Of a stretch of DNA of 64,000 bases, positions 1-64,000 are shown in pieces. Position 1 is the stretch's first letter; each line of letters begins with the position of its first letter. A model generated the notes under the pieces. The model was not told the DNA's origin. It ran no database searches and saw only the letters and a program-made list of their open reading frames with translations. The stretch is from contig NZ_AP019777.1 in NCBI RefSeq assembly GCF_019669905.1, positions 1,116,001 through 1,180,000 on the forward strand. The letters run 5' to 3'. Made by a program: the position numbers and the translations under genes. This DNA is from Methylomonas koyamae. GTDB lineage: Bacteria; Pseudomonadota; Gammaproteobacteria; Methylococcales; Methylomonadaceae.

Positions 1-1
1 A

Positions 2-259
2 GCGCAGGCCTTATTCGAAACCCTGGGGGAGAAATTTAAAGCGGCCGGCATTGATAAAGGCGAACTCAGGGTTAAGCGCACCCGCACCCACTGTTTCGCC
101 ACCTGCAAATCCGGCCCCATCCTATGCGTGCAACCCGATGGTATCTGGTATTACAACGTCAATGAAACCAATTTACAGCGCATCATTGATGAGCATTTGG
201 TGGGCGGTCGACCTGTCGAAGAGCTGATTTATCATCAAAGTACTTGCTCGGTTCCATAG
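2..259 (+). CDS. [2Fe-2S] ferredoxin-like protein, C-terminal part
   Basis: This reading frame is open from the window edge to a TAG at 257-259, so the start lies outside the window. The 85 visible residues contain spaced cysteines (HCFATCKSGPILC) followed by GIWYYNV and EHLVGGRPVEEL. That is the pattern of the thioredoxin-fold (2Fe-2S) ferredoxin family, in which the C-terminal part carries cluster ligands and a G-x-WY motif. It probably acts as a small cytoplasmic electron carrier. It overlaps the region just before cysG, and the two may be cotranscribed, which would fit supply of reducing power or iron-sulfur chemistry in siroheme or sulfite metabolism. The family call is from motif memory. 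The partner is inferred. Confidence 0.7.
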   Translation, partial: AQALFETLGEKFKAAGIDKGELRVKRTRTHCFATCKSGPILCVQPDGIWYYNVNETNLQRIIDEHLVGGRPVEELIYHQSTCSVP

Positions 260-276
260 CAGTAAAACAAAGCGTT

Positions 277-1665
277 ATGGATTATTTTCCTCTTTTCTTA
301 AAAGTTAAAGACCAAACGTGTTTGGTGGTAGGCGCTGGCGAAATTGCGGCGCGAAAAATTGAATTACTGCTCCGGGCTGGAGCCAACATCGTCGTTGTTG
401 CTATGGAAATTGGTGGCGCGGTAGCCGCTATGCAACAGTCAAATCAAATCGTTATCCGTCAAAAAGCATTTACGCATGAGGATATCGACGGCATGGGACT
501 CGTGGTTTCCGCTACCAATTGCCGCTCCACGAATGTAGAGATCTCCAAGTTGGCGAATCAGCGGAAAATCCCCGTTAATGTGGTTGATGATCCGGCGTTA
601 TGTTCCTTTATATTCCCGGCCATTATTGATCGTTCGCCCCTACTTATCGCCATATCCTCAAGTGGTGTATCTCCCGTATTAACGCGACTTTTACGGGCTA
701 GGGTGGAAAGTGCCATTCCGGCATCGTTTGGCCTGTTGGTGCAATTGGCTGAAAAATTCAAATTATTGGTCAAACAACGCATTCCACAACCGAGTCTGCG
801 TAGAGTTTTCTGGGAAAAGATTTTACAAGGGCCAGTGACTGAATTAGTTTTTGTAGGCAAGCAGAACGAAGCGGAAGAACTGCTGCGGTCGCAACTGCAG
901 CAGGCTGACCCTACAGCAAATCAGGGTGAAGTGTATTTAATAGGTGCCGGTCCTGGCGACCCCGATTTATTAACGTTTAAAGCCTTGCGTCTGCTGCAGC
1001 AGGCAGACGTTATTGTTTATGACAGGCTGGTTTCTATAGAAGTGCTCGATATGGCCCGACGGGACGCCGAGAAAATCTATGTCGGCAAACAGAGGGATAA
1101 CCATAGCCTACCGCAGGAGTCGATTAATCAACTGTTAATTGATTTAGCCCTGGCCGGCAAACGGGTAGCCCGATTAAAGGGGGGCGATCCTTTTATCTTT
1201 GGTCGTGGGGGTGAAGAAATCGAGTCCTTTATACAACTAGGGATCAGCTTTCAGGTTGTGCCTGGCATTACTGCGGCGGCAGGCTGTGCAGCCTATGCGG
1301 GCATTCCGCTGACCCATCGCGATCATGCTCAATCCTGCACATTTGTCACCGGCCACTTAAAAGACGGCAGTATCAATCTCGACTGGCAGCAATTATCTCG
1401 TCCCAATCAAACCATTGTGATTTATATGGGACTGGCTGGATTGGCAACCATCTGCCGATCGCTGATCGAGTACGGTTGTCCGGCCAATCACCCCATTGCC
1501 GTCATTCAGGAAGGCACGACCCGAAACCAGCGGGTTTTAACCGGAACACTAGCGGATATGCCCAGTCGCGTGGAACAGGCCGAGATGACGCCGCCGACGC
1601 TGATTATTGTCGGTTCGGTAGTTACACTCCATCAACAATTGGACTGGTTTCAGATGAACTTATAA
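277..1665 (+). CDS. cysG: Siroheme synthase CysG
   Basis: This is a 462-residue trifunctional cytoplasmic enzyme that makes siroheme from uroporphyrinogen III. The N-terminal third has the Rossmann motif VVGAGEIAARK of the precorrin-2 dehydrogenase/ferrochelatase half. The C-terminal half starts near residue 215 with VYLIGAGPGDPDLLT and contains GDPFIFGRGGEE, the hallmarks of SAM-dependent uroporphyrinogen III methyltransferase. The length matches full CysG. I chose the ATG at 277 because the family starts with M-D-Y-F-P-L-F; an upstream TTG at 244 would add 11 residues that overlap the preceding gene. Siroheme serves sulfite and nitrite reductases. The gene may be chromosomal DNA flanking the mobile element or cargo; the sequence does not decide this. 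Confidence 0.93.
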   Translation: MDYFPLFLKVKDQTCLVVGAGEIAARKIELLLRAGANIVVVAMEIGGAVAAMQQSNQIVIRQKAFTHEDIDGMGLVVSATNCRSTNVEISKLANQRKIPVNVVDDPALCSFIFPAIIDRSPLLIAISSSGVSPVLTRLLRARVESAIPASFGLLVQLAEKFKLLVKQRIPQPSLRRVFWEKILQGPVTELVFVGKQNEAEELLRSQLQQADPTANQGEVYLIGAGPGDPDLLTFKALRLLQQADVIVYDRLVSIEVLDMARRDAEKIYVGKQRDNHSLPQESINQLLIDLALAGKRVARLKGGDPFIFGRGGEEIESFIQLGISFQVVPGITAAAGCAAYAGIPLTHRDHAQSCTFVTGHLKDGSINLDWQQLSRPNQTIVIYMGLAGLATICRSLIEYGCPANHPIAVIQEGTTRNQRVLTGTLADMPSRVEQAEMTPPTLIIVGSVVTLHQQLDWFQMNL

Positions 1666-2168
1666 ACGCCAGCTCTTTGCATTGATTATCTTTGGGAGGC
1701 TATCAAATTTTGAATTGATCGGTGGTTTAGCTTGAAATAAGCGCAAGAGCGAGAGCGTTCGTCATTACTAATCCTTACCTTCGAGGAACGGCAAAATAGG
1801 CAATATGTTGATACTGAGTGTCAGAATAAGCTTATGAAGCAGACATCCGGTAGAAAAACCTTGATGGTCCGGTTATGGCCGGGTCGAGCCAAAGAGAATG
1901 CAAAGTTGCTTGCCGAAATGCTGCCATTCGCTGAACTTAGGAATGGAAAATTTCGTCAGCATCCTCGGTGCCCGGTATTGGCCTTGACTGCCACGAGTAA
2001 ACCTCCCCAGAAGTCAGAGCAGTGCTTAGCTTCTGATTCTGGGTAGGTGTGGGTTTTATATCATTTTTCGCAGTCGTATCGACACCGCCTCAGGCGAGTC
2101 GCTAGTTCAACTTCGCTGATCCTACGTTTGCCTAGGGGGCCGAGGAATCGTTTCTGTGCCAATACCTT
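1666..2168. other. Gene-poor interval between cysG and radC
   Basis: About 500 bases separate cysG from the radC remnant. I see no convincing gene, tRNA or terminator. An open frame at 1834-2046 is best explained as read-through of the dispersed repeat copy at 1905-1996. A short inverted repeat (CGCCT-ca-GGCG) lies near 2086-2096. The change from cysG to element genes suggests that an element boundary or an old rearrangement lies in this interval, but I see no attachment-site duplication. Confidence 0.5.
1905..1996 (+). repeat. Dispersed repeat, left copy
   Basis: A stretch of about 92 bases is closely matched, in reverse complement, by 62008-62097. Shared blocks include GCTTGCCGAAA, GCTGCCATTCGCTGAACTTA and GAAAATTTCG, followed by a more diverged GC-rich tail that ends in CGAG. 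It is intergenic in both places and does not encode a convincing protein. The two copies face opposite ways and lie near the two ends of the window. It looks like a chromosomal dispersed repeat family rather than an insertion sequence, because no transposase or terminal repeats are present. Confidence 0.75.
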
Positions 2169-2565
2169 TTATAGCAATCCATGCTCCGCGAATGAATACA
2201 CGTTTTCGCCGACGATGAAGTGATCAAGTACGCGAACGTCAATCAAGGCCAAAGCCTCTTTGAGTTTCACCGTAATCACGCGGTCGGCCTGACTGGGGTC
2301 ACTAATCCCTGATGGGTGATTGTGCGCCATAATCAAAGCCGCCGCATTATGGTGCAGCGAGGCCTTGACCACTTCGCGTGGATACACGCTAGCGCCATCG
2401 ATCGTACCTCGGAATAATTCATCGCAAGCGATGACGCGGTGTTGATTGTCCAAAAACAAACACAGAAATACTTCGTGCTCGTAAGGCGCCAATTTCAACT
2501 TGATACAGTCCTTAGCCTTGTCTGGACTGGTCAAGGCTTCGCCTCGACTGAAGTTACGGTTGTAG
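2169..2565 (-). pseudogene. radC: radC-like gene, 3' part (split by IS21)
   Basis: This is the C-terminal part of a JAB/MPN-domain protein of the RadC family, as carried by many conjugative elements. The metal-binding region [15 protein letters not shown] is present near the middle, and the protein ends FAEHGLL. The N-terminal part lies at 5177-5262 on the other side of an IS21-family element. Joining the halves at the shared 9-bp duplication CGGTTGTAG (2557-2565 and 5177-5185) restores one frame of 157 residues that reads through the junction as [15 protein letters not shown]. The family role is uncertain, and RadC is not proven to be a DNA repair protein. An internal start could still make a shortened protein of about 121 residues. 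Confidence 0.93.
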
Positions 2566-2711
2566 TGTTGGCGCCGGGCGAAAATTGACCAACCGTACCG
2601 GTTGAAATTTGACTAGGGGCGGGGCCGGTTTTTGGAGTCGCCGGCTGTGGATAAGTGTAAAGGAATCGGATAGCAATCGGTAGCTTTGCCATCCGATTCC
2701 CATCAGGATTT

Positions 2712-3527
2712 TTAGAACGGATTCTCCTCGTACAAGATATCTTCCGGTGTTTTGCCGCTATGTTTGGCTTTCTCTCTGGCCTGTATGCGCGCCTTGGCTT
2801 CTTCAGAGCTTTGCCGGAAGCGGTAGGATTCATTGCCTGTTTCGATGATGTAGCAATGGTGTGTCAGCCGATCCAGTAACGCGGTAGTCATTTTGGCATC
2901 GTTGAACACACTGGACCATTCGGTAAAGGTCAAATTGGTGGTGATGACCACGCTGGTCCGCTCGTACAGTTTCGATAGCAAATGAAACAGCAAGGCGCCA
3001 CCGTCCTTGGAAAATGGCAGGTAGCCCAGTTCATCCAGAATGACCAAATCGACTTGCATCAAGCGATAGGCCAATTTGCCTTGGTTGCCGGCGGCTTTTT
3101 CCCGTTCCAGTTGCGTGATGAGATCGATGGTGGAATAGAAGCGGACTCGCTTACCTTGGTCAGTAATGGCTTTGACGCCCAAAGCCGTGGCCAAATGGGT
3201 TTTGCCGGTACCGGTGCCGCCCACCAATACCACGTTATGCGCGGCATCGATAAAGGCGCCGCCCGCCAGTTGTTCGACTAAGGCGCGATCGGCCTTGGCC
3301 TGCTCAAAGTCGAAGCCGGCCAAGTCGCGATGCACCGGAAAACGCGCACTCTGAAGTTGGTAGCGAATGGAACGAATATGCCGATCCTCGATTTCCGCTT
3401 TCAGCAAATGCCAGATCAGCCATTCCGATGATTGTAAGACCGCACCGCGTTCGCTGGCGACTTCGGCATAAGCGGATGCCATGCCGAAGAGTTTGAGTGA
3501 TTTCAATTCCGCTTCAAGATCACGCAT
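2712..3527 (-). CDS. istB: IstB, ATP-binding transposition helper
   Basis: IstB is the AAA+ partner of the IS21 transposase and selects the target site. The 271-residue protein has a Walker A motif [11 protein letters not shown] near residue 105 and a Walker B motif [13 protein letters not shown] chose the ATG at 3527 ([11 protein letters not shown]) because it matches the family N-terminus. It overlaps the 3' end of istA by 8 bases and has a GAGGAGAGG ribosome site just upstream, which points to translational coupling. No damage is visible, so the element may still be mobile. Confidence 0.93.
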
Positions 3528-5070
3528 CGCCCCTCTCCTCATTAACCAGAGCGATATCGAACGCTTCGCGCAATTGCTCATACCGAGCGGTATCGGCGAT
3601 GGGCGCATCCTTGAGCTGTAAGGCATCCGGCGCGACCACAGTCTGCGGTTCGGCGACTGGTTGAGCCCCGCCGACAAGCGTAGACACGAGATGTTTAACC
3701 TGCTCGATGCTGACCACCCCGGCTGCCAGCAAAGATTCCACTGCCACCAACACGGCATCGAGTCCCTGTCGGGGTACGCAGGCCAGCAGGTCGGCCATGA
3801 TCCGATCACCGCCAGGGCGCTTGCTTAACGCGCGTTTCAACGACAGCAGCGCGTTTGGCATTTCGGTAAAGGGGGCGCCATTACGTAACGCACCGGGCTT
3901 GCGTTCCAATAACGGTAAATAGTGTTGCCAGTCATAGCTGACCTGATCGCGATCCAGCAGCCGCACATGGCTGGCAATCCAGGCATCATCCCCATAAAGA
4001 TCGAGCCGATCCGAATACAGGCGCACACTGATCCGTCGGTTGGCCCAACGGCAAGGCACCGAATAGCGGTTGCGCTTCACCGTGACCAGGCAGGTGCTGG
4101 ATACACGGGCTAAAAACTCAATGTAACTGTCGAACACGCCGGGCATGGGCATTAACGCAGGCTGTTCCAGCTCAAGCGCTTCTTGGAGTGTCATCTCCTG
4201 GCGTTCCGGCCAAGATAGTTCCGTCCACAGTTGTCGGCAACGCGCTTCCAACCAGTCATTTAACTCGGTAAAGCTGGCAAAGCATTGTTGACGGGCATCC
4301 AGCCAGAGCCGGCGCCGACTGTCCTGGACGTTCTTCTCGACGATGCCTTTTTCCCAACCGGACGCCACATTACAGAAATCGGGATCGAACAGATAATAAG
4401 CCGTCATCGCTGCAAACCGGGTGTTGACGATACGTTCCTTGCCTTTCTGCACCTTGTCGACCGCCGTTTTCATGTTGTCGTATATCCCGCGCAACGGCAC
4501 CCCACCAAAGGCCTGAAACGCACGGCGATGGGCGTCGAACAGCATCTCATGACTCTGGCTTGGATAGGCGGACAACAAAAACGCTCGGCTGGCACACAGC
4601 TTGGTATGCGCAACAAGCAAACGCCGATAAACGCCGCCCACGACCAGCGACTCTTCACTCCAGTCGAATTGAAAGGCTTCGCCCCAACGGAACTTCAGCG
4701 GCACAAAGGCGTGTTTGCCGGCATCGCTACTCGCGTCTTGGCGCCAGGCGCGGATGTAATCGGTGAGTTGCGTATAACCGCCGTCATAGCCGGCTTTTTG
4801 TAACTCTTCCAGCAACTTCAAAGCGGTCCGTCGTTCCCGCTTAGGACGATAGCCATCGGCGATCAGTGCTCGTTTGAGCTGATCTTCAAACGGGGATAGC
4901 TTGGTCGGCTGTGGACAGCGTTTATATTTTGGGTCGGTCTCGCCGGGCATTCGCAACCACCTTTTGACGGTGTTGCGAGACAGGCTGGTTCGCCTGGCAA
5001 TCTCGTTGATGGATAACTTGTCGCGGAAATACATCCGCCTGATTTTTGAAAATAAGATCACGGTCATCAC
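3520..5070 (-). CDS. istA: IstA, IS21-family transposase
   Basis: This 516-residue DDE transposase is full length for IS21. The N-terminus carries a helix-turn-helix ([19 protein letters not shown], residues about 21-40). The catalytic residues are visible as [18 protein letters not shown] and [12 protein letters not shown] (D, D and E). The C-terminal region ends in a variable tail before the overlap with istB. It cuts and joins the element ends together with IstB. The start at 5070 gives the usual N-terminus; it may instead start one codon later, since the protein begins M-M. Confidence 0.94.
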
Positions 5071-5176
5071 CCTCTAAGCTCCTGTCTAAATTTTGGACAG
5101 GACAGGTTAATAACCCTGGTCAATTTTCAGCCGGAATTCGGCCTCTTACATGGTCAATTTTCAACCGGCGTCAACA

Positions 5177-5262
5177 CGGTTGTAGATCTGAATGGCCTCC
5201 AAGATGACATCCTGTTCATCGGCCATACGGTAACGATTATTGGTTCCTCGAATGTATAACAT
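5177..5262 (-). pseudogene. radC: radC-like gene, 5' part (split by IS21)
   Basis: This short piece encodes MLYIRGTNNRYRMADEQDVI and eight further residues, the N-terminus of the element-type RadC family. It is cut after the 86th base by the IS21-family element and runs into a stop codon inside the element. The ATG at 5262 is preceded by GGGAG at good spacing. Removing the element and one copy of the 9-bp duplication joins it in frame with 2169-2556. A structured leader lies just upstream at 5290-5332. Confidence 0.9.
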
Positions 5263-5289
5263 GGGCTTTCTCCCGAAATCTTAAAAATT

Positions 5290-5332
5290 GGAGAAAGCCG
5301 CCCCTTCCGGGGTAGACTTTCTCCGGAAGGGT
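5290..5332 (-). promoter_or_regulatory. Structured leader RNA of radC (copy 1)
   Basis: This is the clearest member of a leader family found before 13 genes in this block. Read on the minus strand, CCGGAAGGGT (as its complement at 5323-5332) pairs with 5301-5310, and 5317-5324 pairs with 5290-5297. The two helices interleave, so the fold is an H-type pseudoknot. It lies 28 bases upstream of the radC start. The genomic setting matches the radC RNA motif described by comparative genomics in conjugative elements; the identity with that family is inferred. Confidence 0.7.
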
Positions 5333-5413
5333 TGTCAAAAAAATTCAAAGCGTCGTCAGCGATGCCTGCAAACGTTGACCGTCGGCAGCGCAATTTCGCG
5401 AAAGACGCTTAAG

Positions 5414-5434
5414 CTGACGCCATTACGGCGTCAG
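5414..5434 (-). other. Intercistronic hairpin between the GHKL gene and radC
   Basis: A perfect 8-bp stem, CTGACGCC with GGCGTCAG around a 5-base loop, lies between the end of the upstream gene at 5533 and the radC leader. No run of U follows on either strand, so it is not a typical terminator. It could be an RNA processing or stability element. Confidence 0.4.
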
Positions 5435-5532
5435 GTGTTTGGAAATACTTGCTTGTTACGTGGTCTCGCCAAAAAACCAGCCAAAAGCCACGTGCTCACT
5501 CAGTCACGGCCGTCGACCCGGTTGGGTTTCGA

Positions 5533-7128
5533 CTACATTTCAGTAACGGTGACGACATCGCCATCCTTGCCAAGCACGATTTGAAAGGTCCTGGAAAACA
5601 AGGCAGGACAACTACCAAATTTCGGCAGCAGTCGTTGCAATGCATCCGCAGGCTTGTCAGCCGTGTTGGCCACCACGAAGTTATGAAAATCCCATTCATC
5701 GGTTTCCTTGGCGGATTCCATGAACGTATCCCATTCGTCGTAGTAGGACGATGCCTGGCAAACCACCAACCCGGATGACTCCCGACTGGGTACGATGAAG
5801 CAATCCTGATCCTCGTCATACACGGCATCCTGATCGATGTCGATGGACTCGCCATTGAGGGTTAACCGGTATTGTTCACAAAAGACCGCCTGACCACTCA
5901 CCCATTGCCCCGCAAAAAAAGCGCGGTGCGTTTCGTTGCCGATGTCCAAGGTGATGGCCGGCGAGTTCAAATCGACCAGGTACGAAAATAGCCAATGCCT
6001 AGCATCCAACCCCGGCCGAAACACCCGATAATCCATGTGCCAAGAGAACATCCAGCGTAGCGCACCGACCTCATCGAGATCATCTAGATCGGCGACTTTG
6101 ACAAGGCCGTTTTCCACATCACTTCGACTGACCGGTTGCGAAACCGCAGCCAAATTCACTCGGCTGCAACCTTCCTTGATTGGATAGTCCTGAATGATCG
6201 CCAATACCTGTTTGGGCAATAACGGCACGTCATTCAGTAAATCCAGACAGCGGTAAGTTTTCAAGGTGTCGTAACCAAGTACAAACTCCTCCACCAATAG
6301 CTGGCTCTTGATCACTTCCAGGCGTTGCCGGGCTTCCCGTTGCAGAACCTGCTTAATCTCGGCAATCACCTGCGCTTCGTCGATCAACTTATCCCGATCC
6401 GGCAACCGTGCGAAAAACCGGCTTGAATCCAAATGGATGACATGACCGGGGTCTCGTTCATGGTGACTGTGATAGACCGGCAAACCTTGCAGATACAGAT
6501 GAAAATACTCTGATTGCCGCAACCAGTCTTCGCTCTGGGACAAGCCATACAGATACAGCTCACCCAGTTCGGTCTCGATGAACGGTAGCGTTGAGTTAGC
6601 CGCTCTCGGCCGATCCAGGCTGACACCGTTAAAGCGCACCTCAATCGGAAATGCTCGCGCCAGGCGACGCAACTGAGATTCAATCCGCTCCGCGTCCGGT
6701 TTAAACTGGGTCAATGTCAAGCAGGTAATGCCTTGCCAGTCGGCGGGTTCGATGACAATCGGTTGAAAGGCCAATAGCTCAGCCGTATACACCGAAAATC
6801 GACCGCCTTTGCTGTCTACGCTGATGGCATCGCAGGCAAAAATGGCCGACAAAAAGCCGATGCCAAACGGATGTTCCCGTTCGATGACATCAATATCCCA
6901 GCCAGACTCAGCCACGGTCAGTAACGATTTCAAACAGGCAATGCCGCAGCCATCGTCACACACCGTCAAGGTTCGAGTGTCTTCAACATACTCGAAGCTG
7001 ACGAATGTGGCGCCGGCGCGGCGGGCATTCTGCATCAGTTCGCCCAGAACCGTGGTGGACTGGGTAAAGCTGAAGCGCAGGTTGTTGATCAGTTTTTCGG
7101 GGTTTACCGATAATTGTGTGGTGTTCAT
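5533..7128 (-). CDS. GHKL (Hsp90-like) ATPase domain protein
   Basis: This 531-residue protein has an N-terminal GHKL ATP-binding fold: the N-box LGELMQNARRAGA, the G1 motif VCDDGCGIA and the G2 region HPFGIGFLSA. The rest is unlike MutL, Hsp90 or histidine kinases and I do not recognise it, although a protein of this kind is common in the conserved region of large conjugative elements. There is no phosphoacceptor domain and no membrane segment. The ATG at 7128 has GAGGAA upstream and is preceded by a structured leader. It is read together with the neighbouring methyltransferase gene. An ATP-driven conformational role in DNA transfer or protection from restriction is a guess. Confidence 0.8.
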   Translation of the reverse strand: MNTTQLSVNPEKLINNLRFSFTQSTTVLGELMQNARRAGATFVSFEYVEDTRTLTVCDDGCGIACLKSLLTVAESGWDIDVIEREHPFGIGFLSAIFACDAISVDSKGGRFSVYTAELLAFQPIVIEPADWQGITCLTLTQFKPDAERIESQLRRLARAFPIEVRFNGVSLDRPRAANSTLPFIETELGELYLYGLSQSEDWLRQSEYFHLYLQGLPVYHSHHERDPGHVIHLDSSRFFARLPDRDKLIDEAQVIAEIKQVLQREARQRLEVIKSQLLVEEFVLGYDTLKTYRCLDLLNDVPLLPKQVLAIIQDYPIKEGCSRVNLAAVSQPVSRSDVENGLVKVADLDDLDEVGALRWMFSWHMDYRVFRPGLDARHWLFSYLVDLNSPAITLDIGNETHRAFFAGQWVSGQAVFCEQYRLTLNGESIDIDQDAVYDEDQDCFIVPSRESSGLVVCQASSYYDEWDTFMESAKETDEWDFHNFVVANTADKPADALQRLLPKFGSCPALFSRTFQIVLGKDGDVVTVTEM

Positions 7129-7149
7129 GTGAGTTCCTCAAAGTAAAAA

Positions 7150-7213
7150 GCCCCGAGGAAATGACACAGTTCGACCCCGACGGGGAGAACGGATCATCTC
7201 CCCGAGGCGGGTG
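7150..7213 (-). promoter_or_regulatory. Structured leader RNA (copy 2)
   Basis: This copy of the leader family precedes the GHKL gene. ACCCG in the RNA can pair with CGGGGT, and a long, partly G-U paired helix forms between 7192-7208 and 7150-7167, crossing the first. The GAGG ribosome site follows it directly. Confidence 0.6.
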
Positions 7214-7248
7214 ATACTGGCTAGGTTAAGTCCCGGTTTAACACCGAT

Positions 7249-9012
7249 TTACGATGCCAAAGCCAGGTCTGTAGTCGATGGCAGGCAGCCCGTCCATTCC
7301 AGCAAGCTGGATTGTGCGTTTTCCAATACCGCATCGGGATCGATACCCCGACTGGCTAGTACCGTGCTCATTGCTTGGGTTAACAGGCCATGGCCTCTTT
7401 CCCGTTCCGACTCCCCGCCGTGCTTGATAGCCCAGAAGGGATCGAATCGGATAGCTCGGCCATCGCATTTGCACTGCTTGTTCACTTCGGTGTGAAACGC
7501 CTTATCGAACGCTTCGGCCTGTTCGAACTGCTGCCAGAAACCTTTCCCAGCTTGCATGTCCACCGGCGGTAACCAGCGGCGCTGGCGGCCGACCCAACGG
7601 TTCATTCGGTCGATCAAGATTTCGCTTTTCGGAAAAAAGTGGATGGTACCGACGCCCGGATAATAGCGAACGTCAAAGTAACTGCCACCGATCCGTTGTC
7701 CGACCCGAAGCGCGTGAAAATGCTGCCGAAACACCGATACCAAACTTACTTCCGCTTCGGTCTTGCCGTCGAGCAAGGCAAATACCTTGTCGAAGTCGGC
7801 CAGCAGCCGTTCCGATTCCCAGTTCAAACCATTCTGGTAAGCACTCGAGCCATGACCCGGCAGAATGAAGCGCGTGGTTTTGATCCGCATACCCAGCGTG
7901 CGATGTTTATCATTGGATTTCCAGCCCATGTAAAACACCGCGTTATCGCTGTAATAGCGGGTGATCAAATCGAATACATCGCATACCATGCTCAGTTGAA
8001 TTTCACCTTGCTGATCGATGATGCCTTGCAAAAAGCCGTAGATATTCGGCACGGTAAATTCCAAGGACTTCACCGTTTCGAAATCCGATTCCAAGCGTTT
8101 TTGCGCCCCCGATGACAAGCGTGATGTGACCTGCGTCGAGCGTAAAATGCTGACCCAGGCCCGATTCTTCAAATCGTGATAGCGTTTAAACAGCGTCCGC
8201 TTCACCGCATCCGAAGACGACTCGTCTTCACTACTGATACCGCCACCGCTCAGTTCGCCGAGAGTTTTACCCAGCATGGCCCGATAACGACTGGCTCGGG
8301 CTTCACTGAATACGGCTTGGCGCGCGGCTTCGACCGCGGCATTGAACATCAGTACCGCATTGTCGATGAAGGCGTTTGGTAAGGCCAACTCGTTGGGCAT
8401 TTGAAACTCACCGGCTAAATCGTCGGCCTCCCGCCTATCCTGGCACAAATCATCCAGAATACAGCCGAGGATGTCCTGCTCAAAGGTTGAAGTTTTCCTC
8501 AACCAGACCAAGGCCACCTCGACCGGTGTTTTGCGTTCGGCATCCTCGCCGGCGAACATTTCTGGCAGATACTCGACCTCGCCGTGCTGCTCGATCAAAC
8601 GCAATAACAGCTGGCGTTCTTTCGAAAACGGATTGCGCACGGTTTCGGCATTGAGAATGGCGACGATTTCACCGTCGAATAAGATCTCCCAAGCCTTCAA
8701 CACGTGCTTGGCCCCGTCGGCAAACGGCGGATTCATGATGATGTGCGAATAGACACTGCCGCTTTGAAACTGCAGAAAATCCATCCCCACCACGGCAAAT
8801 CCTTCATCGCGCAGAACTGCATGTTTGCGGATATCGATTTCAATGCAATCGATCGGCAAACGTTTCCCGTATTGGTAGGGTACTGAACGAAGCAAATGTC
8901 CTTCGCCTGCTGAAGGCTCCAATACCCGAGTGAATTGTTGGTTCTTGAACATCGCCCAGGCTTTACGGCTCAGTGCTTCTGGCGTGGGGTAATATTGATA
9001 AGGGTCTGTCAT
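7249..9012 (-). CDS. DNA methyltransferase-like protein with DUF4942
   Basis: This 587-residue protein has an N-terminal class I SAM-binding fold (LEPSAGEGHLL at about residues 31-41) and the catalytic motif NPPF typical of adenine-N6 methyltransferases near residue 94. The C-terminal region resembles DUF4942, which often follows such a domain in plasmids and conjugative elements. It may methylate the element's DNA to avoid host restriction. I chose the ATG at 9012 (MTDPYQYYPTPEAL) because TTGGAG lies at good spacing; the ATG four codons earlier lies too close to that site. No matching restriction nuclease is next to it, so it is probably a solitary enzyme. Confidence 0.82.
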   Translation of the reverse strand: MTDPYQYYPTPEALSRKAWAMFKNQQFTRVLEPSAGEGHLLRSVPYQYGKRLPIDCIEIDIRKHAVLRDEGFAVVGMDFLQFQSGSVYSHIIMNPPFADGAKHVLKAWEILFDGEIVAILNAETVRNPFSKERQLLLRLIEQHGEVEYLPEMFAGEDAERKTPVEVALVWLRKTSTFEQDILGCILDDLCQDRREADDLAGEFQMPNELALPNAFIDNAVLMFNAAVEAARQAVFSEARASRYRAMLGKTLGELSGGGISSEDESSSDAVKRTLFKRYHDLKNRAWVSILRSTQVTSRLSSGAQKRLESDFETVKSLEFTVPNIYGFLQGIIDQQGEIQLSMVCDVFDLITRYYSDNAVFYMGWKSNDKHRTLGMRIKTTRFILPGHGSSAYQNGLNWESERLLADFDKVFALLDGKTEAEVSLVSVFRQHFHALRVGQRIGGSYFDVRYYPGVGTIHFFPKSEILIDRMNRWVGRQRRWLPPVDMQAGKGFWQQFEQAEAFDKAFHTEVNKQCKCDGRAIRFDPFWAIKHGGESERERGHGLLTQAMSTVLASRGIDPDAVLENAQSSLLEWTGCLPSTTDLALAS

Positions 9013-9028
9013 GGTATTCTCCAAAGAA

Positions 9029-9080
9029 GCCCCTGACGACCGATTTATCCCTGGCGGGATAGAATCATCCCGCAGGGGTA
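9029..9080 (-). promoter_or_regulatory. Structured leader RNA (copy 3)
   Basis: This leader copy precedes the methyltransferase gene. The CCCTG/CAGGG helix is clear, but the second, crossing helix is weaker here than in other copies. It ends just upstream of the TTTGGAGAA ribosome site. Confidence 0.5.
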
Positions 9081-9089
9081 GAGTGAAAG

Positions 9090-9106
9090 ACTCGGTTTAA
9101 CCGAGT
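9090..9106 (-). other. Perfect intercistronic palindrome
   Basis: ACTCGGTT and AACCGAGT form a perfect 8-bp dyad around one base. It lies between the stop of the upstream 165-residue gene and the leader of the methyltransferase gene. It is not followed by a U run. It could be a processing hairpin or an operator. Confidence 0.45.
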
Positions 9107-9127
9107 GTCAAATATGAAAACGGCGCG

Positions 9128-9625
9128 TCAGATCAACGCGAACCGCTTACCTAGAATGAAGTCCTGATACTGCCGGGCTTCGGTTTTTGCTTTGAATCGG
9201 GCATGTACGCTGCCGTCGATCCAGATTTCCCAAGGCAAGCGTTTAAGCTCACCTTTCACCAATTCCACCACGCCAACCCGAAAGTCGTCGTGTTGGTAAA
9301 GCACTTGGCGGGGACTGTCGACACGGACGATGCACTGATCCAATAATGCTGGACCACCAACATCACCCGGTTCGATCAACAGCGGCACTTTGATACTGCC
9401 GGTCGATCGACCAATCCAGCCGATGACATCGTGCTCGTCGAGCCACGATTGACCAGTGGTTGGATCGCCGTAATACAGCCGAATTTTGCGCCGGCTATGG
9501 CGAAGCTGTTCCAACAACTCGACCACCGGTTCCGGTGTATCGGCGTGATAACAGGTACCGGATGGCAAGCGCTGATACTGGATGCAATGACCCGTACTGA
9601 AGGTGTGTTCAAAGATTTGTGTCAT
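9128..9625 (-). CDS. Conserved element protein of unknown function
   Basis: I do not recognise a domain in this 165-residue protein. It has no membrane segment or signal peptide, is rich in beta-forming stretches and has a mixed charge. Its start at 9625 follows TTGAGGACAACATC and a structured leader copy. Its placement between a methyltransferase and a zinc-ribbon gene, all on one strand with the same leader type, marks it as part of the coordinated conserved block rather than cargo. Confidence 0.72.
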   Translation of the reverse strand: MTQIFEHTFSTGHCIQYQRLPSGTCYHADTPEPVVELLEQLRHSRRKIRLYYGDPTTGQSWLDEHDVIGWIGRSTGSIKVPLLIEPGDVGGPALLDQCIVRVDSPRQVLYQHDDFRVGVVELVKGELKRLPWEIWIDGSVHARFKAKTEARQYQDFILGKRFALI

Positions 9626-9642
9626 GATGTTGTCCTCAAAAA

Positions 9643-9692
9643 TACGGAAACATCACGCATCCCCAGCAGGAATAGGACATTCCCGTGTGGGT
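9643..9692 (-). promoter_or_regulatory. Structured leader RNA (copy 4)
   Basis: In this copy the crossing helix pairs ACGGGAATGTC with GATGTTTCCGT (with mismatches) and CCC with GGG. It lies directly before the ribosome site of the 165-residue gene at 9625. Confidence 0.5.
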
Positions 9693-9746
9693 GGATAAAA
9701 AAGAGTGCCGAATCGAATGACGTGGCTAACTCAGGTTTTTGCAAAT

Positions 9747-9769
9747 TGCGCGCTTAAAAACCGCGCGCA
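9747..9769 (-). other. GC-rich intercistronic hairpin
   Basis: TGCGCGC and GCGCGCA form a perfect 7-bp stem around a 9-base A-rich loop, 4 bases beyond the end of the zinc-ribbon gene. The downstream U tract is too weak to call a terminator. Confidence 0.4.
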
Positions 9770-9773
9770 CTTT

Positions 9774-10436
9774 TCAGGATTGGATCTCCAGTACAGGTTT
9801 TCCCAAGGCTTGTAAGGCCAGAGGGATTAACTGATCTAAATTTTCCCAATCGATACTGCCGCCATTGGCTTCGCCTTGTTGATAGGCTTCAACCAAACCG
9901 CGGCAAACTTGCATGGCCGCTTGCTCATTCTTCAATTGCCGAACCGAATGATCCGGTTCCGGCCATTGTTCAACGGCCACGCATTCCCAGGCCAAGCTTT
10001 CATCGCCCGACCCAAGGTATTCGTCGGATAATAACGGCATTGCCGCGGTGTCATCCCAAATGCTGGCATCGTTGAATGCCTGCTCGGCAAGTTGTTGAGC
10101 CGCTTCGGGACTATCCGCGGTGATACCGACCGACACCCTATGCACATAGTCGATTTCGTAGGAGACTACGAAGAACCGATTCACAGCCGCCGCCGTGACA
10201 TTAGCTGAGGCGGGTTTTTCGTCTGGCAATTCGGTTTCCACCGATTCACCCTCGATCAATGCGCTTTCATAAGGCTCGATCTCCTTGTTGCAGTCCGGAC
10301 AGCGATCGTTACAGCCGCAATCCCACACATCCTCCCATTCGGTTTGGCAGTAAGGGCAGCGGTACTGATTCAGATAGCGAACCGTGCTGTTTTCGACAGC
10401 GGTTGTGCCAACGATGGGTTGGTTGATTGTTTTCAT
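9774..10436 (-). CDS. Zinc-ribbon protein of the element core, unknown function
   Basis: This 220-residue protein has two CxxC pairs near its N-terminus (CPYC at about 22-25 and CPDC at about 41-44, with extra cysteines between), which look like a zinc ribbon. A region with a FFVVSYEIDYVHRVSVGI-type beta strand set follows, then an acidic C-terminal part. I do not recognise the whole protein. I chose the ATG at 10436 (MKTINQP) because GGAG lies 9 bases upstream; the in-frame ATG at 10442 is only 3 bases from it. The gene is preceded by a very clear leader pseudoknot. It may bind DNA or RNA through the ribbon. Confidence 0.72.
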   Translation of the reverse strand: MKTINQPIVGTTAVENSTVRYLNQYRCPYCQTEWEDVWDCGCNDRCPDCNKEIEPYESALIEGESVETELPDEKPASANVTAAAVNRFFVVSYEIDYVHRVSVGITADSPEAAQQLAEQAFNDASIWDDTAAMPLLSDEYLGSGDESLAWECVAVEQWPEPDHSVRQLKNEQAAMQVCRGLVEAYQQGEANGGSIDWENLDQLIPLALQALGKPVLEIQS

Positions 10437-10455
10437 GGTCATGTTCTCCAAAAAA

Positions 10456-10498
10456 TGCAGGAACGACCACCCGGCAGGATGATGTTCCTGCAAGGGTA
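10456..10498 (-). promoter_or_regulatory. Structured leader RNA (copy 5)
   Basis: A compact example of the leader family. The minus-strand RNA pairs GCAGGAAC (10484-10491) with GTTCCTGC (10457-10464), while ACCC (10494-10497) pairs with GGGT (10469-10472). The pairs interleave, so the fold is a pseudoknot. The GGAG ribosome site follows. Confidence 0.65.
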
Positions 10499-10601
10499 AA
10501 GTCGCTGAATAAAGCCGAAAATCGGCTTGCGCAGCGGGGTTGAATTCGCGCAAAAATCGGTATATGGTGGCTAAAACTCATTAAAAAGCAGAGAAATAGC
10601 C

Positions 10602-10979
10602 ATGTTTGACGATATTTTGCGCATTTTTGATTTCCTCAGTCCTAAGCAGACGGAAGAGACGTATCCAAGTCGAAAACCGATGGCGATTCCGGTCGACGAA
10701 CCACTAAAAGTCATTCGACATTGCCAACAAATTTTCCAAAAATTGGATGTTTTGGAAGCCGACGTGCTCAAGCGGATTGATAATCCTGAACAAGCCTGGC
10801 CGTTTCTAAACAAGATTCGACAAATTCGTCGGGAAACCCAGAACGACTTGTTGTCGTTATTGCCCGAAGGTCACTGCCTACTGGCCGATGACTCCAGTCA
10901 ATACGGAATTCCGGTTCGCAGCATCAATACTGGAACCGGAACCACGCTAAAGGTGTTCAATGGCGGGCTTGCTGATTAA
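10602..10979 (+). CDS. Small unknown protein on the opposite strand
   Basis: This 125-residue frame is the only plus-strand gene candidate inside the minus-strand core block. It starts MFDDILRIFDFLS and has no recognisable domain, membrane segment or signal peptide. The middle is helical and amphipathic. A weak purine stretch (AGCAGAGAAA) precedes the ATG. It converges with, and overlaps by 23 bases, the end of the gene at 10957-11493. Codon use looks protein-like, and no minus-strand frame in the same place is better. It could still be a chance open frame. Confidence 0.55.
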   Translation: MFDDILRIFDFLSPKQTEETYPSRKPMAIPVDEPLKVIRHCQQIFQKLDVLEADVLKRIDNPEQAWPFLNKIRQIRRETQNDLLSLLPEGHCLLADDSSQYGIPVRSINTGTGTTLKVFNGGLAD

Positions 10980-11493
10980 CCGGTAACGCGTTGGCATTAC
11001 CTTTTAGCGCTTCCCGCAATTGAAAAACCTGTTGAGCGGTTTTAGTGGACTTGTCGTCCACCATGGCTGATTCGGTCGCTTTTTTAGACCGCCGACGAGG
11101 TTTAGCCTCGGTTTCCGCCGAGACGATCGTCGGTTTGATTTTCAAAAGCTCCCGCTCCAATTTGGCGATTTCAATATCCGCCTCGTAGAGTTTGATTGTT
11201 TTCTGTTTGGCTTGATATTGAAGCTCCAATCGCTCCAACTCGCGATTGGTTTCACGATTGCGACTCTGAATTTCCTGGCGCACCGAATCCGATATCGCCA
11301 ACCAATCCAAGTCTTCTCGGCTACGTGGCATGATGACCGGTAGCCGATTCCTTGCCAATCGCTGAACACGATAGCGGTGAAACGTTTGAGCTGCGTGTTT
11401 CAATGCATGCAACAGTTGCAACGTCGTTGCCCAAATCACTCTCAGAGCGAGAATAAACATAGCCAACAGGATGATGCCGAAAATAAAGTTCAT
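10957..11493 (-). CDS. Membrane-anchored coiled-coil protein, unknown function
   Basis: This 178-residue protein starts with one strong hydrophobic segment (residues about 3-22, FIFGIILLAMFILALRVIWA). A charged coiled-coil follows (about residues 75-125, with many E, R, K and L repeats), then a basic tail. It is probably anchored in the inner membrane with the coiled-coil in the cytoplasm. I recognise no family. The ATG at 11493 has a good ribosome site (AAGGAGAA), and a leader copy and the two-hairpin element lie upstream, so it may head a transcript. Confidence 0.72.
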   Translation of the reverse strand: MNFIFGIILLAMFILALRVIWATTLQLLHALKHAAQTFHRYRVQRLARNRLPVIMPRSREDLDWLAISDSVRQEIQSRNRETNRELERLELQYQAKQKTIKLYEADIEIAKLERELLKIKPTIVSAETEAKPRRRSKKATESAMVDDKSTKTAQQVFQLREALKGNANALPVNQQARH

Positions 11494-11521
11494 TGAAGTT
11501 CTCCTTTAAAAGTTTAAGAAA

Positions 11522-11575
11522 ACACTTCGAATGAACAGCACCCAGCCGGGCGATGGTCGCCCGAAGCGGGTTTTG
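11522..11575 (-). promoter_or_regulatory. Structured leader RNA (copy 6)
   Basis: In this copy ACCC pairs with GGGT and GCTTCG pairs with CGAAGT, in crossing order. A longer unpaired stretch than usual separates it from the AAGGAGAA ribosome site of the membrane coiled-coil gene. Confidence 0.55.
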
Positions 11576-11607
11576 ATTTTCAGTGGGTAGAACCACTGTG
11601 ATTTACA

Positions 11608-11686
11608 TCGGGCTTAACGCACCCGACACGATCAAGGGAATACCTTGCTCGCCGCCTAATGACGGAACGCCGACCGAAGTCGGATT
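11608..11686 (-). repeat. Two-hairpin intergenic element, copy A
   Basis: This is one of three related intergenic segments (with 17161-17235 and 20612-20689), each upstream of a leader pseudoknot. It has a hairpin TCGGG/CCCGA around the loop CTTAACGCA (11608-11626), a conserved middle (GCCGCCTAA, then ACGGAACGCC) and a second hairpin CCGAC-CGAA-GTCGG (11670-11683). A further stem CAGTGG/CCACTG lies at 11581-11598. The stems vary in sequence between copies but keep pairing, while the loops stay the same. The strand is assigned from the downstream gene. Confidence 0.7.
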
Positions 11687-11839
11687 CAGCATTCTTCGAA
11701 AAGAACACATGAAAGGTCTGTTTGTCGAATGGGCTCGTTATATGGAGTGCATTCGACAAACCGCGGTTGCAATCAGTTACCCATAACCACAATCCAAGGC
11801 ATTGGGCCAAGGATTGGGCTACAGATAACGGACTGAAAA

Positions 11840-13651
11840 TTACGCCGCCAACAACACCGCTTTCGAGAGTTCGAACAATTGGGCTCTCAACTCCGATAGC
11901 TCGTTGATGGTGATGGCAACCGGGAATAGATGACTGACATCCAAACCCAAGCCCACGCCGACCGTTTCGATTCCACTATCGCGGCAGCGCTGTAACAGTT
12001 CCAGCGTACTCAACGTATCGTTGGGTTGGCCATCGGTCATCACCATCAACACTTTGCGCGGTTCCCGGCAGCGCAGTAGTGATGCCGCACCAAACCAGAT
12101 CGCTTCGGTCATCGGTGTACTGCCGGTAGCCGCCAGCGAAAAGGCGCCGGTACGGGCATACACACGTTGGTCATGTTCCAGCAAGCGAAACACCGAGTCA
12201 TCTTGGCGCCCTGGAAACGCAGTGACGCCGGGATTAACCCCAGGAATTCCTTCAAAGGCCAAGGCCAGTGCCAAAGTCGCTTCCAACGCAATCGGCATTC
12301 GCGATCCAATCGGTTGCCCTTGGCTATCGGTCACCTGATAACCCATGCTTTCCGATTTATCGAGTAGCAGATGAATCGCCGTATTCGGTGCTGATTTTGC
12401 TTGTTGGCGCTGAAACACTTTGGTTTCACCCACTGACAATCGATGTAAACGCTTGCCATCCATCCGCCGTCCACGACAAGCGTGTTGCGAGCGGTTTAGG
12501 GTTTGCGATTGCACCAGGCCTTGCAAGGCAGCACGAATTTTTCCCGATTCGCTTTGCACCTTTCGCAGTAAAAACGTACCGGCTCGCTCGTCCATAGGTG
12601 GCTCGTGGCCGCTTGGCATGAGCAGTTCCGACACGTTTTCCGCTGCCAACGACAACGCCGATTTCAATGACTCGAATAAATCCTGCTCGATGTCACCGTC
12701 TCCGGCGGACAACATCGTTTGCAAGACAGCCATACGATCGGGAATCTCCGTGTTTTCTTCATCCTCATCTTGCGGGTTGGGTGAAGTAGTCTCGGCTGTC
12801 GTTGCCAGTTCATCGTCAGGATTTTCCGGATTCGAATCTTCGTTACCGGCCGATTCTGAGGACGGATCGGCGTCAGTGTCGTTGGGTAAGCGTTCATCGG
12901 GATCCACTTCATCCTGGGAATCAGGGGTATTCGAATCTTCTGATTCTGCGTCCTGATCCTTATCTTTCGGTTCAGGCGAGGGTTCCTCATTTGCCGATGG
13001 CTGTGACTGATTACGCTGCTGTTGTTGCTCGAACTCCTGCTCAATCATGGTCAGGATTCGATCGGTCAAATGCAGGCAATCGGACTCAGAATGCAAGCCC
13101 GACGGAACTTCGGACAGCAAGCCTTTCAGTCGCGTTACCGCACCGATTGGAAATGTTGCCTTCAAAGCGGATTCGGTTTCTTCGACCAATGGCCGTAACG
13201 CCAACTGACCCAATACCCTGGCACGCAAGCTTTTCAAGACATAGCTGTACAGAATATTGGCTGGATGTTCGTCGATACGGCTGGCGACAAAGTCGCCTTT
13301 GGCAATCATCTTTTCTATGACCGTGCGTATCGTCAATCGAGTACCCGGAAAGTCTTTGGCCAATTCGTGCTCAATGCGGACATCTTCTATCGCGTTGCAA
13401 AGCCGCCGGCGTAAGACCGAATGCCCATAGCGCAGCGTAAAATCCGAATAGCGAATATGCGCCGCTTCGTGGGCTAACAGTCCCCAGGCGACATCCTGAT
13501 AATCCGGATCGTCGCCTTCATAGGCCGGTAGCTGAATCGATTTGCCATCGGTATAGGCTTGATCGCCACCGACGCTGACTTTGACGCCAAAGCGATTGCC
13601 AATGGCGGCCGCGACGATGGGGAAGGCGTTGTGTAAAGTTCTATTTTTCAT
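11840..13651 (-). CDS. VWA-domain, CobT-like protein
   Basis: This 603-residue protein resembles the CobT subunit family. The N-terminal part has a helical region with LLAHEAAHIRYSDF (about residues 83-96), a zincin-like HExxH variant. The middle (about residues 210-310) is a very acidic, low-complexity linker. The C-terminal third is a von Willebrand A domain with the MIDAS start LLLDKSESMG and a later MVMTDGQPND. With the AAA+ ATPase at 15820-16761 it forms a CobS/CobT or MoxR/VWA-type pair, which in other systems remodels protein complexes. I chose the ATG at 13651 (MKNRTLH) because TTGGAG lies at the right distance. Cobalamin synthesis is unlikely in this setting. Confidence 0.82.
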   Translation of the reverse strand: MKNRTLHNAFPIVAAAIGNRFGVKVSVGGDQAYTDGKSIQLPAYEGDDPDYQDVAWGLLAHEAAHIRYSDFTLRYGHSVLRRRLCNAIEDVRIEHELAKDFPGTRLTIRTVIEKMIAKGDFVASRIDEHPANILYSYVLKSLRARVLGQLALRPLVEETESALKATFPIGAVTRLKGLLSEVPSGLHSESDCLHLTDRILTMIEQEFEQQQQRNQSQPSANEEPSPEPKDKDQDAESEDSNTPDSQDEVDPDERLPNDTDADPSSESAGNEDSNPENPDDELATTAETTSPNPQDEDEENTEIPDRMAVLQTMLSAGDGDIEQDLFESLKSALSLAAENVSELLMPSGHEPPMDERAGTFLLRKVQSESGKIRAALQGLVQSQTLNRSQHACRGRRMDGKRLHRLSVGETKVFQRQQAKSAPNTAIHLLLDKSESMGYQVTDSQGQPIGSRMPIALEATLALALAFEGIPGVNPGVTAFPGRQDDSVFRLLEHDQRVYARTGAFSLAATGSTPMTEAIWFGAASLLRCREPRKVLMVMTDGQPNDTLSTLELLQRCRDSGIETVGVGLGLDVSHLFPVAITINELSELRAQLFELSKAVLLAA

Positions 13652-13670
13652 GGTGTGCTCCAAAAATTAA

Positions 13671-13715
13671 GGGCAAACCATGACCCCAGCGGGACAAAGG
13701 TTTGCCCCAGTGGGT
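13671..13715 (-). promoter_or_regulatory. Structured leader RNA (copy 7)
   Basis: A strong example: GGGCAAACC (13699-13707, minus strand) pairs with GGTTTGCCC (13671-13679) over 9 bases, crossing the ACCCA/TGGGGT helix (13711-13715 with 13683-13688). The TTGGAG ribosome site of the VWA gene follows. Confidence 0.65.
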
Positions 13716-13736
13716 GAATAGTTAAATGGCGTCAGA

Positions 13737-14942
13737 TCAGAACCAGTAATCCTGGTCGGAATCGTCCGCTTCCTCATCGTCTCCTGCCGTCACCATTGAA
13801 GGTTCCGTCGCGTGGTCTACATCATGCGATTGATCGGCATCCTGTTCTGTTTCTCGCTCAGACTGATGCTTACCCAGCAAGACTTCCAAAGCCCAGTCAT
13901 CCGGTGCCGATTCCGCTTCGAGTTCATCATCAAAGATGCCATCAAACAGATCCGTAAAATCCGGATCGTTTTCAGGCGTCTCAGTGATAACAGATGCTGG
14001 ATATGCTGGCAGCACGGATGGCTCGGATTCCTCTGGCTTGACGGTTTCTTCAACATCAATACCAAGATCAACGTCAGCATCAGTCTCTAATGCCGGCGCT
14101 TGCGCCGCCAACAAACCTTCACCGTGCCGCCGGGTTTTATCCGGATCGGCCAGCAACATCGCCGTGGCGAGAATTTCCTGTAGCAAACTACCTTCTATCG
14201 TTCCCCGATTCGGGATCTTGCCGAGCAAGTCGTCAATGGTCGTTACCACTGGTGCTACGCGATGATCCAAAAAACTCAAACCATCGAGTTTGTCGCGGAT
14301 GCGTTTGATCGGCCTGAGCGCGTTGCGGGTGACTTGTTCCTTGCCGAGTAACGATTGCTCGACCAGCAAGTTGGCGTCCACCGCAATTTCATGGAACATC
14401 TGCTCGCTCAACGAACCGATTTTGCTTTCCAGGCGTTCGACCTCCACTTTTGGCAACTGTTCGGGTAAAGCAACCGATACCACCAGGTAATCGAACGTCA
14501 AGCGGGTGGCGACCAAAGCCACCGAGTCGATGGCTTTCTCGATGATGCCGGCAAATTCCGGATGTTTGACCATCCAGTCTTGTACCGCGGCATCGTAGCC
14601 ATCCAAAAACTCGGCCCGTGCCTGAGCAAAGTCCCCGGCGATCCGGTCCAGTTCCGCGGTGACCTGCGCCGCTGCCGCGACCGGTACGATAAACCCGCCC
14701 AGAAACCGAGTGCCGACGCGTAAACAAATGCGTTCGGCTTCCTTTTTCAAGCGGTTGAACACCGATAGACGGTCCGGATCGAGCAAGCGCTTCGAGCCCA
14801 AACTGGCCAAATCCTCCGGCGGCAACTTGCTCCCGTCGGCCAGGACCAGATCCTCTTTGTTGAGTTTTTTGCGCGCGCCGTAAATGGTGGCGTCGACTTT
14901 GACCAAGACCACTTGGTCCAGAATAAGTTGGGTTTGTGTCAT
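13737..14942 (-). CDS. DUF3150 family protein
   Basis: This 401-residue cytoplasmic protein looks like the DUF3150 family, typically found between CobS-like and CobT-like genes in SXT/IncA/C-type elements. The first 280 residues are mostly alpha-helical; the last 120 are strongly acidic and low in complexity. It ends in DQDYWF. That terminal D-x-W-F is shared with the WGR protein and the YqaJ nuclease of the same block. The ATG at 14942 follows GGAGGTACAC. It may work with the AAA+/VWA pair, but no activity is known to me. Confidence 0.78.
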   Translation of the reverse strand: MTQTQLILDQVVLVKVDATIYGARKKLNKEDLVLADGSKLPPEDLASLGSKRLLDPDRLSVFNRLKKEAERICLRVGTRFLGGFIVPVAAAAQVTAELDRIAGDFAQARAEFLDGYDAAVQDWMVKHPEFAGIIEKAIDSVALVATRLTFDYLVVSVALPEQLPKVEVERLESKIGSLSEQMFHEIAVDANLLVEQSLLGKEQVTRNALRPIKRIRDKLDGLSFLDHRVAPVVTTIDDLLGKIPNRGTIEGSLLQEILATAMLLADPDKTRRHGEGLLAAQAPALETDADVDLGIDVEETVKPEESEPSVLPAYPASVITETPENDPDFTDLFDGIFDDELEAESAPDDWALEVLLGKHQSERETEQDADQSHDVDHATEPSMVTAGDDEEADDSDQDYWF

Positions 14943-14957
14943 GTGTACCTCCTAGGG

Positions 14958-15002
14958 AAGAAGGCACACTGACCCCATGGGGGCAAATGGCCCCTTCCGG
15001 GT
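14958..15002 (-). promoter_or_regulatory. Structured leader RNA (copy 8)
   Basis: This copy has the ACCC/GGGGT helix, but the second helix is short (GAAGG with CCTTC). It lies before the strong TAGGAGGT ribosome site of the DUF3150 gene. Confidence 0.5.
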
Positions 15003-15064
15003 TAATGTTAAAAAACTGCAACGAATGGTTCGCCACAGGAATTGAAGGTTGGGACCTCGGCCGA

Positions 15065-15817
15065 TCAAAACCAGTGATCGGTTTGATCGGCCATGGCCAA
15101 CGCCAGATCGAGCCTGGGTTTCAATAGACCCAAGCTTTCCGCCGCCGGCCGTATGGCCTCGACGTCGGTATCGAATAACGCCAATACATCCGTTTCGGCT
15201 TTCAGCTCTGCCGACACGTCACGGCCGCTTTCGGTGGCAATACCGACCGAAACGCCGGGAAACGCGGCATGTTTCAAGGCCATCAACCACAGGCAAGGCA
15301 ACACCCCGTGTTCGAGGTCGATTTGCCCACTGAGATCGAAGGCTTCATCGCCCTGGCCGGCATCGATCAACCGCTGCCAACCGGACCAGTCACTCACCGC
15401 ATCACCTCGAGCCTGAGACCAGGCTTCCAGATCGCCCAACCAACGCCGTAGTGCGATACCCATGTCTAGCAAGGTAACGTGTCCGGCGCGACAATCGACA
15501 TGCCAATACAGCTTGTCGACAGCGATCGACGGAGTCTGGGGCGGCATGGGCGAGGGATCGGCCATCGGCGCGGACCGGGATAAGCGGATGTTGCCGTCGG
15601 CATCGATCTCGACTTCGCCGACAAACACATAGCCCTTGGCCTGTTTTTGCCGTTCGATGTCATATTGGCGAATCCCGGTTCGCGTATTGATGCTCGGCAG
15701 ACGTGAAGCTGTCTTGCCCCAACGCGTCGAGATCGAGCCGTCGGCATTCGTAGTGACGGCCCAGTCTTTGGAACTGCCATCACTATTGCGATAGCGGAAC
15801 AAATTCCACACGGCCAT
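15065..15817 (-). CDS. WGR-domain-like protein
   Basis: This 250-residue protein begins with a stretch that resembles a WGR domain (residues about 1-65, including STRWGKTASRL), a small fold found in DNA-associated proteins. The rest is not recognised. It ends ADQTDHWF, again with a terminal D-x-W-F. I chose the ATG at 15817 (MAVWNLFRY), which starts 2 bases after the stop of the AAA+ gene. That close spacing suggests coupled translation, and it fits the lack of a leader copy here. Confidence 0.75.
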   Translation of the reverse strand: MAVWNLFRYRNSDGSSKDWAVTTNADGSISTRWGKTASRLPSINTRTGIRQYDIERQKQAKGYVFVGEVEIDADGNIRLSRSAPMADPSPMPPQTPSIAVDKLYWHVDCRAGHVTLLDMGIALRRWLGDLEAWSQARGDAVSDWSGWQRLIDAGQGDEAFDLSGQIDLEHGVLPCLWLMALKHAAFPGVSVGIATESGRDVSAELKAETDVLALFDTDVEAIRPAAESLGLLKPRLDLALAMADQTDHWF

Positions 15818-15819
15818 GG

Positions 15820-16761
15820 CTACACCGCCCAATCGTCACCGAACACATCCTTGGCGATGCGATGAATCGCTTCGCGTTCGGCGGGTTCGGCACGGAAGGT
15901 CAAGGCTCGGTCCAGCGAGTAGGCGAGGGCATTCGGGGCACTTTTGAAGGTCGCCACCAAAGTTGCCCAGCGCACTAAACCGCGTGTCGATAACGTCACC
16001 GACAACATGCCGCCGCCGTCCGCACCGCCGATAAAGACTTTACGAATCTGGTTGGCCACTTTGATCATGCTTTCCCGTACCGATTCCGGCATGGTCGGCA
16101 CCACATCGGCCAATAGCTTCATTTCGTCTTCGGGTTCGGGGTAACCGACTTCCATCAACCTAAAACGATCCAGGAAGGCCAGGTTTTGCCGTAAAACCCC
16201 TTGATACAAACCCGACTGATCGCCGCTGCCGGCACTATTGCCGGTGGCCACCAAGCGAAACTTGGGATGCGGGGCAATCACGTCGCCGGTCTGCGGAATC
16301 GTCAACGGCTTGCCTTCGACGATTTCATTCAGGCCAATCAGCTCTGCGGGGTCGATGGCATCGATTTCGTTGATCAACAGCACATGGCCCAGGCGTACCG
16401 CCAGGGTCAACGGGCCATCAATCCACTTCATCGCGCCACCGTCAACCAACATGTACTGACCGAGTAGATCATTGAGTTCCAGTCGACCGTGACCGGTGAC
16501 CGCATGCACGCCCCAATGGAGACGCGCCGCGACTTGCTCCAACAACGAGGTTTTACCCGAACCGGTCGGACCAGTCAGGTATAAGCCGTCGCCGTTATGC
16601 GCGCCCAAAAACGCCAACACATCCCGCAAGTGATCCTTGCGAAACACATACGGCTTGACGGCCGGTACATAGGGGTTATTGGCCGGGGCAAAGCCTTCCA
16701 CTTTCATGGACGCCGGGGCCTGAATGCCGAAGGTGTCGGCGATGGAATAGTGTTGATACAT
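15820..16761 (-). CDS. CobS/MoxR-like AAA+ ATPase
   Basis: This 313-residue AAA+ ATPase has a Walker A motif LTGPTGSGKTSLLEQ at about residues 61-75, a Walker B motif VLLINEIDAID at about 126-136 and a sensor region FRLVATGNSAGSG. It resembles CobS and other MoxR-type ATPases and is the likely motor partner of the VWA protein at 11840-13651. I chose the ATG at 16761 (MYQHYSIADTFG) because GAGGAGCTCACC directly precedes it. Homologous pairs are carried by SXT/R391 and IncA/C elements, where their role is unknown. Confidence 0.85.
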   Translation of the reverse strand: MYQHYSIADTFGIQAPASMKVEGFAPANNPYVPAVKPYVFRKDHLRDVLAFLGAHNGDGLYLTGPTGSGKTSLLEQVAARLHWGVHAVTGHGRLELNDLLGQYMLVDGGAMKWIDGPLTLAVRLGHVLLINEIDAIDPAELIGLNEIVEGKPLTIPQTGDVIAPHPKFRLVATGNSAGSGDQSGLYQGVLRQNLAFLDRFRLMEVGYPEPEDEMKLLADVVPTMPESVRESMIKVANQIRKVFIGGADGGGMLSVTLSTRGLVRWATLVATFKSAPNALAYSLDRALTFRAEPAEREAIHRIAKDVFGDDWAV

Positions 16762-16794
16762 GGTGAGCTCCTCGAGGACTAGCCTCAGAAAACA

Positions 16795-16835
16795 AGGGGC
16801 GCACCGCCCCGAAGGGGTAATGAGCCCCAACGGGT
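16795..16835 (-). promoter_or_regulatory. Structured leader RNA (copy 9)
   Basis: A compact copy before the AAA+ gene: GGGGC pairs with GCCCC and crosses the ACCCG/CGGGG helix. The GAGGAG ribosome site follows. Confidence 0.55.
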
Positions 16836-16843
16836 GAGTAAAG

Positions 16844-16859
16844 CCCTGGTAAACCAGGG
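16844..16859 (-). other. Perfect intercistronic hairpin
   Basis: CCCTGG and CCAGGG form a 6-bp stem around TAAA, between the stop of the 70-residue gene and the leader of the AAA+ gene. It resembles in position the hairpins at 9090-9106 and 9747-9769. Confidence 0.4.
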
Positions 16860-16870
16860 TCGATAAAAAA

Positions 16871-17083
16871 TTAACGCAACTGCATCACGCAATACATTGC
16901 CCATTCGGCACGGGCCAACAGCTCCCGGTCCATCAAACGCACGATGCGCTGAATGTCGCTTCTCAAACCGGGGTCCAAGATTTGACGATGCATCTCCAGC
17001 AACACACGCTTTTTGGCCTGAATGTCGTTGCTATGCGCAACGTTCAACCAGCCCTGCAAGGTTTTCCAAAAGTCTTGATTCAT
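16871..17083 (-). CDS. Small helical protein, unknown function
   Basis: This 70-residue protein starts MNQDFWKTLQGWL and is predicted to be largely alpha-helical, without cysteines that could bind metal or a membrane segment. The ATG at 17083 is preceded by GAAGGAGG at good spacing and by a leader copy, which is the main reason to call it real. It is the first gene after the two-hairpin element copy B, so it probably heads the transcript that continues into the AAA+, WGR, DUF3150 and VWA genes. Confidence 0.65.
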   Translation of the reverse strand: MNQDFWKTLQGWLNVAHSNDIQAKKRVLLEMHRQILDPGLRSDIQRIVRLMDRELLARAEWAMYCVMQLR

Positions 17084-17105
17084 AATGACCTCCTTCAATC
17101 GATAA

Positions 17106-17150
17106 AAGGGGTCACCGGGTCCCGTGAGGGTGATGAACCCCAACGGGACA
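17106..17150 (-). promoter_or_regulatory. Structured leader RNA (copy 10)
   Basis: In this copy GTCCCGT pairs with ACGGGAC, and GGGGT...CACC pairs with GGTGACCCC, in crossing order. It precedes the GAAGGAGG ribosome site of the 70-residue gene. Confidence 0.6.
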
Positions 17151-17160
17151 AACTAAAACA

Positions 17161-17235
17161 CCAGGCTTGACGCACCTGGCACACGAGGCAAACGCTCATG
17201 CCGCTTAACAACGGAACGCCGGTCGAAACCGGATT
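17161..17235 (-). repeat. Two-hairpin intergenic element, copy B
   Basis: Copy B of the element described at 11608-11686. The first stem is CCAGG/CCTGG around CTTGACGCA (17161-17179). The second is CCGGT-CGAA-ACCGG (17219-17232). The middle ACGGAACGCC is conserved. It lies in the 340-base gap between the YqaJ nuclease gene and the 70-residue gene. The rest of that gap (17236-17424) holds no gene that I can support. Confidence 0.7.
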
Positions 17236-17424
17236 CGGGATTCCACGAAGGGAATGCCTGAACGATGCGGGTTTTGGGTTGGGTTTTACGGCAAAGCCCA
17301 GCCTAAAACCGACATGCCTTAACTGAAGGATTCCATGAAGTGTCCGGCGTTAACACTCTTAGCCGACTGTCATCAATGAACATCCCGTAACCACCAGGGT
17401 TACAGGATGTCTTGAAACGAACCA

Positions 17425-18426
17425 TCAAAACCAAAAATCCACACCGGCTAGGTCTTTCAAGGCCTGAGCGTCGAACGGTACTTCGGCGTGTTTACCGTCA
17501 TCGTCCCTGCAAGTCACACGGACTCGCGTGGCCGACGGTTTTCGGTAAACTTCCAGCGCAGAGGTCTGAACATCCGGTTGCAAGGCGTGAAGTGCGGCCT
17601 TGTAATCGATGGCGCCCTGGCTTTGAAACCGGCTGATGCGTAGCCCGGAATGCTCCGCAGCCACGTAATCACCCATCAACCTCACCAAAGTGTCTTCAAT
17701 GCGCGACTGCTCATCCTTCAACTGGTTGAGTTGGCTGTTGAGGTCCAATATAGTCAACTCCCGTTGCCGATACGTCGCCGCCAGTTGTTGCCATTGCCGT
17801 TCCGCCTCGCCGTGCGGCAAATACAAATCGCGTTCAGGATCCTTGTGTGGTTCCTTTTTCGATTTAACTGCCGACCAGAAATCCATTGCCGTTTCGACCA
17901 ACTCGGTGAGAAAGCGGTCATCGCGCTGAATTTCAAACTCGATATCCTGGCTTTGATGGTAGAAAAACAAGAAACCACGTTCGGCATCAGCGACCAGCAA
18001 TTGCTGCTGCACCTGGCACCAATACAACTGATAGGCGGCCGAGGCTTCCCGATTCAACAGCACATCCAGAAACGTGGTCTCGTGCGGGCATTTGATTTCT
18101 ACGGGCTCATTCGCGTCGGACAAGCCGTCGAACGAGGCGCGCATCAAGGGAAACTGCTCCGACTCGCCGCACAGCGGTAACAACATCAGATCGTGTTTGT
18201 CCTCGAAGCGTTGCAAAGCTTCGGGCTCTTGCTGGATGCCGGCGCGGATCAACGGGTTGTTGTCCAGGCTGGCTTCCAAAACCAGGCCGATTTTCTCGGC
18301 CCAGAGACGCCACGGGGTTTTGTACGGCGAACGGTTCATGACGATGGCTGCTTCGCTGGCACTGACACCTTGTAAGCGCCACTGCCGCCAGGTATCGGAA
18401 CGTTGCGAAACGTCGATGACCTTCAT
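17425..18426 (-). CDS. exo: YqaJ-type exonuclease (phage-like recombinase)
   Basis: This 333-residue protein is a lambda-exonuclease-like nuclease of the YqaJ family. It pairs with the single-strand annealing protein encoded at 18853-19902 to form a Red-type recombination system. The core motifs are visible: QGVSASEAAIVM near the N-terminus, SFDGLSDANEPVEIKCP with the catalytic D-E-x-K set, and YWCQVQQQLL. I chose the ATG at 18426 (MKVIDVSQRSDTW), which overlaps the stop of the upstream gene as ATGA. A longer frame upstream reads through that gene in another phase and is not likely. The protein ends AGVDFWF, sharing the D-x-W-F tail. Confidence 0.88.
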   Translation of the reverse strand: MKVIDVSQRSDTWRQWRLQGVSASEAAIVMNRSPYKTPWRLWAEKIGLVLEASLDNNPLIRAGIQQEPEALQRFEDKHDLMLLPLCGESEQFPLMRASFDGLSDANEPVEIKCPHETTFLDVLLNREASAAYQLYWCQVQQQLLVADAERGFLFFYHQSQDIEFEIQRDDRFLTELVETAMDFWSAVKSKKEPHKDPERDLYLPHGEAERQWQQLAATYRQRELTILDLNSQLNQLKDEQSRIEDTLVRLMGDYVAAEHSGLRISRFQSQGAIDYKAALHALQPDVQTSALEVYRKPSATRVRVTCRDDDGKHAEVPFDAQALKDLAGVDFWF

Positions 18427-18758
18427 CGCGAAAATCCGGTCAACTGCACCTGGCAGCCGAAACGTACCGTCTCGATGCCAAGCTTGTGCAGCTGGGTCTG
18501 GCAACGCCGGGCCCAATAGCCATCCCCGAAAAGCAACAGCAGTTCGTCTTGGACCGGCAGACACACGCCGCCAAAACTCTCGGCAAGTGTCGTCAGTTCT
18601 GGTTGGCTCAAAGGTTGCGGATTCGGTTCGTTGCCCTGGGGTCGCCACAGGCGTTCCAGAAAGCCCCGGCCGTGACGGCGTAATACCGTGGGGGAATCGT
18701 AACGTTGCCAGTCGGTATGACAGGGCACGCGGTTCAATGATTGATCGTTTGTGTTCAT
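18423..18758 (-). CDS. Unknown small protein between bet and exo
   Basis: I do not recognise this 111-residue protein. It begins MNTNDQSLNRVPCHTDW and has basic and hydrophobic stretches but no membrane segment. It lies between the annealing protein and nuclease genes and overlaps exo by 4 bases (ATGA), so it is likely translated in step with it. A leader copy and AGGAGATGTC precede the ATG at 18758. A role as an accessory factor of the recombination pair is inferred from position only. Confidence 0.7.
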   Translation of the reverse strand: MNTNDQSLNRVPCHTDWQRYDSPTVLRRHGRGFLERLWRPQGNEPNPQPLSQPELTTLAESFGGVCLPVQDELLLLFGDGYWARRCQTQLHKLGIETVRFGCQVQLTGFSR

Positions 18759-18776
18759 GACATCTCCTGATAAAAG

Positions 18777-18825
18777 AAGGGTGTCATGTCCAACCCCGTG
18801 GGCGAAACATGACGCCCTCGTGGGT
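18777..18825 (-). promoter_or_regulatory. Structured leader RNA (copy 11)
   Basis: GGGCGTCATGT pairs with ACATGACACCC (one mismatch in 11) and crosses the ACCC/GGGT helix. This is one of the strongest second helices in the set. The AGGAGA ribosome site follows. Confidence 0.65.
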
Positions 18826-18852
18826 GGTTAGGGAATGTTGGGTAGCAGCGTA

Positions 18853-19902
18853 TTAGGCGGCGTTACCCAAGGTTTGACGGGCCTGATTTATGGCCATGTC
18901 TTTCGCGGACAAAGGTGGCATACCGGTGCTGTCGGTTTGGTTCAAGGCTTGTGTTGCCCTGGGATCAACCTCCGATACCTTATCCAGCTCGGCCAAAGCA
19001 AACGTCAGATCGATGCCTTTGAATTTTTGATTGGCATAGTCGTAGGCCGCTTTCCAGGCGCCTGCCGCCGCAGTCCGTCTAACCAACTCTGCGACCGCTT
19101 TTTGCACCTTGGGATGGATTTGCGACAGGTCGATCACGTGCGGTGTAGGCTCGGATGCTCCCGTAAACCGATCATCAACATGGCCAACATCGGTTTTCCA
19201 ATGCGTCGCCTCGCCATCGATCACGGTACCGTCGACGATATCATCGAGCGTTTTGCCATCCATTTCCTCGGCGGCATAGCCGCATTCCTCCGGAAACGCC
19301 GCCCGCAAGGATGCCGCTTTACCGCATTTGGCCAATTGCCCCTTGGGGCGTTTGATCCACATCGCGGTCGGCACTTGCGAGTTTTTACCTCCGGCAGTGC
19401 TGTAGGCTTCGAGCCAATAGACTTCCTCGGTAAAGGCGCAACGTTTGCCGCCGACGATCCGGTACACGGTGACCGCTACCCATTCGGGAAAAGTCACGGT
19501 GACACTGGATTCCTGCCATTGCTCGTTGTCGTCCTTGTAGCGCCCGGTAAAGGTTTTGGTGACATCAGGGCCCCAAACGGGCCTGTCCATGCCAGCCCAA
19601 ACCCCGGTACGCGACGCAGTAGTCTGAATTTCCATGATGGATGGCCACACGGTCTCGACATTGCGGCCTAAGGCTGCACTCCACATCGGCACGATATGCA
19701 CCGGCTTTTTGAAGATGTCGAGCTTGCGGGCTTTGCAATAATCCAGCGCCATCAGAATGGCTTCTGGGGTTTTCGCCGTGGGAAAAGTGACTTCCGTCAG
19801 CACTTTCCAGGACTGCTCCGACAGGCCGTAGCTCTGTTGCACAACAGTCGGCATCGGCAGGTCACGGGTTTTGGGTAAGGTATTACGGTTGTTTTGGCTC
19901 AT
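18853..19902 (-). CDS. bet: RecT/Bet single-strand annealing protein
   Basis: This 349-residue protein belongs to the RecT/Beta annealing family. Its core shows the expected pattern, with ALDYCKARKLDIFKKPVHIV near residues 53-72, then a central beta-rich region and CGKAASLRAAFPEECGYAAEEM. It would anneal single strands made by the YqaJ nuclease and allow recombination between related elements, as for the SXT bet/exo pair. The ATG at 19902 follows GAAGGAGACC and a leader copy. SSB is encoded directly upstream. Confidence 0.9.
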   Translation of the reverse strand: MSQNNRNTLPKTRDLPMPTVVQQSYGLSEQSWKVLTEVTFPTAKTPEAILMALDYCKARKLDIFKKPVHIVPMWSAALGRNVETVWPSIMEIQTTASRTGVWAGMDRPVWGPDVTKTFTGRYKDDNEQWQESSVTVTFPEWVAVTVYRIVGGKRCAFTEEVYWLEAYSTAGGKNSQVPTAMWIKRPKGQLAKCGKAASLRAAFPEECGYAAEEMDGKTLDDIVDGTVIDGEATHWKTDVGHVDDRFTGASEPTPHVIDLSQIHPKVQKAVAELVRRTAAAGAWKAAYDYANQKFKGIDLTFALAELDKVSEVDPRATQALNQTDSTGMPPLSAKDMAINQARQTLGNAA

Positions 19903-19924
19903 GGTGGGTCTCCTTCAATAAAAA

Positions 19925-19970
19925 AAGGGAACGCCATCACCCGCCGGGGAATGGAATTCCCCTTGGGGTT
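19925..19970 (-). promoter_or_regulatory. Structured leader RNA (copy 12)
   Basis: AAGGGGAA pairs with the CTTTCCC-type segment GTTCCCTT and crosses the ACCC/GGGT helix. It precedes the AAGGAGA ribosome site of bet. Confidence 0.55.
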
Positions 19971-20046
19971 GAAATACCGAAGCCTGAAAAGGATCGGCGG
20001 TGTAAAACGTTAAATCCACGAACGCCGATAATCGGCGCGCCGCGGT

Positions 20047-20478
20047 TTAATGGTTTGGCATATCGCTGTAGTCGTCATCCCAATCAGAGTCCTCGGGTGC
20101 CGAGTTCGATGTTGATGAACCATTTCCAGATGTTGATGGGGCAGGGCGATCCAGCATCTGCAATTCAAAGGCGGCGATTTCGGTACGGTACCGCTTATCG
20201 CCCGCTTGGCTCCATTGTTGGGTACGCAAACGGCCCTCGATGTAGATCTGGCTGCCTTTATGCAAATACTGTTCGGCGGTATCGGCGAGTTTTTTGAAAA
20301 ACACCACCCGATGCCATTCCGTCCGCTCCTGTTTGCCGTTTTTAGGATCGTTCCAGACTTCGCAGGTTGCCAAACGGACGGCGACGACTTTGCCGCCGTT
20401 GTTTGGCATAAAACGAACATCCGGATCGGCGCCAAGCCGGCCCAGCAAGATGACTTTGTTCACGCCGCGATTAGCCAT
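20047..20478 (-). CDS. ssb: Single-stranded DNA-binding protein
   Basis: This 143-residue SSB starts [19 protein letters not shown] and carries the OB fold to about residue 108 (through [20 protein letters not shown]). The C-terminal tail is short, serine-rich and acidic ([15 protein letters not shown]) but lacks the usual terminal I-P-F tip used for partner binding. The start at 20478 has GGAGGAATG upstream; a longer frame to 20649 runs through the leader. It protects single strands during transfer and recombination and is probably expressed with bet and exo. Confidence 0.92.
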
Positions 20479-20540
20479 GATGACATTCCTCCTGTCGGCC
20501 GCGCCCGACTCAACGATAACAATACCCAGCTGCGCGGCGA

Positions 20541-20592
20541 TGGGCATGCCGGTGCGCCGAATCCCTGCGGGAATCGATATGCCCGGCAGGGT
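20541..20592 (-). promoter_or_regulatory. Structured leader RNA (copy 13)
   Basis: ACCCTGC pairs with GCAGGGA, and GGGCAT pairs with ATGCCC in crossing order. The distance to the ATG of ssb (about 60 bases) is longer than in the other copies. Confidence 0.5.
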
Positions 20593-20611
20593 TAAACAAT
20601 AAAAACTCACA

Positions 20612-20689
20612 TCAGGCTTGACGCACCTGACACGCCGATGGACAACCACCGTCGCCGCTTAAAAACGGAACGCCGACCGAAGCCGGATC
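20612..20689 (-). repeat. Two-hairpin intergenic element, copy C
   Basis: Copy C of the element at 11608-11686. The stem TCAGG/CCTGA surrounds CTTGACGCA (20612-20630), ACGGAACGCC is conserved, and the second hairpin has CCGAC-CGAA-GCCGG (20673-20686, one mismatch). It lies upstream of ssb, in the divergent region shared with the gene at 20890, so it may include or follow the ssb promoter. Confidence 0.7.
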
Positions 20690-20797
20690 AAGGCAGTCAT
20701 GAAAGACCAGCCGAGAAAGTCTCGGAAGAAAAGGAAGGCCGATGGCCAACCGATTCCGTTGGCGGGTATTGAAGCAGAGATTTTTTGAAGTGTTCTT

Positions 20798-20827
20798 GCA
20801 GCTGATGCCGAATTCGCCATCAGCTGC
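20798..20827. promoter_or_regulatory. 30-bp palindromic site upstream of the DUF1845-like gene
   Basis: A near-perfect dyad: the left arm GCAGCTGATGCCGAA faces TTCGCCATCAGCTGC with only a central mismatch pair. It ends 62 bases before the ATG at 20890. A related dyad lies upstream of traL at 55517-55546. It is a good candidate binding site for a regulator of transfer genes. Confidence 0.6.
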
Positions 20828-20889
20828 GGAAGGGCTAAAAAGAATCTGGCTTACGATCATGAACCATTCGTCCACATCAGGAAACGGTC

Positions 20890-21537
20890 ATGTCCGAAGC
20901 AGCTCCACAGCCCAAACCAGCCCCGCGCCGCGCTATCAGTCGGCCGATATTTGAGCGTACATTTAGCATCAACAGTGAGCAAGCCATTCGGGTCATTCGT
21001 GATAGCTATCACCGACTGATGGTGTCCTTGTATGCGATCGATGTAATCCTGCGCATCATCGGCCGCGAGGAAACGGTCGATGAAATCGAAAGCCTCGTCA
21101 GCCAGATGATTGCCGAATGCGCGGAGCAGCTGCAGCAGGAAAAGATGCGGTTGGAAAAACTCAAGGCCGACAACGGCATCAGCGAAACACCGACCTACAC
21201 GCACCCCAGGGAATTTGTGGCCAAGATTGCCTCGCCGCAGATAGCCCAATTCGTCGAGTTGATTCGTTTACTAGATCAGTTGATGATCGTCATGGACACC
21301 TTGTGGCTGTGCCAGATCATCTCCAACAAACATTGCATTGCCGCGCGCCTAGAGTGGCAGCAGCGCTTGCAGCGACTAGCCAATAAAATTGTGACGATGG
21401 AAAGACATGCGCATCAGGCAGCGTATGAACAAGGGCACGGGGAGGAGGTGCGATTGGCCCGGCAGGAATCGGGATTGTTGGATGAAACAGAGAAACTTTC
21501 CAAGGATGAGGATTCAGTGGCTGATGACAACGAATAA
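20890..21537 (+). CDS. DUF1845-like element protein, possible regulator
   Basis: This 215-residue protein resembles element proteins of the DUF1845/PFL_4669 type. After a proline-rich N-terminus it is helical, with RVIRDSYHRLMVSLYAIDVIL and a long heptad region (EQLQQEKMRLEKLKADN). It ends in an acidic tail. Some IncA/C regulators are placed in a related family, but I cannot confirm a DNA-binding fold here. The ATG at 20890 follows AGGAAACGGTC. It is transcribed away from ssb, and a 30-bp palindrome also present near traL lies in its promoter region. That supports a shared control circuit. Confidence 0.6.
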   Translation: MSEAAPQPKPAPRRAISRPIFERTFSINSEQAIRVIRDSYHRLMVSLYAIDVILRIIGREETVDEIESLVSQMIAECAEQLQQEKMRLEKLKADNGISETPTYTHPREFVAKIASPQIAQFVELIRLLDQLMIVMDTLWLCQIISNKHCIAARLEWQQRLQRLANKIVTMERHAHQAAYEQGHGEEVRLARQESGLLDETEKLSKDEDSVADDNE

Positions 21538-21566
21538 TCCCCAAGCTCTGATAAGGTGGGTGCGCA

Positions 21567-21710
21567 ATGACCGTCAATCTGAATGAAATAGGTTTGTGCC
21601 GGATTTGTCACGCCGCTTCGCGCACGTTGAGGCGAAGGATCAATGATTGGCCGTTTTATCGAGCTTCATTCACCAATCAATTTTTTGATGTTGTCTTTAC
21701 TGATCGTTGA
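21567..21710 (+). CDS. Possible 47-residue protein
   Basis: A short frame starting MTVNLNEIGLCRICHAASRT has a CxxC-H pattern and a GGTGGG stretch before its ATG. It follows the DUF1845-like gene by 29 bases. It overlaps the 3' end of the NYN gene on the other strand, which reduces confidence. I see no family. Confidence 0.25.
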   Translation: MTVNLNEIGLCRICHAASRTLRRRINDWPFYRASFTNQFFDVVFTDR

Positions 21711-22883
21711 CAGCGTGAGCTTCTTGATTTCCTTGGCTTTCAAGTCTAGGGCATGAGTTTTGCCAAGTTCCAGCAGTTTGGCGATGACTAACTTGTCGGA
21801 TTTCAATAAAAAATCCTTGAGTGTGATTTTTTTCACCCGCACGGTATCGACGCCGCCTTTAGCCTTTTCGGTATGAACCAGTCCCATGACGATAAAATAG
21901 GAAAATGCTTTGTTCACGGTCGTTTTGCTAATTTTCGGGTCAGCCTTATGACACAGATCGAATAAGGCCGTTCTAAATTGTGCAGGATCTGGACAGATTT
22001 CCTTCAAGGTAACGGCGTGTTTGTAAATTTTCTTCAGCGTGTCGGCATTGTCCGGCAGCGCATTGTATTTTTTCAGAAGCGCTTTGTAGGCTTCCGCGGT
22101 TGCAATGGTTTTGTCTGTTTCGGTTGGTTGAGCAGGCTTCGCCAAACTGGCGAAATTAACCGTGCCGCTTTTGCTGATTTCGATGGCGTTGTTAGCGCTT
22201 AGGTAATCCGTGAACGTTTTAAAGCCGTAATGCTTTTCGTCGAAGTCGGCCGCAGTCTGCTTGAGCAAAGTCTTGATTTGGGAAGCATTGACCGGTGTAG
22301 GCGATGCTTTCAATTGGGCAATGACCAATTCATCGGCCTCGGCCAGCGTAAGCGTTGGAGTGGAATTAGGTAATGGTTGCGGAGGTGGGGACTCCTGTGG
22401 CGAAGCCTCATTGCCGATCAATGTGTTAATGACATCGTCCGTATAAATGAATCGAGTGCACGACGTCTTCACGCATTCACTCAACGTAGAATGCTGGCCA
22501 ACGCCAATTACATCCTTGTCCATTTCCCGAAGTCGGCGAAAAACGGGTGTAAAGTCTGAATCGCCGGTGACCAACACAAAGCAGGTAATATTCGGTAATT
22601 GCCAGGCGCATTCAATGATATCCAGCGTCATCTGAATGTCCGCCGTATTTTTGCCGGTCACGGGATGGTAGCAATGGATGAGCTCAAACCCGGATCGATT
22701 GATGGCCGCTTGGTGCATGGCCAAATTCGGCTTGCTCCAAACACCATAAGCGCGACGGATAATGATCTGTCCAAACTGATTCAGCTCTTCCATCAGTATT
22801 CTGACGCCGCCGTGTTTGATCCAGTTCGTGACATTTTCGGCATCTACGAACACCGCAATACGATTGTTTTTTTGATGTGTCAT
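21666..22883 (-). CDS. NYN-domain nuclease with C-terminal LOTUS-like domains
   Basis: This 405-residue protein has an N-terminal NYN/LabA-like PIN-fold domain with its acidic residues in place: FVDAENV at about residues 11-17, TADIQMTLDII and VTGDSDFTPV. This fold is typical of metal-dependent RNases. The C-terminal half has features of OST-HTH/LOTUS domains (for example SQIKTLLKQTAADFDEKHYG), which bind RNA. It is probably a cytoplasmic RNase. It sits at the border between the element core and the defence island and could belong to either. No clear ribosome site precedes the ATG at 22883. Confidence 0.8.
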   Translation of the reverse strand: MTHQKNNRIAVFVDAENVTNWIKHGGVRILMEELNQFGQIIIRRAYGVWSKPNLAMHQAAINRSGFELIHCYHPVTGKNTADIQMTLDIIECAWQLPNITCFVLVTGDSDFTPVFRRLREMDKDVIGVGQHSTLSECVKTSCTRFIYTDDVINTLIGNEASPQESPPPQPLPNSTPTLTLAEADELVIAQLKASPTPVNASQIKTLLKQTAADFDEKHYGFKTFTDYLSANNAIEISKSGTVNFASLAKPAQPTETDKTIATAEAYKALLKKYNALPDNADTLKKIYKHAVTLKEICPDPAQFRTALFDLCHKADPKISKTTVNKAFSYFIVMGLVHTEKAKGGVDTVRVKKITLKDFLLKSDKLVIAKLLELGKTHALDLKAKEIKKLTLSTISKDNIKKLIGE

Positions 22884-23059
22884 GAGGATGCGGTATCTCG
22901 CATGTTCCCTTAAATCAGATAAAAATTGCCTTCCAGTTTAACTTTTTTTGAATTTGTACAGCCCGGTTTTTTAGCGTCTCAGCTAACAACCGATGTCAGT
23001 CAAAATGCGAGTGTTTGCTTGATCGACAGTTTGACTTTATACCGTCACCTCTATGTACT

Positions 23060-24112
23060 TTACAGATACTGGGCATGCGCTCTTGTGAGCATCATTTGAA
23101 TATCCTGTCGAAGTTCTGATGGTGAAATGACTTCAATTCGATCGCCTTCACCCATAATCCACCAGCGCAACTGCCAGGTATCCAGAACATCGGCTGTCAA
23201 CAACTTGAATCCCAAGCTGTCGACTTCGGAAATGATTTGGTTTTCACTGAGAGGTGATTCTTGAAGTATCAATGCCAAATGGTCGCAAATTTTTGCTTCA
23301 AGGTGGATGGGCGATGCGGTACCAAAATGTCCCTGGCTCTGGGCAAATTGGTGCAAATCAAAGCCGTTTTTTCCACGACAATCCTCCGTTAGAACTTCCA
23401 CTGCCAGCATACGATGCAAAGCATAAAGATATACATCCTCATATTCGTTGGCCATCGCAGCCAAGTAAGTGATCGGGCCGCGTTGAATCAACCCTAAAGG
23501 ATGCAAACGGTACGCTTTGGGCTCAGCGTCAACCTTTTGAGTAGCGCGGTAGCTTACGCGAAGCTGTTTTTCGTTTAGCAACGCATCATGCACTGCCTCC
23601 AGGATTTCACCTCGGACTTCTGGTGGGATAAGCGGTTGCGCCGGTTGGATCACGCAAATTTTTTCAGGCCATTGAGTAATTTGGCTTTTCTTATGCAACT
23701 CTAATGTCTGATGGGCTTTTGTGAAAATATCCTGCAATGGACGATTCAATAGCACAGGCAAGGATTGACTCAGATAACGCTCAACCATCACTAGCGATAA
23801 GGCTTCTGGCAAAGTGATGCCACCACCCATTTGCTGATCTCTACCGACCCAACGATAACCATAAGCCAGACCATTTTTAGCCTCGCCCTCGCCGTTGCTA
23901 TTGTTGTTACATTCCAATTGCTGATAAGTTACCAGCAACGATTTCATGTCACGGCGAATAGAATGGATTTCGACAGCGTAACCTTGTTGTCGCAAGTCGG
24001 CGACGATTTCTGAAACTGTCACCCACCGCTCCGAACGTCCGCTCAATCGGCGAATGCTTTCCAAAACCAGTAGCCGACGTTGAACAACGGCTTGAGATTT
24101 TTGATCCGACAA
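23060..24112 (-). CDS. WYL-domain transcriptional regulator
   Basis: This 350-residue regulator has an N-terminal winged helix-turn-helix (about residues 10-75), a WYL domain (KAYRLHPLGLIQRGPITYL, about residues 200-218) and a C-terminal WCX-like extension. The layout matches the BrxR/CapW group that represses phage-defence operons. It reads from a TTG at 24112 with GGAGTG at ideal spacing, divergently from the HNH nuclease gene and the ssp genes. It probably controls the defence island and its own promoter. The ligand is unknown; single-stranded nucleic acid or cyclic nucleotides are proposed for relatives. Confidence 0.85.
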   Translation of the reverse strand: MSDQKSQAVVQRRLLVLESIRRLSGRSERWVTVSEIVADLRQQGYAVEIHSIRRDMKSLLVTYQQLECNNNSNGEGEAKNGLAYGYRWVGRDQQMGGGITLPEALSLVMVERYLSQSLPVLLNRPLQDIFTKAHQTLELHKKSQITQWPEKICVIQPAQPLIPPEVRGEILEAVHDALLNEKQLRVSYRATQKVDAEPKAYRLHPLGLIQRGPITYLAAMANEYEDVYLYALHRMLAVEVLTEDCRGKNGFDLHQFAQSQGHFGTASPIHLEAKICDHLALILQESPLSENQIISEVDSLGFKLLTADVLDTWQLRWWIMGEGDRIEVISPSELRQDIQMMLTRAHAQYL

Positions 24113-24148
24113 GTTTCACTCCTTATAAACCTAAAAATTTCCAATTTC

Positions 24149-24173
24149 TTACCCTGACACATTTTGTAAGGGT
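24149..24173. promoter_or_regulatory. Possible operator between the WYL and HNH genes
   Basis: In the 129-base divergent region an inverted repeat TTACCCT/AAGGGT (24149-24155 and 24168-24173) is visible. It lies where a WYL regulator could block both promoters. The dyad is short and imperfect, so this is tentative. Confidence 0.3.
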
Positions 24174-24241
24174 TATCCGTAAGCTATACCCTCGGCTAGC
24201 AAGAGCTCGCCGGTTCCGCAACCACATTGAGGGAATTAGCC

Positions 24242-25075
24242 ATGACAAGTTTAGCGTTTGAAATCGGTTTTGATCATTACCGTTTTGGCCTGCCTTTGGA
24301 AATCAGTCGTTTCCAAGACGGCCAGCGTCAGCAAATTCGCCATGGCTACGAAGCGGCTAAAATACAGAACGTCACCCAAAAGAAGCCCGATATTTTCGAC
24401 AAGAAGCTCTTGGCCATTCGTGATAGAGCCATTGTCAAAGGCCTTCAAGTATCAATCAGTAAGCATGACCTGTGTGAAAAGCTGACCGAAGCTGGTGAAA
24501 GCTGTCCAATCACTGGCCAGCCCTTCACATTCGCAGAACACAATGCTACCGATTGGTCGGTGGACAGAATCGATAATGCACAGGGTTACTGCCCTGACAA
24601 TATCGTCATTGTTTCCACCATTGCCAATCAAGCAAAGGGCGATTTGGATTTAGCCGGCCTGATTAAACAAGCGTTGGGCAAAGGCCATTCTGATGATCTG
24701 CTGACACCAACAGAATGGATTCGAATGGCACGGTTCTATTATCACAAGTTGAATATGCATAAGCCGCTTTGCTTTTGCCGCTTACTTGCCGAATCAGAGC
24801 CGTTGTACGATCAAATCGTCTTTCTGCAATTGTTCAAAAACGAAGAAAAACGTGCATCCGTCTTCTTGAAGCGCCTGGAAAAATATAGCGGTAGGGAAAG
24901 CGTCAGCAAGGCTAAGAAACTGACTCACAAGCGTGTTTATCATCGCGCCGATTTGGCTGTAGAAGTCCTATACGATAGCCCGAAACTGTATCGCTGGGTA
25001 CAAGGTTTCAAAACAACAATCAATGCCCACAGTTCGGAGTTTGATTCTTTGTTGATGGACTGCATGTTTGCATAA
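24242..25075 (+). CDS. HNH-type nuclease of the defence island
   Basis: This 277-residue protein has an HNH-like core at residues about 85-130: CPITGQPF, then VDRIDNAQGYCPDNIVIVS and NQAKGD. This is the pattern of phage-type HNH enzymes in which D-R-I-D replaces the D-H start. The C-terminal half is not recognised. I chose the ATG at 24242 because GAGGGA lies 7 bases upstream; a TTG at 24227 overlaps that site. It is the first plus-strand gene of the island and is divergent from the WYL regulator, so it may be an added effector of the phosphorothioation system. Its target is unknown. Confidence 0.72.
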   Translation: MTSLAFEIGFDHYRFGLPLEISRFQDGQRQQIRHGYEAAKIQNVTQKKPDIFDKKLLAIRDRAIVKGLQVSISKHDLCEKLTEAGESCPITGQPFTFAEHNATDWSVDRIDNAQGYCPDNIVIVSTIANQAKGDLDLAGLIKQALGKGHSDDLLTPTEWIRMARFYYHKLNMHKPLCFCRLLAESEPLYDQIVFLQLFKNEEKRASVFLKRLEKYSGRESVSKAKKLTHKRVYHRADLAVEVLYDSPKLYRWVQGFKTTINAHSSEFDSLLMDCMFA

Positions 25076-25266
25076 ACAGGGTTATTCATATCGTTTAGTG
25101 TTGTTTATCAATTAGATAAAATAATTTTGGGGCGGACGTGGATGCTCAACTTCGAAAAACGCGAAGTGCTCGGTATGTGTGGATGTTAAAATGGATAAAG
25201 GCTAATTGTTTGCCTAGTGCGGTAATTAACCTAAAACGATCTTTATTCATCATAATAATTTTATAC

Positions 25267-26187
25267 ATGGACAGTCTGCTAAAGCCGATTAACCCTAAAA
25301 AAGCATCATTCGGTCGCCATGAAACATTTGCCCTGCGTTATTCATGGTTAACCAAAGGATTTATGGCTTTCGAAAAAAACAAATCCATATTTTCTTCTGA
25401 CGAAGCCACGATTGAACTTGGCGTCGGCAAAAACATGGTCAACGCCATCAAATACTGGTTGCGGGCCAGTTCTATGCTGCTGGATACAGACGAAGGGTTG
25501 GAAGCTTCCGATCTTGGAAAAGCAATTTTCACCGATAAAGGTGGAGATCCTTATCTTGAAGATGAAGCCACACTTTGGCTCATTCATTGGCAATTAGCTA
25601 CGAATGCCGAACTAGTTACAGCATGGTATTGGTTTTTCAATTGTTATCACAAGGCGGAGTTCACAAGCGACGATGCAGCGGAATCGTTAGCCGATTTTGT
25701 TCGTAACAATCTCACAGGTAAACACTCGGAAAGAACCGTAAAACATGAAGTCTCAATGATTTTGCGGATGTATTGCCCCTCTAATAGCAATGCCAAAGCC
25801 ATCGAAGAAAGCTTGGATTCGCCCTTAACCTCATTGAAATTGGTTGCGGCTATAGATGACCAACACTTTTACCGTTCTTACGGCAATTTGCAACCGAGTT
25901 TGCCGATAGAGCTGATTGGCTATGCCGCAAACGAAATATTTAATCAACGGCAAACCGAAACTCTCCCGATTGCGGATTTAATGTATGGTCAAAAAGACGG
26001 AATTGCTCTTGGAAGCGTATTCAGACTGACGGAAAGCGCCTTATTGGCAAAATTAGAAGATTTAGTGAAAGCATACCCCAACATTTTTCAAATCAATGAA
26101 ACAGCTGGCGTCAATCAGCTTTACCGACAAGATAGCACGACCGAGTCATTAACGTTTCTCCGTCATTATTATCAACCTACCCGGTAA
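25267..26187 (+). CDS. sspB: SspB-like DUF4007 nickase of DNA phosphorothioation
   Basis: This 306-residue protein is of the DUF4007 family. Its start, MDSLLKPINPKKASFGRHET, followed by FALRYSWLTKG, matches the family pattern F-x-x-H-E-T-F-x-x-R-x-x-W-L-x-K-G. In SspABCD systems SspB nicks DNA so that sulfur can replace a non-bridging oxygen on one strand. I chose the ATG at 25267; the frame is open 43 codons further upstream, but that part is AT-rich, hydrophobic and not family-like. No strong ribosome site is visible. It is followed after 10 bases by sspC. Confidence 0.85.
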   Translation: MDSLLKPINPKKASFGRHETFALRYSWLTKGFMAFEKNKSIFSSDEATIELGVGKNMVNAIKYWLRASSMLLDTDEGLEASDLGKAIFTDKGGDPYLEDEATLWLIHWQLATNAELVTAWYWFFNCYHKAEFTSDDAAESLADFVRNNLTGKHSERTVKHEVSMILRMYCPSNSNAKAIEESLDSPLTSLKLVAAIDDQHFYRSYGNLQPSLPIELIGYAANEIFNQRQTETLPIADLMYGQKDGIALGSVFRLTESALLAKLEDLVKAYPNIFQINETAGVNQLYRQDSTTESLTFLRHYYQPTR

Positions 26188-26197
26188 TGGCGGCGAT

Positions 26198-29100
26198 ATG
26201 AGAGACATTGTACAAGTAGACACCCATTACACCCGATCTATCAACTTAGAACGAGACGCCGAGTCAAGCGACGTTCTGCGGGCTTACATTCCAACATCCC
26301 GGGCCATTCAGACGCTAGACAAAATCGCACAAACGTTTAATCAAAAGACGATGCCTAGGGCATGGTCTTTGGTCGGTCCTTATGGATCTGGCAAATCATC
26401 GTTTGCCGCCTTTCTGGCCCATCTTTTAGAAAACCAAGAACGCACAAACAGCGTACTGGCCGAAGAAATTTTGCAACGGCACAATCCAGATGTCGCGGAA
26501 AAATTTACCGCCTGTACACACGACTCTAATGCTTATTGCATAGTGCTATTAACCGGCAGCCCCGAATCGTTGAGTAAGCGCTTCGTGCAAGCGCTATACC
26601 AGGCCGCAGTTGGATATTTCGCTGAAATTGAAACTGAAGGCACGCCATCCATCGTTCACGACCTAGAACAAGCAACACACCGAACGAAAACAACCAGTGA
26701 AATTGTCAAACTGTTAAAAAAACTGCGCGAGGCCGTCAGCCAAGTTTCCGGCAAAGGCATTTTGATCGTCATCGATGAGCTGGGTAAATTTCTTGAATAT
26801 GAGGCCCGCCATCAGGGCAGCAATGACATCTTTTTGCTGCAAGCACTAGGCGAATTATGTGTTGAAGGTGGTGATGCCAATATCCTGCTAGTGGTATTGA
26901 TGCATCAAGCCTTTGAACAATATTCAAAAGGGCTTGCCGAAGCACAGAAACAGGAGTGGTCAAAAGTGCAAGGCCGGTTCGAAAACGTGCCGTTTCTAGA
27001 GTCTACCGAACAAACATTAAGGGTTATATCGGCGGCTTTTCATAGCCAGTTAACGCCGGAAGTCCAGCAAACTATTCAGGAGCAGGCCACAGAAATAGTC
27101 TGTGTATTGGAAAAACAAAACGCCCTCCTTTCTGGATTATCGCCAGATGCAGCCATAGACGTTCTGACCAAGTGCTATCCGCTGCATCCTATTGCGACAC
27201 TGTTATTGCCGACGCTGTGTCAAAAAGTCGCTCAAAACGAAAGAACCCTGTTCAGCTATCTCGGCAGTCAGGAATACTTTGGTTTTAAAGACAGCGTAAG
27301 TCGCATACAAAATGTGGGTGAATGGGTGTTGCCGTGGGAAGTATTCGAATATTTCATAGAAAATCAACCTTCAGCCACCACGGATCATGCAACCCACAGA
27401 CGCTGGGCAGAAGTCATCACCGCTACGGAACGGTTGGGCGATGCCGACGACACCGAAATTCAATTATTAAAAACCATCGGCCTATTTAACATCATTGGCC
27501 GTCAAGCAGGATTTAAAGCCAGTAAAGAAATATTAACCCTGTGCTTTCCAAAATCGGTCGATGTAGAGCAATTGCTCAAAAACCTGCAAGCTAAATCCAT
27601 TATCAACTATCGTAAATACAGCTTGGAATATAGGGTATGGGAAGGTAGTGACTTTGACCTGGATGCCGCCGTTATCGAAACAACACAGCAGCTTGGTCGC
27701 GTTAATTTGGCAGAGGCACTGACACACCGAAATCAGCTGATGCCGGTCGTCGCTCGCAAGTACTCAATCACTAGCGGCGTATTGCGCTATTTTCAACCCT
27801 TTTATGCGGATGCGACGACGCGGAACGATTTCTTCGAAAGCGTCGATCAGCCTAGGATCGTTCTCTTTTTGGCGGAAGGACAAGACGATCGCGACATGTT
27901 CAGCGAAAAAGTTAAGACTTACCCTGACTCACTCACGATCTACGTGCTATGCGATAACGCAGCGCAAATCAAACAGGTGGTTTCCGAAGCGATTGCGTTG
28001 GAAAAAATTCAGACCGAGCGCGCGGAATTGAAGTCAGACCCCGTTTCGCAACGAGAACTAAAAGATCGACTTCAAGCCGTGAAAAGCCTTGAACTCGATC
28101 TACTCAATTCGTATTTGGAACAACCGGAATCTTTTGAGTGGTATTGGGAAGGAAAACAGCCGCTCTTAAACAATAAAAAGGACTTGCAAACCTTACTTTC
28201 AAGGGTTTTGGAGACGGTTTTTAGTAAAGCGCCATTGATTAAGAACGAACTGATCAACCGCGACAAAACCTCGGGTCAAGCCAATGCCGCTAAAAACAAA
28301 TTAGTCGAGGCGTTATTGTCTAACACCCATTTGGAAGACTTGGGATTCGATTCTAAAAAATACCCACCTGAAAAAACGATTTATCGTGCAGTATTCAAAG
28401 AGCCTGGCATTCATGTGTTACAAAATGGTGCTTGGCAATTCGTTAATCCAAGCCCGACTAATAAATATCGTTTTTATGGCGTATGGCAAGCGATCGATGA
28501 ACAACTAAAAAAAAGTAAGTGTCCGCAGCCGCTTGTCGACATCTATCATCTGATAGAACAACCGCCTTATGGCGTGCAAAAGGGCGTGTCATCGCTGATC
28601 TTTATTGGTTTTTTTCTTGCTAACCAGCGTTCACTGGCTCTCTACGAAAGCGGCGTATTCTGTCCGCATGTAACCCAGGAACACTTGGAAATCTTATTAA
28701 AGCGCCCCGAATTGTTTTCTGTCGAAGCGTTCGACTTTAGCGGGATTCGCGCAGACTTGTTCAATCAATATTTAGAAAAATTGGTGGGTAAGTCGCCGGA
28801 AAATAGCACTTTGCTGGACATCGTTAAACCGTTGGCAAAATTCATCCATCAACTACCCGCATATACCCTAGCTACACGAGAATTGGACCCAAAAGCGTTG
28901 GCGGTACGCGATGCATTCCAAAGTACGCAAAGTCCGATGCAATTATTGTTTAAAGAATTACCGGAAGCTTGCGGATTTCTTGCCTTTACAGACGAGCAGC
29001 ACTTTAATGGCAGTAATCCAAACGATTTTCTGAATGTGCTGGTCGAGTGCCTAAACATCCTTAATAAGGCCTACCAGAATTTATTGTCCCAGTTTAAACG

Positions 29101-29605
29101 CCAGCTCTGTCAGGCCTTTGAACTGGACGAACACGAAGAGATCAGCACACTAAGACATACGCTGAATCAACGTTATGCAGGTCTGGAAAAATACACCGTT
29201 GATGGACAAGGGTTAAAAGCCTTCGTTATAAGGCTGCAAAACGAAAAGGATACCGAGCAAGGTTGGTTGGAATCGGTTGCCGCATTTTTAGGCAGTGCTA
29301 CGCCGGATAAATGGAAGCCAAACAATATCACTCAAGCCGATTATCGTCTCCGCGAATTCAGTGAACGTTTAAAGGAATTAGCAGTAGTACATGCCGAGCA
29401 GCAAAAAGCGGATGTTGGCAGCCAAGCGACTTTAATCCGCATCGTTAGCGAACAGGGCGAATATAGTGAAATTGCCTATATTACCGACAAGCTCAAACAA
29501 CAAGCCGATGCCAAAATAGCGGAACTGAAACTAGCAAAAGCAGACAAAGCGTTAAAACAAGCTATTTTGGCAAGCTTGATGCGCGAATTAACCGAACACA
29601 ATTAA
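26198..29605 (+). CDS. sspC: SspC-like large ATPase of DNA phosphorothioation
   Basis: This 1135-residue protein starts MRDIVQVDTHYTRSINLERD. It has a Walker A motif SLVGPYGSGKSSFAA at about residues 57-71 and a Walker B motif ILIVIDELGKFLEYEA at about residue 190. The long remainder is helical, with no nuclease motif that I can see. Its position between a DUF4007 gene and a PAPS-reductase-like gene fits SspC, the ATPase that works with SspB and SspD in single-strand phosphorothioation. It follows sspB by 10 bases and is about 17 bases before sspD, so the three are one operon. Confidence 0.87.
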   Translation: MRDIVQVDTHYTRSINLERDAESSDVLRAYIPTSRAIQTLDKIAQTFNQKTMPRAWSLVGPYGSGKSSFAAFLAHLLENQERTNSVLAEEILQRHNPDVAEKFTACTHDSNAYCIVLLTGSPESLSKRFVQALYQAAVGYFAEIETEGTPSIVHDLEQATHRTKTTSEIVKLLKKLREAVSQVSGKGILIVIDELGKFLEYEARHQGSNDIFLLQALGELCVEGGDANILLVVLMHQAFEQYSKGLAEAQKQEWSKVQGRFENVPFLESTEQTLRVISAAFHSQLTPEVQQTIQEQATEIVCVLEKQNALLSGLSPDAAIDVLTKCYPLHPIATLLLPTLCQKVAQNERTLFSYLGSQEYFGFKDSVSRIQNVGEWVLPWEVFEYFIENQPSATTDHATHRRWAEVITATERLGDADDTEIQLLKTIGLFNIIGRQAGFKASKEILTLCFPKSVDVEQLLKNLQAKSIINYRKYSLEYRVWEGSDFDLDAAVIETTQQLGRVNLAEALTHRNQLMPVVARKYSITSGVLRYFQPFYADATTRNDFFESVDQPRIVLFLAEGQDDRDMFSEKVKTYPDSLTIYVLCDNAAQIKQVVSEAIALEKIQTERAELKSDPVSQRELKDRLQAVKSLELDLLNSYLEQPESFEWYWEGKQPLLNNKKDLQTLLSRVLETVFSKAPLIKNELINRDKTSGQANAAKNKLVEALLSNTHLEDLGFDSKKYPPEKTIYRAVFKEPGIHVLQNGAWQFVNPSPTNKYRFYGVWQAIDEQLKKSKCPQPLVDIYHLIEQPPYGVQKGVSSLIFIGFFLANQRSLALYESGVFCPHVTQEHLEILLKRPELFSVEAFDFSGIRADLFNQYLEKLVGKSPENSTLLDIVKPLAKFIHQLPAYTLATRELDPKALAVRDAFQSTQSPMQLLFKELPEACGFLAFTDEQHFNGSNPNDFLNVLVECLNILNKAYQNLLSQFKRQLCQAFELDEHEEISTLRHTLNQRYAGLEKYTVDGQGLKAFVIRLQNEKDTEQGWLESVAAFLGSATPDKWKPNNITQADYRLREFSERLKELAVVHAEQQKADVGSQATLIRIVSEQGEYSEIAYITDKLKQQADAKIAELKLAKADKALKQAILASLMRELTEHN

Positions 29606-29621
29606 TCTAAGAGTAATTACT

Positions 29622-30416
29622 ATGAGTGACGATAAACCCGTTAGACATTTATTAGGGTTATCAGGCGGCAAGGATAGTGCGGCATTAGCGATTTATATGC
29701 GGGATAAAGTGCCGGAAATGGAGTATTACTTTACTGATACTGGGGCCGAATTGCCTGAGACTTTAGAGTTTATCGATTTGATGGAAGATTATTTGGGCAA
29801 AGAAATCATTCGCCTAAATGGCGGGCGTCAGTTTGATTATTACCTCAAATTACACAATAACTATTTACCCTCCGCCCAACAACGCTGGTGCACGATAAAT
29901 CTAAAGCTCAAACCTTTTGAAGACTTTGTTGGTGATGATGAGGTTAGAAGTTACGTTGGTATTCGAGCGGATGAGCCACAACGAGAAGGCTATATTTCTA
30001 CTAAGCCAAACATCAAGGCAGTATTTCCTTTCAAGGAGGACGGTTTAGTAAAAGACGATATTATCAAATTGCTTGAAGATTCCGGCTTAGGGTTGCCTAA
30101 ATATTATGAGTGGCGTAGCCGGTCTGGCTGTCATTTTTGTTTTTATCAGCGGAAAATAGAATGGATAGGTTTGTACGAAAATCATCCTGATTTATTTGAA
30201 GATGCAAAACGATATGAAAAGTATGATGAAAAAACAGGTAAACGCTATACCTGGTCGCAAGGTGAATCATTAGATGAATTGTTAGCTAGAAAAGATGAAA
30301 TAAAGTCTAGGTTTGCTTTGGATAATAAGAATTCAAAGCAAAATAATTTAATGGATGCCATTCTCAAAGATAGTGAGGATGATGATAATGATAGCTGTTT
30401 AATCTGTATGTTGTAG
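29622..30416 (+). CDS. sspD: SspD-like ATP pyrophosphatase (PAPS reductase family)
   Basis: This 264-residue protein has the PP-loop LSGGKDSAALAIYM at residues about 13-26 and cysteines in RWCTINLKLKP, a GCHFCFYQ motif and a C-terminal CLICML. This is the PAPS reductase/DndC-like family, which adenylates the target phosphate before sulfur insertion; the cysteines may hold an iron-sulfur cluster. It is the third gene of the sspBCD set. The gene is clearly more AT-rich than the transfer genes, which points to separate ancestry of the island. Confidence 0.88.
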   Translation: MSDDKPVRHLLGLSGGKDSAALAIYMRDKVPEMEYYFTDTGAELPETLEFIDLMEDYLGKEIIRLNGGRQFDYYLKLHNNYLPSAQQRWCTINLKLKPFEDFVGDDEVRSYVGIRADEPQREGYISTKPNIKAVFPFKEDGLVKDDIIKLLEDSGLGLPKYYEWRSRSGCHFCFYQRKIEWIGLYENHPDLFEDAKRYEKYDEKTGKRYTWSQGESLDELLARKDEIKSRFALDNKNSKQNNLMDAILKDSEDDDNDSCLICML

Positions 30417-30511
30417 TTGAGAGTTTTTACTGGTCTTAGGTATTATTTGCTATCCGATCTATAAAATTCAAACTCAAATTTGAATATTTTTAAGAAAAAT
30501 AAACGGATTTT

Positions 30512-32116
30512 ATGAATTTCGACAATTTAATTTCGCGTGCTGACGATGAACTGCTTCAAGACCTTTTAGGAAATAAGGTTCTCCGTTTAGCGGGTACTCT
30601 TGATCCACAACTTCTTTCACCACGTAAATTACGAGAGGTTTTAATTTCGCTGCATCCGCCAGTATATCTTTTCGTTGAAAAAGTGACACGAGATAAATTG
30701 TTGGAATTGCTGCGACCAAACGAGGCGGCAATGCTCACACAAGCGCTTGGCGTCACCGGTGATGATCCGTGGCACGAGCTCAGACGCTTGACTTTTCAGA
30801 ATCAAGATAAGCTTCGAATACTTCTAGCGTTTTTTGAACTTACTCTGCCAGAGCCTGAGTCCGAAGAGTTGCCGCCGGCTAATCGCAACGTCCAAGCATC
30901 ATATGCTCTGTTTAAACACCAAAGAGATGCTGTCGAGCGTGTAGCGTGCGAACTAAGTAAGGAGCCCTATCGTTGCTTGCTGCACATGCCTACAGGTTCG
31001 GGAAAAACGCGTACAGCAATGAATGCTATTGCCGATCACCTTCGCCATTCAAGGCAATCAGTAGTAGTCTGGTTAGCGCATAGCGAAGAACTATGCGAGC
31101 AAGCTGCAAGCGAATTTGAAAAAGCATGGTCACAGTTAGGAAATAGGGATATTACAGTTTTCCGGTTTTGGGGGGGATATGAGATTGACCCTGCCTCTAT
31201 AAGGGATGGCGTTATATTCGCTGGATTACCGAAAATATACAGTCGAGCTAAGAAAAGCCTTAAATTTATTAGTACTCTTGGGGGCCGTACATCTCTTGTT
31301 GTAATGGATGAGGCACATCAGGCTATAGCGCCATCTTATCGGCTCATATTGGATGCCCTGGTACTACCATTTCCAAAAACAGCGTTACTTGGTTTAAGTG
31401 CCACTCCCGGACGTTCGTGGTCAGATATTACCGCCGATGAAGAACTTGCTGAATTTTTCGCAAGACGCAAAGTTATGCTTAGTGTCGAAAACTACAGCAA
31501 CCCAGTCGATTTCTTAGTAGACGAAGGATATTTGGCAAAGGCTAACTTTCGATCATTGTTTTATAAAGGAGGTCTATCTCTTACTGATAATGATCTTCGA
31601 CACATTCAGGAAGAATTGGAATTGCCGAAAAATGTTTTGGAAAAGTTAGCAGACGATGAAAAACGTAATCTTAGAATTCTGTTAGAAGTCGAAACGCTTG
31701 CGAAACAACATAGCCGAATAATTGTTTTTGCACTTTCTGTAGAGCATTCAGATCAACTTGCCGCTGTATTGCAAACTCGTGATTTGAAAGCGTATTCGAT
31801 CACCGGAAAAACGCCATCGTCAGAACGGCGCCGATTGCTGGATGAATACAAGTCACCATCAAACGAGTGCATAGTGCTATTTAACTTTGGCGTGCTAACG
31901 ACCGGATTTGATGCGCCTAGAACAAGTGCTGCCGTAATCGCACGACCAACTCAATCGTTAGTTCTCTATAGTCAAATGGTTGGACGGGCAATTCGCGGGC
32001 CTAAAGCAGGCGGTAATAAAACCGCAGAAATTGTAACTGTGATTGACGAAGGATTACCGGGTTTTCGCGATATTGCGGAAGCGTTTCATAATTGGGAAGA
32101 TGTTTGGAGAGTATAG
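30512..32116 (+). CDS. sspF: SspF-like superfamily 2 helicase
   Basis: This 534-residue helicase has the motifs MPTGSGKTRTAM, VVMDEAHQA (DEAH), LSATPGR and a C-terminal QMVGRAIRGP. It has the two-domain layout of type I restriction and defence helicases, with about 130 residues of unassigned N-terminal region. A helicase, a GHKL ATPase and a PLD-type protein following sspBCD match the reported SspFGH effector set, which damages DNA lacking phosphorothioate. That assignment rests on gene order and domain type. It is 2 bases from the next gene. Confidence 0.72.
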   Translation: MNFDNLISRADDELLQDLLGNKVLRLAGTLDPQLLSPRKLREVLISLHPPVYLFVEKVTRDKLLELLRPNEAAMLTQALGVTGDDPWHELRRLTFQNQDKLRILLAFFELTLPEPESEELPPANRNVQASYALFKHQRDAVERVACELSKEPYRCLLHMPTGSGKTRTAMNAIADHLRHSRQSVVVWLAHSEELCEQAASEFEKAWSQLGNRDITVFRFWGGYEIDPASIRDGVIFAGLPKIYSRAKKSLKFISTLGGRTSLVVMDEAHQAIAPSYRLILDALVLPFPKTALLGLSATPGRSWSDITADEELAEFFARRKVMLSVENYSNPVDFLVDEGYLAKANFRSLFYKGGLSLTDNDLRHIQEELELPKNVLEKLADDEKRNLRILLEVETLAKQHSRIIVFALSVEHSDQLAAVLQTRDLKAYSITGKTPSSERRRLLDEYKSPSNECIVLFNFGVLTTGFDAPRTSAAVIARPTQSLVLYSQMVGRAIRGPKAGGNKTAEIVTVIDEGLPGFRDIAEAFHNWEDVWRV

Positions 32117-32118
32117 CA

Positions 32119-33933
32119 ATGACTTTTTCTATCGTGCCACCGCATCTCGCGGTTAAGGCAATGCGTGATAACGGATATAAAAACGCCGCATACGCGTTAG
32201 CCGAATTAATGGACAATTCTATACAAGCTGGAGCCACAGTAGTCGAACTTTTGTGTGGTGAAATGGATTTTATGCTTGAGCAACGGAGAAGGTCTCGCGT
32301 CCATCAAATCGCGGTGTTAGATAATGGCACTGGTATGGACAGAGATGTTTTGCGTATGGCGTTACAGTTTGGCAACGGCACTCATCTAAATTCCGAGAAT
32401 CAGAAAGGAATTGGACGATTTGGTATGGGATTGCCGGCTTCATCCATTTCACAGTGTAAACGAGTAGACGTATGGAGTTGGCAAAATGGTCACGATAATG
32501 CTCTATATAGCTACTTGGATATTGACAAAATTGCCTGCCGGGAAATGACAGAGGTTCCAGAGCCCGAGCCTGCAAAGATCCCGGAAGTATGGCAGAAGGT
32601 TAGCGAATCCTTAGGCTCTAGCGGTACATTAGTGGTTTGGTCTTCATTAGATAGACTTATGTGGAAAACAGCATCCGCTATAATCGATAACTCTGAGTTG
32701 GTTATCGGAAGGATGTATCGGAAGTTTCTAGAGAGCGGTCGAGTAAAAATCCGGATGACTGGGTTCGATTTTGACAATCCATTTATGGTAAGTGTCGACA
32801 AGTTTGCCTTACCCAATGATCCAAGCTATCTCATAGCGCAAACATCTTGTCCAGCCCCATTTGACCATAAACCCATGTTTGATAAATGGGGGGGCGAGGA
32901 TTTTGAAGTAACACACGTTATCTCTTTCGAGGAAAAAGAACACGAGGTAAAAGTGCGTTATTCGGTTGCGAAAGAGGAAGCGAGACAGGGCGTCAACCCG
33001 GGAGCAAAACCACATGGCAAGCATGCCGCAAAAAATGTTGGCGTATCAGTTGTTCGCGCGGATAGAGAGCTCGAACTCGATCCCGCCTGGTCAAATCCCT
33101 CTGATCCACGAGATCGGTGGTGGGGGGTTGAAATAGACTTTTCTCCTTCGTTAGACCCATTGTTCGGAGTTACGAACAATAAGCAGCATGCCCATAACTT
33201 TGCAGAATTAGCGAAGCTGGATTTTGACGATTTTCTGAAAGGTGGACGGACGATAATCGAACTCAAGAATGAGCTTACGGCCGATGAAGATCCTCGTGCA
33301 CCTATATTGGAACTAGGCCACCAAATTCAAAAAACATTAAGCGTATTACGTGCCTTGCTACGTGCACAAACAGCAAGTGAAGAAAGCGCAGCCAGAAAAC
33401 GGCATAAGGATCCTTTGAAGAGTCCTGAAGCTCAAGCCACAGAAGTGACTCAAAAGCGTAAGGAAGACGGGTATTCTGGCCAAAGCGATAGTGACGAAAA
33501 TTTACCTCCCGACGAACGGCGTGGAATTATAGAACAGACACTTATAGAAGAAGGGCTTCCACAATCCGTTGCACGGGATCTTGCGGCAACTACAGTTTCA
33601 AATGGGTTGAAATATGTATTCGCAGAAGCAGATCTTGAGACATCGGCTTTTTTCTCAGTAAAACAACGTGGTGGTTCTATCGTAATTACACTTAATACAA
33701 ATCATCCTGCCTATCCATGTCTCGTGGAGGTGCTAGAAAAAGAAACAGATGATGACCAAGAAGAGACCATTGAAACCCGAGTTTCAAATGCTCTGAACGG
33801 GTTGAAACTTCTTTTGATGGCGTGGGCAAGATACGAAGATGAACAACCCGATGGAAATAGGCGAGTCCAAGCTCAAGAAACTCGCAGCGATTGGGGGCGG
33901 CTCGCTCGGCAGTTCCTAGAGAGAAATCCATAA
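32119..33933 (+). CDS. sspG: SspG-like GHKL ATPase
   Basis: This 604-residue protein has an N-terminal GHKL ATPase domain with the N-box ALAELMDNSIQAGA, the G1 motif VLDNGTGMD and the G2 motif IGRFGMGLPASS. A transducer-like region follows, then a lysine- and glutamate-rich linker near residues 430-470. I chose the ATG at 32119, 2 bases after the sspF stop, over an upstream frame inside sspF. It is the second gene of the proposed SspFGH effector set. It would couple ATP binding to a conformational change that licenses damage of unmodified DNA; that is inferred. Confidence 0.7.
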   Translation: MTFSIVPPHLAVKAMRDNGYKNAAYALAELMDNSIQAGATVVELLCGEMDFMLEQRRRSRVHQIAVLDNGTGMDRDVLRMALQFGNGTHLNSENQKGIGRFGMGLPASSISQCKRVDVWSWQNGHDNALYSYLDIDKIACREMTEVPEPEPAKIPEVWQKVSESLGSSGTLVVWSSLDRLMWKTASAIIDNSELVIGRMYRKFLESGRVKIRMTGFDFDNPFMVSVDKFALPNDPSYLIAQTSCPAPFDHKPMFDKWGGEDFEVTHVISFEEKEHEVKVRYSVAKEEARQGVNPGAKPHGKHAAKNVGVSVVRADRELELDPAWSNPSDPRDRWWGVEIDFSPSLDPLFGVTNNKQHAHNFAELAKLDFDDFLKGGRTIIELKNELTADEDPRAPILELGHQIQKTLSVLRALLRAQTASEESAARKRHKDPLKSPEAQATEVTQKRKEDGYSGQSDSDENLPPDERRGIIEQTLIEEGLPQSVARDLAATTVSNGLKYVFAEADLETSAFFSVKQRGGSIVITLNTNHPAYPCLVEVLEKETDDDQEETIETRVSNALNGLKLLLMAWARYEDEQPDGNRRVQAQETRSDWGRLARQFLERNP

Positions 33934-33950
33934 CCAAAATAAGAATTACT

Positions 33951-34907
33951 GTGGTTGAAATAGGTAACCGATTAATTGAGCGGCTTTCGCGTGCACAAAA
34001 TCGCGTGATATTAGCCGCTCCTTTTATTAAAGCGAACGTGTTACAGCAACTGTTTGCATCAATACCAACAGATGTGGAGTTGATATGTATAACTCGCTGG
34101 AAACTTGAAGAGATAGTCGCGGGAGTTAGCGATCTTGACGTATGGAACCTTATTAAAGAGCGCCCGAACTCACATCTCTCTTTAATAAGTAATCTTCATG
34201 CAAAGTACTATCGTATTGATGACAGCTGTTTTGTGGGCTCCGCTAATTTAACAAAGGCTGCGCTTGGATGGTCGTCATCTCCAAATTTGGAATTTCTTGT
34301 AGAAATATCAACACAAAATAATGAAGCTAAAGCTTTTGAAGTTTGCTTATTAGAAAATTGTATTAGAGTTGATCAAAATTTATATGAAGAGATAGCTCAA
34401 AAACTTGAAAATATAAAAGACTGGCTTCCTCCATTCCTTTTTCTCGATGAAGAATACTTGGCTTCCCATGAATCTTATCAAAATATTCACAATCTTCCTA
34501 TTTTAGATAAGTGGATTCCAAGTCTTAGAAATCCAGAAGATTTGTACCAAGTGTACGCTGGACAGGTTGACAAATTAACGACAATATCGCGAGAGTTTGC
34601 GTTACGTGACCTTGAAGCTTTTGTTATTAAGAAAGGCCTTCCCCGACCAATTTTTGAAGCCAATATTGCAATACAGTTATTAGAAAAACCAATTATTCGG
34701 AGTTTGGATTCTTACTTTGAAGCCCCTCGCCGTTTTGGGGAAGTAACGAATTATCTTCAATCGAAACTTATAGAAATAGAAGATATAGACAGGGTGTGGC
34801 AGACAATTATGCGATGGCTGCGATACTTTTTCCCAGATCGATATGGACTATCGATTCCTAGACACTCAGAGGTGTTTTATCGCAGATCGGCAATTGTTGA
34901 CCCCTAA
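33951..34907 (+). CDS. sspH: SspH-like phospholipase D-family nuclease
   Basis: This 318-residue protein has one HKD-type motif, LHAKYYRIDDSCFVGSANLT (H-x-K-x4-D...GSxN), near residue 78, after VILAAPFIK. Single-HKD proteins of this family work as dimers and include nucleases, so it is the probable cutting subunit of the F/G/H set. The frame is open from 33891, but no ATG lies near the front. I prefer the GTG at 33951, 17 bases after the sspG stop; a TTG at 33891 within sspG is the alternative. The rest of the protein is AT-rich in coding and not recognised. Confidence 0.65.
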   Translation: MVEIGNRLIERLSRAQNRVILAAPFIKANVLQQLFASIPTDVELICITRWKLEEIVAGVSDLDVWNLIKERPNSHLSLISNLHAKYYRIDDSCFVGSANLTKAALGWSSSPNLEFLVEISTQNNEAKAFEVCLLENCIRVDQNLYEEIAQKLENIKDWLPPFLFLDEEYLASHESYQNIHNLPILDKWIPSLRNPEDLYQVYAGQVDKLTTISREFALRDLEAFVIKKGLPRPIFEANIAIQLLEKPIIRSLDSYFEAPRRFGEVTNYLQSKLIEIEDIDRVWQTIMRWLRYFFPDRYGLSIPRHSEVFYRRSAIVDP

Positions 34908-34936
34908 TATAAATTATACCGAAAATTGTAGATATT

Positions 34937-35693
34937 CTAAAGTTTCCTTAGAATAATATTCAGCCATTTTACTTTATCATTTGATTCCGAGCGTTCTGAG
35001 AAGCTCACCCACATAGTCTCTAATATTAGGTGCTTATTTGTCTGGAAAAGAGCGCTATAGTTGATGTCATCATAATTGTAAAAAGTTCTTCCGTTTTTAT
35101 CAAATGATTTTAATATGGGGGCGTATTTTACAGAAACAAAAATTATACCTCCTGGTTTTACGGATCTTTCAAATTTATCAATGAAATTACTTGCCTGATC
35201 GTGTGGTGTATGAACGAGAGAAGCACATGACCAAACCGCGTCAAATTCTTCATGGTATTCTAATTCATTGAAGTCCATCCATAAACAATAACTGTAAGGA
35301 TTTTCTCTGCACTTTAATACCATTTGCCAAGATGCATCAATGGATACGACAATAAACCCTGACTGAATAAAGTGTCTTGTGTCCCGGCCAACTCCACATC
35401 CAGCATCTAAAATACGTCCACCTCGTGGTAAATAGGATATAAATTGACTCCATAGATGATCTAAATTTAAATGGGCTGTTCCTTCTCGATATTCATCTGC
35501 GAATCGATCATAATATGAGATAGAATTTTTTAATCTTTTTTGATGTACATTTGGACCCTGAATGAAGTGCTCTGTACCTCTGCCTGATAATTCTGCTAAA
35601 CGATCCTCGAGACGAAGAATTGCACTTTCTAATGCACCGTCAATTGCACGAGGGAATACAATATCGTCATATATTTCTGGATCCCCTTTTAGC
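34937..35693 (-). pseudogene. Membrane-methyltransferase gene, 3' part (split by IS4)
   Basis: This part encodes a class I SAM-dependent methyltransferase domain with LDAGCGVGRDTRHF and a later VWSCASLVH. Its present first codons (M-C-I-T) come from the inserted element, so an in-frame but unnatural start exists. The 5' part lies at 37098-37609. Joining both at the 9-bp duplication CCTTTTAGC (35685-35693 and 37098-37106) gives one uninterrupted frame of 419 codons across the junction (KDELK then GDPEIYDD). The substrate is unknown. The gene converges with sspH. Confidence 0.88.
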
Positions 35694-37097
35694 CATCTCG
35701 TTATACACAACTCAAATCTAGCGATATGATCCGATTATTTGCAAGTGAATAGGAAGAAATGGGTTGGGTAGCGGAAGAACTGTCAGGGATCGATTTAGGC
35801 GACCAACGCTTGAATGCACGGTCGATCAAGTTGTTGCGGCGATTGTCGGAAAAGCCGTCAGCCAGTATTCCGGCGGCTTGTGGTGGCTGGGCCGAGACCG
35901 TCGCCGCCTACCGGTTTTTATCGCAAGAAGCGCTGGAATGGCAAGATATTCTGCAACCGCATATGGCTTGTACGCAGACCCGGATGCAAAGCCATCCGGT
36001 GGTGCTTTGCCTACAGGATACGACCGAACTGGACTTCAATGGTCGAAGCGCCGACGGACTGGGCCCCTTGTCCTATGAAGCTCAGCGCGGCATGTATCTG
36101 CATCCGACGTTTGCGGTCACCCCGGAGCGCTTACCGTTGGGTGTCATTGATGCCTGGATGTGGGCACGGGAAGCGAAAGACGAACAGGGCGAACGCCCCG
36201 GCATTTCGGAAAGCGTGCGCTGGATAGAAGGTTACGAACGCATCGCCGAACGCGCCCAGGAACTGCCCGATACGCGCTTGGTGTATGTGGCGGATCGCGA
36301 GGGCGACATATTGGCGCTGATGCAGCGGGCTCATGCGCTGAACCACTCGGCCGACTGGCTGATTCGCGCCAAACACAACCGGAAATTACCGGACGACAGC
36401 GGTAAATGTTGGGATCGGGTCGCGGAAACCGAGGTGCTGGGCGAACTGCAATTCTATTTGCCGCCGCGCCCGGGACGCAAAGGACGGCCGATTGTCCAGC
36501 AGATCCGTGCGTTACGCGTGAGTCTGCCAACTGCCAATAAGGAGATGTTTGAAGTGACCGCCCTGCAGGCCACGGAAGTCGATCCACCGACCGGTGAAAA
36601 ACCTGTGGAATGGCGTCTACTGACGAATCGCGAAGCACCGGCTTTGGCCGAGGCGGCGACCCTAATCGACTGGTATCGCTGCCGCTGGGAGATCGAAATA
36701 TTTTTCAACATCTTGAAAAACGGCTGTCAGGTGGAAGCCTTGCAATTAGCGGCGATGCCGCGCATCGAATTAGCGCTGAGTTTGTTCATGATCGTGGCCT
36801 GGCGAATCGGCTTTCTGATGCGTTTGGGCCGGAGCTGTCCGGATATGGACTGCGAGATCGTGTTTGACCGGGAAGAATGGCAAGCCGCTTGGTTGGTAGC
36901 TCGAAAGCCCTTGCCGCCGGCACCGCCCAAACTCAATGAGGCCATCCGAGTAATTGCCAGCTTTGGTGGCTTTTTAGGGCGCAAGGGCGACGGTGAACCG
37001 GGCGTGAAAAGTCTCTGGCAAGGTCTGCAGCGCGTCATGGACTTCGCCATGGGCATTCGCGCCGTGAGAGAGACGCAGGGTTATGTATAAAAGGATG
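35694..37097 (+). mobile_element. IS4-family insertion sequence, complete
   Basis: This 1404-bp element has imperfect terminal inverted repeats that start CATC and share TTATACA and AAC (left CATCTCGTTATACACAAC, right, read inward, CATCCTTTTATACATAAC). It is flanked by the 9-bp duplication CCTTTTAGC. It carries one intact transposase and has split a membrane-methyltransferase gene in the defence island. Its GC content is clearly above that of its surroundings. The clean duplication and intact gene suggest a recent insertion. Confidence 0.92.
35759..37090 (+). CDS. IS4-family transposase
   Basis: This 443-residue transposase has the DDE residues in their usual setting: CLQDTTELDF, then VADREGDILAL, then YRCRWEIEIFFNILKNGC, the Y-(2)-R-(3)-E-(6)-K signature of the IS4 family. 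The ATG at 35759 has AGGA upstream, and the stop at 37090 lies within 10 bases of the right end of the element. It appears intact. It catalyses cut-and-paste movement of the element. Confidence 0.93.
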   Translation: MGWVAEELSGIDLGDQRLNARSIKLLRRLSEKPSASIPAACGGWAETVAAYRFLSQEALEWQDILQPHMACTQTRMQSHPVVLCLQDTTELDFNGRSADGLGPLSYEAQRGMYLHPTFAVTPERLPLGVIDAWMWAREAKDEQGERPGISESVRWIEGYERIAERAQELPDTRLVYVADREGDILALMQRAHALNHSADWLIRAKHNRKLPDDSGKCWDRVAETEVLGELQFYLPPRPGRKGRPIVQQIRALRVSLPTANKEMFEVTALQATEVDPPTGEKPVEWRLLTNREAPALAEAATLIDWYRCRWEIEIFFNILKNGCQVEALQLAAMPRIELALSLFMIVAWRIGFLMRLGRSCPDMDCEIVFDREEWQAAWLVARKPLPPAPPKLNEAIRVIASFGGFLGRKGDGEPGVKSLWQGLQRVMDFAMGIRAVRETQGYV

Positions 37098-37609
37098 CCT
37101 TTTAGCTCATCTTTTGCAGCCATTTCCAAAAGTCGTATATGTGCTCCCCATTGTCCAAGCAATTGACGTAGTGCGGGTTGATCGACTACGCCTGCTTCAT
37201 GCTCAATCAGTTCGAGTGACTGTTTTCCAATGGCAACTATTTGATCGAGTAATTCCCTATCGGTTTGTGAAAGTTGTCGTAAACCGCTAGCAACAAGATA
37301 TGTGAGAGTTCGAAACGGAAGTTTATTTTTCTTATGCTCTAGACGAGTTTTTAACGCAAATTTGTCATATAGTAGAACTGATTGAATCCTAAGTTCACGA
37401 AGAGGGCCGTAAAACTTTGTTAACTGCCTAATAATTTCATCTCTTTCTTGTGTTTGTTGTGTTATCTTCAAAGTTACTAATGTTAATTCATTTTGTCGCT
37501 TGTTTTGTTTAGATTGAATAAAAAGAGTTATTAAAACAGTGGTTAATCCAACTAAAATTGGCCCCCAAGCCTTTACGACTTCCACATCCCAATTAAATGG
37601 ATTTATCAT
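37098..37609 (-). pseudogene. Membrane-methyltransferase gene, 5' part (split by IS4)
   Basis: This part encodes about 170 residues: MINPFNWDVEVV, one hydrophobic segment (GPILVGLTTVLITLFIQ) and a helical cytoplasmic region to KDELK, where the IS4-family element begins. In the present sequence the frame runs on into the element's inverted repeat and ends at 36974. Without the element it continues into the methyltransferase part at 34937-35684. The intact gene would therefore encode a membrane-anchored methyltransferase of 419 residues, an unusual layout that I do not recognise. Confidence 0.85.
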
Positions 37610-37695
37610 TGTACTTTCCTGGGTTTGTGATCAATTACGCTATTATTTAAATATTTAAAAGAAGCGATGTTGTCTTAAAAATAGATTAATCATAA

Positions 37696-40215
37696 CTATT
37701 TCTTTATTTTTGGTATGATAATTCCGGTTTTTGTAAGGAGCATATCTACATATTCTTTTTTATTATCCGGCCCATAACTGACATGTATGGGCCGGTCTTC
37801 GCCATAAAAGTACAGCCGATCATAAGGCATATTTTCGGCAATCCAATCGGCGACTTCCCGCATGTTTTCATCGTCAACGATGAAATCAACTGCAGCACCA
37901 AGCCGCGGGCAAATTAGGTTTTTCTTGCTGTTCAGTTCATACGCGGCATGTTGATCCAATTTCGGAGCAACCCGTTTTTTAATGTGCTTACCCAATTCAT
38001 GTGAACAAAAGCCGTAGGACAGCCTGATCATACCGAAATAATCAATTACGGGATCGAGTATATTGATCGCTAGATCGTATAGCGCGTTATAGCTATCGGC
38101 TTGTTTGGGGAGATTGGGTATACCTGTGGCTTGTTGAGTTTCCCCGCATTCGATGAGTTGTCTATACGTCAGATAGTTTCCACACGGTTCATCTAGATCG
38201 GGTGTTGAACGACTACGAATCAGTTCAAAGCCATCGATTTCCCAGCGTGCACGGGCTAATGTTTGCCGAAATTCTTCCGGTTTGGGACCGTAACCGCTTA
38301 AGTCGAATAGGTTTAAGGCCAGTAATTGCTCATCAAAATTTAGCTGTTCGGCGTAGTGCGGGAATTCCTCATTGATAAAGCGGGACTTTACATACAGGTA
38401 GGTGGGTTCAAATTCTTCGCCGTATTCGTAGAGATCGAATGTTTGTTCTCGCAGATTGATCTTGACGCGCTCCAGCAAGCGCGGAATAGGTTGATCCTCA
38501 AAATCGTCGTAGCGCATCAAGCTTAATTTGCCGGATTGGATGTGGATTTTTATCAAATCCGTTTGTTCGATATCGCCATACAAAATCGTGGCGCAGCCGA
38601 TGTATATCCTCAGCAAAGCCGGTAGTTCCTGAACCATGCTGGTGTGCAGATGCAACGCCTCGCCTTCATCCAGATATCCTAGGCCTTGTTCTGTCGAGTG
38701 TTGGCAGGCTGCCGCAATGAGTTCGGCATTGCTAATCTTGAATAAAATCGATTTGGCTGTTTCGATGGCATTTGGATAATCGCCAAAAAAGGCCTTGATG
38801 TCTTTTTGTAACCCCGCTTCTAAATGTTTGTAGGGTTTGCGTTTGGAAAAGGCCTGTAACGCGAAATAGGTGATTAAGTCTTCGATTTTGCTTTGCTGGG
38901 CTTGCTCGAACAGCGCTTCGTCATTGTTGTCTAGCGTAAAGCGAATGGCTTTGTTGACGGTGCCAAAGGCTTCGGTGAGTTCAACCAGCGAATCGACTTC
39001 CGATTTGTCGGGTAGCCGCCCAAGCTCCAGAATTTTCTGCCACAGCGGGTCGAGAAGGTGTTTGTAAGCCAGATATTTTTTCTCATTACGAGAAAGTTTA
39101 GGCTCCGCCGGTGAAACAGGTCTACGCGATAGGCGTAAAACGTTGCGTTGGCTACGTTGCCGGCCGAGTAGAAAGCGTTGTTCCGCGTCTTGATTTTTAA
39201 AAACGAAGAAGATGCCTGGGGCGACCGGGATAGTGTCCGTTTCTAAGGTTTCCGATATAAAGTCTTTTAGTTCGCTTTGGGTAAAGTATTTCTGGAAGGT
39301 ATTGCGTTGGGTGATGACGCCGTCGTTAAAAGCTTGGCCTTTGAATGCATTCTGATTAAATAGCATGGCGGAAACCACTAACACTTGGTTAGCCAAATCA
39401 TAAGCGCCGATTAATGCTTCCAGTCTTTCTTGGTAGTTTTCGATGACATTGATCACGAAGCCTAAATTAACAATGTCGGCGGCTTGCTTGGGCTGGTCGG
39501 GGGCGTAATGTGGATCCCAGCCGGACACGGTAATATCGTTTGCCGAAAGATTGCGGATATCGTCGCCTTTTCCGCAGCCGTAATCGAATACGCTTAACGA
39601 GCCGTCTAAAAATCCATGACGCGCTAAGCATTGCATTGGGGCGGATAAATTACTGCGGGAAAGTGCCGTGAGATGGCGGGAAATGCTTGCGCTTTCGGAT
39701 AATTCAAGCCTTACGTTATCGGTAGTTTCGTCGTTGCCTATCGGTACAAACTGGTAATCAATGAGCTGAAAGCCTTTTTCGGCTATTAAAGCCTCCCAAG
39801 CTTGTTTGAAGCCGATTTGTATCGGATTTTCGAATAGCCCAAGCTGTTCGGCTGTCTCCGTTAACTGGCGAAACTGCTCGATGTTAGGAGCATCTTTACC
39901 GACTAACAATTCCTTACGATGTAAAATCGGCGGATTAAATGAGGCTTGATAGCTGCGTTTTTCGACTCTTTGCGCCGTTAGGTCAATGCGGTAACTCTTT
40001 TCTAGGGCGGGAAATGGGTCTTCAAAGAAATTGGGATACCAAAGTAATGACAGCACATTGGATTTGCCATCGTATTTGACGACATTGTAATCATGGCTCG
40101 GTTGTAAATTGGCTAACGCCTCGGCGGCCTTGATAGTCTGTTGTACTTCGCTCTTTTGCGATTCGGTTAGGCTGCAATGCCAATAAACGTTGTTAAGTAC
40201 TTTCTTGCCAAGCAT
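37696..40215 (-). CDS. DNA phosphorothioation-associated putative methyltransferase
   Basis: This 839-residue protein matches the family often called DNA phosphorothioation-associated putative methyltransferase. A SAM-binding core appears near residue 210 (VFDYGCGKGDDIRNLS), followed by SGWDPHY and a region ending in IFFVFKNQDAEQRFL. The long C-terminal half is characteristic of the family but has no known activity. I chose the ATG at 40215 (MLGKKVLNN) with AGGATA upstream; the frame also opens at a TTG at 40236. It lies just downstream of the cysteine desulfurase gene. Its role in phosphorothioation is unproven. Confidence 0.85.
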   Translation of the reverse strand: MLGKKVLNNVYWHCSLTESQKSEVQQTIKAAEALANLQPSHDYNVVKYDGKSNVLSLLWYPNFFEDPFPALEKSYRIDLTAQRVEKRSYQASFNPPILHRKELLVGKDAPNIEQFRQLTETAEQLGLFENPIQIGFKQAWEALIAEKGFQLIDYQFVPIGNDETTDNVRLELSESASISRHLTALSRSNLSAPMQCLARHGFLDGSLSVFDYGCGKGDDIRNLSANDITVSGWDPHYAPDQPKQAADIVNLGFVINVIENYQERLEALIGAYDLANQVLVVSAMLFNQNAFKGQAFNDGVITQRNTFQKYFTQSELKDFISETLETDTIPVAPGIFFVFKNQDAEQRFLLGRQRSQRNVLRLSRRPVSPAEPKLSRNEKKYLAYKHLLDPLWQKILELGRLPDKSEVDSLVELTEAFGTVNKAIRFTLDNNDEALFEQAQQSKIEDLITYFALQAFSKRKPYKHLEAGLQKDIKAFFGDYPNAIETAKSILFKISNAELIAAACQHSTEQGLGYLDEGEALHLHTSMVQELPALLRIYIGCATILYGDIEQTDLIKIHIQSGKLSLMRYDDFEDQPIPRLLERVKINLREQTFDLYEYGEEFEPTYLYVKSRFINEEFPHYAEQLNFDEQLLALNLFDLSGYGPKPEEFRQTLARARWEIDGFELIRSRSTPDLDEPCGNYLTYRQLIECGETQQATGIPNLPKQADSYNALYDLAINILDPVIDYFGMIRLSYGFCSHELGKHIKKRVAPKLDQHAAYELNSKKNLICPRLGAAVDFIVDDENMREVADWIAENMPYDRLYFYGEDRPIHVSYGPDNKKEYVDMLLTKTGIIIPKIKK

Positions 40216-40236
40216 GGGGTTATATCCTGTCGCCAA

Positions 40237-41400
40237 TTATTCCAATGCCAGTTCCCGTAAGCGGGTGACTTCTTCAACGATGCGTTGTCCGGCCCAGGCG
40301 ATTTCTTCGATGGAAGTGTAACGTCCAAAACTGATCCGCACTGCGCCATAAAGCCTATCCCCTTCAATGCCCATGGCTCTTAAGACATGTGAGGCTTCGA
40401 CCGCGCCACTGTTACAGGCCGATCCTGACGATATTGCAATCTCGTCTCTAAGTGCAATGATCAACGAGTCGGCACTGATCTGTTCAAAGCTGACGTTAAT
40501 GATATTGGGTAGCTTGTGCTCTTGATCACCGTTGAAATATACGCCGTCTAGCTTGTTCAGTTGCTTGGTTAAAGCGTGTTGTAACGCTACAGCGTGTGCG
40601 TAATCTGCTTTCTGGGTGTCGTTGGCTAATTCAAATGCGGTTGCCATGCCGGCGATTTGATGAGTGGGCAGTGTTCCCGGCCTTAATCCGTGCTCTTGGC
40701 CTCCGCCATGCAGTAATGGAGTGAGATTGATCTTTTTTCGATTTCTAACAAACAAGCAGCCTATGCCTTTCGGGCCATAAAATTTATGCCCAGAAAGCGA
40801 AAGTAAATCGATGGGCGTTTCGGATAAATCAAGTGGCAGTTTGCCAGCGCTTTGGGCGGCGTCGACATGAAAAAACACGTCTTCTTGTTCTAGAGCTTTT
40901 GCAATTTGATTAATATCTTGAATGTAGCCCGTTTCGTTATTGACCTGCATTAATGAGACAAGAATGGTTTCGCTAGTGATCGCTGACAGCACTTGTTCAA
41001 CGCTGATTTGGCCTTCTAAATCTGGGCGCAGGTAAGTTACACTAAAACCTATCGATTCAAGATACTTGCAAGTATCTAATACGGCTTTGTGTTCACTCGC
41101 CGAGGTAATGATGTGTTGTCCCTTACTTCGATAGCCGAGCGCGATACCCTTGATCGCTAGATTGTTGGATTCCGTTGCGCCGGACGTGAATATCAAATCG
41201 CCGGGCTTGCAGTTCAGGCAGGTCGCCATGTTTGTTCTGGAGTTTTCAACCAGATCATTGGCTCGTTCACCAAAAGCGTGCTGTAACGACGCAGGGTTTG
41301 CGAAGTTATCGTCTAATGTAAGGCTGCCGCAAAGAGTTAGTACAGCCTCGGGCGCCATGGGGGTGGTCGCCGCGTAGTCTAGGTAAATCTGATTTGCCAA
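40237..41400 (-). CDS. sspA: Cysteine desulfurase SspA/DndA-like
   Basis: This 387-residue PLP-dependent enzyme takes sulfur from cysteine and passes it to the modification machinery. The N-terminus is IYLDYAATTPMAPEA. The PLP lysine lies in SLSGHKFYGPKG, and the catalytic cysteine in SSGSACNSG near residue 327. It looks like an IscS/NifS-type class I desulfurase. No Fe-S assembly genes are next to it, and it lies in an operon with the phosphorothioation-associated methyltransferase, so its job is probably as SspA (DndA). It is on the opposite strand from sspBCD, as in some known islands. Confidence 0.9.
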   Translation of the reverse strand: MANQIYLDYAATTPMAPEAVLTLCGSLTLDDNFANPASLQHAFGERANDLVENSRTNMATCLNCKPGDLIFTSGATESNNLAIKGIALGYRSKGQHIITSASEHKAVLDTCKYLESIGFSVTYLRPDLEGQISVEQVLSAITSETILVSLMQVNNETGYIQDINQIAKALEQEDVFFHVDAAQSAGKLPLDLSETPIDLLSLSGHKFYGPKGIGCLFVRNRKKINLTPLLHGGGQEHGLRPGTLPTHQIAGMATAFELANDTQKADYAHAVALQHALTKQLNKLDGVYFNGDQEHKLPNIINVSFEQISADSLIIALRDEIAISSGSACNSGAVEASHVLRAMGIEGDRLYGAVRISFGRYTSIEEIAWAGQRIVEEVTRLRELALE

Positions 41401-41517
41401 GATAATTGATGTGTTGTTGTTAGGAATAGGTCAATAATATATGCCTTCGCTTGGAATATGAAGTTATACATAATTTTGAAGTGACTAATTACCTCTCTGA
41501 AAAAATGGTTGGGGACG

Positions 41518-41535
41518 TCACTATATCTATAGTGA
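41518..41535. promoter_or_regulatory. Dyad in the sspA/HU divergent promoter region
   Basis: TCACTAT and ATAGTGA form a perfect 7-bp dyad around ATCT, with outer bases AC and GT that also match. It lies 56 bases before the HU gene and 118 bases before sspA, and it overlaps a possible -10-like TATAGT. It is a candidate operator. Confidence 0.4.
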
Positions 41536-41590
41536 TGTAAAATGATTATTGCAGGTTCAAAATTTTTATTAACTCAAAACAAATTCCAGT

Positions 41591-41863
41591 ATGAACAAAT
41601 CCGACCTCATCGACGCCATCGCCAGCCACGCCAACCTGACCAAAGCCGACGCAGGCCGGGCACTGGATGGACTTATCCAATCCATCCAAACCGCATTGAA
41701 AGCTGGAGATTCTGTAGCATTAGTAGGCTTCGGTACTTTTGAAGTGAAAGAGCGTGCAGAGCGAACAGGTCGTAATCCGCAAACCGGTGCAGCCATTACG
41801 ATCGCCGCTGCAAAACTGCCTGGTTTCAAAGCCGGCAAAGCCCTGAAAGACGCCGTTCAGTAA
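41591..41863 (+). CDS. HU-family nucleoid protein
   Basis: This 90-residue HU protein starts [20 protein letters not shown] and has the arm motif [12 protein letters not shown] and the body motif [14 protein letters not shown]. It bends DNA and is often carried on large plasmids and ICEs, where it buffers the nucleoid or aids transfer and integration. It is on the plus strand between the defence island and traN, convergent with traN (13 bases apart). The ribosome site is weak. Confidence 0.93.
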
Positions 41864-41876
41864 GGTTTAGGCCGCA

Positions 41877-44660
41877 TCATTGCGGCCCCATGCCCCAGCC
41901 TTCCAGTTCCGACTGTCGTTTCACCGTGGTGACATCCAGATCGGTCATCCGGCCTTGGGTGCGGGTTAATGTGTCTTGCCGGCCGCTGGAGGCTGCGCCG
42001 TATTTCTGAGGATTGAGCCGGCTTCCCGTCCCGGTGAGTTGATCGAGATTGAGCATGGATGAGGCATTGGCGGCGGACGGCAAATGCCCGGTCTGAGCCA
42101 AAATGGCCAACCATTTGTCCAGGTTGACCTGTGTCCAGTCCACGCGATCCAGGTCTGCGACTTTGATGCCGGTACAAGTCGGACTTTCCGGCGTACCGAA
42201 ATCCATGCCCAACTGCGGTTTGATTTGTTCGTTGAGAATGCGCGCAAGCGGCGAGTTGTAGCAGCAGTAACTTTCCTTGCGCACCCAACACACGCCAGCC
42301 ACCTTGCTCTCGCAATAGGTGCCCAAGTCCGTGCAGACTTTGAGCTGTTTCTGGGCGGCGAGTTCGTATTCCGGTTCCTCGCAGGAATAGACGATCTGGA
42401 TGATCATGATGATGATCATCACCACGGTATAGGCTGTCATCAACGTGCTGAGCAGTTCGCCCGCAACAGCGGCGCCACCACCCAACTCGACGCCGCCCGA
42501 TTGGGCCGCCGGGGTCAAATTGCCCGCTGAATCGAATGCCGCCTGGCCGCCCGCACTGAAAAGCGCGTTACCGGCCGCTTCGCCAAAGGTCTGGCCGATC
42601 CATTCCGCCACCGATTTCATCAATTCGCCTTTGAGAGAATCGAGCAAGCCTTGCGAGGCAAGGTCGCTGGTGCTGAGCATGTCAGTGCCGACCAAATCAT
42701 TCACCGTCGAGGCAAAATCCGCCTGAAAACTGTTCCAGGCATCGCCGGCCAACGTGAACGGGGTACGCATGGTTTCCCAAGCGCCTCGAATGGCCGAGGT
42801 GCTATCCATGGCCATCACCGCGCTGTCCATCTGACTGGTGGCGATCAACAGATCAATGTAACGTCCCAGTCCCATGGCTCCCTCGGGCGTTTCGCAGCAA
42901 TCGACCAGGCTGAGTGCGCCACCGACCATTTTGCAACTGGCCGGTTTGCCCTGAAATACTTGGCACGTCGTCGGATCCTTTTGTTGTAGATCGGCATTGG
43001 CGTAGTCGCAATGCAAGTCCATCGCCATTTGCTGGGCGCTGTTGAGTAAGGCGACTGCCTTGCTGAAATCCTGACTTTGTGTGCGATTCACGCTGATGCA
43101 GTCTTCGCCCATACAGCGAATCGGTCCAGCGCATTGCTGTTGAGTGTGGCTTTGAATGCCGGGAACACCCACCGTTTGCCCGCAGTCGTAAGTATCGACG
43201 CTGTCCCAGCAGGTACCCGAGGCCAATACACTGGTGCATTGGCTTTTGATGAACGAGCAGCCTTTAGTTTCCAAGGACTCACAGGTCTTACTGGGCACAC
43301 CGTTCGTCGGTGGCTCCAGACAGTGGGTGCCGGCGGTATCGGTCCAACATTGACCGTACTGATTCAAATCGCAGTTTCCGGCCGCCTGGATGTTCATGCA
43401 GGTATTTCGTATCCCACTTGAACTCGCCACCGGCGCTTGTGCCAAATCGGTACCGCAGACCATCACCTGCGAAGTCGGATCGACATAACAACCCGTAGCA
43501 TTGGCGGGATCGTTCGTGCAACTCAATTGGCTGCCGGCCTGACAGATGCCATCGGTAATGGCATTGGCCAGATTCTGACAATTCGGACCGTCCCAGCTCC
43601 ATTCGTCCTGGGTGATCAGTTTCGACAAGTCGTAGCGCAAGCGAATCCGCGAATAGCCTTCGCCGCGTCCAGAGACGCGGGTTTCTTCCTTGAACACCTT
43701 GATGCCGCTGCTATTGAAGGCATACAGCACGTTGGTGTTGGGATATTCGTTCCAACTGGTGTAAAGCTCGCAATCCCCGAACCAACCGCTGGCACCGGTA
43801 TAGATCAACTGATTGTCGTAATAGACTCGAGTGTGGTCATCGTATTTGACGTATTCCAGCGTGGCGCTGGTGATGGCTTCCGGATGCAAGACCTCATACT
43901 TGACCTGCCAGGTAAACAAGCCGCAATCGGATTCCCAATAATCATCACCGACCCGGCCGACATACAAATCCATGCAGCCCGGCCCGCAACTGGAAAATCC
44001 GCCATCGCCACTGACGAAACGAATCAAGGGTTCGACATGGACTTGGTGAGTGGCGGTACAGCTTTGCGGTACGGTCGGTTGACGCAGACATAACTGATAG
44101 TCGGGGATACGGACCGACTGATTGGTCTCGGTTTGCGTTGTCACGGTAGTACAGTCAGAAAACGACTGCGCCCAAGGCGTGAAGTCGCTGAATACCTGAT
44201 CGCCGTTTCGCCAAATCGGATCGGCTTGTAAGTCCGGGTGCGACTGGTGAGCGTTGTCGATCAGAGTGCGATAGGCTTCGCCGGTGAAGCTGGTTTCGCC
44301 GTTCAGGGTGGTCTGTGCATCGAGACCCGCCGCCAGTGTGCCGGGATTGTTACCGTAGAGATTGGCAAAATCGCTGGTCGTGGTAGAAGTGCTATTGGTA
44401 TCCGGAAACAGCGTGCCGATCGAAATGGCGCTTTCCTGAGCTGTTCCCGGATTTAAGGTCAGTGTGCTGTTGCCAGTATCGATCGGAAACGCAAAACCAT
44501 CTAGGACTTGCTGACCCAGTTGTTGGCCATCACGCCCAGCCGCCTGAATCGCATCGGCCCAGGACACACCAAAAGGCGTCCAGGCCAGGGTCACGCACAA
44601 AATTGCAGACAGTGTCTTCGTAAACCTACATTGCGGTTCGAATAACTCCTTGACGCCCAT
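41877..44660 (-). CDS. traN: TraN, mating-pair stabilisation protein
   Basis: This 927-residue protein is the outer membrane adhesin TraN of F-type transfer systems. It has an N-terminal signal peptide (residues about 1-31, ending near SWADA), many cysteines in the middle region and a C-terminal hydrophobic segment (VVMIIIMIIQIVYSC). It binds the recipient surface. I chose the ATG at 44660, which overlaps the stop of traU as TGATG. It is the last gene of the transfer operon in this window. The traF, traH and traG genes that follow in related elements are not here. Confidence 0.9.
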   Translation of the reverse strand: MGVKELFEPQCRFTKTLSAILCVTLAWTPFGVSWADAIQAAGRDGQQLGQQVLDGFAFPIDTGNSTLTLNPGTAQESAISIGTLFPDTNSTSTTTSDFANLYGNNPGTLAAGLDAQTTLNGETSFTGEAYRTLIDNAHQSHPDLQADPIWRNGDQVFSDFTPWAQSFSDCTTVTTQTETNQSVRIPDYQLCLRQPTVPQSCTATHQVHVEPLIRFVSGDGGFSSCGPGCMDLYVGRVGDDYWESDCGLFTWQVKYEVLHPEAITSATLEYVKYDDHTRVYYDNQLIYTGASGWFGDCELYTSWNEYPNTNVLYAFNSSGIKVFKEETRVSGRGEGYSRIRLRYDLSKLITQDEWSWDGPNCQNLANAITDGICQAGSQLSCTNDPANATGCYVDPTSQVMVCGTDLAQAPVASSSGIRNTCMNIQAAGNCDLNQYGQCWTDTAGTHCLEPPTNGVPSKTCESLETKGCSFIKSQCTSVLASGTCWDSVDTYDCGQTVGVPGIQSHTQQQCAGPIRCMGEDCISVNRTQSQDFSKAVALLNSAQQMAMDLHCDYANADLQQKDPTTCQVFQGKPASCKMVGGALSLVDCCETPEGAMGLGRYIDLLIATSQMDSAVMAMDSTSAIRGAWETMRTPFTLAGDAWNSFQADFASTVNDLVGTDMLSTSDLASQGLLDSLKGELMKSVAEWIGQTFGEAAGNALFSAGGQAAFDSAGNLTPAAQSGGVELGGGAAVAGELLSTLMTAYTVVMIIIMIIQIVYSCEEPEYELAAQKQLKVCTDLGTYCESKVAGVCWVRKESYCCYNSPLARILNEQIKPQLGMDFGTPESPTCTGIKVADLDRVDWTQVNLDKWLAILAQTGHLPSAANASSMLNLDQLTGTGSRLNPQKYGAASSGRQDTLTRTQGRMTDLDVTTVKRQSELEGWGMGPQ

Positions 44661-45691
44661 CACAGCCCCACGCAACAGTCCTGCCAACGCCACAACAGGT
44701 AGAGATGATCTTCACCCGGCCCCGGATAAGTGCGTCCCGCACCCCACTTGAACGTGGTTTCGCCAATGGCGTGATTGGACTCGGTTTCGGCGACCGGATA
44801 AAACATCGATAGCCGATATTGCGACTTGGGGATGAAGGGATAGATGTAGCCGCCGCATAAGGCATCGTTGCCGGTTGTTTTCCAGGCCAGCCCACGCCGA
44901 TGCAGGGAGGCCGTGGCGCGTGTAGCCAACAAGCTGGTGATGCGCGGGTCGGTGCCGTAACTGGTCGGCGAGATGCCGGATAAGGGATACATGTGTCCCC
45001 AAGCGCCGGCACACCAGAACAAGGCATCCAAGGGACTGCCGATTGCTGCCGCAGCAGCATCGGCGACACAGGCTGAAATGGCCACAGGATTGGCAAACAA
45101 CGCCGTTTCCGGACTGGTAAAAAACGCCAACAAATCGTTGTTCCAGGTCGGATCGAGCTCCGATACATACAGCAAATCGAAATCCCGGTAGCCGTCGCTG
45201 TTGCAATGGCCATCCCAGAACAGATCCAGCAGAATGGTCAACGGAAAGGCGAAATAGTGGTAATTGAAAAACGCCATCTCGCTGGCATCGAAGTCGGCCT
45301 TGCCGGTGGTGGCGATCAGACGCACATTCGAGGCACTGAACTTATGACCGCCCAGCGCCGGTGAACACCAGGGATTGCGGACAACCTCAATTAGGCGCGC
45401 CGGATTCCAAAGCCCCATGGTCATGCCCAGTTCCGGAATGCCCATCGGATCGGTGCAGAAGCAAAATTTCTCATCCGTGGCGATACTGGGTACATTGCCA
45501 CCGCCCAACGATGCACCGGCGGCGCGAATCGGGAACAGACAACTCCAGCAAATATCGGAGATCAGCTTGCCGGACCACAGTTCGGCGTCCGAGCACAACG
45601 GATCGACACTATTGGTGGTGGTTTCGGCATACAACGGAGTTGTCAGGGTTATCAAACCGCCCAACACCCAAAGGAAAACGAACCGCTTCAT
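44660..45691 (-). CDS. traU: TraU, conjugative pilus assembly protein
   Basis: This 343-residue TraU has a signal peptide (MKRFVFLWVLGGLITLTTPL, then YAE), then a cysteine-rich periplasmic protein with CWSCLFPI, KFCFCTDPMG and a C-terminal WRWQDCCVGL. It is needed for DNA transfer and pilus assembly in F-type systems. The ATG at 45691 overlaps the end of traW by 4 bases, and its stop overlaps traN. Confidence 0.93.
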   Translation of the reverse strand: MKRFVFLWVLGGLITLTTPLYAETTTNSVDPLCSDAELWSGKLISDICWSCLFPIRAAGASLGGGNVPSIATDEKFCFCTDPMGIPELGMTMGLWNPARLIEVVRNPWCSPALGGHKFSASNVRLIATTGKADFDASEMAFFNYHYFAFPLTILLDLFWDGHCNSDGYRDFDLLYVSELDPTWNNDLLAFFTSPETALFANPVAISACVADAAAAAIGSPLDALFWCAGAWGHMYPLSGISPTSYGTDPRITSLLATRATASLHRRGLAWKTTGNDALCGGYIYPFIPKSQYRLSMFYPVAETESNHAIGETTFKWGAGRTYPGPGEDHLYLLWRWQDCCVGL

Positions 45692-46896
45692 GATCGTTCT
45701 CCGGTTGCGGCCGGCAGTTTTCGTTCATGAACCAGCAAACGATTACCGGATTGTTCAACGACAGCGGGCACATGCTGTAATTGAAAACGGCTGCGCACAT
45801 CCGGTGTCAATAAATACACCGGTGCCTGCAACGTCGTTTCCAAACGCTTTAAACTCTCCCAACCTTTATGACGAGACAGCGACGTGGCCAGATACATCAC
45901 GCGAGATTGTTTGTCCTGGCAGGACTGATGCTGAATCAGCTCAACTTGAGCTGGCACCGTGGCATCGAATACCATCAGGCATAAGCCAAACGGCATCTTG
46001 TCCAAGGGATTGACGGTTTGTCCGGCATGGATAATCAGCTGACCGTTGGGTGCAACTAGATCGCGTGGGGCGGTGATGGTCAGATCCACAATCCGATCAC
46101 GATCGGCCTGAGCGGTGGGTAAGTCTTCAAATTTTTGCTGTTCCCAGAATCGAGCGATGGCCTGTTGCTGCTTTTGCTTCCAGTCAATGGCGGCCATCCG
46201 GCGTTTGATCTCTTCAAGCAAGTCGATTTCGGCAATCTCGCCGACATCGCCCAAGGTTCCTAATTCACCCTGTTTGCCGGCTTTGATCTGCTCGTCCAGC
46301 CAGGACAAACTACTGACACCCCGGACGTGTAAAAGGGATTTGTCTTCCTGTTCGACGACGATGTCCGGCACCGACGCAACCGACCAGCGTTGAAAACGGG
46401 TGGGATCGATAACGATGTTCGGTAATGGCTCGATGCCTTTCAGCAATCGCTTGAGGTCTGCCATCAAGGCCGGTAGTTTTTGGCCGGGCTTTGGGCCGCG
46501 AAACACTAGCAACACATCGTCCCGATCTGCGGCCTCTTCAAAGATGCCTTTCAGTGCAGGTTCACCCAGCGAGAAGGAGACAAACAACAGTGTGAGTGGT
46601 TTGTTCGAAGGCGTTGTTGGTAGGCCGCTTGCCAATTTTGTGGATCTTGTCGATAGCGCATCTGCGCGAATCGCTTGTGAGGCCTCAAATACTTGTTGCG
46701 CTTGGCGCTTCACGTCTAACTGTTCGGATTGACCGTTCAACCAGTCGGGTCGAGGCTGGCCTTCCAGGGCTTGCAAGATGGCCTGCGAGCGTGTTAACCA
46801 AGCCTCCTCTGCGAAAGCTGGAAAAAATGGAACCCCTAAGATCAGGCAGAATACCGACCGGATTTGCCGAGCCAGAGTTTGATCAAAACAACGCAT
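45688..46896 (-). CDS. traW: TrbC-TraW fusion, pilus assembly protein
   Basis: This 402-residue protein joins two F-type functions. The first half after the signal peptide (residues about 1-30) resembles TrbC (LTLLFVSFSLGEPALKGIFEEA, which is typical of that domain). The second half (about residues 235-402) resembles TraW (FEDLPTAQADRDRIVD...RVMYLATSLSRHKGWESL). In F these are separate proteins that interact in the periplasm. The ATG at 46896 overlaps trhF by 14 bases; an alternative start at 46908 adds 4 residues. Confidence 0.85.
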   Translation of the reverse strand: MRCFDQTLARQIRSVFCLILGVPFFPAFAEEAWLTRSQAILQALEGQPRPDWLNGQSEQLDVKRQAQQVFEASQAIRADALSTRSTKLASGLPTTPSNKPLTLLFVSFSLGEPALKGIFEEAADRDDVLLVFRGPKPGQKLPALMADLKRLLKGIEPLPNIVIDPTRFQRWSVASVPDIVVEQEDKSLLHVRGVSSLSWLDEQIKAGKQGELGTLGDVGEIAEIDLLEEIKRRMAAIDWKQKQQQAIARFWEQQKFEDLPTAQADRDRIVDLTITAPRDLVAPNGQLIIHAGQTVNPLDKMPFGLCLMVFDATVPAQVELIQHQSCQDKQSRVMYLATSLSRHKGWESLKRLETTLQAPVYLLTPDVRSRFQLQHVPAVVEQSGNRLLVHERKLPAATGERS

Positions 46897-47446
46897 AGGC
46901 CCGTCCAATCACTTGATGGTCGTAGACATAGCCCCAGTAACGGGAATCGAAGCTTTTGTCGGTTTGCCCGGTCACCCAATAGGCGGCCGGTGGAATCGTT
47001 TCATGGCGTTTGAAAGAGGAGGGGGCTTTGTTCAGTTTCTCCGACAATGGCAAACCGTCGATGACCTGTTCGTTGTTAATCATGGTGTGCTTTGGGTCGA
47101 CATGGACGGTATCGCCCGTGACGCCGGCGGCAATTTTGACGATGATCTGGCCGTCCTTGAAAAAAGGCGCCATGCGCTCGGCGCGAAACGCAATCAAATC
47201 GCCGCGCCAGATGTCTTTGTTGTGAGTGTCGATCAGGTACACCCATTTGTCCGGCAGGCAGCGATCGACCTGATCGTCGCCGCCGATCAGAAAGCGTTGA
47301 CCGATATAGCGTTCAACGGCCAATACCAGCAACAAGATCGGTAAAGCTTTCCCGATGAACCGCAGTAACGCCGCTCGGGTTTTATAGGGTCTCTGCTTGG
47401 TATTGGTTGTCGTGGCGATAGCGACATTTGAATGATTGGATTGCAT
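46883..47446 (-). CDS. trhF: TrhF, S26-family conjugal signal peptidase
   Basis: This 187-residue protein is a membrane-bound S26-type peptidase of the TrhF/TraF kind, used to mature pilin or other transfer proteins. After a short basic N-terminus there is one membrane segment (ALPILLLVLAVERYIG), then DRCLPDKWVYLID, where most relatives of signal peptidase I have a serine in place of this cysteine. The general-base lysine is in IIVKIAAGVTGD. The start at 47446 (MQSNHSN) follows GGTGAG. It lies 4 bases after the previous gene. Confidence 0.85.
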   Translation of the reverse strand: MQSNHSNVAIATTTNTKQRPYKTRAALLRFIGKALPILLLVLAVERYIGQRFLIGGDDQVDRCLPDKWVYLIDTHNKDIWRGDLIAFRAERMAPFFKDGQIIVKIAAGVTGDTVHVDPKHTMINNEQVIDGLPLSEKLNKAPSSFKRHETIPPAAYWVTGQTDKSFDSRYWGYVYDHQVIGRAYALF

Positions 47447-47450
47447 AGAC

Positions 47451-47768
47451 TCACCGGGTTTGATGCTGAACATAGACATCCGCCGGGGCGGCTACTACCG
47501 CGGTCGAGTCAATGACCAGATAACCTGCGTCACTGAGCTTTTTGGCCTGCCCCTGCCAGTCATCGACGATCTTGGCCATTTGCTCCTGGCTGGCGTTGGG
47601 CGGTATCGATTGAATCAGCTTGCCCCGATCGAGCACGAACACCGGCGTGACCAGATTCAGGCGCGCCAACGGCTGTTGCAATTGCTGTTGTGCAGCTAGC
47701 CAGCCGCCGATACTGCCCAGAAACAGCGAAATCAACACGGTACTAAGCCATTGCGATTTAGGATCCAT
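47451..47768 (-). CDS. TrbI-like transfer protein (F type)
   Basis: This 105-residue protein has a single N-terminal membrane segment (STVLISLFLGSIGGWLAA), a glutamine-rich stretch and a periplasmic part with LNLVTPVFVLDRGKLI. This resembles the small F-type TrbI protein, which influences pilus retraction. It starts at 47768 inside the end of traC (11-base overlap) and ends 4 bases before trhF, so it is coupled within the operon. Confidence 0.7.
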   Translation of the reverse strand: MDPKSQWLSTVLISLFLGSIGGWLAAQQQLQQPLARLNLVTPVFVLDRGKLIQSIPPNASQEQMAKIVDDWQGQAKKLSDAGYLVIDSTAVVAAPADVYVQHQTR

Positions 47769-50172
47769 ACGCACTCTCCCTGGATTTGCTGCTGCGATTG
47801 TCGATGAGTTGTTGAATGGCATCGCCCAGACTCAAACCTTGCCGGCGCAGCTGCTTCAAGGCATTGACGTCTTCGGGTTTGGTGGAAAACAGAATGCGTT
47901 TGTAAGGATCGACGATCAGCCGGCCGATGCCGGAACCCATCTCGGTGATGAAGAAAATCTCGGAATAAGCACCGGGCAAGGTATGCACGGTTTTCAGCAG
48001 TTCATAGCCGCCATCCGATAACGGCAAGCGTCGGTCCTGTTTCATACCTTCGATGACTTCGGCTTTTTGACCGAGCAAATACATATTGGCCGAGTTCTCG
48101 ACGATGGCCCGGCCTGCAGCATTGCGGTACAAGTCGTTGACCGACTGGGTGATGGTTATCGCCGCACCGCCGTATTTACGAAACCGACGGTAGCCGTGTT
48201 CCATGAACTTGGCGACATCGCCTTCAGTGAGTAGATCCCAGGCTTCGTCGATGATGACGATCTTGGGGCGGTTGCGTTCGCCCAGATACATTTCTTGCTG
48301 GATCTGGTAGATCAGCTGCAGCAACACCACCTGTTGTAGATGTTTACGTCCTTTTAGCTCCTCCAATTCCAATACGGTAAAGTCGCGAGCGAACTTGGCA
48401 TTGTTCTTACCGTTGAAGTAACGGCCGTATTCGCCTCGAGTGGTAAAGGGGAATAACTGCTCACCGACATCTTTTAGGCGTTGGTCGGTTTCGGCGCAGA
48501 GTTGCTTGGCAATGTCGTCCACGGACATGGCCTGCGCTTTTTCGGTCCACAGTTGTTTCAATATCCGCTTCAGACCCGCGGTTTGAAAATCGGTCAACTT
48601 TTCAGTCGGTGCTGCCATTTGACTGACTAAACCGGCTAACATGTCAGCTTCTTCCTCGAAGTTTTGCACGATCTCGAACGGGTTCATGCAAATGCTCGAG
48701 CCATGGGTGAACTTAACGAAGTCGCCTTCCAATACCTCACAGAGATTTTCATAGGAGCGGCCGACATCGATCGCCCAGATTTGCGCGCCTTCGGTCAGGT
48801 AGCTGACGACGATCTCGTTGGTCAGAAAGGATTTTCCTTTACCCGATTCGGCGGCGATACACAGGTTGTAATTGCCGGTGGTATCGAACAACGACACGGC
48901 CATGTGCTCGCCGTTGCGTGAGACGAAATTCAGGGTTGGGGTGCCGGTACCGGCCCAGTCGCCGAACAAAGGCAACAAAGGAATCGCATGCCGGGTGGCC
49001 AAGGTGCGGTAGCGTTTCAAATCGGAAATCGCCGAGCGTTCGGGGCCGAACGGCAAACAATTGAGAAAAAAAGGCAGGCAAAAATACTTGTCTTCCAGTA
49101 GCTGAAAGCCCAATTCGCGAAAATACACCCTGGCATTCGAAACGGCAGCGGCTTCTTCGGCTTCGTCGCAAAATAGCAGAACGCCGAAATAGGCCCGAAT
49201 CGGCCGGTCGCCGTCGCGGTAGGCATCGAACAACACATCGAAATGGTGTTTGCGTTGAACCAGCACCGGCAGAAAACGGGCGATTGGCGTATTGACCTGA
49301 TTGGTGATGAATTGCCGCACGCCTTCCTGACGGGTTCGCGTGGATTCGGCATCGGGATAATGCAAGGTCAGACTGAGCAAAGTATTCTGGCGGATGCCAC
49401 GGGTACCGGAGAGAATGTCACCCAAGTAACTTTTGGCGCTGCCGAAGTAAAAATGATCGGGGGTGCGTTTGGCGGACAAGGTCTTGACACGCTTACTACC
49501 GAGCCACAGACCTTTTTCATCCAGTTCGAGTGCGTTGTCGTAATCCAGCAATTGATCGCGGATCAGTTGAGTCGGATCACACTCGGGCACCACCCGGTCT
49601 TTCCAGCCGGCATCCGGTTGCCAGTTGAGCAGCGTGTTCAGGATGCGGACATACTGATCGGCGCCCAATACTTCCGGATACAAGCCAATGGTCGACAGCG
49701 ATTGTTGCGTTGCCATTTGCAATTCGCTGGCCCGGCGGATGTCGGCTTCACTCGGCCGGGGGAATGCCATCGGTAGTTTGACTGTGACCAGAATGTGGCT
49801 GCGCCGGAGACGTGCCCCCGAAATTGCTTCCGGCGCCTTGGTCGTGCCGCGCCGCAGAAACTCAACGCTGGCCTGCGTCATGGTTTTATAGGTTGGCTTT
49901 TGCTGCTTTAAACGTCGGGTCTGCATGATCGCCAGCGATTCCTCGATATCCGGCGAGGTCCAGAGGCTGACCTGCAACAAGGTGTCGGTCGGCCAATCTT
50001 GGTTCAGCAACACGTTGACGCGCGCGGACACGCTGGCATCGGCGCCGGTCATGGGGCGGCATAAAAAACCAAAGCCAATGCTGCTATCGGCCATCAAGAA
50101 GAGATGATGGTCATATTCGTAGGCCAGTACCGTGAATAGCTGGTCAGCCCGAGGGCGTTGCGATGAGGTCAT
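47758..50172 (-). CDS. traC: TraC, transfer ATPase (VirB4 family)
   Basis: This 804-residue ATPase powers pilus assembly. The Walker A motif is CIAAESGKGKSFLTNE near residue 440, and Walker B is KIVIIDEAWDLL near residue 645, followed by AAITITQSVNDLY. The N-terminal half is the TraC-type domain. It acts at the cytoplasmic face of the inner membrane with TraL, TraE and TraB. The ATG at 50172 overlaps the stop of the upstream gene as ATGA. Confidence 0.94.
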   Translation of the reverse strand: MTSSQRPRADQLFTVLAYEYDHHLFLMADSSIGFGFLCRPMTGADASVSARVNVLLNQDWPTDTLLQVSLWTSPDIEESLAIMQTRRLKQQKPTYKTMTQASVEFLRRGTTKAPEAISGARLRRSHILVTVKLPMAFPRPSEADIRRASELQMATQQSLSTIGLYPEVLGADQYVRILNTLLNWQPDAGWKDRVVPECDPTQLIRDQLLDYDNALELDEKGLWLGSKRVKTLSAKRTPDHFYFGSAKSYLGDILSGTRGIRQNTLLSLTLHYPDAESTRTRQEGVRQFITNQVNTPIARFLPVLVQRKHHFDVLFDAYRDGDRPIRAYFGVLLFCDEAEEAAAVSNARVYFRELGFQLLEDKYFCLPFFLNCLPFGPERSAISDLKRYRTLATRHAIPLLPLFGDWAGTGTPTLNFVSRNGEHMAVSLFDTTGNYNLCIAAESGKGKSFLTNEIVVSYLTEGAQIWAIDVGRSYENLCEVLEGDFVKFTHGSSICMNPFEIVQNFEEEADMLAGLVSQMAAPTEKLTDFQTAGLKRILKQLWTEKAQAMSVDDIAKQLCAETDQRLKDVGEQLFPFTTRGEYGRYFNGKNNAKFARDFTVLELEELKGRKHLQQVVLLQLIYQIQQEMYLGERNRPKIVIIDEAWDLLTEGDVAKFMEHGYRRFRKYGGAAITITQSVNDLYRNAAGRAIVENSANMYLLGQKAEVIEGMKQDRRLPLSDGGYELLKTVHTLPGAYSEIFFITEMGSGIGRLIVDPYKRILFSTKPEDVNALKQLRRQGLSLGDAIQQLIDNRSSKSRESAYGS

Positions 50173-50426
50173 AGTGCTTTGTCCTCTTCATAAAGTTGCT
50201 TCAAGTCTTCGGCTGGACATTCCGGATGTAAGCGAATCGTGAAGGGATGTCGGCAAACACGAACCGCACGTTTTTTGCGCGATAACTGCCGGGCTCTGGC
50301 CGGATGGCAGGAATTGATCGGTTTGCCGTTAGCGGCCTGGACCTTGACGCTGCGCATGGCCTTAGTCGGTTGACAAGGGCGGCGGTTGCCCGCCGCAGTC
50401 TCGGTATCAATACTTGAACCGGTCAT
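50169..50426 (-). CDS. Small basic protein between traA and traC
   Basis: This 85-residue protein begins MTGSSIDTETAAGNRRPCQP and is rich in arginine, lysine and cysteine, with no membrane segment. I do not recognise it. The case for it being real is the tight packing: it starts 11 bases after the traA stop and ends in a 4-base ATGA overlap with traC. Other F-type operons of this class carry short genes here. It may be a cytoplasmic zinc-binding or nucleic-acid-binding protein. Confidence 0.65.
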   Translation of the reverse strand: MTGSSIDTETAAGNRRPCQPTKAMRSVKVQAANGKPINSCHPARARQLSRKKRAVRVCRHPFTIRLHPECPAEDLKQLYEEDKAL

Positions 50427-50437
50427 CGTCTTTAAGC

Positions 50438-50737
50438 CTAAATCGTGGCGGTGACGATGTTGGTGATGATGGTCGGCGCCGCAAACAATCCGACGCCGCT
50501 GGCAATCCCCAGCACAAAGCCCATGATGCTGCCGCGCACGACACCGGCAACCAGGCCGACGATGACGAACACGATGGCAATGATGCGGCCGAGCAAGCCT
50601 TCGACCCAGCCGGTCAGCAAGGTCCAGACGTTGTTGAACTCGGTACCGCCGGCACCGGCCATGGCGTCGGATGCCATCAACATAAAAAATAACGATGCCA
50701 GGGCGACCAAGACCCCGGTTCGATACGACGTTTTCAT
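50438..50737 (-). CDS. traA: TraA, pilin precursor
   Basis: This 99-residue prepilin has a long signal sequence ending LMASDAMA, then GAGGTEFNN as the likely mature N-terminus. Two hydrophobic segments follow (IIAIVFVIVGLVAGVV and IMGFVLGIASGVGLFAA), as in F-type pilins. I chose the ATG at 50737 (MKTSYRTG) because GAGGA lies 8 bases upstream. It makes up the conjugative pilus. A gap of about 130 bases to traV may contain its own control region. Confidence 0.88.
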   Translation of the reverse strand: MKTSYRTGVLVALASLFFMLMASDAMAGAGGTEFNNVWTLLTGWVEGLLGRIIAIVFVIVGLVAGVVRGSIMGFVLGIASGVGLFAAPTIITNIVTATI

Positions 50738-50868
50738 CAAAAATGTCCTCATTCAGGTTAAATGACGGTTGCCCGTCGAATCTCGGACGCTCAGTCCGGC
50801 AGGTTTTAAGCGGTTGCCCGCTCACTCTCGCAGGGGGTGTGAGACCTGCGGTGAAAAGGGATTCAGGC

Positions 50869-51381
50869 TTAGGGCAATTTGTGATCCAGCCGGGGAGTAG
50901 GACCATCATCGTCATTCGCCTCGACGCTCGGCCGTTTCTCGGGCGGACGTTGCTCGACTTGTAAAGGAATCAACGACGAACTGGCTGTCGGTGCCGCCTT
51001 GCCAATCATCCAACGCCGAGGTTCCAGCTCGGTGTAGACGTAGTTGGAGACCATCAAATCGCCGTCAGCATCTTCCCAAGGGGCGATCCAAATGCGCATG
51101 ACCTGGGAGGGTGTACGAATCGGAGTGGGATCTTCGATCTTGGGTACGGGTTGTTGTAACGGTGGGACGAGTGTTGGTTTCGAGACTGACTCCGATCCCT
51201 GGCTATTTTCCGCAGGCGTTTCCGGTAAGGCGGTATTGGTCACCTGGTAAGCTTGTGTAGTCGACAGACAGCTGGGTTCGTCCGGCATACCTTTACAGCC
51301 GTATTCGGTGGCGCAGCCGGCGGTGATGGTAATCAGCAATACACTGATGCCGTAACGGGAAATGGCGAGAATGGCTTTCAT
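50869..51381 (-). CDS. traV: TraV, outer membrane lipoprotein
   Basis: This 170-residue protein starts MKAILAISRYGISVLLITI and has a lipobox ITAGC followed by ATEYGCKGMPDEPSC, the typical cysteine pair of TraV. The rest is proline-rich, with a C-terminal PWEDADGDLMVSNYVYTEL. TraV anchors the TraK/TraB envelope complex in the outer membrane. The ATG at 51381 overlaps the stop of dsbC by 4 bases. Confidence 0.85.
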   Translation of the reverse strand: MKAILAISRYGISVLLITITAGCATEYGCKGMPDEPSCLSTTQAYQVTNTALPETPAENSQGSESVSKPTLVPPLQQPVPKIEDPTPIRTPSQVMRIWIAPWEDADGDLMVSNYVYTELEPRRWMIGKAAPTASSSLIPLQVEQRPPEKRPSVEANDDDGPTPRLDHKLP

Positions 51382-52196
51382 GGTTTCTTCTCCGAGGCAT
51401 TTGGATTTTGTGTATCGGGCGTCGTTGCCAGACTGGGCGACGGTTTCGGTTTGTCGGCCAACCAATCGGCTAACACCTCAGGTGCGCCACTGTGGGTGCG
51501 GCCGTCCGGAGCAATCAGAAACGGCACGCCCTTCAAATCGAACAATTTGGCGGTGACAACAGCCTTTTGCAGCGGCTCTTTGTTGCACTGAGTGGGCGGT
51601 TCGGTCGGCAAGCCGGCGTAATCCTGTTTCAACAAGCGGTCGCGCACGGCGTCTTTGGTTTTGGTATCGGTCGCCCCTAATTGACACGCCAGTTGCACGA
51701 CGAGGTTTTGCGATTCGGGGCCGAGGATGGGGATCATCACCAGTTTGAAGGTGTACTGGTCTTTCAAGGCTTGCAGGTCTTTCATGACCTTGCCGCAATA
51801 AGGGCAGCGCGGATCGATGAACACCAGTACTTGGCCTTTGCCATGCCCGACGGTCACCGCGCCCAGATCGTCGGCCTTGAGTTTCATCCGCGACAGGTCG
51901 ATGCGGTTGGCGATGTTGTCGATATCCGCCAATGCCTTGATCTCCTGTTGAGTCCAGATGTCCATCAATTTGCCGCCGTAAAAGGCAAAGCGGCCATTGC
52001 TGGAGATAAACACCGTTTGCTCGCCGGACTTGACCATCTTCAGGCCCGAGATCGGCAAGTCCTGCATGCCGTCGATCTTGATCGACAAAAGGCCTGCGGC
52101 GATATCCGATACAGCCGGTTTTTGCGGATTGGCGGCGAAGGCGATCGACGCCGCGAATAGCGATGCAAACAGTAGAGTAATTTGGCGTAGAGTCAT
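51378..52196 (-). CDS. dsbC: DsbC-like thiol-disulfide isomerase of the transfer system
   Basis: This 272-residue periplasmic protein has a signal peptide (MTLRQITLLFASLFAASIAF, cut near AFA-A), a DsbC-type dimerisation region and a thioredoxin fold with the active site DPRCPYCGKV near residue 130. It would shuffle disulfides in cysteine-rich TraN and TraU. A proline-rich tail extends the C-terminus. Confidence 0.92.
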   Translation of the reverse strand: MTLRQITLLFASLFAASIAFAANPQKPAVSDIAAGLLSIKIDGMQDLPISGLKMVKSGEQTVFISSNGRFAFYGGKLMDIWTQQEIKALADIDNIANRIDLSRMKLKADDLGAVTVGHGKGQVLVFIDPRCPYCGKVMKDLQALKDQYTFKLVMIPILGPESQNLVVQLACQLGATDTKTKDAVRDRLLKQDYAGLPTEPPTQCNKEPLQKAVVTAKLFDLKGVPFLIAPDGRTHSGAPEVLADWLADKPKPSPSLATTPDTQNPNASEKKP

Positions 52197-52223
52197 AAAT
52201 ACCTTTGAGATCGGGTTAAAGAA

Positions 52224-53597
52224 TCAGCTCGGTGTTTTCAGCTTCAGCGCCGTGCCTTTTTGCACGATGAAATTGACCTGGCGCGTAGCGTCGACTTCTA
52301 TGACCGGGTAAATCTCCTCGGCCATGTCCATGTAAAAGTGCGACAGGCGTTCCATGGCGTATCCGGCGCCTTTCAAGGCACCGCCTTCCATCGACTGCGA
52401 GGAAAAGGCGCTTTGGAACGGCGTGGTTCCGGATAGAGCCCCCAGGCCGCCGGTCATCAGCACCGGAATCTGATTGCGTCCGAAGGCATCGGAAAAGCCG
52501 CGTAAAAAGCCCGCCATCATGGATTGAGCGAGGAGGGCGCCTTGTTTGGACACCACGCGACCGCGCACACCGTTTTTGCCGTCTTCGCCGGTGGCATACG
52601 CATTCATCGGTACTTCGATCACGCCACCGTCCTGACGGACACAGGAAAAGGTCTCGCCGCGAAAGTAGGCCCGCTCAGCACTCAGGTCTCCGAAGCCCGC
52701 GGCCAGCAGGAAGCACTCGCGGACATCGGCATGAAAACGGTTGGGCAGAATGGCTTCCTTCTTGATCCGGAACAGTACCGGCATGGGTTCTTTCTTGGCT
52801 TTTTTGCCGGTCGGGGCATCCAGACCGTTCAACAACACCCCGGTCAATATGCTGCCTGCCGGAATGAAGACATCGCTGCTGGCATGGTTAGAACGTCTTC
52901 GATCCAGAGTCGGAGTCGTGTCTTTGTCTTTACCATTGGACTGCTCGGCGCCTTCCTGTATGACGCGAATCTGCATTGCCGCCGGTGCTTGGCCATTGGC
53001 TCGTCCTCCCGAGACACCAGTATTGCCTGGTGTCGATGCGGGAATGGCGGCTTGCTCGAAAACGTGGTTGAGATCATCCTGGCTGTTGTCGAACCGCGTG
53101 CTGCTTGGGCGGCGGTTGTAAGGTCTTCCTTGCGTCATTGGCTCTATGGAAGGTTCATTGGAATCGCCTGGGTTGCTGGCCACTGTCGGTGTGGTGGCTT
53201 TGTTCTTCAGCGACTCGACTTCGCCGGTCACGGCTTGTAGTTTGGCTTCATAGGCTTCGCGTTCCGCTGCCGTCCATTGTTTGAAACGGATTTCATCGGA
53301 TTGCTGTTCCCGGCGCTGCTGTTCTTCGATCGCCGCTAGCCGGCGGGCTTGCTCGTCGTTCTTCTGCAGCAGATCTCGCAATTGCGCGGAAATGCCGTCG
53401 ATGCCCAGCGAGCGCGGATCGCTATCGGTCAGAATGTGTTGAATGGTGGCCTGTTTGCTCAGCGGTTTGCTGACTTCCGGGGTGACGGTGGCCAATGCGA
53501 TGATGATGGCCAACACCACGGTACCGATGCCGCCGACGGCCAGATTGCGTTTGGCGGTCGGGCTCAAGCGTGTCCACCAGGTATCTACGCTGGCCAT
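52224..53597 (-). CDS. traB: TraB, envelope-spanning transfer protein
   Basis: This 457-residue protein has an N-terminal membrane segment (VGGIGTVVLAIIIALATV), a coiled-coil (about residues 60-120), a proline- and glycine-rich linker and a C-terminal TraB/TrbI-type beta-barrel domain (DVFIPAGSILTGVLLNGLDA). It spans the envelope and links the inner membrane complex to TraK and TraV. Its ATG overlaps the stop of traK (TAATG). Confidence 0.93.
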   Translation of the reverse strand: MASVDTWWTRLSPTAKRNLAVGGIGTVVLAIIIALATVTPEVSKPLSKQATIQHILTDSDPRSLGIDGISAQLRDLLQKNDEQARRLAAIEEQQRREQQSDEIRFKQWTAAEREAYEAKLQAVTGEVESLKNKATTPTVASNPGDSNEPSIEPMTQGRPYNRRPSSTRFDNSQDDLNHVFEQAAIPASTPGNTGVSGGRANGQAPAAMQIRVIQEGAEQSNGKDKDTTPTLDRRRSNHASSDVFIPAGSILTGVLLNGLDAPTGKKAKKEPMPVLFRIKKEAILPNRFHADVRECFLLAAGFGDLSAERAYFRGETFSCVRQDGGVIEVPMNAYATGEDGKNGVRGRVVSKQGALLAQSMMAGFLRGFSDAFGRNQIPVLMTGGLGALSGTTPFQSAFSSQSMEGGALKGAGYAMERLSHFYMDMAEEIYPVIEVDATRQVNFIVQKGTALKLKTPS

Positions 53598-54574
53598 TAC
53601 GGTTGACCTCCGCCCAGCAACGAGGGACGCAAGCTAGTCGAGGCTTCAGGCGCTTGTCGGACCACGACATACAACTCGGTGGCTTCTTGCGGTTTCAATA
53701 CCACGTTGGGCCAGACCGACACGGCGAGTACGTCCTGTTGTATCGTCGCGCAACTGCGTTCGTCGAACTCGAGCATGTCGCCGCCTGTATTCTTGGCAAG
53801 ACCCACCAGAATCAACTGGTCCTGGCCTTCTAGAACCTGGCCGGTTTGGATCTGGAACCGGTCTTGCAGGCAGTGAATCTGTTCCTGCGGTTTGGGTTCG
53901 CGTAGCGAATAACCGGACGGGGTCTTTTGCAACCCCAAATCCCGAAATAGCGCTTTTAGTTGGCTGATATAGGCTTGTTCCTGTTGGCTCGAGGTTCGAC
54001 TTGCGCTATCGGAGCGCTGCCATTGGTTCAACAGTTGGTAGCTGTCCTTGTCCAAATCAAGATGGATTTCCCGCGCGGGGATGCGTTTGGGAATCAAGGT
54101 TAGCGACAAGGCAATGTCCTGGTTGTCGCCAGGGGTGATGTATAAGGTGACCGGTGTTTCGTCGGCGGTGGCGACATAAACGATTTTGCCTTTGGTACTG
54201 GTCGTGGCTTGGCTGGTAGTCGTAACCACCGGATGTTCAAACGGCGTGACCAAGCGATTCAAGTGGCCGACGGCAATCGGCATCAGTTCGTTAATGCCGG
54301 GTTTAACCGCGATGTGCTGCGGGCCGATTGAAGTGGCTGACGTAGCGTTTGACGCTGCCGCTTGCTGGTTGGCAACTTTTATTACACTGGCATCGACCGG
54401 CGGTAACTCGATGCCTAAGTCGGGCTTCGGCGGCACAACGGGTTGTGATGATGCTGAGGACGACTCTTCGGCTACGGTGGTGACCGGGGGTAACACCGTC
54501 ACGGGTAAGTCATCGGTGGCCCAACTGCCCTGGGTGAAAGTCACGAGTAGCCAAGGCAAAAAGTGTCGTTTCAT
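53597..54574 (-). CDS. traK: TraK, secretin-like transfer protein
   Basis: This 325-residue protein has a signal peptide (MKRHFLPWLLVTFTQGSWA), then a low-complexity S/T/P-rich stretch to about residue 100 and a beta-rich TraK domain (VYVATADETPVTLYITPG). It forms the outer ring of the transfer channel with TraV and TraB. Its ATG overlaps the stop of traE by 4 bases. Confidence 0.9.
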   Translation of the reverse strand: MKRHFLPWLLVTFTQGSWATDDLPVTVLPPVTTVAEESSSASSQPVVPPKPDLGIELPPVDASVIKVANQQAAASNATSATSIGPQHIAVKPGINELMPIAVGHLNRLVTPFEHPVVTTTSQATTSTKGKIVYVATADETPVTLYITPGDNQDIALSLTLIPKRIPAREIHLDLDKDSYQLLNQWQRSDSASRTSSQQEQAYISQLKALFRDLGLQKTPSGYSLREPKPQEQIHCLQDRFQIQTGQVLEGQDQLILVGLAKNTGGDMLEFDERSCATIQQDVLAVSVWPNVVLKPQEATELYVVVRQAPEASTSLRPSLLGGGQP

Positions 54575-55182
54575 GGTTTAGCCTCTTGAGGTTGCCCCTG
54601 GGTGGATTTCAATCGCTCCAGGGTTCTAGGGGAATCCGGATACACGTCGATGTATTCCAGGCGGGGCCGATAGTTTTTGATGGCGATGATGAATTCGTAG
54701 GTACGGGGTTTGACGTCGGGTTTGGAACTGGGGCCTTGGCTTTTCAGTTCGCCGCTGACAAAGACCTTGTTGGTCTCGGCTTCGTAGTCGACATGACGCG
54801 GAGTGAAGCTGATCGCGACCCGGTCCATTTTGATGGCCTTGATTTGATCGCTCATGGCATCCAGGACACTGCGGTAAATATCCGGCGCCAATAACGGCTC
54901 GACCGCGGTTTTCAGAAAGTCGGCATTGGCTGGCGTGGTGTTGCCAAGGAGTTCTGCCAGGAACAAGCCCCAGGACTCTTTGAACTCACTAGAGGCCTGG
55001 CTGCGGGTGACCTCGACTTCCTGGGTGAGGGTAGGTGGCACCAGGATGATGCTGCGCTCGGTTCGCCAAGCGGCCAGCGAGGTGATCACGCAAATCACCA
55101 GCAAGCCGATAATGATTACCCGGCTGAGTCGGTTCTCGGTCTCGTGCCCGTCCCAGGTCTGAAGAAAATCCGACCATCTCAT
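54571..55182 (-). CDS. traE: TraE, inner membrane transfer protein
   Basis: This 203-residue TraE (VirB8-like) has one N-terminal membrane segment (VIIIGLLVICVITSLAAW) and a periplasmic domain. I chose the ATG at 55182 (MRWSDFLQTW), which overlaps the stop of traL by 4 bases. A longer frame upstream lies within traL and is not likely. It joins the pilus assembly platform. Confidence 0.9.
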   Translation of the reverse strand: MRWSDFLQTWDGHETENRLSRVIIIGLLVICVITSLAAWRTERSIILVPPTLTQEVEVTRSQASSEFKESWGLFLAELLGNTTPANADFLKTAVEPLLAPDIYRSVLDAMSDQIKAIKMDRVAISFTPRHVDYEAETNKVFVSGELKSQGPSSKPDVKPRTYEFIIAIKNYRPRLEYIDVYPDSPRTLERLKSTQGQPQEAKP

Positions 55183-55460
55183 GGCAGAAACCGGCGAATG
55201 TAGGGATTGGGGATGGTTTGCGCGCGACTGGGCAACAAGCCCAGCCAATACAGTGCATGCAAGGTGTAGCCGTCAGGGCGGTTATCGCGGAAACGCCGGT
55301 AAAACTTGACCGCGATGAAGCCGAGCGCCAAGCCGGGGATAAATTGATCGATCAACATGCCGGTGAGCATGCTCACCATGAACGGCACAATCTCGTCCGC
55401 GCTCCACAGCAAAATGTGGATCGGATCGTCGATCGATTGGGGGATGGCAATGGGTTCCAT
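55179..55460 (-). CDS. traL: TraL, pilus assembly protein
   Basis: This 93-residue TraL (VirB3-like) begins MEPIAIPQSIDDPIHILLWS and has a hydrophobic segment near residues 28-50. It is the first gene of the transfer operon here and has a strong GGAGGT ribosome site. A 30-bp palindrome lies 57 bases upstream. In related elements relaxase genes come before it, but here they are absent from the window. Confidence 0.9.
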   Translation of the reverse strand: MEPIAIPQSIDDPIHILLWSADEIVPFMVSMLTGMLIDQFIPGLALGFIAVKFYRRFRDNRPDGYTLHALYWLGLLPSRAQTIPNPYIRRFLP

Positions 55461-55933
55461 AATGACCTCCGGTTAGGATGGTCATTATTTTGAAGGGATA
55501 TTTGAAGAGAGCTTTTGCAGCTGATGACGAATTTGACGTCAGCTACGGAAAGCGTAGGAAATTGAATTTATTGGTTGATGGTAGGCACTTATAAATTACA
55601 TGTGCTTGTCAAAATCCGCGAAATGATTGAACTGAATTCCAACAGCCGCTGAGTAAGCGTTTGTATAAAATGGAGATCTCTTACGGATTCGAATTCGAGA
55701 GTTAGGCAGCGAACTGTTTGTTCATCCTTTCCTTGAAAACAGAATTCAACCGTCGTTAAAGACGGGATGGATTGATACCGCTACAAAGATCGCCACCTCG
55801 TTGAAAGGGTATTCTCGAGATGAAACATTTCGGAGCAATTGCGAAGCGATGTGACTGAATTAAATGCAATTTTTGAATCTGCATTAGCTTCGGTCTGAGC
55901 ATTTTTTGCTAACTATGTAAATGGCAATGGCCC
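55461..55933. other. Control region upstream of traL, no gene
   Basis: About 470 bases without a supported gene. It holds the traL ribosome site, the palindrome at 55517-55546 and mostly AT-rich sequence after that. I see no terminator with a clear U run, and no oriT-like inverted repeat pair that I can support. The traL promoter presumably lies here. Confidence 0.5.
55517..55546. promoter_or_regulatory. Palindromic site upstream of traL
   Basis: This imperfect 30-bp dyad (left arm GCAGCTGATGACGAA) is related to 20798-20827: 24 of 30 positions are the same. Flanking bases on both sides also resemble each other, so the two regions are homologous over about 65 bases. It lies 57 bases before the traL start and may be bound by a transfer regulator. 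Confidence 0.55.
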
Positions 55934-56242
55934 CTAGTCCTTAATCGATGGAAAACGGTCACTTGAACGAGATACCCGATCGCGTAAATCTAACCCAGCC
56001 TTAAAGTGGGTTGTATACCGCATGGGCAAACTCACTGGTTCACCTGTTTTTGGATTACGGCCTATGCGAGCGGCTCGCTGAATAACTGAGAATCCTCCAA
56101 ACCCACGAATTTCAATTCGCTCGGCTCGTGCCAGATGATGGATCATCGCATCAATTGTCACGTTAATCGCTAATTCGACATCGCGTTGCAGCAAATGTGG
56201 CAATTTAAGACTGATGCGTTCGATAAGTTCAGACTTTGTCAT
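55934..56242 (-). CDS. IHF beta-like nucleoid protein
   Basis: This 102-residue protein starts MTKSELIERISLKLPHLLQR and has ERIEIRGFGGFSVIQRAARIG, then RNPKTGEPVSL. It is closer to the IHF beta subunit than to HU. It bends DNA at specific sites and may assist oriT processing or integration. An alpha partner is not in the window; it may pair with the host IhfA or form homodimers. Its C-terminal tail (SRSSDRFPSIKD) is longer than usual. Confidence 0.88.
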   Translation of the reverse strand: MTKSELIERISLKLPHLLQRDVELAINVTIDAMIHHLARAERIEIRGFGGFSVIQRAARIGRNPKTGEPVSLPMRYTTHFKAGLDLRDRVSRSSDRFPSIKD

Positions 56243-56296
56243 TCTATGGTGTATGTCAAATCGGTGATGTTTAACAATGGGCTGGTGATTAAGTTA

Positions 56297-56845
56297 TTAG
56301 AGCGTTGGCAGTGTCTTACCGCCTTGTTCAATGACAACGGCTTGCTTAAGCAAATCACTGGCAGTGGGATATTGATCGTAAAGGCTGCCAATCGCTTGAT
56401 AATAGGCCGTCGTACTAAATGGTTCTGAGGCTTGTTTTCGGATTAACTCAGCCAGTCTTGACCTGAAGTCTGGTGAAACGGTAACCATACGTATGCCTTT
56501 AACGATTTTGGTGCCCGGATCCACCAAAACTAGATTAAAGGGTAAGTAGGCATTCCCTTCGTCAATCGTTTCATCCCCAGCAAGATGAATGGTAAATGCC
56601 AAGTCCGACCAGTCCAAAAATCCCTCTATTTTGAATAAAAAGAAAATAAGTTCGGCTTTAGCGAATAACGCAAAGGATGTATTGCCGTTTAGAAAGGTTT
56701 GGATTTCTCGAGGGGACGCCGAAAAATTAAACGTCAGCAACGGCGCGCCATTGGCCAGTACGATACTCATACCTTCCGCAGGCATGTCATGATCAAAGCG
56801 TTCCCCAACGCAGAGTTTCAAATATTCCATTTCACTGGTGTTCAT
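56297..56845 (-). CDS. Unknown protein, 182 residues
   Basis: I do not recognise a family. The protein begins MNTSEMEYLKLCVGERFDHD and has alternating beta-like stretches (FALFAKAELIFFLFKIEGFLDW and IHLAGDETIDEG), then a helical C-terminus. No signal peptide or membrane span is convincing. It is one of a row of small minus-strand genes and could be transcribed with the IHF-like gene downstream. Confidence 0.65.
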   Translation of the reverse strand: MNTSEMEYLKLCVGERFDHDMPAEGMSIVLANGAPLLTFNFSASPREIQTFLNGNTSFALFAKAELIFFLFKIEGFLDWSDLAFTIHLAGDETIDEGNAYLPFNLVLVDPGTKIVKGIRMVTVSPDFRSRLAELIRKQASEPFSTTAYYQAIGSLYDQYPTASDLLKQAVVIEQGGKTLPTL

Positions 56846-56877
56846 GATGTCTTTTCGGCAAGAAGAGAGTCTGGGAG

Positions 56878-57111
56878 CTAGGAATAGCGGAGCGGTAATG
56901 GCTCACCGACAAGCCGCACGTTTTCAGCAATATCGACGGCGACACAACGATTCGCTTGAATCGCGTCAGCTAAAATGTATTCGTCTTGGCACAAGTAAAC
57001 ATTCTGTTCACAGGTTGAACAATAACGAATGTCTTGATTATCCGTTGTAACCAACTCATCCCATTTCTTATCGCATTGTTTGCCAAAAATACAGTTTCTG
57101 ATTACGCTCAC
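56878..57111 (-). CDS. Small cysteine-rich protein, zinc-binding type
   Basis: This 77-residue protein has a C-x6-C (NCIFGKQC) and a CSTCEQNVYLC motif, then AIQANRCVAVDI. This is a common bacterial small protein of unknown function with a likely zinc knuckle. It starts from a GTG at 57111 with GGGAG 6 bases upstream; no ATG lies nearby. Confidence 0.7.
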   Translation of the reverse strand: MSVIRNCIFGKQCDKKWDELVTTDNQDIRYCSTCEQNVYLCQDEYILADAIQANRCVAVDIAENVRLVGEPLPLRYS

Positions 57112-57158
57112 TTCGCACTCCCTGAAGCAAAAAAAGTTAAAGAACTCGGCCTAATCAG

Positions 57159-57386
57159 TCAGCCCGTACAGGTTTTTAGTTTGACTGAGAAATCCGCAAT
57201 CCCCAGTTTGAATAACTGTTTGGCGGCCGCGTCCAAGGTTTTAAATTCCTTGGTTTCACGTTTGGTGGTTTCCAATGGCTGTCCGTTGATGACGACCATG
57301 TAACCCTGAGCCATCACAGCATAATGAACTTGGACTTGCTTCACCGCATTGGCATCAAGCAGCACCTTTACCTCGCGCTCAATCAT
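57159..57386 (-). CDS. Small protein coupled to an Xre regulator gene
   Basis: This 75-residue protein begins MIEREVKVLLDANAVKQVQV and ends FSVKLKTCTG. It looks like a small alpha/beta domain that I cannot name. The ATG at 57386 overlaps the stop of the regulator gene (ATGA), so the two are translated together, as seen in toxin-antitoxin and repressor-partner pairs. No toxin motif is visible. Confidence 0.65.
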   Translation of the reverse strand: MIEREVKVLLDANAVKQVQVHYAVMAQGYMVVINGQPLETTKRETKEFKTLDAAAKQLFKLGIADFSVKLKTCTG

Positions 57387-57652
57387 ACATCTCCCTTGAT
57401 GTTCGGTTCGCCGGTTGGGTTCGACTGTTCCCACGATTCAAATAAATCTTGTTGGTCGACTAATACCAACAGATCACCCGGTTTTACCTGCAAGTAGCGA
57501 CACAACTTGGCAAGTACATCGCGGTCAAAACTTTTCACCTGATCGTAGTAATAGCGATCTACCGTCGCTCGCGCAACGCCTGTTGCGTGGCATACGTCGG
57601 AGACTTTCAATCGTTTAGCGCCAAGGATCGTTGACAGTCGACAGGTAATCAT
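57383..57652 (-). CDS. Xre-type helix-turn-helix regulator
   Basis: This 89-residue protein has a Cro/C1-type helix-turn-helix (LKVSDVCHATGVARATVDRY, residues about 16-35) and a following helix with LAKLCRYLQVKPGDLLV. It is a small cytoplasmic repressor, in a two-gene unit with the next gene. Its promoter region lies in 57653-57791, before the secreted nuclease gene. Confidence 0.82.
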   Translation of the reverse strand: MITCRLSTILGAKRLKVSDVCHATGVARATVDRYYYDQVKSFDRDVLAKLCRYLQVKPGDLLVLVDQQDLFESWEQSNPTGEPNIKGDV

Positions 57653-57791
57653 ATGTCTTATTGAGTGAAAAACTAATCGAACTCGATTAATTATTGCAAT
57701 GATATGGTCAATGGCGCTCTAAGGCAAGGTTCGGTTTTAGGATCATGCAAAGAGTAGGGGTTAGCAGCCTAGAGACGACAACTGTCGAGCA

Positions 57792-58691
57792 TCAACTTTT
57801 ATTGCAGCCATGGGGAATTAGCCAGCTGGAAGCTGGTTTCTCATGCTTCGCATAATCGGCAACTGGAAAGGTTTCTCCGGTCAGTTTTTCGAGTTCGTCT
57901 ATCGATACCAAATAACGATCCAGTTTGCGTTTTGTGGCATCAGTTGAATTCGGTACGACCCAGGCAATAGCTCGTTCATCGGCACCAGTGCCTCGTACGA
58001 TCACTTTGTAAAAGTAGTCGGGGGTACGCACGCCATGGGACGAAACGAAAATATCATTGCTCGTATCGTTACCCCAAACGACGCCACCCAGGACCAAAAG
58101 ATCATCTATATCGCGGTAGCATTCGATGATTTCCTCCGTCAGCAACCAGGCGCCTCGATTCATCTGCGAGGTTTGCGGCAAAATGTTGGTCATGTCGTTA
58201 GATTGATGGATAGCATTGGCGGAAGCATCCAGGTGATTAGCCGGAACTTGGTGACCGCGGTCATAGCCATTGCCATAGGCCTTGCTCGTGAACTGTTGGC
58301 AAGAAGCCGACACATTCGGATCCAGCTCGAATTTGTCGTATCGTTTCAAGTTACCACTATCGCGTTGTGCGTTATAGCGGAACTTGATTGCTGCTCGTTC
58401 TTTGCAGTCTAGCCAGACTGTAAATCCGTCATAATCCAGTTTCAGAATGTCACCTGACGGCAAATTGTGTGCCGGTGTGGCGGCGGACAATGTCTGGGGA
58501 GTTGCTTGCTGTTGAACTACTGTTGATTCGGTCGATGCCTTGGAATGCCCTTCATGGCAATGATATTCACCCGTTTTACGATTGGTATGACAACCTTCAG
58601 CGTTGACTTTGCCTGGATGGGCAACTGCGACATTCCAGAATAGAAACGGCAGTAACAAAGCGACATGTCGTAATGTGAAGTCTTGGGTCAT
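57792..58691 (-). CDS. Secreted YHYH and DNA/RNA non-specific endonuclease
   Basis: This 299-residue protein has a signal peptide (about residues 1-24), a short YHYH-type motif (HTNRKTGEYHCHEGH, about residues 35-49) and a DNA/RNA non-specific endonuclease domain with the catalytic DRGHQVPA near residue 145 and the metal-binding NMTNILPQ. It would act outside the cytoplasm. Nucleases of this type are found on conjugative elements. They may degrade incoming DNA or serve as export-linked entry barriers, but no immunity gene is seen. Confidence 0.85.
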   Translation of the reverse strand: MTQDFTLRHVALLLPFLFWNVAVAHPGKVNAEGCHTNRKTGEYHCHEGHSKASTESTVVQQQATPQTLSAATPAHNLPSGDILKLDYDGFTVWLDCKERAAIKFRYNAQRDSGNLKRYDKFELDPNVSASCQQFTSKAYGNGYDRGHQVPANHLDASANAIHQSNDMTNILPQTSQMNRGAWLLTEEIIECYRDIDDLLVLGGVVWGNDTSNDIFVSSHGVRTPDYFYKVIVRGTGADERAIAWVVPNSTDATKRKLDRYLVSIDELEKLTGETFPVADYAKHEKPASSWLIPHGCNKS

Positions 58692-58715
58692 CGTTTAACT
58701 CGTTGGATATTTTCG

Positions 58716-59003
58716 TTACTGTAACTGTTGCCAAAGCGCCTGAATGATTACGTCCGAGGCATCATCCGCAAAGGTTGTACCACATTCAGCTAATAGTGGA
58801 TTAGTAGGATTATGCAGATCGTATGCATTTCGGATCGCGGCACCCAAACTGAAATGTAAGTCAATTAAGTCGATCTGATTCATGCCTGCGATGGAGTGGC
58901 GCTCCTCATAGCTCAAAATAAGCATCAATCGGTTAACGGCATCATCTACGGTGTTGGGCGGTTGCAGGATGTCTTGACTGATGAATGACCAATTCTTGCT
59001 CAA
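58716..59003 (-). CDS. DUF6794-like small protein
   Basis: This 95-residue protein starts from a TTG at 59003 with GAAGG upstream. It begins MSKNWSFISQDILQPPNTVD and carries a LIDLHFSLGAAIRNAYDLHN and DDASDVIIQALWQQL pattern that resembles DUF6794. No membrane or metal motif is visible. Its function is unknown. Confidence 0.6.
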   Translation of the reverse strand: MSKNWSFISQDILQPPNTVDDAVNRLMLILSYEERHSIAGMNQIDLIDLHFSLGAAIRNAYDLHNPTNPLLAECGTTFADDASDVIIQALWQQLQ

Positions 59004-59064
59004 TTTGATAGACCTTCAATGAACTCGGTGGGTTAGGTGTTTTAACCCGAAAATTTGCACAACG

Positions 59065-59087
59065 TTATCCACAGAATTTGGGGATAA
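59065..59087. promoter_or_regulatory. DnaA-box pair upstream of the yfbR-like gene
   Basis: A perfect DnaA box, TTATCCACA, at 59065-59073 faces an inverted near-match (GGGGATAA) at 59080-59087. It lies in the 169-base gap before the yfbR-like gene. It may be a DnaA-controlled promoter or part of a replication region, but no replication initiator gene or iterons are in the window. Confidence 0.35.
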
Positions 59088-59172
59088 CGAATCAGCGGCA
59101 GTAAGATTAGCTGGTAATAAACGGCTTTGTTTGAACTTGCCAGTCTACGCAGCTTAGATCTCTGAGGGTTAC

Positions 59173-59775
59173 ATGACACAATCGATCAGTTCGAACTTTT
59201 ATGCCTACCTTTCACGCCTGAGGTGGATTAAGCGCTGGGGCCTAAAGCGCAACGCCCACGAAGAAAATGTCATGGAACACAGTTGGGAAGTGGCTGTGAT
59301 TGCCCATACCTTGGCGCTCATCAAAAACCGCTATTTTGAGGGGCAAGTCGATGCTAACGCCGTGGCAACCGCAGCCCTTTACCATGACATCACGGAAGTG
59401 ATCACGGGTGATATGCCCACACCCATCAAATACCATTCGCCCGCTATTCTAGGTGCCTACAAACAAATCGAACAGCAAGCGGAACAAGAGTTATTGAATC
59501 TGCTACCGGAAGTCTTGCAACCCGATTTCCGGGCACTGATTGATCACCGGAAAATGTCTGAAGTCCATCAGAAAATCATCAAAGCCGCCGACAAGATCTC
59601 CGCCTACCTAAAATGCCAGGCCGAATTGAAAGCCGGCAATGCTGAATTTGAAATGGCTGCCGAACAACTCGAACGGGATATTGACGCGTTGGATCAACCC
59701 GAGGTTCGTTTTTTTATGTTGTCATTTGCGCCCAACTGCGGGTTGACGCTCGATGATTTGATGAAAAAACGTTAG
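59173..59775 (+). CDS. YfbR-like HD-domain 5'-nucleotidase
   Basis: This 200-residue HD-domain phosphohydrolase is like YfbR, which dephosphorylates deoxyribonucleoside 5'-monophosphates. The metal ligands are visible in [11 protein letters not shown] (H) and [18 protein letters not shown] (HD), with a later [12 protein letters not shown]. The start at 59173 follows GAGGGTTAC. It precedes the RecD2-like gene by 16 bases. It may protect the nucleotide pool or work in the element's DNA metabolism. Confidence 0.88.
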
Positions 59776-59791
59776 CGCAGTTGTATTCAGC

Positions 59792-61990
59792 ATGGATTCC
59801 CAATCTAACCCGCCTTATTCTGCCGACAATCCCGTTGAGAAACTACACGGCTCCATCGAGCGTGTCACTTTTCATAGCGAGTCCTCGGGATTTTGTGTGT
59901 TACGGGTCAAGGTCAAAGGTTATCGTGAACTGATTACCGTGATCGGGTCAGCTGCCAGCGTCACGGCCGGCGAGTACATTGAATGCCTGGGTTGTTGGGT
60001 CAATGATCGTCAGCATGGGCAGCAATTTAAAACCATCTCCTTAAAGATTGTTCCGCCGACCACGTTGGATGGCATCGAGAAATATCTGGGCTCGGGTATG
60101 GTCAAAGGCATTGGTCCTCATTTTGCCAAGAAACTCGTCAAAGCATTTGGCGAACAGGTGTTCGATGTGATTGAGCAAACACCGGAACGCCTGCTGGAAT
60201 TGCCGGGTATTGGCAAGAAGCGCCAAGAGCGGGTCACGGGGGCCTGGGCCGAACAGAAAGTGATACGCGAGATCATGGTGTTTTTGCAATCTCACGGCGT
60301 TGGCACCTCTCGCTCGGTCCGAATATACAAGACTTACGGCGACCAGGCTATCGATAAAGTTCGGGAAAACCCTTATCGGCTAGCATTGGATATTCACGGA
60401 ATTGGCTTTAAAACCGCTGATACCCTGGCGCAGAAATTAGGCATTGGCCCTCAGTCCCTGCTTAGAGCTCAGGCGGGCGTTCGCCACGTTTTACAAGAGT
60501 GGTCAGGCGAAGGCCACTGTGCCGCGATTCGCAGCAATCTGTGCGAAATGGCGGCCAAATTACTGGAAATCTCATTACCGATTATCGATCAAGCGGTCGC
60601 GGCGGAATTAACCGAAGGCAATTTGATCGCCGAAATCGATGGCAGCGACGAATTCATTTTTCTGACGCCTTTGCACCGCGCTGAAATAGGCTGTGCCGCC
60701 CACCTGAACCGGTTAAATCAAGGCGATGCACCTTGGGGTGTGATTGACGCGGATAAAGCCATCCCCTGGGTGGAAGAGCAAACTGGCGTGACCTTGTCGC
60801 AGTCGCAAGCGGCTGCCGTTCGATTGGTACTCCAGCATAAAGTCTCGGTGATCACTGGCGGTCCCGGTGTCGGTAAAACCACCTTGGTCAACAGCTTGCT
60901 CAAGATACTCAAAGCCAAACGGGTGCGGATTGGTTTGTGCGCGCCGACAGGACGTGCTGCAAAACGCTTAACTGAATCGACCGGTATGGAAGCAAAAACG
61001 GTGCATCGTCTACTGGAGTTCGATCCGACGCAATTCGCGTTCAAGCATAACGACGAAAACCCGCTGGACTTCGATTGCTTGGTGATTGATGAGTCGTCGA
61101 TGATGGACGTGGTGTTGATGAATCAGCTGTTAAAAGCGATACCGACGGAAGCCGCATTCTTGATCGTCGGAGATGTCGATCAATTACCTTCAGTCGGACC
61201 CGGATCTGTGCTGGCCGACATCATTGATTCCGGCCAAATTGCCACCGTGCGTCTGACCGAGATTTTCCGTCAAGCCAGTACCTCCAAAATCATCACTAAT
61301 GCTCACCGGATTAACCATGGGCAAATGCCGCTAGTGGACAAGATAGAGGGACTCAGCGATTTTTATTGCCTGTACGCCGAAACCCCGGAGGAGATTTTCG
61401 CTAAGTTGATGCAAGTCGTGCTCGAACGGATTCCGCAGCGCTTCCACTTTCATCCGGTCAACGATGTGCAAATTCTGACGCCCATGAATCGTGGTGGCCT
61501 GGGAGCGCGGTCGTTAAATATCGAATTGCAAGCACGACTCAATGGTCACAGCGAGCCCAAGATCACCCGCTTTGGCAATACCTATGCGCCGGGTGATAAG
61601 GTGATTCAGAGGATCAACAACTACGACAAGGAAGTCTTCAACGGCGACATTGGTGTGATCAAATCCATTGATCTTGAGGACAGCCAGGTCAAAATATTGT
61701 TCGACGATCGAGTGGTCGACTACGAATTCAGTGATCTGGACGAAATTACACTAGCTTACGCCACCAGTGTGCACAAATCGCAAGGCTCGGAATATCCGGT
61801 GGTTGTTATTCCATTGGCCATGCAGCATTTTATGCTGCTGGAACGTAATCTGCTGTATACCGGCGTCACGCGTGGCAAACAACTGGTCGTGGTGATTGCC
61901 CAGCCAAAAGCGCTAGGCATGGCGGTGAAAAACCAGCAATCACAAAGAAGGATCACTCATTTGGCGGCTAGGCTGAACGAAAATACGTGA
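59792..61990 (+). CDS. RecD2-like ATP-dependent DNA helicase
   Basis: This 732-residue helicase matches the RecD2/TraI-type superfamily 1B group. The N-terminal part has an OB-like region and helix-hairpin-helix motifs ([15 protein letters not shown]). The motor carries [13 protein letters not shown] near residue 356, [23 protein letters not shown] and [15 protein letters not shown]. RecD2 enzymes unwind 5'-to-3' without RecBC. It may serve recombination or stabilise replication of the element. It shares a plus-strand unit with the YfbR-like gene. Confidence 0.92.
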
Positions 61991-62007
61991 CTATTGTTAC
62001 GGCTATA

Positions 62008-62097
62008 CTCGTCGAGAACGGCCAAAACCGGCCGCTGATGATGCTGGCGAAATTTTCTATCCCTAAGTTCAGCGAATGGCAGCTTTTCGGCAAGCAA
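62008..62097 (-). repeat. Dispersed repeat, right copy
   Basis: This is the reverse-complement partner of 1905-1996. It lies between the RecD2-like gene and the CopZ-like gene. Further short inverted-type words (ACGGCCAAAAC and ACGGCCAAAAG, near 62018 and 62121) occur around it. No gene is supported in 61991-62184. Confidence 0.75.
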
Positions 62098-62184
62098 ATC
62101 GACATTATGACCGTGTCACTACGGCCAAAAGCGGTCTATGAAAAATACAAAAAATCAGTTCTCCGAATGGCTGGTTTATATCGA

Positions 62185-62634
62185 TCATTTGACATCTGTA
62201 TTGCGCTCATTTTCTAAACGCTTGAAATTCGCTAAACAGCATTGGCCTGATGGGTTTCTAATTTCACAAGCACATTCCCCGGCTTGAGTGCGTTGCATGA
62301 CGAAAGCTTTGATCGGCTCTGCCCGATGATCTTTTAATGCCGATAGGTACTGCTCGGCGTCAATATCAAAACAGTAACAAAGCGTGTCGTTTTGAATGGC
62401 TTGATAGCTTCTTAAATGCTGTTTGGGAATAGTGTTGCCCGTACTGGAAAAGTACCCCACTGAGCATGTTTTGGTCGGGCAAAAATAATAACTGTTAGTG
62501 ATGATTGCCTGATTCTCGGGAAACCTGACCTGATGATAAAGCGTAGACATACCGACATTTTTACAAGTGGAGCCGCATTCAGGACAATTCTGTTTGGTTT
62601 TGGTGGATGTACTTGGGCAGCAACAATCAGACAT
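62185..62634 (-). CDS. CopZ-like metal-binding protein
   Basis: This 149-residue protein starts MSDCCCPSTSTKTKQNCPEC and has many cysteines, including CPECGSTC, and a later LCYCFD. This resembles the CopZ-type metallochaperones with an iron-sulfur or zinc N-domain, and it lacks the heavy-metal-associated GMTCxxC domain. I chose the ATG at 62634 because GAGG is 9 bases upstream; the ATG at 62643 touches that site. It lies 17 bases after merP, which places it in the mercury-type operon. Confidence 0.72.
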   Translation of the reverse strand: MSDCCCPSTSTKTKQNCPECGSTCKNVGMSTLYHQVRFPENQAIITNSYYFCPTKTCSVGYFSSTGNTIPKQHLRSYQAIQNDTLCYCFDIDAEQYLSALKDHRAEPIKAFVMQRTQAGECACEIRNPSGQCCLANFKRLENERNTDVK

Positions 62635-62651
62635 AGACCGCATCCTCGGCT

Positions 62652-62993
62652 TTATCGGGTAATAGATGTGACCAGGGAACCCGGATAACCAGCATCCGTC
62701 GTGGCTTTGATCAAGGCTGCACTATCGGTTTTCTTGCTATCGAAGGTTACAGTGGCTGTTTTTGAATCGTAATCGACAGTCACTTCCTGTACGCCTTCGA
62801 CTTTCTGCAAGGCTTTTTTGATGGTGACTGTACACATAGCGCAGGTCATGTTTTCTATATTCAGCGTCACCGTATTCAGCGTCACCGTTTGCTGTTGGTT
62901 CGGCTGTGCAACAGTGGCTTCAGCATGGGCCGCCGGCATCCACAGAGCGCTTGATGACAAGCTCAAAATTAACAAACAGGTTTTAATTGTCAT
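62652..62993 (-). CDS. merP: MerP-like periplasmic metal-binding protein
   Basis: This 113-residue protein has a signal peptide (residues about 1-24, ending AAHA) and a heavy-metal-associated domain with NMTCAMCTVTIKKAL, where the two cysteines bind mercury(II). A short direct repeat (TVTLN twice, coding repeat near 62866-62896) precedes the motif. It passes mercury to MerT. It starts 10 bases after merT. Confidence 0.9.
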   Translation of the reverse strand: MTIKTCLLILSLSSSALWMPAAHAEATVAQPNQQQTVTLNTVTLNIENMTCAMCTVTIKKALQKVEGVQEVTVDYDSKTATVTFDSKKTDSAALIKATTDAGYPGSLVTSITR

Positions 62994-63003
62994 ACCGATT
63001 CTC

Positions 63004-63372
63004 TCAAGCCATAAAAAAGGGCGCTAACCAGGGAAAGGCCAGCAGCATCAAAATGAATGCGGAGCCAAGCCAAAATATTAGGCGTTGTTTACGTTGGGTA
63101 TCGTAGTTGGTACAGATGGCACTTTCTGCACAACAGGAAGGCTTCCGATAGAGTTTGCGATACCCTAAGACCATAAAGACCAGGGTCAGGATGATAAAAA
63201 AAGGACGGGCCGGTTCCATTGCCGTAAGTGTACTCATCCAGGCCCCGCCAATGCCTAAAGATAAAAACAACAGGGGGCCGACGCAGCATGCCGAAGCGCC
63301 TATTGCGGCTAATACGGCACCGATACCTAGCCAAGACGGGGAGTTAATAGATGTTTCAGGGTCTGTTTTCAT
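63004..63372 (-). CDS. merT: MerT-like mercuric transport protein
   Basis: This 122-residue membrane protein has three predicted spans. The first contains ACCVGP, the mercury-accepting cysteine pair, and the loop has PSCCAESAIC, a second cysteine set. It takes mercury(II) from MerP into the cytoplasm. The ATG follows AGGAGATTC. A merOP-type promoter lies 42 bases upstream. Confidence 0.9.
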   Translation of the reverse strand: MKTDPETSINSPSWLGIGAVLAAIGASACCVGPLLFLSLGIGGAWMSTLTAMEPARPFFIILTLVFMVLGYRKLYRKPSCCAESAICTNYDTQRKQRLIFWLGSAFILMLLAFPWLAPFFMA

Positions 63373-63394
63373 ACGAATCTCCTAAACCAAACAA

Positions 63395-63410
63395 TTACCA
63401 ATGTTGGTAA
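63395..63410. promoter_or_regulatory. Perfect dyad in the merT leader
   Basis: TTACCAA and TTGGTAA form a perfect 7-bp dyad around TG. It lies between the merOP-type promoter and the merT start, outside the MerR site. It may be a second operator or an RNA hairpin. Confidence 0.4.
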
Positions 63411-63413
63411 GAA

Positions 63414-63444
63414 GTCTAAACCCTGTTGTTTAGAACAGAGTCAA
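63414..63444 (-). promoter_or_regulatory. merOP-type promoter of merTP
   Basis: On the minus strand, TTGACT (63439-63444) is followed after 19 bases by TTAGAC (63414-63419). The 19-bp spacer contains a CTGTT/AACAG dyad. This long spacer is the classic MerR-controlled promoter, which MerR untwists when mercury binds. merR lies upstream on the same strand, so it does not share this promoter divergently. Confidence 0.75.
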
Positions 63445-63469
63445 GCGGGCTGTAGCGTCTTACTTAAAA

Positions 63470-63877
63470 TCAGGGTTTGATTGATGCATCATCGCTAAAC
63501 GCATCGAGAATAGCGCAATGAGCGGCTGGAGCGGTCTGCTGACAGTCGTTGACCAGCGTTCCCAATACCTGACGCAGTGCCGTTAAATCCCTGATTTGCT
63601 GATCGATCTGCTGACATTTCTGCTCAGCGAGTTGTCGTACATCGGCACAGTGCGGCCCATCAAGCGATAACAAGGTAGCAATTTCTTTCAAGGTAAATCC
63701 GGCCTGTTGAGCGCGTTTGATAAAACGTATCTGGGCAATCGCATCAGCTAAATAAACTCGATAACCACCATCGGGTTTCGCTGGCTCTGTCAGTAAACCA
63801 ATGCGTTGATAGTGGCGGATGGTTTCGATGGTGACTTCGGTTTGCTTGGCAAGTTTGCCTATGGTCAGAGCCGGCAT
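63470..63877 (-). CDS. merR: MerR-like mercury-responsive regulator
   Basis: This 135-residue MerR-family regulator has the DNA-binding start LTIGKLAKQTEVTIETIRHY. Three cysteines fit the mercury-binding set of MerR (GPHCADV, VNDCQQ and AAHCAIL), in the right order and spacing. It should repress merTP without metal and activate it with mercury. It is co-directional with merTP, unlike the divergent Tn21 layout. Its own promoter is at or beyond 63878. Confidence 0.9.
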   Translation of the reverse strand: MPALTIGKLAKQTEVTIETIRHYQRIGLLTEPAKPDGGYRVYLADAIAQIRFIKRAQQAGFTLKEIATLLSLDGPHCADVRQLAEQKCQQIDQQIRDLTALRQVLGTLVNDCQQTAPAAHCAILDAFSDDASIKP

Positions 63878-64000
63878 TTTATTGGGCCTTAGATCAAAAG
63901 AGTTTTATTGTCATGCAGTTTTCAATCACTAGCCTTTAGGCGTCCAGATTTTAGACGTCAATAATGAAAAATTTCATCTACAATAATATAGATAAGTTAG

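Follow-up and report, generated by a model that had tools for sequence, protein, structure and literature searches.

Leaders complementary to their own ribosome sites precede most genes of a recombination block in a conjugative element of Methylomonas koyamae

Examination of a window of Methylomonas koyamae DNA (the whole stretch analysed, 64,000 nucleotides of contig NZ_AP019777.1) reveals thirteen short leaders in which one strand is complementary both to part of an adjacent hairpin and to the ribosome site of the gene that follows. The computation establishes both pairings and where they lie, shows that they covary leader by leader, and finds them clustered in one gene block across many elements. 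We propose, with a probability of roughly 70%, that each leader acts in cis to switch translation and carries a decoy of its own ribosome site, a model that is drawn from these patterns of complementarity.

Thirteen leaders in one gene block

The initial annotation described thirteen structured leaders close to ribosome sites, and all thirteen are present, every one on the minus strand (hairpins 5301-5332 through 20561-20592). The genes that bear them belong to a DUF3150/CobS-like/CobT-like/Bet/SSB block, part of an F-type conjugative element. Every leader is built around a hairpin of the ACCC...GGGT type. The inner arm on its 5′ side together with the loop makes up the decoy, which can pair with p2, the strand next to the hairpin on the downstream side; hairpin and p2 together occupy about 45 nt, and in the window there is one unit per gene. 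In the list below, paired values are energies in kcal/mol for decoy:p2 and then for p2 with the start region (p2:start).

Leader-carrying gene block: 5154..20478, minus strand; holds all 12 window matches of a hairpin-only detector, all on the minus strand
Leader 1: 5260..5332, minus strand; radC fragment, ATG 5262; hairpin 5301-5332; p2 5289-5300, with RBS and ATG 3′ of it; -17.1 / -19.2
Leader 2: 7126..7212, minus strand; gene 5533-7128; hairpin 7174-7212; p2 7152-7173; -20.9 / -12.6
Leader 3: 9010..9079, minus strand; DUF4942 gene 7249-9012; hairpin 9047-9079; p2 9034-9042; -6.9 / -6.1, weak
Leader 4: 9623..9692, minus strand; gene 9128-9625; hairpin 9659-9692; p2 9645-9657; -10.4 / -15.0
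Leader 5: 10434..10497, minus strand; gene 9774-10436; hairpin 10469-10497; p2 10458-10468; -9.9 / -10.9
Leader 6: 11491..11571, minus strand; gene 10957-11493; hairpin 11540-11571; start-pairing strand 11523-11536; only -4.0 / -13.2
Leader 7: 13649..13715, minus strand; CobT-like VWA gene 11840-13651; hairpin 13683-13715; p2 13669-13680; -18.2 / -15.4
Leader 8: 14940..15002, minus strand; DUF3150 gene 13737-14942; hairpin 14972-15002; p2 14961-14971; -8.6 / -17.7
Leader 9: 16759..16835, minus strand; CobS-like AAA gene 15820-16761; hairpin 16806-16835; p2 16795-16805; -14.6 / -17.9
Leader 10: 17081..17149, minus strand; 70-aa gene 16871-17083; hairpin 17119-17149; p2 17107-17117; -14.3 / -15.2
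Leader 11: 18756..18825, minus strand; 111-aa gene 18423-18758; hairpin 18793-18825; p2 18777-18792; -17.0 / -11.9
Leader 12: 19900..19969, minus strand; RecT/Bet gene 18853-19902; hairpin 19939-19969; p2 19925-19938; -15.1 / -11.2
Leader 13: 20476..20592, minus strand; SSB gene 20047-20478; hairpin 20561-20592, 82 nt from the ATG; p2 20541-20552; -14.3 / -9.8, the latter weak

The radC gene at leader 1 is split by an IS21-type insertion, and an intact radC on contig C2 (159216) is preceded by a leader of the same kind. The start of the YqaJ exonuclease gene (17425-18426) lies within the 111-aa gene behind leader 11.

The hairpin-only detector requires CCC and GGG and by definition places the hairpin end 24–62 nt before the ATG. 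Of the 16 minus-strand candidates that the block offers, 12 pass it; it is at fault at three of the genes (a shifted hairpin at 20478, an alternative ATG at 10442 for 10436, and 5262 missed as a short ORF). As a control, 20 stretches of chromosome (398 kb, with a 2-kb overlap between two of them) held 250 candidate ORFs, of which 10 pass; these ten show no pairing signal. A covariance model, R1, was built from 12 window copies, leaving out the copy at 7128 (leader 2). Searched against the window it recovers the same 12, as expected by construction, at E values of 2.6e-8 to 0.016, all on the minus strand and, at E ≤ 0.016, confined to the block; the left-out copy is absent from the 18 window matches at E ≤ 10, of which the best beyond the 12 has an E of 0.19.

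Covariation of the second helix

The pairing of decoy with p2 is private to each leader. Among the window leaders its mean energy is -13.2 kcal/mol with the leader's own partner and -8.1 with the partners of other leaders, and none of 20,000 permutations does as well. When 12 copies (all but 7128) are aligned with MAFFT, all seven pairs of this second helix are changed on both sides, and its covariation score is 0.558 against 0.288 when shuffled (0/500); for this helix, the earlier suggestion of varying sequence with pairing kept is borne out. The same alignment misaligns the outer stem, and only the second helix was therefore counted there. The initial annotation had also singled out the copies at 9029 and 14958 as having a weak second helix; those before the genes starting at 9012 (-6.9) and 14942 (-8.6) are indeed weak, but the weakest, at 11493 (-4.0), had gone unremarked. 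For two of these leaders p2:start is strong (-13.2 at 11493 and -17.7 at 14942), which is not so at 9012 (-6.1).

That the helices truly cross, as was first thought, is a more delicate matter, since decoy:p2 covaries strongly but the outer ACCC:GGGT stem only modestly (z -3.4, 3/10,000), and a nested alternative fits too, with likewise modest support (z -3.8, 2/10,000; both from 48 non-redundant model matches). RNAalifold, applied to the 12-copy alignment, draws the second helix nested; the outer stem gives way to pairing between the inner C-run and the outer GGG, and this nested structure is the one carried by covariance models R1 and R2. Median loop lengths are 3, 8 and 1 nt for L1, L2 and L3 (159 leaders with decoy:p2 of -9 or below). 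Upstream of the Shine-Dalgarno sequence, strong conservation is limited to the detector-required CCC and GGG, the decoy G-run and the inner C-run.

Complementarity to the gene's own ribosome site

The p2 strand is also complementary to the Shine-Dalgarno/start region of its own gene, and thus has two competing partners. The first reading, of covarying leaders beside ribosome sites, stands in this respect but overlooked the complementarity. In the window, none of 20,000 permutations equals the p2:start pairing, while decoy:start is equalled in 13,579. Among 197 non-redundant leaders from related elements, decoy:p2 averages -14.76 with its own partner and -9.98 when permuted (z -24.8, 0/20,000), and p2:start, an alternative helix over the Shine-Dalgarno sequence or start codon, -12.37 and -8.72 (z -20.0, 0/20,000). 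Each pairing remains at 0/5,000 permutations within each of four element groups, and when swaps are confined to 11 orthologue groups (125 leaders) the z scores are -12.9 for decoy:p2 and -10.9 for p2:start (0/10,000 each). Neither pairing betters the swaps in the orthologue group of 17083, nor does p2:start in that of 20478; leaders 3 and 13 of the window likewise fit start-pairing poorly.

The signal extends beyond the Shine-Dalgarno sequence itself. With that part removed, and with the energies of unpaired cases capped at zero, p2 still pairs with start positions -8 to +3 (z -16.4, 185 leaders), as do the 9 nt following the decoy G-run with p2 (z -13.0, 185 leaders). The decoy resembles its own start region in sequence (z 6.2 overall, only 1.0 in the SXT/IncC group). 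Loci with at least five leaders reach p<0.05 in 69 of 71 cases for decoy:p2 and 66 of 71 for p2:start, many of them close kin and hence not independent. At a cut of -9 kcal/mol, 134 of the 197 leaders have both pairings, 25 decoy:p2 only, 10 p2:start only and 28 neither. Single energies are not evidence, as some control matches on F and in the IncC transfer region also have strong p2:start values, down to -21.4; a geometry-matched pair count was set aside because its register was picked by pairing, and orthologue alignments A2 and A3, being mostly invariant, were not counted.

A proposed translation switch

In the mechanism that we propose, the G-rich hairpin arm and loop would mimic the Shine-Dalgarno sequence and spacer of the leader's own gene, and p2 would bind one partner at a time, either this decoy or the real ribosome site. 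The off state would have p2 on the ribosome site, with the Shine-Dalgarno sequence and often the ATG buried; in the on state the decoy would take p2 and so free the site. Two shapes are conceivable for the on state: an H-type pseudoknot that includes the outer ACCC:GGGT stem, and a nested hairpin with its inner C-run bound to the outer GGG. In pseudoknot-free folds, p2 is paired to the start region for 131 of the 197 leaders, and for 10 of 13 in the window (folds read by eye). A rough energy sum favours the off state, so that the on state would need a factor or kinetics; some common factor, a ribosome event or folding kinetics may shift the copies. Promoter-like sites in the block number 7 against 11.0 in shuffles, and this lack of excess is in line with control after transcription. 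More tentatively, and at somewhat less than even odds, the leaders may make up a new RNA regulon of complementarity-defined switches, in which decoys, each imitating the RBS of its own gene, precede most genes of the recombination/establishment block and a single event or element-encoded factor turns on translation of the whole block, the copies being mutually insulated.

Alternative explanations and known RNAs

Several other readings were weighed against the translation switch. Translational coupling would have a ribosome that finishes the upstream gene open the hairpin at its 5′ strand and thereby reset the switch. Leaders starting no more than 10 nt from an upstream stop would suit this; they make up 15 of 40 in the SXT/IncC-type group but only 5 of 67 in the Methylomonas-type one, where the distance has a median of 54 nt, and 7 of 28 and 14 of 62 in the two remaining groups. 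We regard coupling as unlikely. Transcription attenuation, with decoy:p2 and a run of U's serving as an intrinsic terminator between genes and the ACCC...GGGT hairpin as anti-terminator, seems less probable still: at least six T's in the 8 nt after the helix are found in 19 of 67 Methylomonas-type leaders, and terminator-like sites on both strands of 5000-21200 number 33 against 20.5 (sd 4.5) in shuffles, but the T tract is not general (27 of 197 leaders, 2 of 40 in the SXT/IncC-type group) and the p2:start complementarity is left unexplained. There is a slim chance that these are single-stranded DNA structures (Frpo-like promoters or other DNA-level signals) acting as the strand enters a recipient. 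All 13 window leaders do share a strand, and their block includes SSB and Bet genes; passages of PMC11541004 describe single-stranded promoters of leading-region genes on other plasmids, structured sequences that act as DNA-level promoter elements. The leaders here differ in being RBS-complementary and in lacking a promoter signal, none of the 7 promoter-like sites lying inside a leader, with no excess over shuffles. The strand adjoining the hairpins pairs with the Shine-Dalgarno sequence or ATG, and the detected hairpins end 24–62 nt before the ATG, a spacing set by the detector. Internal non-Watson-Crick decoy:p2 cells are G-T in 69 cases and A-C in 6, a modest argument against the DNA reading, given that slid registers give up to about 6 to 1.

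Some small riboswitches are organised as a compact pseudoknot over the ribosome site, and RBS-occluding pseudoknots are known from the preQ1 and SAM-II riboswitches and from r-protein and T4 gene 32 leaders, in which, as proposed here, structure near the ribosome site decides translation. Those switches conserve a ligand or protein site, whereas the present leaders are gene-private and keep mainly complementarity; with so few strongly conserved positions upstream of the Shine-Dalgarno sequence no common ligand pocket is apparent, and a metabolite riboswitch class is highly improbable. The erm-type attenuators have alternative strands, with one strand that has two competing partners, one of these at the RBS; the leaders share the competing partners but are repeated before most genes of the block. 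The initial annotation took the leaders for the reported radC RNA motif on account of their association with radC and element genes, an identification that is almost certainly wrong. Leader 1 (5262) does precede a radC gene, but it is the only one of the 13 to do so. RF01754 has no matches in the window, in the genome to which the window belongs or in five relatives, no radC RNA appears at E ≤ 5 in bases 1-26000, and the gathering score of 40 was not reached. Like the leaders, radC RNA is a cis-regulatory candidate with several copies in one genome, but its consensus is a multi-hairpin one of 149 positions, against about 45 nt here, with strong sequence conservation and other helices (two true radC RNAs compared). 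No Rfam family reaches its gathering score in the window or the five relatives (L001-L005), three of which (L001, L003 and L005) have no radC match at E ≤ 10 and eight matches of other families, all below gathering scores; the sole Rfam match at E ≤ 5 in bases 1-26000, MEG8_1, is ascribed to chance. Membership of the STAXI motif was rejected as well: excerpts of Weinberg 2010 (PMC2864571) describe pseudoknots near SSB, antirestriction and integrase genes, two or three in tandem and frequently with UUCG loops, whereas the leaders are single units, one per gene and complementary to that gene's RBS, with no covariance match in the window or five relatives and no tandem copies in the window.

Distribution among mobile elements

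Model R1 matches further copies in pLM6, pCAR1.3, pAQU1 and one IncC plasmid, and finds nothing at E<1 in the IncC transfer region, nor in six controls of chromosomal sequence. Relatives with leaders include plasmids typed as IncC and elements that we take to be SXT-type ICEs. DUF3150 relatives in viral contigs gave 46 pattern matches, none of them confirmed.

IncC plasmids and SXT-type ICEs are major carriers of genes between bacteria. IncC and SXT/R391 elements reportedly repair CRISPR-Cas breaks in recipients, a repair attributed to their Bet/Exo genes. A gene-by-gene translation switch, if true, would add a level of regulation so far missing from the picture of IncC and SXT-type elements. 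We found no description of such leaders in the open-licence literature, and they appear to have escaped notice on IncC, pCAR1-type, SXT-like and methanotroph elements; excerpts of a paper on SXT Exo/Bet (PMC3118119) make no mention of them. Because it is mainly complementarity that is conserved, structured RNAs of this class are apt to escape searches anchored in sequence. On pCAR1.3, csrA lies close by.

Structured leaders in the conjugative-element gene block

The window features that bear on the leaders are these:

5–20.5 kb, minus strand: gene block encoding DUF4942, a CobT-like VWA protein, DUF3150, a CobS-like AAA protein, a YqaJ exonuclease, RecT/Bet and SSB
2175–5262: radC, interrupted by an insertion of IS21 type (istAB); the RadC domain lies at 2175–2534 and the intact leader at 5260–5332
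41.9–54.6 kb: homologues of TraN, TraU, TrbC, TraC and TraK, marking the element in the window as a conjugative one of the F type

A similar block is present on five annotated plasmids (Methylomonas pLM6, an S. stutzeri plasmid, pCAR1.3, pAQU1 and an IncC plasmid), and PLSDB types these five plasmids as MOBH. The structured leaders claimed by the initial annotation are found at 13 genes of the window block, each named here by its gene's start. The order is an ACCC-type strand, the decoy (a G-rich arm plus loop), a GGGT-type strand, a strand we call p2, a spacer, the Shine-Dalgarno (SD) sequence and ATG. The p2 strand is complementary to two partners, the decoy (forming the second helix) and the gene's own SD/start region; the latter is a third pairing that the initial annotation missed.

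With window segments assigned by hand prior to any energy calculation, own partners pair better than those of other leaders, both for decoy:p2 (−13.2 versus −8.1 kcal/mol) and for p2:start (−13.6 versus −8.8 kcal/mol; 0/20,000 permutations each), and not for decoy:start (13,579/20,000). The second helix had been described as weak at 9012 and 14942, as indeed it is, but it is also weak at 11493, which had not been listed. Both 11493 and 14942 have a strong p2:start helix, and at 9012 neither pairing is strong.

Conservation of the pairings among relatives

Leaders were surveyed in 86 sources, comprising the window, five plasmid loci and 80 genome loci (the best 80 of 131 DUF3150 relatives). The detector considers only the hairpin: CCC...GGG with seven or more pairs, whose end lies 24–62 nt ahead of an SD-bearing ATG that opens an ORF of 60 codons or more. 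Of the 664 matches, the block strand carries 642; the other 22, on the opposite strand, have no pairing signal (z −1.5 and −1.1). Removal of similar leaders left 197, in which decoy:p2 (z −24.8) and p2:start (z −20.0) are strongly favored and decoy:start gives no signal (z −0.6). Both pairings hold in all four groups, which we named ourselves: 67 methanotroph, 28 Pseudomonas-type, 40 SXT/IncC-like (a label in which SXT is our assumption) and 62 distant leaders. When swaps are confined to orthologues (125 leaders in 11 groups, leaving out the 9012 group because it had fewer than four distinct leaders), own pairings are better for both helices (0/10,000 in total), although in group 17083 neither beats swaps and in group 20478 p2:start does not. 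Among 71 loci with at least five leaders, many of them close relatives, p<0.05 is reached in 69 for decoy:p2, 66 for p2:start and 66 for both; L028 is significant for neither, and L069, L075 and L078 for decoy:p2 only.

The detector is positive at 12 of 16 minus-strand candidates of the window block versus none of the window's 13 plus-strand candidates, and at 16 of 23 same-strand versus 1 of 6 opposite-strand candidates in the IncC block. Elsewhere it is positive at 0/27 same-strand and 2/13 opposite-strand candidates in the IncC transfer region, likewise 5/49 and 0/6 in half of the F plasmid, and 10/250 in chromosome stretches, with no pairing signal among those 10.

Covariance models were also built from the copies, as had been suggested. 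A model of 12 window leaders gave 44 matches at E<1 in 13 sources, 39 on the block strand and all within relative loci L001, L003, L004, L005, L025 and L026; the six chromosome controls and the IncC transfer region gave nothing at that threshold. Over 25 sources the block strand holds 84 of 85 matches at E<0.1. A second model, of 85 sequences including the window leaders, was run on the whole 5.1-Mb genome (150 of 342 first-look candidates scored) and gave 15 matches at E≤0.5, eight in the window block and seven in a second block on another contig, C2, whose sequence is absent from the training set. The detector finds 25 matches on C2: 15 form a minus-strand run at 153,955–171,746, two lie inside it on the opposite strand and eight lie elsewhere. 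Under strict filters (27 candidates scored in most genomes), 3 of 229 genomes of the class have a match at E≤0.001, the window's own genome and two others. Around the matches in those two, L129 has 10 plus- and nine minus-strand matches and L130 four and one, the minus-strand ones mostly mirror images of the others. In one of the two genomes DUF3150 is encoded on the same strand, some 14 kb further downstream; it was not found in the other, a draft assembly of many contigs.

Structure and possible function

Covariation of the second helix, claimed by the initial annotation, is borne out: 20 cells changed on both sides versus 9.1 shuffled in a MAFFT alignment of 12 copies, and 142 versus 46.7 in a model-fitted alignment of 85 (80 distinct), where the fitting itself favors structure (0/500 each). 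The crossing of helices is less clear. On 48 non-redundant model matches, selected independently of the outer ACCC:GGGT stem, the inner stem is well supported (z −7.9, 0/10,000), but the outer stem (z −3.4, 3/10,000) does no better than a nested alternative pairing the inner C-run with the outer GGG (z −3.8, 2/10,000), so the helices may cross, a reading with mild support. Internal non-Watson-Crick cells number 69 G-T, 6 A-C and 29 other in decoy:p2, and 38, 23 and 39 in p2:start. The G-T excess in decoy:p2 supports folding of the sense strand, modestly, because the G-rich decoy produces this bias in slid registers too.

In pseudoknot-free minimum-energy folds of the 197 leaders, p2 pairs with the start region in 131, with the decoy in 36 and with neither in 30. 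The predicted window hairpins of the p2:start state enclose the SD and often the ATG (e.g. 14942 and 11493); at 7128 and 10436 decoy:p2 is predicted, nested, instead. We infer that the leaders probably act as two-state translation switches, off when p2 pairs with the start and on when it pairs with the decoy. Upstream ribosomes might favor the on state where a stop codon touches the leader, though not generally; such contact occurs in 15 of 40 SXT/IncC-type and 5 of 67 methanotroph leaders.

Mechanistic cousins may include RBS-occluding pseudoknots and attenuators; our searches, which covered open-licence papers, gave no earlier account of such leaders. The proposed identity with the radC RNA motif was rejected, there being no Rfam match to it in the window or its genome. 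Across the window and five relatives, no Rfam 15 family reaches its gathering score. The association with radC itself stands insofar as one leader serves this gene, and the intact radC on C2 has a leader of the same kind.

Neighboring sequences

A hairpin-bearing repeat lies upstream of leaders 6, 10 and 13 (11605–11713, 17158–17262 and 20609–20716), its copies 62–92% alike in the repeat's two parts; of 126 loci, 15 contain a short pattern taken from this repeat, and all of these fall between L006 and L021 (Methylomonas-type relatives). In the IncC block, several leaders are preceded by a repeated stretch, GATAGCTGGTCGCC...AAACAGCA (upstream of L005 positions 5148, 9983 and 13803). Between leader 5 and gene 10957–11493, an ORF of 125 aa (10602–10979) runs on the plus strand, against the rest of the block. 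About 1 kb off the block, 21666–22883 encodes an NYN-domain protein with an OST-HTH/LOTUS domain, a protein that is possibly RNA-directed. The stretch at 25138–41400 encodes DUF4007, a PAPS-reductase-like protein, a helicase, a Dnd-related methyltransferase (above its cut-off) and a cysteine desulfurase-like protein (above none listed), possibly a phosphorothioation (Dnd-type) defence cargo; a Tn5-type transposase lies amid these genes at 35759–37090.
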